A stretch of DNA of 35,860 bases from assembly GCA_902798615.1 (NCBI GenBank), contig CADBXL010000028.1, positions 1 through 35,860 on the forward strand, written 5' to 3'. Source of the stretch: an uncultured Bacteroidales bacterium (GTDB lineage Bacteria; Bacteroidota; Bacteroidia; Bacteroidales; Bacteroidaceae). The notes under the pieces are model-generated. The model made no database searches, was not told the origin of the DNA, and saw only the letters and a program-made list of their open reading frames with translations. Of the stretch, positions 1-35,860 are shown one piece after another. Both the position numbers and the translations under genes were made by a program. How positions within the stretch are numbered: the stretch's first letter is position 1; every line of letters starts with the position of its first letter.

Positions 1-2
1 AG

Positions 3-1484
3 GCGTTTGCGGTGGTGGCTGAGAAACTGCCTAACTACTCGCAATATGATGATTGCAAGGCACTAATCAATTATTTCTATGACAATTATAATACCGCCTA
101 TATGCCTCTTGCTGTGCGCGAGATCAATGCGAAGGCACAGGAGATGGCACGCGACAATGGCAAGGAGGAGGATGAACTTGACACGGAGGGATATAATCCT
201 CCTGAGCCTCCGAAGAAGCTCTGCCGTCTCCATCAGTTGATTACAAGTAACTTCGACCCTCGTTTCAAGTCGATGATATTGCTGTCGAGCATTCCTGAGA
301 TGTCGGCTCATGCGAGTCATTACAGAGCCAATTACATAAGCGGCAAGGATGTGGGCGCTCAGGACTATGTTGTTGTAATCGGTGACTCGGGAAAGGGTAA
401 GAACAACGTGACCGATTTGCACAATCTGATGACAGAGAAGACTTTGCAAGAGCATGACAGGAAGGAGTATGAGAAGTGTGACGCGAATGCTGAGGAACGG
501 GAGAAAAAGAAGAACGCTAAGGATTGTCCGCCAAAGTATCATCCGAAGCTGAGACTCATCGAGACTGCCTCTTCCACCTCAATCCTCGACCTTCAGGCAA
601 ATCTTGGAGAGAATGGTATGCTGCTTGGTCATTTCTCGGAGGCTGATGCCTTTGGTGTTGCCGGTGGTACATCTACTAAGTTGCTCTCTACCCTGATAAG
701 AAAGGGATGGTCGGGAGAGATTCACACTCAATACTATATGTCGGATTGCTCTCGTAACGTGATGGCAAGAATGTGCATTTCACTTTTGGTATGCGGTACG
801 GTGAACTCTGTAGTGGGTGGTATGCTGAGTGGCAAGAACACGGAGAACGGACTCATGCAGAGATTCATACCAGTGGTTGTTCCGAAGGCAAAGCGCACGT
901 TCCGTCCACCGATATGCAACCGTCTCACGCAAGAGGAGAAGGATGAGTTGCAGGGGATGATTGTGCAGCTCTACACCAAAGACCTGGCGCTGGGTGACTC
1001 AACATTAACGCTTGACATGCCTTTGACAAGGAAGTTGATCGGGAAATGGTTTGATGACCTTGAGGTACGCTACAACAACGGTGAGATAACAGAAGCTGAG
1101 GCAGATTTGTCGGCTCGCGTAGGTGAGCACATGATGCGTGCCGCTATACCTCTTGTGGCTCTTGAGGGCAAGGAATCGAAGGAGATGCTGGAGTTCATCA
1201 AGTGGGTTGGTGATATTGCATACTATAACCTATGCTGGATTTTCGGTCATAGCGTTCAGAAGAATCTGGAAGAAGCGAAGGAGATGATGGGCAGTCATAA
1301 GGACTTGAGGAAGACGGCAGAGCCGCTCCTTCAAAGACTTCCGAATGTGTTCACGCTTCAGCAGATGAAGGATTTGCGCAGGGAACTTGGGCAGAGCGAG
1401 AACTGCAATATGCTGTTGAAGCGATATGTTGAGAGTGGTAAGCTGAAGCATCTTGATAGAGGAGTTTATCAGAAATTATCATAA
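3..1484 (+). CDS. DUF3987-like P-loop protein, 5' end missing
   Basis: The frame is open to the left edge, so the gene is probably cut by the window; the first in-frame start codon visible is a GTG at 12, which gives 490 residues. Counting from that GTG, a P-loop-like motif GDSGKGKN lies at about residues 124-131 after a hydrophobic strand (YVVVIG). It ends in Asn where a Walker A normally has Ser/Thr. The rest resembles the DUF3987 type of primase/helicase-associated protein that in Bacteroidetes often follows a VirE-like N-terminal domain, here possibly outside the window. The last ~60 residues look like a small winged-helix domain (QQMKDLRREL...LKRYVESGKLKHLDRGVY). A DUF5675 gene follows, a pairing typical of a poorly understood Bacteroidetes module. 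Family assignment is by memory of sequence style; no biochemical role is claimed. Confidence 0.6.
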   Translation, partial: AFAVVAEKLPNYSQYDDCKALINYFYDNYNTAYMPLAVREINAKAQEMARDNGKEEDELDTEGYNPPEPPKKLCRLHQLITSNFDPRFKSMILLSSIPEMSAHASHYRANYISGKDVGAQDYVVVIGDSGKGKNNVTDLHNLMTEKTLQEHDRKEYEKCDANAEEREKKKNAKDCPPKYHPKLRLIETASSTSILDLQANLGENGMLLGHFSEADAFGVAGGTSTKLLSTLIRKGWSGEIHTQYYMSDCSRNVMARMCISLLVCGTVNSVVGGMLSGKNTENGLMQRFIPVVVPKAKRTFRPPICNRLTQEEKDELQGMIVQLYTKDLALGDSTLTLDMPLTRKLIGKWFDDLEVRYNNGEITEAEADLSARVGEHMMRAAIPLVALEGKESKEMLEFIKWVGDIAYYNLCWIFGHSVQKNLEEAKEMMGSHKDLRKTAEPLLQRLPNVFTLQQMKDLRRELGQSENCNMLLKRYVESGKLKHLDRGVYQKLS

Positions 1485-1486
1485 TA

Positions 1487-1572
1487 TCAGACCCTTTCCC
1501 CGCTTCCCCTGCTTAGGGGAAGAGCCGGAGCGCTCAAAAGTCTCCCTATGCAGGGAGATTTAGAGGGTCTGA
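1487..1572. repeat. Junction inverted repeat a
   Basis: The element begins 2 nt after the stop codon at 1482-1484. Outer arms TCAGACCCT (1487-1495) and AGGGTCTGA (1564-1572) are perfect complements. Two smaller hairpins lie inside (CTTCCCCTGCTTAGGGGAAG and a GTCTCCCT/AGGGAGAT stem). It is one of a series of GC-rich palindromic elements that fill gene junctions in this window. Confidence 0.75.
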
Positions 1573-1613
1573 AACTATCATAATATCTGATATTTTCTAT
1601 AGGGACAGTGGGT

Positions 1614-1648
1614 GATTAACAATTAACAATTAACAATTAACAATTAAC
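1614..1648. repeat. 7-bp tandem repeat (AATTAAC)x5
   Basis: Five consecutive copies of AATTAAC (first copy GATTAAC) lie between two palindromic elements upstream of the DUF5675 gene. Simple low-complexity tract; nothing suggests a function. Confidence 0.8.
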
Positions 1649-1651
1649 ATA

Positions 1652-1733
1652 CCTCTCACCCTCATGTAAGCGATAAAGGGTAACTTTTCCCTCGCCCTAC
1701 GGGAGAGGGTGTCACGAAGTGACGGGTGAGGGG
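1652..1733. repeat. Junction inverted repeat b (CCCTCTCCCC family)
   Basis: CCTCTCACCC at the left and GGGTGAGGGG at the right form the outer stem. The inner part contains TAAGCGATAAAGGGTAAC, which recurs almost exactly in the element at 31387-31521, and a GTCACGAAGTGACGGGTGAGG end that recurs at 7640-7662 and 31387-31410. It ends 10 nt before the DUF5675 start codon. Confidence 0.8.
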
Positions 1734-1743
1734 CCGTAGATTT

Positions 1744-2229
1744 ATGATAATAACATTGAAACGAATTTACTGCAAGGGCGCCTTTACTCTGGGTGCCCTT
1801 CAGATTCAGACTGAGAGTAATAGGGAGTTTCTCATGAACAGATACTTCTGTGATACGCTTGAGCCTCACGCTATTGACTGGCGCAGGGAGGAGAAAGTGG
1901 CGGGTAAGACCGCGATTCCGACGGGGCGGTACAGGGTGGTGATGAGTTACAGCAAGACTTATAAGCGCAGGATGCCGTTCCTACAGAACGTGCCGCATTT
2001 CACGGGGATTATGATTCATACAGGGAACTCGGTGGATGATACCCGAGGGTGCATACTGGTGGGTAAGGCGGTGCGGCCTCAGAATGAGGACACCGATTTT
2101 GAGAACCCTACAAGCGAGGCTACGGTGATAGGCAGGCTCACGGACTCACGCATCACGTTTAATCGGCTGTATGAGCTGATTCGGGAGGCGATGAAGAAAG
2201 GCGAGGAAGCCTTTCTAATTATAAAATGA
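1744..2229 (+). CDS. DUF5675 family protein
   Basis: The start is taken as the ATG at 1744 (MIITLKRIY, 161 aa) rather than the in-frame GTG at 1726, because the latter lies in the palindromic repeat. The family signatures are visible: CDTLEP at about 42-47, then AIPTGRYRV, then IMIHTGNSVDDTRGCILVG. The conserved His, GN and GC arrangement recalls L,D-transpeptidase-like cell-wall enzymes, but that is only a resemblance. DUF5675 genes often sit next to DUF3987/VirE-type genes in Bacteroidetes genomes and in phages, as here. No signal peptide is visible. The stop codon overlaps the left arm of a long inverted repeat. Confidence 0.85.
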   Translation: MIITLKRIYCKGAFTLGALQIQTESNREFLMNRYFCDTLEPHAIDWRREEKVAGKTAIPTGRYRVVMSYSKTYKRRMPFLQNVPHFTGIMIHTGNSVDDTRGCILVGKAVRPQNEDTDFENPTSEATVIGRLTDSRITFNRLYELIREAMKKGEEAFLIIK

Positions 2230-2433
2230 CTTGCTTTAGCTTGATGAGCTTCAGCGAATAATAATGAATACCCCCTTAATTCCCCTGCGTAGGGGGCTTT
2301 ATCGGGTTTAGAGGTTAGAGGTTAGGGGGGAGAAAGGCAAACGGCAAAAGACAAAAGACTTTAGACATTAGACTTTAGCCTTTAGACATTTAATAAGCGT
2401 TATTCGCTAAGGCTCATCAAGCTAAAGCAAGTC
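2228..2433. repeat. 206-bp element with 34-bp inverted-repeat ends
   Basis: The left arm (2228-2261, starting GACTTGCTTTAGCTTGATGA) and right arm (2400-2433, ending TCATCAAGCTAAAGCAAGTC) are complementary at 32 of 34 positions. The left arm overlaps the stop codon of the DUF5675 gene. The interior holds a small CCCCTGCGTAGGGG hairpin (within 2271-2300) and purine-rich low-complexity sequence (TTAGAGGTTAGAGG, AAAGACTTTAGACATTAG). The layout resembles a MITE but no target-site duplication is obvious. It makes up most of the ~325-bp gene-free stretch 2230-2554; the rest is CTGACCTGAAAACC low-complexity sequence and a terminator. Confidence 0.8.
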
Positions 2434-2490
2434 TGACCTGAAAACCTTCTGACCTGAAAACCTCCCAATCTGATAACCTTTATAACACAA

Positions 2491-2532
2491 CAAACAAAGG
2501 GTTGGCATCATGTGATGTCAACCCTTTGTTTG
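2491..2532 (-). terminator. Terminator of winged-helix gene
   Basis: CAAACAAAGGGTTGGCATCA and TGATGTCAACCCTTTGTTTG form a 20-bp stem with one G-U-type mismatch and a very short loop. It lies just downstream of the minus-strand gene that ends at 2555. Confidence 0.8.
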
Positions 2533-2554
2533 GTTAATTGTAATATGTTAATGC

Positions 2555-2851
2555 TTATGCGAGAGCGATGCCGCCTTCTACATTTGTAACCTTGCCCTCT
2601 TTGAAAAGCCAACCGAGACCGAGATATGCCTCTTCTGCGGTAATCTTTGCTGCCTTTGCAATCTCTGCTACAGAGAGAGCCTTACCTGCCTTAGCAAGAG
2701 CCTGATATACATCACCTGCCTTGAAACCTACGTTTTCGGCGTTAATTGTAATTTGTGTCACCTTTGGGGTAGCAGCCTTCTTTGTAGTCTTAGTAGCAAC
2801 TGCTTTTGTTGCTGCCTTAGGTGCTGCTTTTGTTGTCTTCTTTTCTGCCAT
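2555..2851 (-). CDS. Winged-helix protein with histone H1-like basic tail
   Basis: This is a 98-aa protein in two parts. Residues 1-31 are Lys/Ala/Thr-rich (KKTTKAAPKAATKAVATKTT), like the tails of histone H1 or bacterial Hc1/AlgP-type proteins. Residues 33-98 match the small winged helix-turn-helix (DUF2582-like) fold, with the GFKAGDVYQAL, LSVAEIAKAAKI and AYLGLGWLFKEGKV segments. It is expected to bind DNA, probably as a nucleoid-associated or regulatory protein; the exact role is unknown. It is monocistronic, with its own promoter-like box at 2916-2923 and a strong terminator. Confidence 0.85.
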   Translation of the reverse strand: MAEKKTTKAAPKAATKAVATKTTKKAATPKVTQITINAENVGFKAGDVYQALAKAGKALSVAEIAKAAKITAEEAYLGLGWLFKEGKVTNVEGGIALA

Positions 2852-2915
2852 AGTTGTGAGAATTTTGTAATATGACGTTAAGTTGTTAATAATAAGTGTC
2901 TAATTAATACGTCTG

Positions 2916-2923
2916 CAAAATTA
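2916..2923 (-). promoter_or_regulatory. -7 promoter box for winged-helix gene
   Basis: On the minus strand this reads TAATTTTG followed by C, matching the Bacteroidetes TAnnTTTG element. It lies 65 nt upstream of the start codon. No clear -33 TTTG box at the usual ~20-nt spacing. Confidence 0.55.
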
Positions 2924-3027
2924 CTCAAATTTTCCAATTGCTATGGGCAAATCTGCGCAAATTATTGTAATTCCGATATTTATTTGACATTAATCAATGC
3001 AAATGTGTACGCAAACAATCAAATCAT

Positions 3028-4518
3028 TTACAATTTGACTTTTTTCTTTGTTATTGCACTTTCATTGCTCATTCTGTCAAGGGCAGTTACTACGTATGTG
3101 TATCTTGTCCTACCGTTGCGATATGGCAGTTTGTAGTATGGTGATCGGGTTATTGCAACGATGTGGCTTGGGTCGTCGATGTCGATTATCTCGCCCTGTG
3201 CGAAGCAATATACTACATACTTATGTGCGGCTTCTCTCCAGTCGCGACTTGCAGGGCCTTCCCATACGAGCATATAGCCGTCTTCTGTCCAGATTGGTGC
3301 GAGGTTGCGTACTCTTTCCGGTGCCCTTCCGTCGATGAATGGCATTCGTGGCTGTAGAGCTGGGTAGCGCCAGTAGTTCTTTTCGAGCATGAGACCGTAG
3401 TTGCCTATGTTATCGACTGATGCCTTGGCATACCACAGCACGGTGCCGTGTACGTTGCGCATCTGGTTGTGGAGGCGGTACTTTGCTTCCATCTGATGCT
3501 TGCTTCCATTGAATGGGTCAGCAAATTGTACTGTGCGTTCAATGTCTTCTCCTATGAAGAGAGGACGGTTGTAGCAGTATTTGTTCCACCATTGTATGAG
3601 TGTCTGGTAATCTGCCGTAGGATGTCCTATCTGCCAATAGATCTGTGGTACGCAGTAGTCAATCCAGCCATTATTCACCCATAGCATCACATCGGCATAG
3701 AGTTCATCATAGTTTTGGAGTCCAGCTGTCTCTGAGCCGTTATATGGGTCGTTTCTCTTGTTACGGTAGATGCCGAATGGGGAGACACCGAATTTCACCC
3801 AGGGCTTGATGCTGTGTATGCAATCGCTGAGCTGCTTGATGAACTGGTTTACGTTGAAGCGACGCCAGTCACCTTTGTTTGGGATGCCGTTGTTGTATGC
3901 TGCGTAGTCCCTGTCGTCGGGGATGACCTGTCCCGGTACTGGGTATGGATAGAAATAGTCATCGATATGGAATCCATCGATGTCGTAGCGTCGTACGATG
4001 TCGGCTGCTACGGTGCAAATATAGTCGCGGTTCCATTGGTGTGCAGGATTGAGAATTAGCTGGTTATCGTACATGAATGCTGCGCCTGGACGTAGTACGG
4101 TAACGTGGTTGTTGGCAAGTCTTCCTGTGCTTTTTATTTTTGCACGGAATGGGTTTATCCATGCATGGAGTTCCATACCTCGCCTGTGGCACTCGGTTAT
4201 CATCCATTGAAGCGGGTCCCAGTATGGCTGTGGAGCGCGTCCCTGTACGCCTGTGAGGAAACGGCTCCACGGCTCGTATTGGCTGGCATACAGAGCGTCA
4301 CATTCTGCGCGTACTTGGAAGATAATGGCGTTGACACCTTGCCTCTGCAGCACGTTGAGTTGGTAGGTGAGATATTCTTGCATCTTGGCTGTACTCATAC
4401 CCTGAAACTGTCCGTTAACACATTGAATCCATGCACCACGGAATTCACGTTTATGCTGCGCGATTGCATTTATCGTCAGCATACAAAGGGTAAGGATTAG
4501 CAGCAGATTTCTTTTCAT
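3028..4518 (-). CDS. Glycosyl hydrolase-like family 10 (GHL10/DUF187) protein
   Basis: This is a 496-aa exported protein. Residues 1-21 form a signal peptide (basic MKRN, hydrophobic core, cleavage near AIAQ). The GHL10 (YngK/DUF187) TIM-barrel follows: REFRGAWIQCV at 24-33, VNAIIFQVRAECDALY at 62-77, LHAWINPFRA at 117-126 and DGFHIDDYFYPYP at 181-193, where the Asp pair is the expected active-site region. Residues from about 405 to the end look like a fibronectin-III-like domain (PERVRNLAPIWTEDGYMLVWEGP). Proteins of this family are thought to act on cell-wall or other glycans in the periplasm or at the surface; the substrate cannot be read from the sequence. The start lies 2 nt after the stop codon of the ABC ATPase gene, so the two are probably co-transcribed. 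Confidence 0.9.
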   Translation of the reverse strand: MKRNLLLILTLCMLTINAIAQHKREFRGAWIQCVNGQFQGMSTAKMQEYLTYQLNVLQRQGVNAIIFQVRAECDALYASQYEPWSRFLTGVQGRAPQPYWDPLQWMITECHRRGMELHAWINPFRAKIKSTGRLANNHVTVLRPGAAFMYDNQLILNPAHQWNRDYICTVAADIVRRYDIDGFHIDDYFYPYPVPGQVIPDDRDYAAYNNGIPNKGDWRRFNVNQFIKQLSDCIHSIKPWVKFGVSPFGIYRNKRNDPYNGSETAGLQNYDELYADVMLWVNNGWIDYCVPQIYWQIGHPTADYQTLIQWWNKYCYNRPLFIGEDIERTVQFADPFNGSKHQMEAKYRLHNQMRNVHGTVLWYAKASVDNIGNYGLMLEKNYWRYPALQPRMPFIDGRAPERVRNLAPIWTEDGYMLVWEGPASRDWREAAHKYVVYCFAQGEIIDIDDPSHIVAITRSPYYKLPYRNGRTRYTYVVTALDRMSNESAITKKKVKL

Positions 4519-4520
4519 TT

Positions 4521-6017
4521 TTACACGTTCTTTTTTAGATATATATGGTCGGTGATGCAGCGTGGAAGGTTCTCTTCATAGTGAGTCACCATGATGAGAG
4601 TCTTGTTTTGACGGGCACAGAAAGTGTCGATGATTTCTTTTACCTTCTCTCCGCGCTCGCAGTCAAGGCCGTGTAGTGGTTCGTCGAGGATAAGGAGCTC
4701 TGGATCCTTCACGAAAGCACGGGCGAGGAGTATCATACGCTGCTCTCCACTTGAAAGTTTGAGGAATGTCTTTTCCGCAAGATCCTCAATTCCAAATATT
4801 TTCATCCATGTGCGGCAAATCTCGTAGTCTTTCTCCGATGGCTTCACATAGAGACCTACGGAATCCTTGAGTCCGCTTGCCACGATACGTATTGCCGGCA
4901 TGTCGCGGTTGTATGCGCGGTGCATCTCTGGTGACACGTAGCCGATATGCTTCTTGATATCCCATATCGTCTCGCCAGAACCGCGCTTGTGGTCGAAGAG
5001 CACGATGTCGCAGGCATACGACTGCGGATTGTCGGCGCATACGAGGGATAGGAGCGTTGACTTTCCTGCACCATTCTGTCCCTTGAGAGCCCAGCGCTCA
5101 CCATTCTTAACTGTCCAGTTGAGATCCTTTAGAATGGTGCGTTCTCCATAGCGGATGCTAACGTTATTCATACGGACCACCTCATTGGTGTGGTATTCGT
5201 TATCGCTATATGGGAGGTTGAGGATGATATCCTTAAGTTCCTGTGAAAGAGGCTCTTTTTCTTTACCCTTTACACTTTCTACTTTATACTTTATACTAAT
5301 ATACTCCTCACGTGTCAGTTTTGGCTTTACCACCATATCCTTCACCTCAACGACGTGGGTGATGAAGTGTGGGATGTCCTCGTCCTTGGCAAGAACGAGA
5401 ATGATCTGAAGGGCGCGTTCCTTTGAAATCTGCTCAAGGAGTTCACGAAGCTGCTGGCGTGTCTCCTTGTCGAGACCGATGAACGGGTTATCCATTATCA
5501 GTACTCGTGGGTCGCCCATGAGGGTCTTGGCAAGCTGGAACTTGCGCAACTCGCCTGATGATAGGAGTATGATGTATTTGTCGAGGAGGTATCTGAGGTT
5601 AAAGATGTCGTACAGATGTTCCTTAATAGCACGGCGTTCCTCGGTGTCAGGACCTGTGATTTGATAAGTCTCTTCAAGAAGTTTTTCGACGGTAGGGGTG
5701 TTCTCGTCGATGTCGTGCTGATTCCATCGCTGCTGAAGATAGTAGTTTCGGTCGCTATCGCCTCCGTAGCTGTCGCGGAAGGTGATATACTTGATATTGT
5801 CGGAAGCCAGACGACTTGTCTTTGGCGAGAAATCGTATTCCACATCCTTCATAAGAAGCGGATGTGCGCTTGTGATAATGTCAACAAACATTGATTTGCC
5901 CGAGGCATTTCCGCCTACTATGGCAATATGTTCTCCGTCGAGGAGTGAGAAATCTACAGGCTGAGCCATGCGCCATTCCGGCATACGGGTTACGCCCTGA
6001 TTGATTGAGATGATCAT
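4521..6017 (-). CDS. Two-domain ABC ATPase (ModF-like)
   Basis: This soluble 498-aa protein has two nucleotide-binding domains and no membrane segment. NBD1 has Walker A GGNASGKS (35-42), signature LSSGE (152-156) and Walker B VLIMDNP (172-178), with Asn in place of the usual catalytic Glu. NBD2 has GQNGAGKST (313-321), LSSGEQ (421-426) and LLILDEP (441-447). This is the layout of ModF/PhrA-type proteins, named for E. coli ModF of the molybdate region; no molybdate genes are present here, so the role is open. The inter-domain linker (about 244-257, YKVESVKGKEKEPL) is encoded by an AAAGTATAAAGTA-type low-complexity tract. A palindromic element separates it from ruvC upstream, and the GHL10 gene follows after 2 nt. 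Confidence 0.85.
   Translation of the reverse strand: MIISINQGVTRMPEWRMAQPVDFSLLDGEHIAIVGGNASGKSMFVDIITSAHPLLMKDVEYDFSPKTSRLASDNIKYITFRDSYGGDSDRNYYLQQRWNQHDIDENTPTVEKLLEETYQITGPDTEERRAIKEHLYDIFNLRYLLDKYIILLSSGELRKFQLAKTLMGDPRVLIMDNPFIGLDKETRQQLRELLEQISKERALQIILVLAKDEDIPHFITHVVEVKDMVVKPKLTREEYISIKYKVESVKGKEKEPLSQELKDIILNLPYSDNEYHTNEVVRMNNVSIRYGERTILKDLNWTVKNGERWALKGQNGAGKSTLLSLVCADNPQSYACDIVLFDHKRGSGETIWDIKKHIGYVSPEMHRAYNRDMPAIRIVASGLKDSVGLYVKPSEKDYEICRTWMKIFGIEDLAEKTFLKLSSGEQRMILLARAFVKDPELLILDEPLHGLDCERGEKVKEIIDTFCARQNKTLIMVTHYEENLPRCITDHIYLKKNV
5256..5297. repeat. Low-complexity tract inside ABC ATPase gene
   Basis: On the minus strand this reads a run of AAAGTATAAAGTAGAAAGTG-like units. 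Very similar tracts fill intergenic junctions at 17557-17604 and 29725-29760. Here the tract is inside the coding frame and encodes the inter-domain linker. Confidence 0.65.
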
Positions 6018-6032
6018 CTATGTTAAATTTTC

Positions 6033-6179
6033 GGCCTCTCCCCCCGCCCTCCCCAATAGGGAGGGGGCCGGAGCGCGAAAGGCTGTTTGTTATTATTGAT
6101 TATGCCTCAAATTCTAATGTAAGCAATCCCCCATTGCCTTCCGGCTCCCTCCCTACGGGGGAGGGCGGGGGGAGAGGCC
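6033..6179. repeat. Junction inverted repeat d (CCCCCCGCCCTC family)
   Basis: Arms GGCCTCTCCCCCCGCCCTC (6033-6051) and its exact complement (6161-6179) form a perfect 19-bp inverted repeat around a ~110-nt interior. Each arm continues with a second small hairpin (CCCTCCCC-AATAGGGAGGGGG and CTCCCTCCCTACGGGGGAG). The element ends 6 nt from the ruvC stop codon and begins 15 nt from the ATPase start codon. Confidence 0.9.
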
Positions 6180-6185
6180 GCTCTT

Positions 6186-6851
6186 CTATTTTTTCTTACT
6201 TGCTTTGATTGCTGCGAGCAGTTGTTCATTTGGCGACAACTTACGCTTGCCTGTGGTTGTTACCCCTGTGTCGGTTGCTTGCTTTCCCCCAGTCTTGGCT
6301 TTGTTCTTGTTTACGAAATCCTTCCAACTGGAGTAGTGAGCACTACTCTCAGGACGGTTCATCTGCATGAAATGGCAGTAGGCAGCACCGAGAGCATCGG
6401 TTGCATCCATGAACTTCGGCATCTCTTCCTTGTCGAGATTGAGGATGCGCTGGAGCATTCCTGCTACCTGTTCCTTGCTTGCCGAGCCTGTTCCTGTGAT
6501 AGCCATCTTTATCTTCAGAGGCGCATATTCGTGGATAGGAACTCCGTGATGAATGGCTGCTGCGATGGCAATGCCCTGTGCCCTTCCGAGCTTCAGCATT
6601 GACTGTACGTTCTTTCCGAAGAAAGGTGCCTCAATGGCCATTTCATCGGGCAAATAAGACTCAATGATACCGGTGACACGCTCAAATATATGTCCGAGGC
6701 GCAGATACGGGTCTTCCTGTTTACGCATATCAATGACCCCCATCGCAACCATCTCGGCTTTCTGTCCTATGGTCTTGATGACACCATAGCCCATTACGTT
6801 GGTGCCAGGGTCGATTCCGAGTATTATCTTTTCGCCTCTTACCTTGTTCAT
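6186..6851 (-). CDS. ruvC: Crossover junction endodeoxyribonuclease RuvC
   Basis: RuvC cuts Holliday junctions during recombination, working with RuvAB. The RNase H-like core is intact: [12 protein letters not shown] with Asp14, [11 protein letters not shown] with Glu74, and [13 protein letters not shown] with Asp149 and Asp152, matching the four acidic catalytic positions of E. coli RuvC. At 221 aa it is longer than E. coli RuvC (173 aa). The extra C-terminal ~50 residues are Lys/Thr-rich and end in KASKKK, a basic tail common in Bacteroidetes homologs. The start codon overlaps the stop codon of the upstream metallo-hydrolase gene by one base, which suggests co-transcription. Confidence 0.96.
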
Positions 6852-7492
6852 TATCTGTCGAGATATGGGTTGCTTGCGAGTTCGTAGCCGATTGTCGTCT
6901 GAGGACCGTGTCCCGGATAAACCTTTACATCGTCAGGCAACTGTGTCACCATGCGCAATGACTGTATAATCTGGAACATACTGCCGCCTGGGAAATCGGT
7001 TCTGCCTATTGAACCCTTGAAAAGCGTGTCGCCAGAGAATGCCACCTTCTCCTTCTCGTTATAGAAGAAGATGCCGCCGCGTGTATGTCCCGGAGTCTCG
7101 ATGACACGGAACTCCTGATTGCCGAAGCGCACAATGTCGTTATCCTTTATGAAACCGCCTATTTCCGGCATGTCAAATTCTATGTCTGCCTGCATGAACA
7201 TACGCATCTGCTCTCCGAAGCTATTGTAGAGATCTTCATCCTTCTGGGAGAGAATCGGCTTTATTGCATAGCGGTCGCAGATGGCGCGAACACCGTGGAT
7301 ATGGTCAAAGTGTGCATGAGTAAGGGCGCATATCACAGGCTTGAGATTGTTTTCAAGGATATAGTTCGTTATAGCCTGAATCTCCTGTGAATAGAAAGCA
7401 CCGCAGTCAACGATCATACATTCCTTTGTCTCATCGCTTACTACATAGCAGTTTTCCTGAAGAGGATTGACCTCGAATTTTTTGATTGTCAT
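6851..7492 (-). CDS. MBL-fold metallohydrolase (glyoxalase II-like)
   Basis: Taking the ATG at 7492 gives 213 aa starting [18 protein letters not shown]. The longer frame starts inside a palindromic repeat and is not likely to be used. The metallo-beta-lactamase motif THAHFDH is at 58-64. Later motifs are GHTRGG, the SGDTLF Asp and the YPGHGPQTT His, which together give the di-zinc site of the hydroxyacylglutathione-hydrolase-like group. The protein is cytoplasmic; the true substrate, probably a thioester or similar, is unknown. It lies between rsmG and ruvC on the same strand. Confidence 0.88.
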
Positions 7493-7499
7493 AATAGTA

Positions 7500-7662
7500 G
7501 CCCCTCGTCCGCCCTGCGGGCACCCTCTCCCCAAGGGGCGAGGGGGAAGTTAGCTTTTCTCGCTAAGAGGGATGTTTATTATTATTTATTTTTGAGCTTA
7601 TATTTCATACTTTTTCCCTCGCCCTTTGGGGAGAGGGTGGCACGTAGTGACGGGTGAGGGGC
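7500..7662. repeat. Junction inverted repeat e (CCCTCTCCCC family)
   Basis: Outer arms GCCCCTC (7500-7506) and GAGGGGC (7656-7662), plus inner arms CACCCTCTCCCC (7521-7532) and GGGGAGAGGGTG (7628-7639), are perfect complements. The element fills the whole interval between the rsmG stop codon, which it touches at 7663, and the MBL start codon, 8 nt away. Its GTGACGGGTGAGGGGC end matches the elements at 1652-1733 and 31387-31521. Confidence 0.9.
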
Positions 7663-8286
7663 TTAAATCGGCAAATATACCAAATGCTTCTCCTTAAACC
7701 ATTCCTCGGTGAAGAAAGAGGTGAGGTCGGTTTGCTCCACGATATTGCGGAATTGATGTAGCTCGCCCTGGAGATCACCGCCCTTGAGACAGAAGATTCC
7801 GTTTGGCATAGCGTTGCGCTGTTCCTTGCTGACATTCTTTCTTACAATCTTCACCATATCTGGCAATGGCATAACGGCACGTGAAACGATGAAATCGAAC
7901 TTTCCTTTCTCGTCCTCGCCTCGAAGATGCTCTGCCGTGAGGTTCTTTAAGCCGATAGCCGTAGCCACCTCCTGACACACGCGAATCTTCTTGCCAGTAC
8001 CGTCGATGAGCTTGAATTCGCACTCTGGGAACATGATAGCCAATGGAATGCCCGGGAAACCACCGCCGCATCCGAAGTCCATTATCTTTGTTCCCGCCTT
8101 GAAATGGAGAGCCTTGGCGATAGCAAGCGAATGGAGAACGTGATGCTCATACAGGTTGTCGATGTCCTTGCGTGAGATAACGTTTATCTTCGCATTCCAG
8201 TCGCGATACAACTCATCGAGCTTGGCATACTGCGCTTTCTGCTCGTCGGTCAGATTCGGGAAGTATTTGTAAATTATTTCTACCAT
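7663..8286 (-). CDS. rsmG: 16S rRNA (guanine527-N7)-methyltransferase RsmG
   Basis: RsmG methylates G527 of 16S rRNA with S-adenosylmethionine. The 207-aa product has the SAM-binding motif IMDFGCGGGFPGIPLA (about 68-83), then LIDGTGKKIRVCQEV and a conserved FDFIVSRAV segment (motif IV). Length is as usual for the family. The start is MVEIIYKYF. Its stop codon sits directly against a palindromic element and the HAD gene ends 25 nt upstream. Confidence 0.95.
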   Translation of the reverse strand: MVEIIYKYFPNLTDEQKAQYAKLDELYRDWNAKINVISRKDIDNLYEHHVLHSLAIAKALHFKAGTKIMDFGCGGGFPGIPLAIMFPECEFKLIDGTGKKIRVCQEVATAIGLKNLTAEHLRGEDEKGKFDFIVSRAVMPLPDMVKIVRKNVSKEQRNAMPNGIFCLKGGDLQGELHQFRNIVEQTDLTSFFTEEWFKEKHLVYLPI

Positions 8287-8330
8287 TTTTTCTGTTTCTT
8301 AACTCTAACCACTAACCTCTAAGCCCTAAC
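8287..8330. repeat. Purine-rich low-complexity tract at HAD/rsmG junction
   Basis: On the minus strand the sequence is GAGGTTAGGGCTTAGAGGTT and further TTAG-rich units. It encodes the last residues of the HAD protein (RLGLRG), supplies its stop codon and runs on to within a few bases of rsmG. Similar GGTTAGAGG units occur at 2305-2325 and 29685-29712. Confidence 0.55.
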
Positions 8331-9031
8331 CTCGAAATCAGAGTGTTATAGTCGATTCCATTGTAGTTTGGAATCACTATGTCGCAGTATTCTCTTATTG
8401 CTTCTTCTGTATTAGATGTTGAGAGTCCTACTACAACTGCGCCTGATGCACGTCCTGACTTTAATCCGTTGAAACTGTCCTCAAACACAAGGCATTCTTC
8501 TGGTTTTGCTCCGAATCGCTGTGCGCCCTTGATGTAGCAGTCTGGATGTGGCTTGCTGAACTCGAAATCCTCAGACATTAGGATTGCGTCCATCAATTCC
8601 TTGAGTTCCGGACGCTTCTTCAGAACGCTATCCATTTTTGCCTTGTTTGATGATGTCACCACAGCAGTTTTGAGACCATTGCGGCGACAATCCTTCACGA
8701 AATCCTCGAAGCCCTCAACGAATGGGTAATCCATATTCTTCTCAAATTCATTGAGTCCCTTGACAATATTGTCATATTCCTCGGGAACATGAGGAAGGAA
8801 ATCTTCAAAGATTCTTGTGAGCGTAGAGCCTTTTATCGTGTATTCCAATCCCGGCATATCTGGACGAAACTTCTTCATTACGCCACCCCAGAATACCGTA
8901 TATTGCGGTTCGGTGTCGAAAACCACTCCGTCGAGGTCGAAGAGGGCAGCCGCAACGGTCTCTCCCCCCGCCCTCCCCCGTAGGGAGGGAGCCGGATTGC
9001 TAAAATGTGATTTTGTTATGTTGTCGATCAT
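8312..9031 (-). CDS. HAD-family phosphatase (beta-phosphoglucomutase-like)
   Basis: This is a 239-aa HAD hydrolase with motif I FDLDGVVFDTE at about 31-41 (nucleophile Asp32, acid/base Asp34), motif II AVVTSSNK, motif III SKPHPDCY and motif IV VFEDSFNGLKS. A helical cap between motifs I and II places it in the subgroup with beta-phosphoglucomutase and small sugar phosphatases. Relatives usually start 4-8 residues before motif I. Here the first ~27 residues (including PAPSLRGRAGGETV) are encoded by the palindromic element at 8957-9093, which supplies the start codon. No other in-frame ATG, GTG or TTG lies between the repeat and motif I. The substrate is unknown. Confidence 0.88.
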   Translation of the reverse strand: MIDNITKSHFSNPAPSLRGRAGGETVAAALFDLDGVVFDTEPQYTVFWGGVMKKFRPDMPGLEYTIKGSTLTRIFEDFLPHVPEEYDNIVKGLNEFEKNMDYPFVEGFEDFVKDCRRNGLKTAVVTSSNKAKMDSVLKKRPELKELMDAILMSEDFEFSKPHPDCYIKGAQRFGAKPEECLVFEDSFNGLKSGRASGAVVVGLSTSNTEEAIREYCDIVIPNYNGIDYNTLISRLGLRG

Positions 9032-9093
9032 TAACTGTCTTTTTTTGTGGTTCTCCAGCTTCCTTCCTAGGTGGGAGGACGGGGGGAGAGACC
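8957..9093. repeat. Junction inverted repeat f, overlapping HAD gene start
   Basis: Arms GGTCTCTCCCCCCGCCCTCC (from 8957) and GGAGGACGGGGGGAGAGACC (to 9093) are complementary with one mismatch. It belongs to the same family as the element at 6033-6179. It ends 3 nt from the fbp stop codon and its other arm runs into the HAD reading frame. Confidence 0.9.
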
Positions 9094-9096
9094 ATT

Positions 9097-11082
9097 CTAT
9101 TTCTTCTCCTTTATGTACCCATGCCTATAGGCATAGAGCAGTTTGGTGAGGTCGTCAATCTGCTGCTGAAGTTCACGGCCGCGGTCGGTATCTGCCACGA
9201 GCATGCGGTGACCTGCCGTTTCAACGATTTGTTTCGTTGACTTGATATCTGTGCCTTGCTCCACAGCATCCTTGCTGCTCGTGAACGGTTCGTGCTGAAC
9301 AAGTTCGAAACCACGACTATGATATACGAGAGTATAGCCGGCAATGCCCGTTTCCTTATGGTAAGGCTCTGCGAATCCTCCGTCGATGACCATCAGTTTA
9401 CCGCCAGCCTTGATAGGGCTCTCGCCCTTTGTCACATGCACAGGAACGTGTCCGTTGATTATGTGGCGGTTCTCGCCCGTTACGCCGAAAGCATCCATTA
9501 TGCCGTCAACAGTCTTCTCGTCATTGCGCAGACGGAAGAAGTTGCCCTTTTCCTCTATGTGCGTCTCCTTCTCGCGGATGAAGTATCGCTCAAAGGTAGC
9601 CATCTTCGACTTGTCGAACAGAGGAGAGTCCTTTCCGCACCATAGATAGAGAAAATAGTCCTTGGCGTATTGCTTCTCTTCCTTCGGAGTGTCGTTCTGG
9701 AAAGCGGAGCGAATAAGCAGACCGGTCTGATGCAGCAGCTCCTTACCTGCGTACTTCTTGCCCGGACGAATCTCAACCTCCTTTAAAGAACCATCCTCGT
9801 TCAGAGGTACTGATGCGTGGAACAAGAGGTTGCTGTTGAAGATAGCGTACATACAACCATGTGAGAGGATGGTGTTGATGTGTCGCTGAAGCTTCTCGGA
9901 TACGCGGAAGGAATGGTGCAGACGTTTCATTATCGTCTTTTCCTCTTCGGTGAATGCAAGTGGGTTGGTAGGATCAACGGAAGGGAAGTGAGTATCAGCA
10001 AGCTGGTATTCCTTGCCGTTGAGAGTGATAGTGCCCTTTGCATAGTCTATGTCGCTGAGCAGACATCTGTCAAGCATCTGCCATTGAGGGTTGCGCTGGA
10101 ATATCTGTGCCTCTGCCTTGAACTGTAGTATGGCAATAGCCTTGTGCATCATTGCCATAAGTCGCAATGTCTTTTCGTCAAAGCGGTTTTTGTTCTCAGA
10201 GTTGAGAATTGGGCGGAACACCTCACAAGGATCATCGTTGTAATTCTCCATTGCGTAAGCAGCCAGAGGCATGAGGTTGATGCCGTAACCGTCCTCAAGG
10301 GTTGTGAGGTTGGCATATCTCAGCGAAAGGCGAATCACATTGCAGATGCAGGCATCGTTGCCGGCAGAGGCTCCCATCCACAGAATGTCGTGGTTTCCCC
10401 ATTGTATGTCCCACGAATGATACTGCGAGAGATAATCCATTATGATGTGCGCTCCGGGACCACGGTCATAAACGTCGCCGAGGATGTGCAATTGGTCGAT
10501 AGACAGGCGCTGAATAACCTTTGCCGTTGCAATGATGAAATCATCAGCACGACCCGTGGTGATGATAGTGTCGATAATGCCATTCACGTATGCTATCTTC
10601 GCTCCGTCTGAGTGATGCTCATAGAGCAACTCCTGAAGAATGTATGAGAACTCCTTTGGCAGAGCCTTTGACACCTTTGAGCGGGTGTATTTTGAGGAAA
10701 CCTCACGGAGAACTCGCACAAGCTGATGCATGGTGATGTGATACCAGTCATCGATGTCTTTTTCCTGAGCCTTTATGATTTGCAGTTTCTGCTCTGGATA
10801 GTAGATGAGCGTGCAAAGTTCTTTGATCTCGCTTTCGCGCAGGGTATTGCCGAACAGCTCCGTTACCTTACGTTTGATGTTGCCAGAGGCATTCTTGATG
10901 ATGTGCAGGAAAGCCTCATGCTCACCGTGAATATCTGCGAGGAAATGTTCCGTTCCCTTTGGCAGGTTGAGTATGGCAGAGAGGTTTATTATCTCTGTTG
11001 CTGCATCTGCTATTGTCGGGAATGTTGTCGCAAGCAACTGCAGATAGTGCATGTCCTTTTCTATTTCGTGAGTCTCGTTCAT
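9097..11082 (-). CDS. fbp: Fructose-1,6-bisphosphatase class III
   Basis: It removes the 1-phosphate of fructose 1,6-bisphosphate in gluconeogenesis. The preferred start is the ATG at 11082 (MNETHEIEKDMHYLQLL, 661 aa), about the usual size for class III enzymes; a further 34 upstream codons are in frame but look like leader sequence. The calcineurin-like metallophosphatase motifs are visible: LADIHGEHEAF, LGDVYDRGPGAH and WGNHDILW, and later NGHVPVH and VIDGGF. Class III enzymes are typical of Firmicutes and Bacteroidetes. A promoter-like box lies about 100 nt upstream. Confidence 0.95.
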   Translation of the reverse strand: MNETHEIEKDMHYLQLLATTFPTIADAATEIINLSAILNLPKGTEHFLADIHGEHEAFLHIIKNASGNIKRKVTELFGNTLRESEIKELCTLIYYPEQKLQIIKAQEKDIDDWYHITMHQLVRVLREVSSKYTRSKVSKALPKEFSYILQELLYEHHSDGAKIAYVNGIIDTIITTGRADDFIIATAKVIQRLSIDQLHILGDVYDRGPGAHIIMDYLSQYHSWDIQWGNHDILWMGASAGNDACICNVIRLSLRYANLTTLEDGYGINLMPLAAYAMENYNDDPCEVFRPILNSENKNRFDEKTLRLMAMMHKAIAILQFKAEAQIFQRNPQWQMLDRCLLSDIDYAKGTITLNGKEYQLADTHFPSVDPTNPLAFTEEEKTIMKRLHHSFRVSEKLQRHINTILSHGCMYAIFNSNLLFHASVPLNEDGSLKEVEIRPGKKYAGKELLHQTGLLIRSAFQNDTPKEEKQYAKDYFLYLWCGKDSPLFDKSKMATFERYFIREKETHIEEKGNFFRLRNDEKTVDGIMDAFGVTGENRHIINGHVPVHVTKGESPIKAGGKLMVIDGGFAEPYHKETGIAGYTLVYHSRGFELVQHEPFTSSKDAVEQGTDIKSTKQIVETAGHRMLVADTDRGRELQQQIDDLTKLLYAYRHGYIKEKK

Positions 11083-11181
11083 TGTGTTTCTGTTTTTGCG
11101 AGTGCAACGTGCAAGCATCGTCGTAAGAAGAAAGTGCGTGTCAGTCCAAATACTGGTGCACGGTCTTCGATTCTTCGAGTG

Positions 11182-11189
11182 CAAAAATA
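11182..11189 (-). promoter_or_regulatory. -7 promoter box for fbp
   Basis: On the minus strand this reads TATTTTTG followed by C, fitting TAnnTTTG. It lies 100 nt upstream of the chosen fbp start and supports transcription of the fbp-led gene series. Confidence 0.55.
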
Positions 11190-11256
11190 CTAAAAAAAAC
11201 GGAAAAAAACGAAGAAAAGCGAGAAAATAGTGTGTGTATTATGAAAGTTTATATGT

Positions 11257-11430
11257 GGGCTAGAATTTCAGCCGACGTCAAGACATTAATCATCACTTAA
11301 CACCAAGAATAAAAGTCAACGGGCTGAAATTTCAGCCGGTAGAATATCAAACACGTGGTAATCGTTGAATAATCAACGTAAATTAAAAACAAGGAAAAAG
11401 TATGAGGGTCGAAATTTCGGCCGACATCAA
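11257..11430. repeat. Three copies of a GGCTGAAATTTCAGCC palindrome
   Basis: Copies lie at 11257-11280, 11321-11340 and 11406-11430. The middle copy contains the perfect 16-bp palindrome GGCTGAAATTTCAGCC; the others differ at one or two arm positions. The first and third are followed by CCGACRTCAA, so the unit is about 24 nt. Intervals are 40 and 65 nt, too irregular for CRISPR. No gene lies between 11083 and 11902 (820 bp); that gap holds this cluster, the TGTCA cluster, an orphan promoter box and a tandem repeat. Confidence 0.85.
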
Positions 11431-11498
11431 CAAATCAACCAACCATACCAGCTACTATCTCTCTATAAATACGTTAAACATATATCTACTATGCGTAG

Positions 11499-11669
11499 TG
11501 TCATTAATGTCACGATGTCATTAATGTCATTAAGAGTTTTCCAATTAGGAGGAGGGGCGTTTTTCCGCTTATAATAATATAAAAAAAATTATATATTATT
11601 ATGGGGGATTTCCCGCACTCCGAAATGCTTAATGACATTCGTGACATCATGACATTTGACATTCGTGAC
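11499..11669. repeat. TGTCA iteron cluster in inverted orientation around AT-rich palindrome
   Basis: The left arm (11499-11535) holds four TGTCA units with TTAA or CGA spacers. The right arm (11628-11669) holds five in the opposite orientation, and the two arms pair over ~36 nt with a 2-nt gap and a few mismatches. The core contains an AT-rich palindrome (ATAATAATAT ... TATATTATTAT, about 11571-11602) flanked by GGGGCG- and CCCGC-containing stretches. Confidence 0.8.
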
Positions 11670-11731
11670 CCTCCCCGAAAAAAAAGTCAATATTTTTTTG
11701 CAAACATTCGTGAACCGCAATGGGAATGTTG

Positions 11732-11739
11732 TAACTTTG
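11732..11739 (+). promoter_or_regulatory. Orphan -7 promoter box
   Basis: TAACTTTG followed by C matches the Bacteroidetes -7 element. The 20 bases AATGTTGTAACTTTGCATCG (11725-11744) recur exactly at the HU promoter (20573-20592). There is no plus-strand gene downstream; GT4 lies convergently at 11903. Confidence 0.45.
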
Positions 11740-11806
11740 CATCGTGAATCTGTCAAAGGGCAAAAGACTAAAGGCAAAAGACAAAGGTTGGCGGCCACTA
11801 AGCAAG

Positions 11807-11845
11807 TCCGTTGTGAATCCGTTGTAAATCCGTTGTAAGTCCGTT
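11807..11845. repeat. 11-bp tandem repeat (TCCGTTGTRAA)
   Basis: Three and a half units: TCCGTTGTGAA, TCCGTTGTAAA, TCCGTTGTAAG, TCCGTT. Degenerate relatives with the same 11-bp period occur at 23410-23442 and 26736-26768. Confidence 0.8.
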
Positions 11846-11902
11846 CCCTGTATCGTAGGTGTGAGTGACATAAAAGGCATCGTAGGCCTCTTTGCCTTAT
11901 GG

Positions 11903-12970
11903 TTACTTCCTCGGCAATATCGGCATATATCCAAGCTCAAGGCCGAATGCCTCCTGCATCTGGTGTAGAGTATGAGCTGTGAACTTCGTGATGCCTTTCT
12001 TCTTTATTATCTCAGAAAAGTTATCCTCGTCGTAGTCGTGGAATCGCAGAGCCTGAAAGATGTCGCAGAGAGTGCGATAGATTGTAGCACCAGCGGGTGT
12101 ACGGTCGATCTCAATCTTTGTTCCGGGAATTACGCTGTATATTGCTTCCTGCAGTTTCTGGTAGTTGTTAATCTCTGTGTTGCGCTTCTGCTTTACCTTG
12201 AATCTTGGCATAGAAGAAACATCGGGGCATGGTGGTATCTGCACACCGAGCATTTGCGCACCTGTGGTGAACAATTGGGTGATGTTGTTGTCATAGGCAT
12301 AGATGTAGATGCGTCGGAAGGACAGATTTTCGGTTTGGACCTCTTTCGTCTCCTGAGAGCCGGCAGGCCATAGGGCTATTCTTACGCAGTAGTGAACAAA
12401 TTCAAGCTCTTCCTTCGTGATGCGCTCCATGTAGTTGGTGTCCAGCACTTTTCGGTAGATGGACATGAGCATTTCAGAGGTTTCATCATCGTTGGTGAGA
12501 TGAAGTGAAGGGTGGGGGATGGTTACAATCCTTTTCTTCCATCTGAGCTGCTTGATTTGCTGCTCTTCCTTCTCGCTAATAGCAACGATGACGCTGCATT
12601 TCCTCACCATCTGGAACTCATAGCCAATGATGCGTGGAAGCTTGTGCTTGAAGAATTCAAGTTCCATGACCTCTGGGGCAAGCCCTCCATGCACAGATAC
12701 GATAGTGTAGAAACCGTGTGAGCGTGCTGTGTGTTCTACGATAGCAGCGTTAGAGTCCCAAGCGGCGTGAATATGGACGATGTCGGGTTGTATTTCCTTC
12801 AGCTTGTGCAGGAAACGGGTTCTCACCATAATGGCACTTGTGCCGAGCTCTTTCTGCGTGATGACATACGACTCCGCCACGTTCGCTGTAGAGCGCACGA
12901 GACAACTGACATATTCCGTTGCAGAGGCATTGGTAGCGTCAGTCCTTGGGATATAGTGAATGATTTTCAA
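11903..12970 (-). CDS. Glycosyltransferase 4-like protein with unusual C-terminal half
   Basis: The 355-aa product begins MKIIHYIPRTDATNASATEY, a typical GT-B N-terminal strand and loop, followed by PDIVHIHAAWDSNAA and YTIVSVHGGLAPEVM, which match the glycosyltransferase 4 donor/acceptor N-lobe (about 1-155). After VTIPHPSL the expected C-lobe, with its EG-P-EA nucleotide-sugar motif, is not recognisable; the remaining ~190 residues do not match anything I know. The start codon is TTG at 12970 and its TTGA overlaps the TGA of the upstream GT2 gene, implying translational coupling. Probably involved in surface polysaccharide or glycan modification; activity unproven. Confidence 0.75.
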   Translation of the reverse strand: MKIIHYIPRTDATNASATEYVSCLVRSTANVAESYVITQKELGTSAIMVRTRFLHKLKEIQPDIVHIHAAWDSNAAIVEHTARSHGFYTIVSVHGGLAPEVMELEFFKHKLPRIIGYEFQMVRKCSVIVAISEKEEQQIKQLRWKKRIVTIPHPSLHLTNDDETSEMLMSIYRKVLDTNYMERITKEELEFVHYCVRIALWPAGSQETKEVQTENLSFRRIYIYAYDNNITQLFTTGAQMLGVQIPPCPDVSSMPRFKVKQKRNTEINNYQKLQEAIYSVIPGTKIEIDRTPAGATIYRTLCDIFQALRFHDYDEDNFSEIIKKKGITKFTAHTLHQMQEAFGLELGYMPILPRK

Positions 12971-14115
12971 ATCTTATGTGTGATGAAATCGTTCTTGTTT
13001 GCCAAGTAATAGCGAAGTCGCCAGCCGATATTGCGGAATGGCAAGGCAAAAGCCATGAAAGGTGTAAGGAACGGATTTACCGAGCATTGGAAACGGTTGA
13101 ATGCTCTCTTTGCCACGAAACTTATAACTAAGTACTCGATGACGAGTGCGAGGATACCTGCTCCGAGGGTTATCCAATCTTCCTTTATAGCTCCATAGAT
13201 GATTGCAGCGATGATGGCGATGTTGGTTATGTTCATCAATCCGAGTTCTATCTGACGAATCAATGTTACAAGCCAATGACCTTTAAGATGTCGCCCGGTG
13301 TTGATAGAGAAAAGATGATTCTCCGACCAGCGCTTTTTGAAAGGTGTGTCTTCTGCAAGGAATGCAGTTGGGGAGAAAGCCGTTGCTGTGTTCTCGTTCC
13401 TTCCGAACTTATTGACGAGGAAATCATATTCTCCGCGCATATATTTTAGGTTGCCAAGGAATCCGTCTTCGGTAAGGAAGTTGTCTTTCTTTATTGCCAC
13501 CACCCTTGATGCTGAGGCATAAGCGTGGTTATGCTGGGCATAAAAGATGTTCTGTGAGGCATTTATGATATTCTCGTAGTGATAGTTTGAAGGTGCATCG
13601 TCGTCGTAGTGAGAGTAGCCAAGCACTATATCTTTATCGTCGCTGATATGGGAAGCGAAGGAACGAAGCCACTCGTCGCTCTCAGGAATGCACCAGGCAT
13701 CGGTAACGATTGCCCAAGGATATTTTGCAGCCTTGATGCCAAGTGTGATAGCCAGTTTCTTGCGACTGATGTATCGTGATGAAAGAGGCATGAAAGTGGC
13801 ATAAAGATGTGGGTCGTTAGAGAATCTCTTTATGACATCATCAGTCTCTGAATCGCTTTTGTCGGCAACCACAATGACTTGGTAGTCAGCATCGTACTTC
13901 TGTGAGAGAAATGAAGGCAGGTGCTTTTCAAGCTCGGGTGCGTTATCGTGTGATATGATTACTACGGATATAGGTTTGTCCTTGCTTTCTCCGATGCCGT
14001 CAGCGTCTTTTTCATCTCTTTTTGGCAGTCGGAAAAGCGGAGAAACCATTGGTGACACCGCTGCGAGCAGCAGCACCACCGATGATATTGTGAGTGTTAT
14101 TGTTGTAATTTCCAT
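12967..14115 (-). CDS. Membrane glycosyltransferase family 2
   Basis: The 382-aa product has an N-terminal membrane segment (about 5-27), then a GT-A family 2 core starting PISVVIISHDNAPELEKHL (49-66), with YQVIVVADKSDSETDDV (78-94) and WAIVTDAWC (134-142), where the usual DxD is reduced to TDAWC. Two or more C-terminal hydrophobic segments (about 285-350) suggest it is anchored in the inner membrane. It is followed by the GT4-like gene with a 4-nt overlap, so the two probably act on the same glycan. The missing DxD may affect metal use. Confidence 0.85.
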   Translation of the reverse strand: MEITTITLTISSVVLLLAAVSPMVSPLFRLPKRDEKDADGIGESKDKPISVVIISHDNAPELEKHLPSFLSQKYDADYQVIVVADKSDSETDDVIKRFSNDPHLYATFMPLSSRYISRKKLAITLGIKAAKYPWAIVTDAWCIPESDEWLRSFASHISDDKDIVLGYSHYDDDAPSNYHYENIINASQNIFYAQHNHAYASASRVVAIKKDNFLTEDGFLGNLKYMRGEYDFLVNKFGRNENTATAFSPTAFLAEDTPFKKRWSENHLFSINTGRHLKGHWLVTLIRQIELGLMNITNIAIIAAIIYGAIKEDWITLGAGILALVIEYLVISFVAKRAFNRFQCSVNPFLTPFMAFALPFRNIGWRLRYYLANKNDFITHKI

Positions 14116-14130
14116 TATAAAAAGAACTCA

Positions 14131-14261
14131 GCCCCTAACCCCGTCCCTTCCCCCGCCCGGGGGAAGGGAGTAGTTACTTTTTATCGTTGTGAGGGGCCTT
14201 TAAGGTTTCATTACTAACCAACTCCCTTGCCCCGAGCGGGGAAAGGGTTGGGGAAAGGGGC
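14131..14261. repeat. Junction inverted repeat g
   Basis: GCCCCTAACCCCGTCCCTT at the left pairs imperfectly with AAGGGTTGGGGAAAGGGGC at the right. Each side also contains its own hairpin (TTCCCCCGCCCGGGGGAA; CCTTGCCCCGAGCGGGGAAAGG). It ends 3 nt from the lysA stop codon and begins 15 nt from the GT2 start. Confidence 0.8.
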
Positions 14262-14264
14262 TCT

Positions 14265-15422
14265 TTATAGCTCGTCGCTCATAATCCCCTTTGGCAACTT
14301 ACGGCAGTTATACTGTGAAGCCATTATCTCGCCGTAGGCACCGGCAGAACGGAGGGCAATGAAGTCACCACGATGACAAGCAGGGAGCTTCTCGTCCTTG
14401 CCGAAAACATCGCTTGACTCACAGATAGGACCTACTACATCGTAAGTTTCCTCAGCCTCGTTGCTTGATAGGTTCTGGATGGTGTGATGTGCATCGTAGA
14501 GGGCAGGGCGAATGAGGTCGCTCATACCTGCGTCAACGATTGCAAACTGCTTGATGTGGCATTTCTTTACATAGAGCACACGGGTGATGAGAGAACCCAT
14601 CTGGCCGACTACCGCACGTCCAAGCTCAAAGTGAAGGTGCTGATTGTCAGCAAGCTTAATGCCGTTAGCGTATGTCTCGAAATAAGCCTTGAAGTTTGGT
14701 ACAGGCGCACCGTCAGGATTGTCGTAGTCGATACCGAGGCCACCGCCCACGTTGATGTTCTCAACGCAGATGCCCTGCTTTGCAAGACGCTCAAGAAGCT
14801 CGTTTACACGATCGCAGAGAGCCTCGAAATCGCCCATTTCAAGAATCTGACTTCCGATGTGGAAGTGAAGTCCGATGAATTCGATGTTTGGCAACTCCTG
14901 TGCCTCACGAATAGCAAGCTCCATATCCTCCATTGCGATGCCGAACTTATTCTCTGCAAGACCAGTAGTGATATTTGCGTGGGTATGAGCACCTACGTTT
15001 GGATTTATGCGGAAGCATACACGTGCAACCTTTCCTTTCTGTCCTGCAAGTTCGTTGATTATCTGCAACTCCGGCTCTGACTCAACGTTGAAGCAGAAGA
15101 TACCTGCCTCAAGACCGAGGTTTATCTCCCAGTCCGCCTTACCTACACCTGCATATACGATTTTCTCAGGTGCAAAGCCTGCATCGAGAGCAGCCTGAAT
15201 CTCACCACCGCTTACGCAGTCAACGCCAAGACCTGCAGCCTGAATCCTTTTCAGTACCTTTGGGTTTGCATTGGCCTTGATGGCATAGTGAAGATGCCAG
15301 TTCTTGTGCTTAGCCATTTCGTCACAAATCGCGTCAAGCGACTGCTGCAGGAGCTCTGCGTCGTAGTAGTAGAACGGAGTCTCAATGTTTCCGAACTTCT
15401 CTATAGGAAAATTTCCTTTCAT
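14265..15422 (-). CDS. lysA: Diaminopimelate decarboxylase
   Basis: LysA is the last step of lysine synthesis, converting meso-diaminopimelate to lysine with pyridoxal phosphate. The 385-aa product has the PLP lysine in HYAIKAN (Lys49), the HFHIGSQI segment, the glycine-rich GGGLGIDY phosphate-binding loop, an ELGRAVV version of the EPGR motif, and the CESSD cysteine motif near the dimer interface (PICESSDVFGKD). Length and start (MKGNFPIEKFG) are normal. It lies directly downstream of lysC, so the two lysine-branch genes are probably co-transcribed. Palindromic elements fill the junctions on both sides. Confidence 0.96.
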   Translation of the reverse strand: MKGNFPIEKFGNIETPFYYYDAELLQQSLDAICDEMAKHKNWHLHYAIKANANPKVLKRIQAAGLGVDCVSGGEIQAALDAGFAPEKIVYAGVGKADWEINLGLEAGIFCFNVESEPELQIINELAGQKGKVARVCFRINPNVGAHTHANITTGLAENKFGIAMEDMELAIREAQELPNIEFIGLHFHIGSQILEMGDFEALCDRVNELLERLAKQGICVENINVGGGLGIDYDNPDGAPVPNFKAYFETYANGIKLADNQHLHFELGRAVVGQMGSLITRVLYVKKCHIKQFAIVDAGMSDLIRPALYDAHHTIQNLSSNEAEETYDVVGPICESSDVFGKDEKLPACHRGDFIALRSAGAYGEIMASQYNCRKLPKGIMSDEL

Positions 15423-15440
15423 AAGAATTATCTAAAAAGC

Positions 15441-15500
15441 ACTCACCCATAACGACCCCTTTTCCGCCTTTGGGCGGGAAAGAGGTTGTGGGGGAGGTTG
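15441..15500. repeat. Junction hairpin h
   Basis: CGACCCCTTTTCCGCC and GGCGGGAAAGAGGTTG, with flanking ACTCACCC/GGGGAGGTT, form one long imperfect hairpin with a TTT loop. It lies between the lysC stop codon (15 nt away) and the lysA start codon (19 nt away). Confidence 0.75.
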
Positions 15501-15514
15501 ACTATTGGTTTGTG

Positions 15515-16834
15515 TTACTTATTGAATAGCTCTGCAGAAAGATTCTGCAATGCACGCTTCTTGTCAGCCTCACGAATGAGGTATGAAATGTTGTAGTTTG
15601 AACCACCGTAAGAAATCATGCGTACTGGGATGTCACGCATAGCGTCGGTTGCGAGAGACTCGAAACCGAGGTTGTTCCACTCAAGGTCGCCTACAACACA
15701 GATGATACACATGTCCTGATCAACGGTCACGGTACCGTACTTCTTCAGCTCATCAACAATCTGTGGGAGATGAGTATCCTTGTCGATGCTTACGCTTACG
15801 CCAACCTCAGATGTTGTAATCATGTCGATTGGAGTAGAGTAGTTTTCAAATATCTCGAATACCTTGCGGAGGAAACCCGTAGCGAGGAGCATACGTGAAG
15901 ACTTGATCTTGATAGCTGTGATGTTATCTTTTGCAGCAACTGCCTTAATCTTTCCGCGGTTGAGCTGATTGTTGATAACAGTACCGTCAGCATCAGGATC
16001 CATTGTGTTCTTGATGCGAACAGGAATTCCTGCATACTTTGCTGGCTGTACGCAAGTTGGGTGCAGAATCTTAGCACCGAAGTAAGCAAGCTCAGCAGCC
16101 TCCTCGAAATGAAGCTGATGAACAGCCTCTGTCTTCTCTACGACACGTGGGTCGTTGTTGTGCATACCGTCGATGTCAGTCCAGATCTGGATTTCGTCAG
16201 CAAGCATTGCAGCACCGATGAGAGAAGCAGTATAGTCAGAACCACCACGCTGAAGGTTGTCAATCTCACCGTAAGCGTTGCGGCATACGAAGCCTTGAGT
16301 GATGTATATCTGATAGCCCTTGTTTGCCTGGAGCACCTTTGCAAGATTCTCCTTGATGAATGGAGCATCAGGTTCAGCGTTCTTGTCTGTACGCATGAAG
16401 TCGAGTGCATCGAGAAGGATAGCCTTTATTCCCTGCTCCTTGAGATAGTTCACAACCATGTTTGTGCTCATAACCTCACCCTGAGCAACGATGATTTTTT
16501 CTTCGAAGCTGGTGAAGATATCCTTGGTGAATGAGCGTAGGTACTGGAACTCCTTTGCAAGGAACTCGCGTGTCTTGTTGCGCATTTCCTCTGTTGAGTA
16601 GAGTTCTTCAATGTGCTGGAGGTATTTCTTTTCCAAGGTGTTGATAACCTCGTTAGCACCGTCTGGGTTCTTCTTGTAGAGGTAATCGCTTATCTCCACG
16701 AGTGAGTTTGTTGTGCCTGACATTGCAGAGAGCACAACGAATGTTGGTTCTCCTGACTTTGTAATAAGTGAGGCAACGCCCTTCATACGCTCTGGTGAGC
16801 CTACTGAAGTGCCTCCGAATTTCATTACTTTCAT
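15515..16834 (-). CDS. lysC: Aspartate kinase
   Basis: LysC phosphorylates aspartate, the first step toward lysine, threonine, methionine and diaminopimelate. The 439-aa product is monofunctional. It begins MKVMKFGGTSVGSPERM with the conserved KFGGTS motif, and has the SDYTASLIG and WTDIDGMHNNDPR catalytic segments. The last ~140 residues carry two ACT domains (ITAIKIKSSRML... and ...SVSIDKDTHLP), the site of feedback inhibition by lysine in related enzymes. No homoserine dehydrogenase domain follows. It is preceded by ftsE 24 nt upstream and followed by lysA. Confidence 0.96.
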   Translation of the reverse strand: MKVMKFGGTSVGSPERMKGVASLITKSGEPTFVVLSAMSGTTNSLVEISDYLYKKNPDGANEVINTLEKKYLQHIEELYSTEEMRNKTREFLAKEFQYLRSFTKDIFTSFEEKIIVAQGEVMSTNMVVNYLKEQGIKAILLDALDFMRTDKNAEPDAPFIKENLAKVLQANKGYQIYITQGFVCRNAYGEIDNLQRGGSDYTASLIGAAMLADEIQIWTDIDGMHNNDPRVVEKTEAVHQLHFEEAAELAYFGAKILHPTCVQPAKYAGIPVRIKNTMDPDADGTVINNQLNRGKIKAVAAKDNITAIKIKSSRMLLATGFLRKVFEIFENYSTPIDMITTSEVGVSVSIDKDTHLPQIVDELKKYGTVTVDQDMCIICVVGDLEWNNLGFESLATDAMRDIPVRMISYGGSNYNISYLIREADKKRALQNLSAELFNK

Positions 16835-16858
16835 AGTGTTATTCTTATTGAGTTTTAT

Positions 16859-17554
16859 TTATTCTTCTTGAAATTGGCGGTATTGAGCTGTGATATCCTC
16901 AAGTTTTCCCTCGCCACACTGATACACGATGCCCGGATATTTGTCGAGCATCGGCAGGTTGTGGGTAGTCATCACCACGGCAGTACCCGTAGCGGTGATG
17001 TCCTTGAGCAGAGCCACAATGTTATCGGCAGTCTCAGGGTCGAGGTTGCCTGTCGGCTCGTCGGCGAGGATAACCTTCGGATTGTTCAGAAGCGAACGTG
17101 CTATGGCTATACGCTGCTGTTCGCCACCAGAGAGCTGGTAAGGCATCTTATCGCGTGCAGCTTCCATACCTACGCTTTGGAGTACTTCCTCTATGCGTGC
17201 AGGGATATCTTCCTTGTCCCAACCTGTTGCACGAAGCACGAACTCAAGGTTCTTGCTTACTGAACGGTCGGTGAGGAGTTGGAAGTTCTGGAATATGATG
17301 CCAAGTTCACGACGAAGGGCTGGAACTTCCTTTCTGCGAATGGTCATCATGTCACGCCCAAGCACCTCTGCCTTTTCTGCCTCCTCAATATCGAGTTCGG
17401 CATAAAAGGTGCGAAGAAGTGAACTCTTTCCTGAGCCTACCTTACCTATTATATATATAAACTCTCCCTCGTTAACGTTGAAGTCGATACCATTAAGTAC
17501 CGCATCATCGTCCTGATGGAAGACGCTTACATTCTTATATTCAATTAACGCCAT
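16859..17554 (-). CDS. ftsE: Cell division ATP-binding protein FtsE
   Basis: This is a 231-aa ABC ATPase with Walker A GKVGSGKS (37-44), Q-loop FQNFQLL (88-94), signature LSGGEQQR (141-148), Walker B VILADEP (161-167) and H-loop TTHN. The [13 protein letters not shown] stretch and overall length fit FtsE, which with membrane partner FtsX controls peptidoglycan hydrolases at the septum. No ftsX is adjacent; the gene lies between hisE and lysC. LolD-type ABC ATPases are close relatives, so the name is likely but not certain. Confidence 0.85.
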
Positions 17555-17556
17555 AT

Positions 17557-17604
17557 TTAACGCTTTACTCTTTACTCTTTCTACTTTACACCTTACTCTT
17601 TATT
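17557..17604. repeat. Low-complexity tract between hisE and ftsE
   Basis: Repeated GTAAAGAGTAAAG-like units on the minus strand fill the whole 57-nt hisE-ftsE junction. The same kind of tract occurs in the ABC ATPase gene at 5256-5297 and downstream of purC. Confidence 0.6.
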
Positions 17605-17611
17605 CAGAGTC

Positions 17612-17926
17612 TTAGTGCTTATGCCAGTTTGGATCATGACGTACAGCAAGTTCGCGAGCGAGATCCTCGATGCGGAGTCCCTTGCTTGTAAGGAGTACGA
17701 TGAGGTGGTAGAGCATGTCTGAACCTTCGTAGATAAGACGGTCGTTAGTGCCGTTAGTTGCTTCGATAACAAGTTCAAGCGCCTCTTCACCTACCTTTTG
17801 AGCCATACGGTTAAGACCGTCTTTGAACAGACTTGTTGTGTAAGAGCCCTCTGGCATCTCTTCGTGACGCTTCTCAATGAAGTCCTGCAGTTCCGTAAGG
17901 AACAAGAGTGGATTCTTTTCTTCCAT
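17612..17926 (-). CDS. hisE: Phosphoribosyl-ATP pyrophosphatase
   Basis: HisE removes pyrophosphate from phosphoribosyl-ATP, step 2 of histidine synthesis. The 104-aa all-alpha MazG-like protein shows LTELQDFIEKRHEEMPEGSYT, QKVGEEALELVIEA (the metal-binding EExxE pattern) and LIYEGSDMLYHLIVLL. In many Bacteroidetes and enterobacteria hisE is fused to hisI as hisIE; here they are separate genes 63 nt apart. Confidence 0.95.
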   Translation of the reverse strand: MEEKNPLLFLTELQDFIEKRHEEMPEGSYTTSLFKDGLNRMAQKVGEEALELVIEATNGTNDRLIYEGSDMLYHLIVLLTSKGLRIEDLARELAVRHDPNWHKH

Positions 17927-17989
17927 GTTTTTATTTCGTTTTTATTTTGAATTACAAATTGAATTTTCTATTATCAGTTCAAGCAAGTT

Positions 17990-18301
17990 CTACTTGTTTT
18001 CCTCTCCCCAGCATGTATCCGTACCAGTATGGCATGTAGGACCGTGAGGATGCACCTTTACGAGCAATGTGTCGTTGTCGCAATCCACCTTGATATCAAC
18101 AAGGTCAAGGAAATTACCACTTGTCTCACCTTTTGTCCAGAGACACTTGCGACCACGACTCCAGAATGTCACCTTCTTTGTCTCGAGGGTCTTTGCGAGA
18201 GATTCCTCGTTCATATAACCAAGCATCAGCACGTTCTTGGTAACAGCATCCTGAATGATGGCTGGTACTAGACCGCCACCTTTTTCAAAATCAACTTTCA
18301 T
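17990..18301 (-). CDS. hisI: Phosphoribosyl-AMP cyclohydrolase
   Basis: HisI opens the adenine ring of phosphoribosyl-AMP, step 3 of histidine synthesis. The 103-aa protein carries the metal-binding DCDNDT motif and the Cys/His zinc ligands of [13 protein letters not shown], with [17 protein letters not shown] and [20 protein letters not shown] before them. Its length is that of a free-standing enzyme. Confidence 0.96.
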
Positions 18302-18316
18302 ATTTCTTTTTATAGT

Positions 18317-19072
18317 TTATTTTCTAATCTTGATACCCTCACCGATAAGGTACTCCTTGAGGTCGGGAATTGGAATTTCACCGAAATGGAATACACTTGC
18401 AGCAAGAGCAGCATCTGCCTTACCTACAACGAAGGCGTCCCTGAAATGTTCACGGCATCCGGCACCGCCACTTGCGATTACAGGAATAGGGAGTGCATCG
18501 GCGAGCATTGCGAGTGCTTCGTTTGCAAAGCCCTGTTTTACTCCATCGTGATCCATAGAGGTGAAGAGAATCTCACCTGCACCACGGTCTGCTACTTCCT
18601 TTGCCCAGTCGAGCAGAGTGCGTTCTACGCGGATTCGCCCACCATTTACATAGCAATGCCATCCGTCCTCGTCGTTGCGTGCATCTATTGCACATACACA
18701 AACCTGTGAACCGAAACGTGATGTTATCTCGTCAATGAACTCTGGACGACGGAGAGCAGCACTATTAACGCTCACCTTATCTGCTCCGGCGCTGAGCATA
18801 CGATCCACATCCTCAAGTGCATTGATTCCACCACCTACGGTGAATGGTATATCTATCTCTCTGGCAACACGCGTCACCATGTCGGTGAATGTCTTACGAC
18901 CTTCATGTGATGCTGTGATGTCGAGATATACCAATTCATCGGCACCTGCATCGCTATAAGCACGACCGAGTTCCACTGGGTCGCCGGCAGAACGGAGATT
19001 TACGAAGTTAGTGCCCTTTACTGTCTCTCCGTTTTTTACGTCAAGACAAGGTATTATTCTTTTTGCTAACAT
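18317..19072 (-). CDS. hisF: Imidazole glycerol phosphate synthase, cyclase subunit
   Basis: HisF is the (beta/alpha)8-barrel cyclase subunit that with HisH makes imidazole glycerol phosphate and AICAR. The 251-aa product has the catalytic Asp11 in [10 protein letters not shown] and the second catalytic Asp in [10 protein letters not shown], with VGGGI and ASGGAG phosphate-binding loops. Its start codon lies inside hisA (7-nt overlap), so translation of the two is probably coupled. Confidence 0.98.
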
Positions 19073-19779
19073 ATCAGTCCTTCCACCTTGATTTTACCTT
19101 CATAATAAGCCTTGCCGAACACAACGGCAGGGATGCCTGCTGCTTCAAGTGCCTTGATATCCTCGTTGCATGACACACCGCCTGATGCTATGAGATGCAT
19201 TTCTGGATAAGCTGCCATAAGCTGTTTGTAAAGTTCGATAGCAGGACCAGCAAGAGTTCCGTCCTTTGAGATTTCCGTGCAGAGCACATTTTTTATTCCG
19301 TGGTCGATGTATGTCTTTAGAAATGGCAGAAGGTCCTCGCTTGAGTCTTCTTTCCATCCGTTGATGCTTATCTTGCCATTACGTACATCAGCACCGAGTA
19401 TGATGCGTTCTGCCCCGAAGGTCTTGAGCCATTCTATGCACAGTTCTGGATGTGTAACGGCAACAGAGCCTACTGTAACCATACTTGCACCTGCATCGAA
19501 TGCCTTGCGAATATCCTCTTCTGTTTTGATGCCACCGCCGAAATCCACGGTGAGACTTGTTGCTGACGTAACGGCACGGAGAACGGCATCATTCACTATG
19601 TGCTTGCTCTTTGCACCGTCGAGGTCAACGATATGAAGGCGCTTGAAACCGAGAGCCTCAAACTCCTTTGCCTGAGCTACCGGGTCTTCGTTATATATTT
19701 TCTTGCTGTCATAGTCGCCTTTTGTCAGACGTACACACTTGCCGTCTATAAGGTCTATGGCTGGAATGAGTTCAATCAT
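19066..19779 (-). CDS. hisA: Phosphoribosylformimino-AICAR ribotide isomerase
   Basis: HisA isomerises ProFAR to PRFAR, step 4 of histidine synthesis. The 237-aa barrel has Asp9 in [15 protein letters not shown] and the second catalytic Asp in [16 protein letters not shown], with [12 protein letters not shown] and IASGGVS phosphate-binding loops. It follows hisH and overlaps hisF. Confidence 0.98.
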
Positions 19780-19818
19780 TATACTTACAATTTACGATGT
19801 ACAGCTATTATGTACAAA

Positions 19819-20415
19819 TTATGAATTCAAATTAATGAAGTTCTCAAGAATCTTACGTCCTACCTTTCCGCTCTTCTCTGGATGGAACTGCATTGCAAAG
19901 AAATTATCCTTCTGCAAAGAGGCAGAGTAGGGGAGGATGTAGTCGGATGTTGCAGCGGTGAAATCGCACAATTCGCAGTAGTATGAGTGTACGAAATAAA
20001 CATAGTCGTTCTCGTTGAGTCCCTTGAAAAGTGGAGATTTCAGGTCGTGTATTGCATTCCAACCCATTGCAGGAACCTTCTGCTCATGGCTGGTAGGTTG
20101 GAAACGACGCACGTTTACTGGAAAAATTCCTATGCAGTCGGTATCACCTTCCTCTGAGTGCTGGCAAAGAAGCTGCTGTCCGATGCATATACCGAGAACT
20201 GGTTGCTTGAGATCTGCGATTACTTTGTCGAGATTATGCTCGCGCAGATATTCCATTGCTGTTCTTGCATGTCCCTGTCCCGGGAATATCACTCGGTCGG
20301 AGGAGGCTATCTCCACAGGGTCGTCTGTCCAGAGTGGCTCAATGCCGAGTCTTTTCACGGAATTGATGACCGAGAAAATGTTACCTGCGTTGTATTTTAC
20401 TATTGAAACTTTCAT
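19819..20415 (-). CDS. hisH: Imidazole glycerol phosphate synthase, glutamine amidotransferase subunit
   Basis: HisH supplies ammonia from glutamine to HisF. The 198-aa class I amidotransferase has Cys77 in LGICIGQQLL and the His178/Glu180 pair in MQFHPEKSG, completing the Cys-His-Glu triad, plus the FPGQGHA oxyanion segment. It is the first gene of the histidine series H-A-F-I-E. The early genes (hisG, D, C, B) are not in the window. A promoter-like box lies 41-48 nt upstream. Confidence 0.97.
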   Translation of the reverse strand: MKVSIVKYNAGNIFSVINSVKRLGIEPLWTDDPVEIASSDRVIFPGQGHARTAMEYLREHNLDKVIADLKQPVLGICIGQQLLCQHSEEGDTDCIGIFPVNVRRFQPTSHEQKVPAMGWNAIHDLKSPLFKGLNENDYVYFVHSYYCELCDFTAATSDYILPYSASLQKDNFFAMQFHPEKSGKVGRKILENFINLNS

Positions 20416-20455
20416 TAATTATCTTGTTATCTTCCATTTTATATTTATTAAGGTG

Positions 20456-20463
20456 CAAAGTTA
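20456..20463 (-). promoter_or_regulatory. -7 promoter box for histidine/lysine gene series
   Basis: On the minus strand it reads TAACTTTG followed by C. A TTG that could serve as the -33 box is at 20482-20484, 18 nt further up. This is the only clear promoter for the minus-strand series from hisH to the glycosyltransferases. Confidence 0.6.
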
Positions 20464-20579
20464 CTAAAAAAGTTTCATAAACAAGTATAAAAGTCAGATT
20501 TTCTATATTCAACTACCAATATTTTAGATGTTTAGAGAAAAAAATACTTAAAAAATTTCCGAATGACAAGAAAATGTTG

Positions 20580-20587
20580 TAACTTTG
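20580..20587 (+). promoter_or_regulatory. -7 promoter box for HU gene
   Basis: TAACTTTG followed by C, with TTTC at 20556-20559 at the correct 20-nt distance for a -33 box. It gives a leader of about 45 nt before the HU start codon. Confidence 0.65.
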
Positions 20588-20632
20588 CATCGCAATTTTT
20601 GAAATATCATAATTTAATCATTATAATAAAAA

Positions 20633-20929
20633 ATGACAAAAGCAGATATCATTAACGAAATCACAAACAACACAGGTCTCCAGAAAAGAGACGTTGCTGC
20701 TGTTGTAGAATCATTCATGGAGTGTGTAAAGGATTCTATGTGTAATAAGGAGAATGTTTATCTTCGTGGTTTCGGTACATTCCAGGTGAAGCATCGCGCA
20801 GAGAAGACTGCTCGTAATATTTCTCAGAAAACTACTCTCATCATCGCACCTCACGATTTCCCAGGTTTCAAGCCTGCCAAGAGCTTCGTGCAGCGCATGA
20901 AGGGTGAAGAGGTTACTGCTGAGGATTAA
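20633..20929 (+). CDS. HU family DNA-binding protein
   Basis: This is a 98-aa nucleoid protein of the HU/IHF fold: helical dimer part MTKADIINEITNNTGLQKRDV (1-21), then VYLRGFGTFQVKHRAEKTARN with the GFGTF turn and the basic DNA-binding arm, and FKPAKSFVQRM at the end. It bends DNA and organises the nucleoid. It is the first of three plus-strand genes, followed by the 29-aa basic protein and rng, a common Bacteroidetes order. Confidence 0.95.
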   Translation: MTKADIINEITNNTGLQKRDVAAVVESFMECVKDSMCNKENVYLRGFGTFQVKHRAEKTARNISQKTTLIIAPHDFPGFKPAKSFVQRMKGEEVTAED

Positions 20930-21012
20930 TACTAATTCAGAGTGTATAGTTTTAGTCGCTAAACACTAAAACTTAGACAAAGTAAAATTATATAATATAA
21001 AATAATATCATT

Positions 21013-21102
21013 ATGCCTAACGGAAAAAAGAAGAAGGGCCACAAGATGGCTACTCACAAGCGTAAGAAGAGACTGCGCAAGAATCGTCATAAGAGCAAGT
21101 AA
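21013..21102 (+). CDS. 29-aa basic ribosomal-type protein (AURKAIP1/COX24-like)
   Basis: The ORF encodes 29 residues, starting MPNGKKKKGHKMATHKRKK and ending RLRKNRHKSK, about two-thirds Lys, Arg and His. It fits the short Bacteroidetes AURKAIP1/COX24-domain proteins, which resemble the small ribosomal protein bS22 of mycobacteria and are expected to sit in the 30S subunit. It lies between HU and rng in a stretch that would otherwise be a gap. The family match is from memory of the KRKKRLRKNRHK pattern. A GC-rich hairpin follows at 21143-21182. Confidence 0.8.
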   Translation: MPNGKKKKGHKMATHKRKKRLRKNRHKSK

Positions 21103-21142
21103 GCTCTGACGTGTGCCTGTAGCGTTCTGTTATCAGGCAGAA

Positions 21143-21182
21143 TAGGGCGTGCCATCATATTGACTATGCTGTGCACGCCCTA
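21143..21182 (+). terminator. Hairpin between small basic gene and rng
   Basis: TAGGGCGTG (21143-21151) and CACGCCCTA (21174-21182) form a 9-bp stem with a ~22-nt loop. Only a weak T-run follows, so it could be an attenuator or processing site rather than a full terminator. Confidence 0.45.
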
Positions 21183-21236
21183 ATTTCCATTTTCTGTGAG
21201 GAGAGTGCAATTAAACTTAAACTCGTAATTTCGAAA

Positions 21237-22814
21237 ATGACAAGCGAAGTAATAATTGACGTTAAGGAGAAAGAGATCAGTATTGCACTATTGGAGGACA
21301 AGGATCTGGTGGAATACCAGACGGAACCCCGGTCGGCATCCTTTAGTGTCGGCAATGTATATGTAGCTAAAGTCCGTAAGATTATGCCTGGTCTTAACGC
21401 CTGCTTCGTCGATGTCGGTTTCGAGAAAGACGCATTCCTGCACTATCTTGACATGGGGCAGCACTTCAATTCGTATGCCAAGTATATCAAGCAGGTGAAT
21501 AGCGATCATCAGCACCTCATGCCGTTTGAGAAGGCTCAGCGTATGCCTGACTTGGAAAAGGATGGCTCTGTGGCACAGGCTCTTACCGTAGGACAGGAAG
21601 TCCTCGTACAGATTGTCAAGGAGCCGATCTCAACCAAGGGTCCCCGACTGACTGGTGAGATATCCTTTGCCGGTCGATACCTTGTCCTTATGCCATTCGG
21701 CTCTAAGGTGGCTGTATCCTCAAAGATTAAGAGTGCCGAGGAACGTGCGCGACTAAAGCAACTTGTTCAGACCCTCCGCCCACAGAACTGCGGTATAATT
21801 GTTCGTACCGTTGCAGAAGGTCTTCGTGTTGAGGAACTTGAGAATGAGATAAAGGTTCTTTACAAACGTTGGATGGATGCTGTTGCCAAGATGCAACGCA
21901 CTACAAAGCGTCCTATGCTTATCTATGAAGAGACAAGCCGAAGCGTAGCTTTGCTTCGTGATCTCTTCAACCCTACTTACGAGAATATCTACGTCAACGA
22001 TGAGGATGTTTATAATGAGGTGCGTGAATATGTCTCCCTCATAGCTCCCGACAAGGTTGGTATTGTAAAGCAATATACTGGTAAGGTGCCAATCTTCGAT
22101 AATTTCAATGTCACTCGTCAGTTGAAGTCTGGTTTTGGTAAGACCGTAAACTATGCTCATGGTGCTTATCTCATCATTGAGCATACCGAGGCTATGCACG
22201 TTGTTGATGTCAATAGCGGTAATCGTGCTCGTGGCGTTAATGGTCAGGAAGCAAATGCCCTTGATGTGAATCTTGGTGCTGCCGATGAACTTGCCCGTCA
22301 GCTTCGTCTGCGTGATATGGGCGGTATCATTATCGTTGACTTCATTGATATGAATCTTGCTGAGGATCGTCAGTTGCTCTATGAGCGAATGTGCAAGAAT
22401 ATGCAGAAGGACAGGGCTCGTCATAACATCCTGCCTCTGTCTAAGTTCGGTCTTATGCAGATTACCCGTCAGCGTGTTCGTCCGGCTATGGATGTGACTG
22501 TTGAGGAAGTGTGCCCTACTTGTCAGGGAACAGGTACAATCAAGTCAAGTATGCTCTTTACCGAGGTGCTTGAAAATAAGATTGCAACTCTCGTCAACAA
22601 GGTGGGTGTCAATAAGTTCACTCTCTATGTTCATCCATACGTAGAGGCTTACATCACAAAAGGACTTATCTCCATCAAACGTAAGTGGCAGATGAAATAC
22701 GGACTTGGCGTCAGCGTCATTCCTTCTCAGAAACTCGCAATGCTCCAGTACGAGTTCTACGATAGCGAAGGTCAGTTCATAGATATGAAAGACGAGACAG
22801 ATTCAAATATCTAA
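21237..22814 (+). CDS. rng: Ribonuclease E/G family (RNase G)
   Basis: The preferred start is the ATG at 21237 (MTSEVIIDVKEKEISIALLE, 525 aa); 22 in-frame codons upstream lie in the hairpin region and look unconserved. The order of parts is RNase-H-like start, S1 domain (SFSVGNVYVAKVRKIMPGLNACFVDVG, about 36-62 onward), and the catalytic core with the two Asp motifs VVDVNSGN and IIVDFIDMN. The zinc-link CPTCQGTG (a Cys-x-x-Cys) joins the dimer. It cuts single-stranded AU-rich RNA and matures 16S rRNA in E. coli. Length fits RNase G without the RNase E scaffold. Confidence 0.95.
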   Translation: MTSEVIIDVKEKEISIALLEDKDLVEYQTEPRSASFSVGNVYVAKVRKIMPGLNACFVDVGFEKDAFLHYLDMGQHFNSYAKYIKQVNSDHQHLMPFEKAQRMPDLEKDGSVAQALTVGQEVLVQIVKEPISTKGPRLTGEISFAGRYLVLMPFGSKVAVSSKIKSAEERARLKQLVQTLRPQNCGIIVRTVAEGLRVEELENEIKVLYKRWMDAVAKMQRTTKRPMLIYEETSRSVALLRDLFNPTYENIYVNDEDVYNEVREYVSLIAPDKVGIVKQYTGKVPIFDNFNVTRQLKSGFGKTVNYAHGAYLIIEHTEAMHVVDVNSGNRARGVNGQEANALDVNLGAADELARQLRLRDMGGIIIVDFIDMNLAEDRQLLYERMCKNMQKDRARHNILPLSKFGLMQITRQRVRPAMDVTVEEVCPTCQGTGTIKSSMLFTEVLENKIATLVNKVGVNKFTLYVHPYVEAYITKGLISIKRKWQMKYGLGVSVIPSQKLAMLQYEFYDSEGQFIDMKDETDSNI

Positions 22815-22833
22815 AGCTGATTAGACTTTTCGA

Positions 22834-22877
22834 AAAAAAAGAGGATGATGTATTGAAATGATACGTCATCCTTTTTT
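22834..22877. terminator. Bidirectional terminator between rng and GNAT gene
   Basis: AGGATGATGTAT (22842-22853) and ATACGTCATCCT (22861-22872) form a 12-bp stem with one wobble pair, bordered by an A8 run on the left and a T6 run on the right. It serves both convergent genes. Confidence 0.9.
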
Positions 22878-22893
22878 GATTATTGATTGGTAT

Positions 22894-23325
22894 TTATAAT
22901 TCTTTTTCCATTCTATAACAGGTAAACGTATCTCCGATAATCTTTTGGGAATAGTCAGGCACATAGCCCATTGTCTCGTAGAAATGAACTTTGTTATCTC
23001 GACTTTCAACTATGGCGGTGTGATATCCAAGTTCTTTTGCCCATTTCTCTGCTTCCTTGACAACGAGAGTGCCAAGTCCTTGAAGACGATATTCTGGAAG
23101 AACGACAATACGCCCAAGCATAACTTGCTCGTCGTTTATTGCATACAAACGACAAGTGGCTATAGGTAAGTAGTTGTCAATCACAACGATGTACTTTGTC
23201 TCGGGCGTGTCATGCTCGTCAAATTCCACGTTGAGAGGAATCTGGTGTTTCCGTGCCATAGCCTGAATGCGAACATAATATGCTCCTGCCTGTTCTGCCG
23301 TCTTTGTTGCTCTTATTATCTCCAT
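22894..23325 (-). CDS. GNAT family N-acetyltransferase
   Basis: This is a 143-aa acetyltransferase of the GCN5-related fold. Motif A is MLGRIVVLPEYRLQGLGTLV (about 69-88) with the RLQGLG acetyl-CoA pyrophosphate loop. Motif B follows at the HFYETMGYVP segment. The substrate cannot be predicted. The gene is monocistronic, with a well-formed promoter at 23351-23382 and a shared terminator. Confidence 0.9.
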   Translation of the reverse strand: MEIIRATKTAEQAGAYYVRIQAMARKHQIPLNVEFDEHDTPETKYIVVIDNYLPIATCRLYAINDEQVMLGRIVVLPEYRLQGLGTLVVKEAEKWAKELGYHTAIVESRDNKVHFYETMGYVPDYSQKIIGDTFTCYRMEKEL

Positions 23326-23350
23326 AAGTGGGTTTTCTTATTTTTGAGCG

Positions 23351-23382
23351 CAAAAGTAAACAAAAAATCCTACACGACCAAA
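23351..23382 (-). promoter_or_regulatory. Promoter of GNAT gene
   Basis: On the minus strand TTTG (23379-23382) and TACTTTTG (23351-23358) are separated by 20 nt, matching the Bacteroidetes -33/-7 consensus. It gives a leader of about 25 nt. Confidence 0.75.
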
Positions 23383-23409
23383 GAAATCAATAGAAAAGTA
23401 AAGGATAAG

Positions 23410-23511
23410 TCCGTTGTAAATTCGTTATGACTCCGCTCTGCCAAGGAACCAAACTCGATGAACCTCCGCTATAATAGCGAACAAAGAGCGAACCTTCATC
23501 GAGTTTGGTTC
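23410..23511. repeat. Composite 11-bp tandem and ACCAAACTCG hairpin, copy 1
   Basis: Degenerate 11-bp units (TCCGTTGTAAA, TTCGTTATGAC, TCCGCTCTGCC) are followed by a perfect 17-bp inverted repeat GAACCAAACTCGATGAA (23446-23462) and TTCATCGAGTTTGGTTC (23495-23511). The same arrangement occurs at 26736-26852. No gene lies in 23326-23872; it holds two divergent promoters, this element and the leader of the first BspA gene. Confidence 0.85.
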
Positions 23512-23583
23512 GGATGAAAAAAGGAGAAACAGCAAATGAATTGCAATTTTTTGATGAATTATGTGAATGTTTTGTTGTAAAAA

Positions 23584-23615
23584 TTTGCGGAATATAAAAA
23601 TATTTACTACTTTTG
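23584..23615 (+). promoter_or_regulatory. Promoter of BspA-like gene pair
   Basis: TTTG at 23584-23587 and TACTTTTG at 23608-23615 are separated by 20 nt, matching the Bacteroidetes consensus. The start codon is at 23873, so the mRNA would have a leader of about 250 nt. Confidence 0.75.
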
Positions 23616-23872
23616 CAAACGATTGTTGATTGTTCGTTTCCGATTATTCGTTGGAAAGAGATGACAATAGTAAGACGAAGAAAACTCGCTACTATCCTTA
23701 ACTAAGAAAAATGGCGGATTTTGAATGTTGAAGAATAAAGATCGATTTTATATTTATTGGATTTCATAGATCTGTAGGTTGCAAGGCTCAATGTCGTATG
23801 CACATAGTCTTACGCTCTGTAAGTCTTTGATAATTCCTTTTATATGTTCTATTAATAAAAACAATAGTAACG

Positions 23873-24970
23873 ATGAAAAAAACACTTGGCGTATTAACTG
23901 TCATGCTTTGTGCAACTTCTATGATATATGCACAGGCAGATGGAATTGCTACACATAAGTCATCAGACGTTGTGATGGCTTCGGATGGTGCAGCAATGGG
24001 AAAAGTAATTGCTTCTGGCTCTTGCGGAAAGAATGTCAATTACGAGTTGTATGACGATTATACTCTCCGCATCTTTGGAAGTGGACCGATGACCAATTTT
24101 GATCATATAATTGGTGCATGGGGGACTGATGCACCATGGGAGGACGAATCACAATGGATAAAGGCAATAAAATCCGTAGTTATTGAGGATGGTGTCACCC
24201 GAATAGGTGCTCATGCATTCTTGGGATGTACTTCACTTACAGAGGTGATTATTTCCAATAGTGTCACAAGTATTGGTCACGAAGCCTTCCGCGATTGTAA
24301 GGCACTTACGAAGATAGACATTCCTTGCAGCGTTACATGTATCGGAACTTTTGCTTTTGATGGATGTAGTTCTCTAGCGGAGATAAATCTCCCGAACGGT
24401 ATTGAGACAATTGAAAGTGGCGTATTCTATGGTTGTAGTTCACTTGAACATATAACTATTCCGAACAGTGTTACAAGTATAGAACATAATGCCTTCCATA
24501 ATTGTGCTTTACTTACAGAAATAATCATTCCGGATAGTGTTACATACATTGGAATGGATGCATTCAGTGGTTGTCACAATTTGGAATATGTGAAGATTGG
24601 CAAGGGTGTTACAACTATTGGTGAATGTGCTTTTTGGAATAATAATTCAGATAGGGAACTGGTGGTGGAGATTACTGCCGAAACTCGTATAACAGTCCTC
24701 GGTACTACTATAAATAGTTTTGGTGAACCAGAACACATCACTATTCGTGTGCCAGGAACAACCCTTGCTGATTATCGTAGTGCTGGAGATTGGTCGTATT
24801 ATATGAATCGTTTTGTCGGGTATGTCCCTACTATTACAGGCATCAGTTCTGTTCGCAATGGACAGCCAGTAATGAAATCTGATGCCGTTTATGACCTGCA
24901 AGGAAAGAAGGTGTCAGAGATGTGTCCCCATGGAATTTATATTGTCAATGGCAAAAAGATAATGAGGTAA
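23873..24970 (+). CDS. BspA-like leucine-rich repeat secreted protein 1
   Basis: This 365-aa exported protein has a signal peptide (MKKTLGVLTVMLCATSMIYAQ, cleavage near residue 21). The N-terminal ~80 residues resemble those of the next gene, and about six BspA-type LRR_5 repeats follow with the pattern IPNSVTSIGxxAFxxCxxL. After a proline/glycine-rich tail it ends AVYDLQGKKVSEMCPHGIYIVNGKKIMR, a C-terminal pattern seen in many Prevotella secreted proteins and like a type IX secretion sorting signal. BspA proteins bind host or bacterial surfaces in oral relatives; that is family knowledge and not shown here. It is followed 27 nt later by a paralog. Confidence 0.9.
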   Translation: MKKTLGVLTVMLCATSMIYAQADGIATHKSSDVVMASDGAAMGKVIASGSCGKNVNYELYDDYTLRIFGSGPMTNFDHIIGAWGTDAPWEDESQWIKAIKSVVIEDGVTRIGAHAFLGCTSLTEVIISNSVTSIGHEAFRDCKALTKIDIPCSVTCIGTFAFDGCSSLAEINLPNGIETIESGVFYGCSSLEHITIPNSVTSIEHNAFHNCALLTEIIIPDSVTYIGMDAFSGCHNLEYVKIGKGVTTIGECAFWNNNSDRELVVEITAETRITVLGTTINSFGEPEHITIRVPGTTLADYRSAGDWSYYMNRFVGYVPTITGISSVRNGQPVMKSDAVYDLQGKKVSEMCPHGIYIVNGKKIMR

Positions 24971-24997
24971 AAAAATATTACTATAAATGTAAATACA

Positions 24998-26161
24998 ATG
25001 AAGAAAATATTTGGAATATTATCACTCTTGCTTTGTGCAACTCCAATGATATATGCACAGGCAAATGGAGTTGCTAAACTTCAGTCATCAGACGTTGTGA
25101 CGGGATTGAATGGGGTAGCAAAGGGTAAAGTAATTGATTCTGGCTCTTGCGGATATAATGTCAATTACGAATTGTATGATGACTACACTCTCCGTATCTA
25201 TGGAAAGGGTGAGATGAGCAATTATTTATCATTAGGATATTTTGAAGGTGAAGTAAACCCCGCACTTACATCATCTCCATGGGGGAAGGAACAATGTGTA
25301 AAAAAAATAAAAGCAGTAGTTATAGAGAATGGTGTTACCCGTATTGGTAAAAATGCCTTCAGTCCTTGTACTTCACTTACCGCAGTAACAATTCCGAACA
25401 GTGTTACAAGCATTGGAGATGAAGCTTTCCGCGGTTGCTCTGCACTTACCGATATAACAATTCCAAATGGCGTTACAAGTATAGGGTGGGCTACTTTCTG
25501 TGGTTGTGAGGCACTTAAAAAGATAAATATTCCTAACAGTGTTACATTCATTGAATATATGGCTTTTGATGGATGTAGTTCACTTGCAGAGGTAACTATT
25601 TCGAACAATATTGAGACACTAACTAGCAGTGTCTTCTATGGTTGTAGTTCACTTGCACATATAAAAATTCCGAATAGTGTTACAAGCATAGAAGAATTTG
25701 CCTTTGAAAATTGTTCTTCACTTTCAGAGATAAATATCCCGAATAGCGTTACAAGCATTGGAGATAGGACATTCTATTATTGTGATAAACTGAAATACGT
25801 GAAAATCGGTGAAAATGTAACAGAAATAGGTGGAATGGCATTCCCTCAAGATGATGACGAGGATTTAGTAATAGAAATTACGTCTGAAACTCCTGCAAAT
25901 CTTGGTAGTGTAGAAGCATTCGGTTTTCTCTGTACTATCTATGTGCCAGAAAACGCGCTTGAAACTTATCTCAATGCGAAATATTGGAAAGATCATGCAT
26001 ATCAGATATTGCCAAAGAAATATACTACTGGTATAAATTCAATTGGTTCTGAACTATCAGAAAAGAAAACTGCCATTTACGATCTGCAAGGACATAGGGT
26101 AACTGAGATGCAGCCAAACGGCATATATATAGTTAATGGTAAGAAGATAGTAATGAAATAA
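24998..26161 (+). CDS. BspA-like leucine-rich repeat secreted protein 2
   Basis: The 387-aa paralog of the preceding gene has signal peptide MKKIFGILSLLLCATPMIYAQ, a shared QSSDVV, SGSCGYNVNYELYDDYTLRI start, and about seven LRR_5 repeats (IPNSVTSIGDEAFRGCSALTDI and similar). The last ~30 residues (AIYDLQGHRVTEMQPNGIYIV) match those of its neighbour. The two probably arose by tandem duplication; differences are concentrated in the repeat surface and in an insertion (ALTSSPWGKEQ). A strong hairpin terminator directly follows. Confidence 0.9.
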   Translation: MKKIFGILSLLLCATPMIYAQANGVAKLQSSDVVTGLNGVAKGKVIDSGSCGYNVNYELYDDYTLRIYGKGEMSNYLSLGYFEGEVNPALTSSPWGKEQCVKKIKAVVIENGVTRIGKNAFSPCTSLTAVTIPNSVTSIGDEAFRGCSALTDITIPNGVTSIGWATFCGCEALKKINIPNSVTFIEYMAFDGCSSLAEVTISNNIETLTSSVFYGCSSLAHIKIPNSVTSIEEFAFENCSSLSEINIPNSVTSIGDRTFYYCDKLKYVKIGENVTEIGGMAFPQDDDEDLVIEITSETPANLGSVEAFGFLCTIYVPENALETYLNAKYWKDHAYQILPKKYTTGINSIGSELSEKKTAIYDLQGHRVTEMQPNGIYIVNGKKIVMK

Positions 26162-26162
26162 T

Positions 26163-26203
26163 GAAAAAGTGATGATGGAAATGTTTTTCATCATCACTTT
26201 TTC
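26163..26203. terminator. Bidirectional terminator after BspA-like genes
   Basis: GAAAAAGTGATGATG (26163-26177) and CATCATCACTTTTTC (26189-26203) form a 15-bp perfect stem followed by a T-run on the plus strand, and it also serves the convergent HXXEE gene. Confidence 0.9.
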
Positions 26204-26208
26204 TCTTT

Positions 26209-26694
26209 TTAGTGACTTCTACCTGCGATTTTCAATGCTGGTATCATATTAATTGCGACGATTGCTAATCCTATGATTATATGCCATACGTTTATGTCTA
26301 TTAAGGTATAGCAATGGTGGAGTATCAATGCGCTGATAGGCAGACAGATAATGCTTGTGATTAATGCAGGGATGTATCTGCGGATTACTAATGCCTGACC
26401 AATGTGCACTACATAATGTGCGGTAAGTCCAAGGAAACTGCCAAACCAGATGTTCCAACATAGGGAGTTGTCGAAATATATAGCGACAAGGGATATGGCT
26501 GTAAACACAACAAACTCTTCCATTACCGCAAGGGCAAATCCTTCGGTAGTGAAATTCTTGAACCTTTTGTAAAGAAATGGAAAACGGCTTTGCAGCATAT
26601 CTGCGTTTCGGTTTATGAAATGCTTCATGCCGATAATCTCTTCCAAATCGTGGAATATGAATAATAGCGGAAAGGTAAGGGCAAAGATTGTCAT
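26209..26694 (-). CDS. HXXEE domain membrane protein
   Basis: This 161-aa membrane protein has four or five hydrophobic segments. The family motif HDLEE is at 15-19, a second acidic pair lies at MEEF, and later HYVVHIGQA places two His in a helix. HXXEE proteins have these residues in or near the membrane and may bind metal; their function is not known. It stands alone, convergent with the BspA pair. Confidence 0.85.
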   Translation of the reverse strand: MTIFALTFPLLFIFHDLEEIIGMKHFINRNADMLQSRFPFLYKRFKNFTTEGFALAVMEEFVVFTAISLVAIYFDNSLCWNIWFGSFLGLTAHYVVHIGQALVIRRYIPALITSIICLPISALILHHCYTLIDINVWHIIIGLAIVAINMIPALKIAGRSH

Positions 26695-26735
26695 TCTGTC
26701 GTGCTAAATAATTGCTTTGATAGGGTACTGATGTC

Positions 26736-26852
26736 TCGTTGAAAGTTCGTTGTGAGTCCCTTGTTCCTCCTAACCAAACTCGGTGCAACTCCTATTGAAA
26801 ATCGCTTCTTCACCGACTTTGCACCGACTTTGCACCGACTTTGGTACGGAGG
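26736..26852. repeat. Composite 11-bp tandem and ACCAAACTCG hairpin, copy 2
   Basis: 11-bp units TCGTTGAAAGT and TCGTTGTGAGT (26736-26757) are followed by ACCAAACTCGGTGCAA (26773-26788) and TTGCACCGACTTTGGT (26830-26845), complementary with one mismatch, with outer CCTCC/GGAGG. The right half contains three exact copies of CACCGACTTTG (26811-26843). It fills the junction between two minus-strand genes, ending 35 nt from the DUF5715 stop codon. Confidence 0.85.
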
Positions 26853-26887
26853 AAGAGCGAAGGTAGAACGATGGTAAAGCGAGGGCT

Positions 26888-27700
26888 TTACCTTGTCGTT
26901 AGGTGGAAACAACCTTGCTTCTTCTCGTACTTGATGTAACAACGACCTTGATTACGCATATCCCTAAGTACCTCAGAGAGAATCCATTTCAAGGTGTCGT
27001 TAGTCACTTCACGACGCTTTGGACCCTTTGGATCTTGAACCGTCTTGTATCGGTTGTAGCAGATATCAACGGTAGTGCCATAAAGATGGCAGGAATTCTC
27101 TGTGGCATTGATGTTGCGAGTACGTAGTTTCTGCACGTTCGCCTTTGTGCGCAACACGCTTGTGGTGATAATCTTATGCAAAGGTACTCCCTTGGCATCA
27201 AGAGAATCGTAGAAGGCGCGTCCGATGTCCTGAAGCAATACAGCTGCACGAGGTACGAGATAAGGGCTGCTTGAGCTGAGTCTATCTACATGATACCAAG
27301 GCGAAGAGCCGATATACACAAGCTCATCTTTGCGGTTCTCTGCATCCTTATCATCCTTAACAGGCTTCACACCATATTTTTGAGCAGCTACAATCTGAAC
27401 GCTCTGGGAATCAGGGAAAGCCTTGTCGTAATCAGGAACGCTAAATATCTTGTGATGCTTTCTCGTGTCGGGGGGTAGGGAAGCTTGGATGTTTTCCGAA
27501 TTTTCTGAAGATACAGGACTGTCAGATGTTTCTGTTTCTTCTTCGGCTTCCGCCTCTTTATTTACAACGGCTAAGGAATCAGCCATTGCAATCTCTTCTG
27601 GAGATTTGGGCTCATCGATGTCTGTTGTCAGACGAAGCAAGCCGAGAGCCAGAACTATGATGGTAAAAACGTGTAAATATGCTTTTTTTGAGACTTTCAT
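26888..27700 (-). CDS. DUF5715 family protein, peptidase M15-like
   Basis: The preferred start is the ATG at 27700 (MKVSKKAYLHVFTIIVLALG, 270 aa). An N-terminal membrane anchor or signal segment (about 7-24) is followed by an acidic low-complexity linker (about 28-65), then the DUF5715 domain. The segments SCHLYGTTVDICY and CFHLTTR recall the His/Asp/His zinc ligands of M15 D-Ala-D-Ala carboxypeptidases, suggesting a cell-wall-associated role; this is an inference. DUF5715 genes in Bacteroidetes are commonly near phoH. It is transcribed divergently from phoH. Confidence 0.8.
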   Translation of the reverse strand: MKVSKKAYLHVFTIIVLALGLLRLTTDIDEPKSPEEIAMADSLAVVNKEAEAEEETETSDSPVSSENSENIQASLPPDTRKHHKIFSVPDYDKAFPDSQSVQIVAAQKYGVKPVKDDKDAENRKDELVYIGSSPWYHVDRLSSSSPYLVPRAAVLLQDIGRAFYDSLDAKGVPLHKIITTSVLRTKANVQKLRTRNINATENSCHLYGTTVDICYNRYKTVQDPKGPKRREVTNDTLKWILSEVLRDMRNQGRCYIKYEKKQGCFHLTTR

Positions 27701-27724
27701 ACAATTTTTTTTATTTTTGTGGCA

Positions 27725-27732
27725 CAAAGATA
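27725..27732 (-). promoter_or_regulatory. -7 promoter box for DUF5715 gene
   Basis: On the minus strand it reads TATCTTTG, fitting TAnnTTTG. The start codon lies 25 nt downstream. No clear -33 box. Confidence 0.55.
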
Positions 27733-27765
27733 CGAAAAAAATGATGAAATATGAAAACCTTTTTG

Positions 27766-27773
27766 TAATTTTG
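27766..27773 (+). promoter_or_regulatory. -7 promoter box for phoH
   Basis: TAATTTTG followed by C fits the Bacteroidetes -7 element; the phoH start codon (TTG at 27802) lies 29 nt downstream. It is divergent from the DUF5715 promoter. Confidence 0.6.
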
Positions 27774-27801
27774 CAGAAAAATTTTATAGTATTAAGAAAA
27801 A

Positions 27802-28755
27802 TTGATAGAAAAGCATTTAGTGATTGAGGATATCGACCCCGTTGAAATGTATGGTGTTGGCAACTGTCACCTGCAGGTTATCAAGTCGCTTTATCCTAAG
27901 TTGAGAATTGTTGCGCGCGACAATGTGATCCGTGTTCTCGGTGACGAGGAGGAGATGTGTCGCTTTGAGGAGAATATTGAGAAGATACGTCGTCATCTGC
28001 TGAAATACAACACAATCAGCGATGAGGACATTCTTGACATCATCAAGGGAAATCCCACGAAAGGAGACGGAAGTGATGATGCTCTGCTCTATAACATATC
28101 TGGTCGCCCGATACGTTCACGCTCGGCAAATCAGCAACAGATTGTAGATGCTTTCAACGAGAATGATATGGTCTTTGCCGTAGGACCTGCCGGAACGGGT
28201 AAGACATACCTCGGCATTGCGCTTGCCGTTAAGGCTCTCAAGGAGAAAACGGCAAAGAGAATAATCCTTTCGCGTCCGGCTGTGGAGGCTGGCGAGAAAC
28301 TCGGTTTCCTTCCGGGCGATATGAAAGAGAAGATAGATCCATATCTCCAGCCTCTGTATGATGCCCTTGAGGATATGATTCCGGCGGTGAAGCTTCAGGA
28401 TATGATGGAGAAGAAAATTATCCAGATTGCTCCGCTAGCATTCATGCGAGGAAGAACATTGAGTGATGCCGTGGTGATATTGGATGAGGCTCAGAACACA
28501 ACATCGGCTCAGATAAAGATGTTCCTTACTCGCATGGGCTGGAACACGAAGATGATTATCACGGGCGATATGACGCAGGTGGATTTACCACATAGCGTGA
28601 AGAGCGGACTTGCCGTGGCTATGGATGTGCTGAAGAATACTGAGGGAATATCCATTATCCAGTTGAACGACAAGGATATTGTCCGTCATAAACTTGTAAC
28701 GAGAATTGTAAACGCATTTGATAAATATAACAATGAACGCATTAACAAAGACTGA
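27802..28755 (+). CDS. PhoH family protein (PhoH-like ATPase)
   Basis: This is a 317-aa P-loop ATPase with Walker A GPAGTGKT (128-135), Walker [12 protein letters not shown] and an N-terminal domain that matches Bacteroidetes homologs ([33 protein letters not shown]). It is related to the ATPase part of PhoH, involved in RNA metabolism or phosphate stress; the exact role is unclear. The start is a TTG at 27802, chosen because homologs begin similarly (MIEK...); a GTG at 27820 is an alternative. purC starts 23 nt before its end. Confidence 0.9.
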
Positions 28756-29683
28756 GTTTAACTTTAAGGGTCAGACCGCCGTTTATCACGGTAAGGTTCG
28801 TGACGTGTACACAATCAATGATGATCTGATGGTAATGGTCGCAACAGACCGCATCTCTGCATTCGATGTCATCCTGCCAAAGGGTATTCCTTTCAAGGGA
28901 CAGGTACTGAACCAGATTGCTGCCAAGTTCCTTGACGCAACAGCTGACATCTGCCCTAACTGGAAACTGGCTACTCCTGATCCACAGGTTACTGTAGGTT
29001 TGAAGTGCGAGGGATTCCGCGTGGAGATGATCATCCGTGGCATCCTTACAGGTTCTGCATGGCGCGACTACAAGAACGGTTGCCGTGAGATCTGTGGTGT
29101 TAAGCTCCCAGAGGGAATGAAGGAGAACCAGCGTTTCCCAGAGCCAATCATCACTCCTACTACAAAGGCAGACGAGGGTCATGACCTCAACATCTCAAAG
29201 GAGGAAATCATTGCTCAGGGTATAGTATCTGCCGAGGACTATGCCGTAATGGAGGACTACACTCGCAAGCTCTTCGCTCGTGGTCAGGAAATAGCTGCAA
29301 AGCAGGGTCTTATCCTCGTTGACACAAAGTACGAGTTCGGCAAGCGCGACGGTAAGGTATATCTCATCGACGAGATTCACACACCAGATTCTTCACGCTA
29401 TTTCTATGCAGACGGCTATGAGGAGAAGTTTGCAAAGGGTGAGCCTCAGAAGCAGCTCTCAAAGGAGTTCGTTCGCCAGTGGCTTATTGAGCATAACTTC
29501 ATGAATGAGCCAGGTCAGGTAATGCCAGAGATTACAGACGAGTATGCAGAGAGCGTATCAGACCGCTACATCGAGCTTTACGAGCATATCGTAGGCGAGA
29601 AGTTCGACCGTGCAAAGGAGACTGGCGACATCGCCGCTCGTATTGAGAAGAATGTTTCGGAATACCTTGCTAATGTAAAATAG
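28733..29683 (+). CDS. purC: Phosphoribosylaminoimidazole-succinocarboxamide synthase
   Basis: PurC joins aspartate to CAIR with ATP to give SAICAR in purine synthesis. The start is ATG at 28733 ([21 protein letters not shown], 316 aa), 23 nt inside phoH. Visible motifs are [46 protein letters not shown] and [15 protein letters not shown]. The length fits the longer, plant/yeast-like form of the enzyme rather than the 237-aa E. coli form. Confidence 0.97.
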
Positions 29684-29684
29684 G

Positions 29685-29885
29685 GTTTAGAGGTTTTCAG
29701 GTTTTGAGGTCGGAATGCTCTTGAAAAGTATAAAGTAAAAAGGAAAAATTAAAAAGTATGATTACCTTGTATAGCGAAGGGTAGTCGAGAAAATACAAAC
29801 CATACTTTTTACTTCTAAATTTTTACTTTTTAATTTCTAAGCGATACTGACCTTCTAACCTTATAACCATCCAACCTTATAACCT
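29685..29885. repeat. Junction inverted-repeat element k (AT-rich)
   Basis: The element starts right after the purC stop codon. GGTTTAGAGGTTTTCAGG-like units at the left pair loosely with CCTTCTAACCTTATAACC-like units at the right; the inner AAAGTATAAAGTAAAAAGG tract pairs with CATACTTTTTACTTCTAAAT. It fills the 214-nt purC-menG junction. Confidence 0.6.
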
Positions 29886-29897
29886 ATTATAATTAAG

Positions 29898-30632
29898 GTG
29901 TACGAACAAGAAACGATAAAGCCCTACGATGGTGAGGGTGAAAAAGGAAAGTTGGTAGAGACTATGTTCGATAACATAGCCCCTACCTACGATACTTTAA
30001 ATCACCGCCTTTCGTGGGATATTGACAAATACTGGCGCAAGAAGGCCGTAAAGGCTCTTGTGCCATATAGTCCGAAGAAGATACTCGACATTGCCACAGG
30101 CACAGGCGACTTCGCCATCCTTCAGGCCCAGATGCTACATCCTGAGACTCTCATAGGTGCTGATATCTCAGAAGGAATGATGCAGGTGGGCAGAGAGAAA
30201 GTGGTACGTCTCGGACTTTCAGACATCATTACCTTTGCAAAGGAGGATTGTCTTAATCTGTCGTTTGACAATGATAGTTTTGATGCCGTAACGGCAGCTT
30301 TCGGAATACGTAACTTCCAGGACTTAGAATGCGGACTTCGTGAAATGTACCGTGTGCTTCGAGAGGGTGGAGTATTGAGCATTATAGAACTGACAACTCC
30401 AGTCTCTTTTCCGATGAAGCAGTTATTCGGTATATATAGCGGTACGGTGTTGCCGCTCTATGGCAGGCTCATTTCGCACGACTCAAACGCCTATTCATAT
30501 CTCAACAAGACAATTGCGGCATTCCCGCAGGGAGAGACGATGGTGGAGATACTCAGGAGAATAGGATTTGCTGAGGCTTCGTTCACACGCCTCACATTCG
30601 GCATTTGCACAATGTATTTTGCAAGAAAATAA
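29898..30632 (+). CDS. ubiE: Demethylmenaquinone methyltransferase (UbiE/MenG)
   Basis: This enzyme methylates demethylmenaquinone with SAM in the last step of menaquinone synthesis; Bacteroidetes use menaquinone, so that role is favoured over ubiquinone. The 244-aa product has [17 protein letters not shown] near the start, SAM motif [13 protein letters not shown], and [12 protein letters not shown], with [17 protein letters not shown] later. The start is GTG at 29898, supported by the alignment style of relatives. aroE follows after 6 nt. Confidence 0.95.
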
Positions 30633-30638
30633 AAAACG

Positions 30639-31379
30639 ATGAAGAAATACGGACTTATAGGCTATCCACTTGGCCATTCCTTCTCAATGGGATATTTCAA
30701 TGAGAAGTTTAGAAACGAGGGCGTAAATGCCACTTATGAGAATTTTGAGATTCCTCAGATCACTAATCTTCCAGAGGTGATACAGGCTAATCCGGAGCTC
30801 TCAGGTTTCAATGTCACCATTCCTTACAAGGAACAGGTGATGAGCTACCTCGACACCGTTTCTCCAGAGGCAACGGAGATAGGTGCCGTGAATGTGGTCA
30901 AGGTGGAGCGTGGAGCTGGTAAGGTGCTCCTTCACGGCTATAACTCCGATGTGGTTGGCTTTATGAACAGCATACAGCCACTTCTTCGTCCTGAGCATAA
31001 GAAAGCGTTGATTCTTGGAACTGGTGGCGCTTCAAAGGCTGTGGAATATGGTCTTCGCAAACTCGGACTTGAGACACTTAAAGTAAGTCGTAGGATTGTG
31101 GATGATACCATTCAGTATGAGCAGATTACACCAGAACTGTTAAAGGAATACAACGTGATAGTGAACTGTACTCCATGTGGCATGTCACCTCATTTCGATG
31201 AGTTCCCGCAGTTGCCATACGAGGCTATGGATAAGACATTCCTTCTCTACGACCTTATATATAATCCGGAGGAAACGCTCTTCCTGCGCAAGGGTAGGGA
31301 ACAGGGTGCAATCACAAAGAACGGACTTGAGATGCTCCTGCTTCAGGCTGAGGCTGGATGGAGTATTTGGAATGGGTAA
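30639..31379 (+). CDS. aroE: Shikimate dehydrogenase
   Basis: AroE reduces 3-dehydroshikimate to shikimate with NADPH, on the way to aromatic amino acids and menaquinone. The 246-aa product has the shikimate pocket GYPLGHSFS, catalytic Lys in FNVTIPYKEQV, NSDVVGF, and the nucleotide-binding LGTGGASKAV loop, then NCTPCGM. It is slightly shorter than E. coli AroE (272 aa). Downstream is a palindromic element reaching purM. Confidence 0.96.
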   Translation: MKKYGLIGYPLGHSFSMGYFNEKFRNEGVNATYENFEIPQITNLPEVIQANPELSGFNVTIPYKEQVMSYLDTVSPEATEIGAVNVVKVERGAGKVLLHGYNSDVVGFMNSIQPLLRPEHKKALILGTGGASKAVEYGLRKLGLETLKVSRRIVDDTIQYEQITPELLKEYNVIVNCTPCGMSPHFDEFPQLPYEAMDKTFLLYDLIYNPEETLFLRKGREQGAITKNGLEMLLLQAEAGWSIWNG

Positions 31380-31386
31380 AGGATGA

Positions 31387-31521
31387 CCCCTCACCCGTCA
31401 CCAAGTGACACCCTCTCCCCAAGGGGCGAGGGAAATGTTAGTAACAATCCCTTATAAGCGATAAAAGGTAACATCCCCCTCGCCCCTTTGGGAGAGGATG
31501 CCCGCAGGGCAGGTGAGGGGC
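31387..31521. repeat. Junction inverted repeat i (CCCTCTCCCC family, full length)
   Basis: CCCCTCACC (31387-31395) and GGTGAGGGG (31512-31520) are the outer arms; CACCCTCTCCCCAAGGGGCG and CTCGCCCCTTTGGGAGAGG are inner hairpin parts. The centre has TAAGCGATAAAAGGTAAC, also in the element at 1652-1733. It starts 7 nt after the aroE stop codon and ends 15 nt before the purM start. Confidence 0.88.
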
Positions 31522-31536
31522 TGGATTTTTTGAATT

Positions 31537-32700
31537 ATGAACAACAGATATATGATGCGAGGCGTGAGTGCAGCCAAGGAGGATGTGCACAACGCTATCA
31601 AGAACATTGACAAAGGTGTTTTCCCACAGGCTTTCTGCAAGATTATCCCTGATATTCTTGGCGGTGATCCTGAGTATTGTAACATTATGCACGCTGATGG
31701 TGCTGGTACAAAGTCATCATTGGCTTATATGTACTGGAAAGAGACTGGCGACCTCTCCGTTTGGAAGGGAATCGCTCAGGATGCCATCGTGATGAATACC
31801 GACGACCTGCTCTGTGTGGGTGCTGTGGATAACATCCTCGTTTCATCAACTATCGGACGTAACAAGATGCTTGTTCCGGGTGAGGTTATCTCTGCTATCA
31901 TCAATGGTACAGACGAACTCCTTGCCGAGATGCGCGAGATGGGTATCGGTATCTATCCAACAGGTGGTGAGACTGCTGATGTGGGCGACCTAACACGTAC
32001 TATCATCGTTGACTCTACCGTCACTTGCCGTATGAAGCGTTCTGATGTAATCGACAATGCCAACATCCGTCCTGGTGATGTAATCGTAGGTCTTTCTTCT
32101 ACAGGTCAGGCAACATACGAGAAGAGATATAATGGTGGTATGGGTTCTAACGGACTCACCTCTGCTCGTCATGATGTGTTCTCTAAGTATCTTGCAGAGA
32201 AGTATCCAGAGAGCTACGACAAGGCAGTTCCAGATGAACTTGTATATAGCGGTACAAAGAAACTCACAGATCCAACTGAGGTTGAGGGCGTTAATGCTGG
32301 TCAGATGGTTCTCTCTCCAACACGTACCTACGCTCCTGTAATCAAGCGTCTGCTCGATGAACTCCGTCCTGAGATTCATGGTATGGTACATTGTACAGGT
32401 GGTGCTCAGACAAAGGTTCTCCATTTCGTAAACGATAACTGCAAGGTTATCAAGGATAATATGTTCCCTGTTCCACCACTCTTCAAGATGATTCACGAAG
32501 AGAGCGGTACTGACTGGAAGGAAATGTATCAGGTCTTCAATATGGGACACCGTATGGAGATTTATGTCCGTCCAGAGGTAGCAGATAAGGTCATAGCAAT
32601 TTCCAAGAGCTTCAATATCGATGCACAGGTTGTTGGCCATATCGAGGAAGGAAAGAAATCATTAACAATCAAATCCGAATTCGGAGAGTTTAATTATTAA
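31537..32700 (+). CDS. purM: Phosphoribosylformylglycinamidine cyclo-ligase (AIR synthase)
   Basis: PurM closes the imidazole ring to form AIR in purine synthesis. The 387-aa product has the ATP/FGAM-binding signatures NIMHADGAGTKSSLAYMY, MNTDDLLCVGAV, PTGGETADVGD and VHCTGGAQTKVLHF. It is longer than E. coli PurM (345 aa), with the extra length in the middle, in the form usual in Bacteroidetes. Adjacent genes are aroE upstream and prfA downstream, both separated by repeat elements. Confidence 0.95.
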   Translation: MNNRYMMRGVSAAKEDVHNAIKNIDKGVFPQAFCKIIPDILGGDPEYCNIMHADGAGTKSSLAYMYWKETGDLSVWKGIAQDAIVMNTDDLLCVGAVDNILVSSTIGRNKMLVPGEVISAIINGTDELLAEMREMGIGIYPTGGETADVGDLTRTIIVDSTVTCRMKRSDVIDNANIRPGDVIVGLSSTGQATYEKRYNGGMGSNGLTSARHDVFSKYLAEKYPESYDKAVPDELVYSGTKKLTDPTEVEGVNAGQMVLSPTRTYAPVIKRLLDELRPEIHGMVHCTGGAQTKVLHFVNDNCKVIKDNMFPVPPLFKMIHEESGTDWKEMYQVFNMGHRMEIYVRPEVADKVIAISKSFNIDAQVVGHIEEGKKSLTIKSEFGEFNY

Positions 32701-32702
32701 AA

Positions 32703-32827
32703 GCCCACCCAGGCCCTCCCAAAGGGAGGGATGCGGTATAGTAAGATAAACTTTAATATAATCGTTTCAATTTTTTTGCCAAATTAATGTATAAAACATC
32801 CTTCCCTTTGGGAAGGCTTGGTTAGGC
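32703..32827. repeat. Junction inverted repeat j
   Basis: AGCCCACCCAGGCCCTCCC and GGGAAGGCTTGGTTAGGCT pair at 15 of 19 positions; each arm continues into a CCCTCCCAAAGGGAGGG or CCTTCCCTTTGGGAAGG hairpin. It begins 2 nt after the purM stop codon and ends 1-2 nt before the prfA start codon, so it occupies the whole junction. Confidence 0.85.
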
Positions 32828-32828
32828 T

Positions 32829-33929
32829 ATGAATATATTAGAAAAATTAGACGGCCTTGAGAGCCGCTATGAGGAGGTGAGCACGCTCATCACCGACCCT
32901 AACGTAATTAGCGACCAGCAGAGGTTCGTCAAACTTACAAAAGAATATAAGGATCTTGAGGATATCATGAAGATCCGTCGTCGCTATATTGATTGTCTTG
33001 AGGCTATCGCAGAGGCGAAGGATATCCTCGTAAACGAGTCAGACCCAGATATGAAGGAGATGGCTCGTGAACAGCTTGCAGAGAATGAGGCTCTCCAGCC
33101 ATCTCTTGAGGAAGAGGTAAAGATTGCCCTTATTCCTAAGGATCCAGAGGATTCCAAGAACGTGCAGATGGAAATCCGTGCAGGAACAGGTGGTGACGAG
33201 GCTTGTCTATTCGCAGGCGATTTGTTCCAGATGTATAAGCGTTTCTGTGAGGCAAAGGGCTGGCAGCTTAGCGTAACGGACGTTTCCGAGGGTGCTGTCG
33301 GTGGATTCAAGGAGATCGACTTCGCCGTTAGCGGTGATGATGTATATGGTGTGCTGAAATATGAGTCTGGTGTGCATCGTGTTCAGCGTGTACCTGTTAC
33401 GGAGTCAAATGGCCGTATGCAGACATCTGCTGCTACCGTTGCCGTACTCCCTGAGGCTGACCCATTCGAGGTTTCTATCAACGAGGGTGAAATCAAGTGG
33501 GATACCTTCCGTTCTTCAGGTGCAGGTGGTCAGAATGTGAACAAGGTTGAGTCTGGTGTTCGTGCGCGTTATATGTGGAAGAACCCTAACACAGGTGAAA
33601 CTGAGGAAATCCTCATCGAGTGTACTGAGACTCGTGACCAGCCAAAGAACAAGGAACGTGCTCTTGCGCGTCTGCGTACATACATCTATGACCGTGAGCA
33701 TCAGAAGTATGTTGACGATATAGCAAACCGCCGTAAGTCGCTTGTCTCTACAGGTGACCGCTCTGCAAAGATCCGTACATACAACTTCCCACAGGGACGT
33801 GTTACCGACCATCGTATTGGTTATACCACGCACGATCTCAGCGGTTTCCTCGGAGGTGACATCCAGCCAATGATTGATGCTCTCACTGTTGCGGAGAACG
33901 CAGAGCGCATGAAGGAAGCGGAATTGTAA
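32829..33929 (+). CDS. prfA: Peptide chain release factor 1
   Basis: RF1 ends translation at UAA and UAG codons. The 366-aa product has the stop-codon-reading tripeptide PVT (189-191, in VQRVPVTESNGRM) in place of the more common PAT, and the GGQ motif at 233-235 (SSGAGGQNVNK), where the Gln is methylated by PrmC. The N-terminal ~100 residues are the usual coiled-coil domain 1. Confidence 0.97.
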   Translation: MNILEKLDGLESRYEEVSTLITDPNVISDQQRFVKLTKEYKDLEDIMKIRRRYIDCLEAIAEAKDILVNESDPDMKEMAREQLAENEALQPSLEEEVKIALIPKDPEDSKNVQMEIRAGTGGDEACLFAGDLFQMYKRFCEAKGWQLSVTDVSEGAVGGFKEIDFAVSGDDVYGVLKYESGVHRVQRVPVTESNGRMQTSAATVAVLPEADPFEVSINEGEIKWDTFRSSGAGGQNVNKVESGVRARYMWKNPNTGETEEILIECTETRDQPKNKERALARLRTYIYDREHQKYVDDIANRRKSLVSTGDRSAKIRTYNFPQGRVTDHRIGYTTHDLSGFLGGDIQPMIDALTVAENAERMKEAEL

Positions 33930-33930
33930 A

Positions 33931-34044
33931 TTATTAAATGAAAAGTGAAAAATGAAAAAACAGATTGCACTTTTCAGTTAATGGCTATACACAAAAATAC
34001 TAAAATATATTTTCTGATTTTTCATTATTAATTTTTCATTTAAA
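33931..34044. repeat. AT-rich inverted-repeat element l after prfA
   Basis: AAATGAAAAGTGAAAAATGAAAAA near the left end pairs with TTTTTCATTATTAATTTTTC near the right (interior includes GATTGCACTTTTCAG). It starts right after the prfA stop codon and fills the junction to the 48-aa ORF. Confidence 0.6.
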
Positions 34045-34049
34045 AAGAG

Positions 34050-34196
34050 ATGGCAAAGTTTACGACTATCACAAAGAAGAAGGAAGAGGATGACGGAAAG
34101 ACCGTTAGCGCTACTGAGTTCATCAATCGTATGGTGAGTAGCAAGCGTGTTCCTGACCAGAATATAGAACTTCCGAAGACAGAAATGCCGAAATAG
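34050..34196 (+). CDS. Small hypothetical protein, 48 aa
   Basis: The ORF encodes 48 residues, starting MAKFTTITKKKEEDDGKTV and ending ELPKTEMPK. It lies between prfA and pyrF on the same strand, with a purine-rich AAAAAGAG just before the start codon. Its charged composition (many Lys, Glu, Asp) and the amphipathic ATEFINRMVSSKRV segment suggest a short helix; I do not recognise a family. The location between two conserved genes and the lack of overlap with them support it as real. A (GTAATTT)n tract separates it from pyrF. Confidence 0.6.
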   Translation: MAKFTTITKKKEEDDGKTVSATEFINRMVSSKRVPDQNIELPKTEMPK

Positions 34197-34197
34197 G

Positions 34198-34227
34198 TAA
34201 TTTGTAATTTGTAATTCGTAATTTTTT
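34198..34227. repeat. 7-bp tandem tract (GTAATTT)x4
   Basis: Four units (GTAATTT, GTAATTT, GTAATTC, GTAATTT) fill the short junction before pyrF. Related sequence is present between hisA and hisH (19780-19818). Confidence 0.65.
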
Positions 34228-34230
34228 ACA

Positions 34231-35055
34231 ATGAATAGAAAAGAACTTTTCGAACAGATAAAGAAAAAGCAGAGTTTTCTCTGCGTAGGTCTTGATGTGG
34301 ATTTGAAGAAAGTGCCAGAGCACCTTCTCAAGGAAGAAGATCCAATCTTTGCATTCAACAAGGCTATTATAGATGCAACAGCACCTTATTGCGTAGCGTA
34401 TAAGCCAAATCTCGCTTTCTATGAGGCATTTGGCGTTAAGGGACTTGTGGCATTCGAGAAGACTGTGAAGTATCTCAAGGAGAACTATCCTGAGCAGTTC
34501 ATCATCGCAGATGCGAAGCGTGGTGATATTGGCAACACTTCAAAGATGTATGCGCGTACTTTCTTTGGTGAGTATGATGTTGATGCCCTGACAGTTGCAC
34601 CTTATATGGGTGAGGACTCCGTTACTCCTTTCCTTGACGGATATGATAACAAGTGGGTTATCCTTCTTGCTCTTACCAGTAACAAAGGTTCATTCGATTT
34701 CCAGCTCACAGAGGACAAAGAAGGTGAGCGTCTCTTTGAGAAAGTTATCCGTAAGTCTCAGGAGTGGGGTAATGATGAGAATATGATGTATGTTGTAGGT
34801 GCTACACGTGGTGAGATGTTCACCGATATCCGTAAGGCTGCACCTAACGCATTCCTTCTCGTACCGGGCGTAGGCGCACAGGGTGGTAGCCTTCAGGATG
34901 TTTGCAAATACGGTATCATCAAGGATTGTGGACTCCTCGTCAACTCTTCACGCGGTATCATCTATGCCGACAATACCGAGAACTTTGCGAAAGTTGCAGG
35001 ACAGAAGGCAAAGGAACTTCAGGCAGAAATGGCTTTGGAACTTGCCAAAATCTAA
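34231..35055 (+). CDS. pyrF: Orotidine 5'-phosphate decarboxylase
   Basis: PyrF decarboxylates OMP to UMP, the last step of pyrimidine synthesis. The 274-aa product is the type 2 form: CVGLDVD at 18-24, [11 protein letters not shown] at 58-68 and [11 protein letters not shown] at 91-101, where Lys96 and the Asp residues at 94 and 99 make the catalytic site. [10 protein letters not shown] and [11 protein letters not shown] form the phosphate site. The start [10 protein letters not shown] is the first in-frame ATG. A hairpin terminator lies ~75 nt after the stop codon. Confidence 0.97.
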
Positions 35056-35130
35056 GCAATGAAGGTTTGTTCTCAAAATAAAATGACAGAACAATAGTTT
35101 GTAAGAACTATATCATTGTGATGTGAATAG

Positions 35131-35180
35131 CTAAGGTGCAATACCTATAATTTATGGGTATCGCACTTTAGATTTTTTTT
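35131..35180 (+). terminator. Terminator after pyrF
   Basis: CTAAGGTGCAATACC (35131-35145) pairs with GGTATCGCACTTTAG (from 35158) with a couple of G-U pairs, followed by a long T-run. Confidence 0.85.
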
Positions 35181-35253
35181 GTGTTTTATATCCTTTAATT
35201 GCATGATGTGCCGAATGGTTAATAGTCTGTCTGGGAAAAATAATAAGCAAATG

Positions 35254-35285
35254 CTTGGAAGTTTCAGATATTTTGGTTAATTTTG
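35254..35285 (+). promoter_or_regulatory. Possible promoter in terminal gap
   Basis: A CTTGG (35254-35258) could act as -33 and TAATTTTG (35278-35285) matches the -7 box with ~20 nt between. There is no clear gene downstream: only a 16-codon ORF at 35358-35408 and a 43-codon ORF at 35532-35663. The gene-free stretch 35056-35860 otherwise holds AT-rich sequence, one terminator-like hairpin and a short inverted repeat. Confidence 0.4.
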
Positions 35286-35578
35286 CATCAGGAAAATGTA
35301 AAGCTGTATTTTTTATCCCCCAAAACTGTAAGAATAAAGACATAGAAAGAATCCTTTATGACAACTACAGATGCGGACGTGATGATTGTAACGTTCCATC
35401 CGTACTGACGGCAATCTCAGATTGTCTCAGATAACAAATCTCGTTGAATATATTATTAAAGTGTGTAATCACAGATTTTCTCATAAAACATGGGATTTAT
35501 CTGGAGGTTGCGAATTATTTATAGTTTATATATGAAAAAAAATGAATACTCAAAGCCTGCAATTTCATATACAGATTT

Positions 35579-35620
35579 AGGTGGACATCTCGCGAATGTG
35601 AAGTGTCCACCTTTTCCTTT
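35579..35620 (+). terminator. Terminator-like hairpin in terminal gap
   Basis: AGGTGGACA (35579-35587) and TGTCCACCT (35604-35612) form a 9-bp stem followed by TTTTCCTTT. A promoter-like TATCTTTG (35622-35629) follows immediately. Confidence 0.6.
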
Positions 35621-35621
35621 G

Positions 35622-35629
35622 TATCTTTG
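35622..35629 (+). promoter_or_regulatory. -7 promoter box near window end
   Basis: TATCTTTG followed by C fits the Bacteroidetes -7 element; the gene it would drive, if any, is beyond the window edge. Confidence 0.4.
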
Positions 35630-35660
35630 CGTTTTCCCAGAAAACGGGGTTGGTAACAAA

Positions 35661-35798
35661 TAACAGGTAACAATAAGAAAAATAGTGTAATCAGATGCCT
35701 ATATTTATTATTTCTTTATATAATAAGGTATATAAACTCCTTAGAATAATTCAGTAAAATATTTGGTCATGCACTAAAATCCTTATTGTTACCCGTTA
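35661..35798. repeat. Inverted repeat TAACAGGTAACAATAAG
   Basis: TAACAGGTAACAATAAG (35661-35677) and CTTATTGTTACCCGTTA (35782-35798) are complementary at 16 of 17 positions around a ~100-nt AT-rich interior. Same layout as the junction elements, though with no gene on either side inside the window. Confidence 0.7.
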
Positions 35799-35860
35799 CC
35801 TGTTACTGGCCATGATTTTGCTTGCCTGCTGAGCGAGACTCTATTATTGTTTGCTGCTAT

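Follow-up and report, generated by a model that had tools for sequence, protein, structure and literature searches.

Two groups of described repeats come closest to the elements analysed here. In the sections cited of PMC3733652, REP/BIME sequences, with their GTAG- and CGTC-tagged superfamilies, occur as single units and inverted pairs, lie mostly between unidirectional and convergent genes near the 3' end of the upstream gene, in some cases provide stop codons, and are sometimes situated in ORFs, many of them DNA-repair genes. RPEs, as described in excerpts of PMC10969869 and PMC3733652, are dispersed palindromic families found in frame in unrelated protein genes, including that of a pseudouridine synthase. 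For Prevotella, the open-licence literature yielded one repeat, PINSR, and nothing on palindromes that hug stop codons or are inserted in frame. According to the portion available of its description, PINSR is a lineage-specific repeat of an oral clade, a single family of 188 bp that occurs between genes 177 to 184 times per genome (once downstream of tnaA), without terminal inverted repeats or protein-coding sequence; about three-quarters of its sites are conserved between two strains. The YPAL palindromes of Yersinia are located at gene 3' ends and cotranscribed with the flanking genes, and the same is reported for Yersinia ERIC in the parts cited of PMC10969869 and PMC1590033. The BrickBuilt MITE of Porphyromonas gingivalis, also of the Bacteroidota, is an inverted-repeat element enclosing a minisatellite (PMC4596501, in part), and tandem arrays of the heptamer TAACTGA lie close to the starts of genes in Beggiatoaceae, Cyanobacteria and five Bacteroidetes (PMC4679880, in part).

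We analysed a window of 35,860 nt (the whole stretch of DNA under study) from a rumen Prevotella/Xylanibacter-type bacterium with a 3.5-Mb genome, together with a 711-kb sample of its own genome, in which 104 GC-rich members were counted, sister species at 85 to 92% identity, and an outgroup, G005. With a probability of about three in four, the elements are non-autonomous mobile palindromes, REP/RPE-like, that survive where reading frames are spared. They resemble REP/BIME sequences in occurring as single units and inverted pairs, and RPEs in their in-frame insertion within otherwise conserved proteins. By description only, they differ from RPEs in their Bacteroidota host, its larger genome and the location of most copies between operon genes; their full form is also distinct, being an inverted pair with a large centre. 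Compared with REP/BIME sequences they are longer and few are found in convergent gaps (6/104). By eye, the GTAG/CGTC tetranucleotide is not at the ends of families F1 to F7 (GCCCC, GGCC, AGCC, GACCC, TAGGC); CGTC lies within the F1 left arm, off its end. A possible further difference is that no Y1 transposase linkage was seen in the loci checked: the surroundings of Y1_Tnp-family matches, eight loci of some 3 kb each from four genomes, contained no F1 to F7 match (genome G000 has two Y1_Tnp matches). Long inverted arms set the elements apart from PINSR as it is described in part. They differ from ERIC and YPAL, again by description only, in that several families occur together and coding copies are in frame, whereas BrickBuilt is given as strictly intergenic in the section cited of PMC10969869. 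Unlike the TAACTGA arrays, as far as these are described in the part cited, the heptamers here are variable, are placed after stop codons and also build the arms of AT-rich palindromes.

The first-pass annotation of this DNA had listed ten inverted-repeat elements, each 0 to 15 nt past the stop codon of the upstream gene. An inverted repeat or hairpin is present at all ten sites (Table 1), and the stop codon is indeed 0 to 14 nt away in every case (2, 6, 0, 3, 3, 14, 7, 2, 1 and 1 nt, the AT-rich elements last). The architecture proposed for them (arm, inner hairpin, centre, inner hairpin, arm) does not apply to 15441-15500, a single 60-nt hairpin, and 8957-9093 does not end short of the following gene but runs into its start: the ATG (9031) is in the centre, and the right arm is translated in frame as the N-terminus of the HAD protein, whose HAD domain begins at residue 30. 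At least four families had been recognised, correctly. Sense-RNA folds of the ten elements gave z values of -2.7 to -4.4 (60 first-order shuffles each), and Rfam gave no match above gathering score in the window.

Table 1. Palindromic elements of the window and the state of the corresponding junction in related genomes
Element	Positions	Strand	Context	Related junctions
F8 palindromic element	1487..1572	+	AGACCCT..AGGGTCT, two inner hairpins; 2 nt past stop of 3-1484	
F1 element, partial	1651..1733	+	centre GCGATAAAGGGTAAC and right arm; upstream of DUF5675 gene	
F2 element	6033..6179	-	between ruvC and ABC-ATPase gene	G001: same element, left arm with ~35-nt REP-like hairpin; G002 and G077: 34-nt gaps
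F1 element	7500..7662	-	between GidB-domain and metallo-beta-lactamase-fold genes	G077: different, AT-rich palindrome; G002: 105-nt AT-rich gap
F2 element	8957..9093	-	between FBPase-like and HAD genes	
F7 element, F1-like centre (ACGATAAAAAGTAAC)	14131..14261	-	downstream of decarboxylase gene 14265-15422	
Short single hairpin	15441..15500	-	between amino-acid-kinase/ACT gene (15515-16834) and 14265-15422	G077: F1-like short element (by eye)
AT-rich nested inverted repeat, ~7-nt units	29685..29885	+	between SAICAR synthase and ubiE-type genes	G001: outer part retained, interior differs; G002: 3-nt gap
F1 element	31387..31521	+	between shikimate-dehydrogenase-domain and AIR-synthase-related genes	element at 1/45 orthologous aroE/AIRS junctions (L031); 45/80 loci usable, 18 with gaps >420 nt and 17 without both genes left out
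F3 element	32703..32827	+	2 nt past stop; abuts ATG 32829 (RF-1/PCRF-domain gene)	
AT-rich inverted repeat, (AATGAAAA)-type arms	33931..34044	+	1 nt past stop	G001: GC-rich element

The repeats are dispersed and comprise seven GC-rich seed families, some of them related, and an AT-rich class built of heptamers. A de novo search for inverted-repeat pairs (score at least 15, loop at least 25 nt) returned 158 in the window and 20 own-genome stretches, these having been picked for F1 copies, against 1 in one shuffle. Scoring 40 of 100 candidates placed F1 at no fewer than 40 separate sites in the own genome. The F2 19-mer has 177 copies and its reversed control none; at least one is present in 55 of 299 genus genomes, and at least 20 in seven. 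Bursts in copy number fall in G000, G077, G117, G164 and G239, other relatives being low in copies. Both inverted pairs and solitary hairpin units of this one unit occur in the own-genome sample: there are 22 paired matches, and of the solitary ones 15 lie in co-directional gaps, 5 in genes and 1 in another gap. In other lineages, all eight F2 pairs lay in co-directional gaps (G117, G216 and G077, stretches chosen around F2 matches). A centre motif common to all families was considered and rejected, as GCGATAAARRGTAAC is confined to the F1/F7 centre.

Among the 104 GC-rich members, 80 were in co-directional, 6 in convergent and 2 in divergent gaps, and 11 in ORFs. Over the 279,403 bp of 14 stretches not picked for repeats, inverted repeats occupied 33/111 co-directional, 5/18 convergent and 2/21 divergent gaps; the GC-rich ones were distributed 14/1/0 (P = 0.0011 relative to non-element intergenic length). 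Co-directional matches of at least 110 nt numbered 60, of which 35 began 0 to 15 nt past a stop codon and 25 were within 20 nt of a called start; start-codon calls are approximate, so that start distances are inflated. In 40 of the 60, the two distances both fell within -10 to 150 nt (the other 20 being left out); here the median distance was 6.5 nt from the stop and 27 nt from the start, and the stop was the closer in 35 of 38 untied elements (22/22 for F1). F1 runs parallel to transcription (31 parallel to 3 antiparallel), as does F3 (8:1); copies scoring on both strands within 8 bits of each other were not counted (2/36 F1), and one F1 element enters as two half-hits, one per direction. Solitary F2 units in co-directional gaps, 7 sense and 8 antisense, have no orientation preference. 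A pure survival filter leaves unexplained both the 31:3 orientation of F1 and the scarcity in divergent gaps (2/104; 0/15 in the unselected stretches).

The 11 members inside ORFs keep the reading frame open and are read through; L026:9601 is one of these and lies at a gene start. In-frame copies were found in MetH, MutS, DnaG, RadC, a UvrD-like helicase and a pseudouridine synthase. In the last, the inserts are missing from 28 of 28 aligned homologues (29 were found, one partial sequence of 452 aa being left out) and are predicted with pLDDT <50 within an otherwise confident fold. At E 1e-60 the protein search returned the own genome alone among 25, and homologues were therefore taken at 1e-15. 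In MetH and MutS, sister species carry different inserts at the same slots. Structure searches for the RadC and radical-SAM proteins gave no information at the insert. Copies also intrude on gene ends: 9 of 80 co-directional copies are entered by the upstream ORF, some elements provide the stop codon of the upstream gene, and some hold the start codon of the next.

Orthologous junctions were scored with gaps, since ungapped scoring overlooked diverged palindromes, at a threshold of 15 (two shuffles gave 120 maxima, of which a single one reached 14, with 14.8 as the top value). Between the own genome and G001, 17 junctions had a palindrome in both; 11 were at least 70% identical, and of the 6 below, four had different families and two had common ends with a different interior. 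With G002, one was alike and six were below 70%, all six of different families (by eye). In the outgroup G005, no palindrome was found at any of the six comparable junctions where the own genome has one, and the gaps measured 17 to 39 nt. A probable trace of replacement is seen in G001, where an F2-like end (GGCCAA before ATG) persists next to a heptamer palindrome. Because sister species often differ in the palindrome of a given gap and the outgroup gap is 17 to 39 nt, the elements appear to be insertions that turn over fast. The first-pass annotation had offered insertion elements as one possibility, and this is borne out by the dispersed families, by presence and absence between sister species, and by different families at the same junction.

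How mobile palindromes of a REP/RPE-like kind might have reached this state can be outlined. The unit would be a GC-rich hairpin arm, solitary or as an inverted pair flanking a centre, recently multiplied in a few lineages of the genus. It would insert into transcribed DNA and persist chiefly where reading frames stay intact: in short operon gaps, hence in contact with a stop codon, a start codon or both; over gene ends, where the element itself provides the stop or start; and in frame at insert-tolerant protein sites. Because outgroup gaps are only 17 to 39 nt, an insertion sparing both genes must fall near a stop or a start. Other families could later take over the tolerant slots of older elements. 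We infer that transposition occurs in trans, that purifying selection acts as the filter, and that the elements have no required function. Points against this reading are that the 711 kb yielded no transposase with matching ends, that the Y1_Tnp loci checked lack F1 to F7 matches, and that no target duplication is evident by eye in the printed flanks, which include no empty site matched base for base at high identity. Looking for autonomous elements bounded by these ends turned up only element pairs around ordinary genes.

Selected intercistronic RNA structures, which would block 3' exonucleases, be cut by RNase or insulate cistrons, and whose sequence would be free as long as it is palindromic, are a rather unlikely explanation. 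The first-pass annotation had also considered structures that separate or stabilise cistrons. The orientation of F1 and F3 and the proximity to stops fit this idea, as do the co-directional placement, the stable folds and the different palindromes at one junction; published REPs and ERICs, too, lie near gene 3' ends and have proposed or demonstrated effects on mRNA (PMC3733652, PMC10969869, in the parts cited). Tests of fold and covariation do not support it, however: the sense strand is the more stable in just 18/63 own and 16/54 relatives' GC-rich elements, AT-rich elements are even between strands (sense 25/46 own, 33/59 relatives), and only 2 of 37 consensus pairs had changes on both sides. 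The evenly oriented solitary F2 units, the same sequences within coding regions and the bare outgroup junctions also argue against it, as does the lack of such a repeat in 78/111 co-directional gaps and in 66/80 related loci (up to 11 kb).

A transcription-coupled process might instead write hairpins of many unrelated sequences into untranslated or tolerant slots in transcribed DNA, mostly parallel to transcription for asymmetric families, and exchange palindromes within a slot, be it an operon gap or a protein loop. It would then be the slot and the palindromic form that are conserved, and not the sequence, unlike in the transposition of an element whose identity and ends are fixed. We judge this improbable, and the lack of an orientation bias in solitary F2 units lowers its probability slightly.

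Site-specific insertion by an enzyme that recognises gene 3' ends or stop codons would account for the contact at all ten window sites and for the proximity of F1 to stops in 22 of 22 cases. Targeting of 3' ends, also put forward in the first-pass annotation, is nevertheless too narrow: the proximity stands, but stop-codon targeting is an incomplete rule, given the in-frame intragenic copies (11/104) and the elements that contain start or stop codons. Copies that overlap starts, the absence of a common motif in the printed flanks (by eye) and distances that vary by family make such an enzyme very improbable. Equally doubtful, as a general account, is local evolution by slippage or template switching without mobility. 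It may be correct for the AT-rich class, as the units of about 7 nt that make up its arms are also seen in simple tandem arrangement within the same gaps; it is already refuted here for the GC-rich families, which are dispersed in high copy number with a common sequence and vary in presence from one sister species to another. Intrinsic terminators, suggested by stable GC hairpins downstream of stop codons, are hardly credible, as a T5 run follows within 12 nt in 8/60 cases against 5/60 on the opposite side (control), and elements lie between consecutive genes of conserved operons, for example the trp genes in L021. Integron attC sites also occupy stop-to-start gaps of co-directional genes; they were rejected here, the flanking genes being ordinary, conserved genes (Pfam) and not cassettes.

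Rickettsia is the best-known case of coding palindromes, and the rumen lineage appears to show the process under way, with repeats rewriting stop and start codons, protein loops and the spacing of operon genes, and different families occupying one slot in sister species. Relatives are available at convenient distances, so that a passenger role and a role in shaping operon expression become testable against each other. For annotation, peptides such as SGSLPTGEGGGRG in MutS or RadC derive from repeats. By eye, lookalikes of the F8 element are likewise coding in L021 (8990-10918) and in the MutS gene of G077.

The assembly containing the window (contig 28) totals 3,455,388 bp. Judged by an AIR-synthase-related protein, the named relatives closest to it are genomes of uncultured Prevotellaceae and of Xylanibacter ruminicola, many of them obtained from rumen samples. 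This genome and its relatives are draft assemblies, and most figures for it come from 711 kb (21% of the genome), partly selected for F1, one of seven GC-rich palindromic families (F1 to F7) used as seeds. De novo detection gave 158 inverted-repeat pairs in the window combined with 20 stretches selected for their F1 copies; a single shuffle gave 1. In 14 further stretches (279,403 bp), chosen regardless of repeats, inverted repeats occupied 33 of 111 co-directional gaps, 5 of 18 convergent gaps and 2 of 21 divergent gaps; among GC-rich ones, 14 of 15 were co-directional (P = 0.0011 by available length). With an identical detector, the gaps of these 279 kb yielded 46 inverted repeats, versus 20 in 80 related loci (821,027 bp), where 14 loci held at least one.

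The first-pass annotation had placed ten elements just 3' of stop codons, and an inverted repeat or hairpin was indeed found at all ten coordinates, 0 to 14 nt past the stop. The architecture of arm, hairpin and centre proved less general: 15441-15500 is a single hairpin, and the AT-rich elements fit loosely. Element 8957-9093 does not stop short of the next start codon: its centre holds the ATG (9031) of a HAD gene, whose HAD domain starts at residue 30.

The seven seeds identified 104 clusters in the 711-kb sample: 80 co-directional, 11 intragenic, 6 convergent, 2 divergent and 5 at stretch edges. Families beyond these seeds were assigned by eye. In the F1 consensus (29 copies aligned), an outer stem of 10 bp and an inner stem of 20 bp accompany two side hairpins, of which the 3' one is nearly constant and the 5' one occurs in variant forms. 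F2 was found both as an inverted pair and as a solitary hairpin unit, as are REP/BIME repeats. Its 19-mer has 177 copies in the genome of the window (reversed control, 0) and is patchy across the genus, being present in 55 of 299 genomes, with at least 20 copies in seven. Matches to F1 occur in 2 of 100 genomes of the genus, that of the window included (E up to 1e-6), and in two of six named relatives' genomes, the sister species G001 and G002. Other repeats were encountered alongside these families (see table). The REP-like hairpin lies within the arms of some F1 and F2 elements, and its presence differs between sister species; tandem arrays of 7-nt period (AGTAAAG, TTGAACA, AAAAGTC and others) occupy the same operon gaps as the elements.

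Locations of additional repeats (L numbers are genomic loci; aroE/AIRS is the gap between the shikimate-dehydrogenase-domain and AIR-synthase-related genes)
Feature	Location	Remark
REP-like hairpin, ~35 nt, GAAGTCCGATGTTGATAACATCGGAGTATGTG	L015, L021:15260-15291, L024:9859-9890, L026, L027, L029, L170 and others	14 matches in the sample of the window's genome
REP-like hairpin, ~35 nt, GAAGTCCGATGTTGATAACATCGGAGTATGTG	G001, orthologue of window 6033-6179	
Inverted-repeat family TAACGTGAGTTCGA...	L011, L014, L024, L030, L166	Often in long gaps or divergent ones; differs from the GC-rich families
Inverted repeat of GTAACA-type units	Window 35653-35806, L027:19803, L028:17229, L147	60-120-nt centre; positions convergent or at an edge; the L147 copy is 3' of a Y1-transposase match
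7-nt-period arrays	Window 17555-17611; aroE/AIRS gaps of L032, L046, L053, L056	

Some elements supply codons to their neighbours. The upstream open reading frame extends into the element in 9 of the 80 co-directional clusters. The IGPS gene of L021 (12672-13493), a locus carrying trp genes, has its terminal TGA within an F1 side hairpin, and its G001 orthologue has its terminal TAA within an F4 loop. F2 gives a start codon and in-frame N-terminus (NPAPSLRGRAGGE or IPAPSLRGRAGGE) to the window HAD gene and its G001 orthologue, and likewise to the orthologue of window 3028-4518 in G077, a further relative.

Gene calls came from a codon-usage script rather than a published caller; their stops are reliable, their starts less so. 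Among 60 co-directional-gap copies of at least 110 nt, 40 had both distances inside -10 to 150 nt, with a median distance of 6.5 nt from the stop and 27 nt from the called start; the stop was closer in 35 of 38 copies. F1 is oriented with transcription in a ratio of 31:3 (P = 8e-7), F3 8:1 and F5 3:0; for the nearly symmetrical F2 it is 5:2. In L021, a gene strand switch is accompanied by an F1 strand switch, evidence against an effect of the replication strand alone. Solitary F2 units in co-directional gaps of the same genome (7 sense, 8 antisense) count against a general orientation rule. In stretches of other lineages chosen around F2 matches, all eight F2 pairs lay in co-directional gaps (five in G117, two in G216 and one in G077).

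In the window region, identity is 92% with G001 (two main blocks) and about 85% with G002. Elements for which mobile insertion had been proposed do differ in presence between species at orthologous junctions. The aroE/AIRS element (31387..31521) was found in 1 of 45 printable junctions out of 80 loci, that of G001; the G002 gap holds a heptamer array, and the remaining gaps are 4-84 nt, with one exception at 144 nt. Across 52 junction records, the outgroup G005 had a short gap (17-39 nt) at six junctions where the window's genome has a palindrome. Where the window's genome and G001 both had a palindrome (17 junctions), 11 pairs were at least 70% identical; of the other six, four were of different families (for example F5 versus F4, or F2 versus an AT-rich palindrome) and two had common ends and a different interior. 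With G002, one of seven was alike and six were of different families (by eye); with G077, one was alike and two different. Ahead of the L021 anthranilate-synthase gene, the gap is occupied by F1 in the window's genome, by F5 in G002 and by an AT-rich repeat of heptamer type in G001; in G005 it measures 22 nt. At another junction, F2 is present in the window's genome and G002, and G001 keeps GGCCAA before the ATG, with a heptamer palindrome inside; this remnant is a trace of replacement.

We consider it most likely that these are mobile palindromic repeats, kept where damage is least. Because operon gaps are very short, a surviving insertion ends up near a stop or a start, and a need for unstructured nucleotides upstream of the start would push insertions to the stop side. 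Such survival does not explain the F1 orientation or the rarity in divergent gaps, for which either insertion is coupled to transcription or the elements matter as RNA. The latter, that they are selected intercistronic structures, one of the roles suggested at first, agrees with F1 following transcription, but fold-strand and covariation tests lent no support. The sense strand was the more stable in just 18 of 63 GC elements (16 of 54 in relatives) and 25 of 46 AT-rich ones (33 of 59), and both-sided changes affected 2 of 37 consensus pairs. Recent copies may be too young for covariation.

Comparable behaviour has been described elsewhere. According to PMC3733652, GTAG/CGTC REPs lie near the upstream gene's 3' end in unidirectional and convergent gaps, can provide TAG stop codons, and are known within DNA-repair and pseudouridine-synthase genes; PMC10969869 summarises RPEs that are read in frame and ERICs located at the 3' ends of genes. 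The present elements behave like these, a likeness of behaviour that implies no membership. PINSR, as outlined in PMC4755523, is a Prevotella repeat of 188 bp that lacks terminal inverted repeats and coding sequence and has about 180 intergenic copies; RPE, ERIC and PINSR were compared by description, not by sequence. Element ends bore no GTAG/CGTC tags, and no Y1 transposase was linked to elements in the loci checked. One of two Y1-transposase-type matches in the window's genome, L143 (G000:C47:8450-8782), has an internal TGA and no link to elements was found.

Elements are also read in frame within a hybrid regulator, a radical-SAM protein, a U32 peptidase, a UvrD-like helicase, DnaG, RadC, MetH and others. 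A pseudouridine synthase, matched in 54 of 60 genomes including its own, carries two F1 copies, both absent from 28 of 28 aligned homologues; the first replaces a conserved stretch instead of adding to it. Among the matches listed, the others' segments mostly span about 17-270, 330-445 and 496-611, with breaks at the inserts. In an AlphaFold2 model (29 sequences, mean pLDDT 79.3), residues 1-13, 275-325 and 446-492 fall below 50, which indicates compatibility, not disorder, because empty alignment columns also depress confidence. At MetH residues 116-119, the window's genome has no insert, G001 a heptamer array and G002 an F2 unit; directly before MutS domain V (Pfam 635-824), the window's genome and G001 have an F2 unit and G077 an element of a further palindrome type, F8. 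All 5 solitary F2 units within genes of the window's genome are in sense orientation; across every stretch scanned, sense outnumbers antisense 12 to 3. The hybrid regulator (L028:14244-16697) has HisKA, receiver and AraC-type HTH domains, with no HATPase_c match at E 1e-8, and its F1 copy falls between the HisKA and receiver domains. Stretches resembling the 7-nt repeats are likewise read in frame within proteins of several genomes (those of L179 and L185). Two adjacent proteins at window 23870-26161 contain 69-nt (23-aa) repeats, their starts being 82% alike over 229 nt, and resemble leucine-rich-repeat surface proteins.
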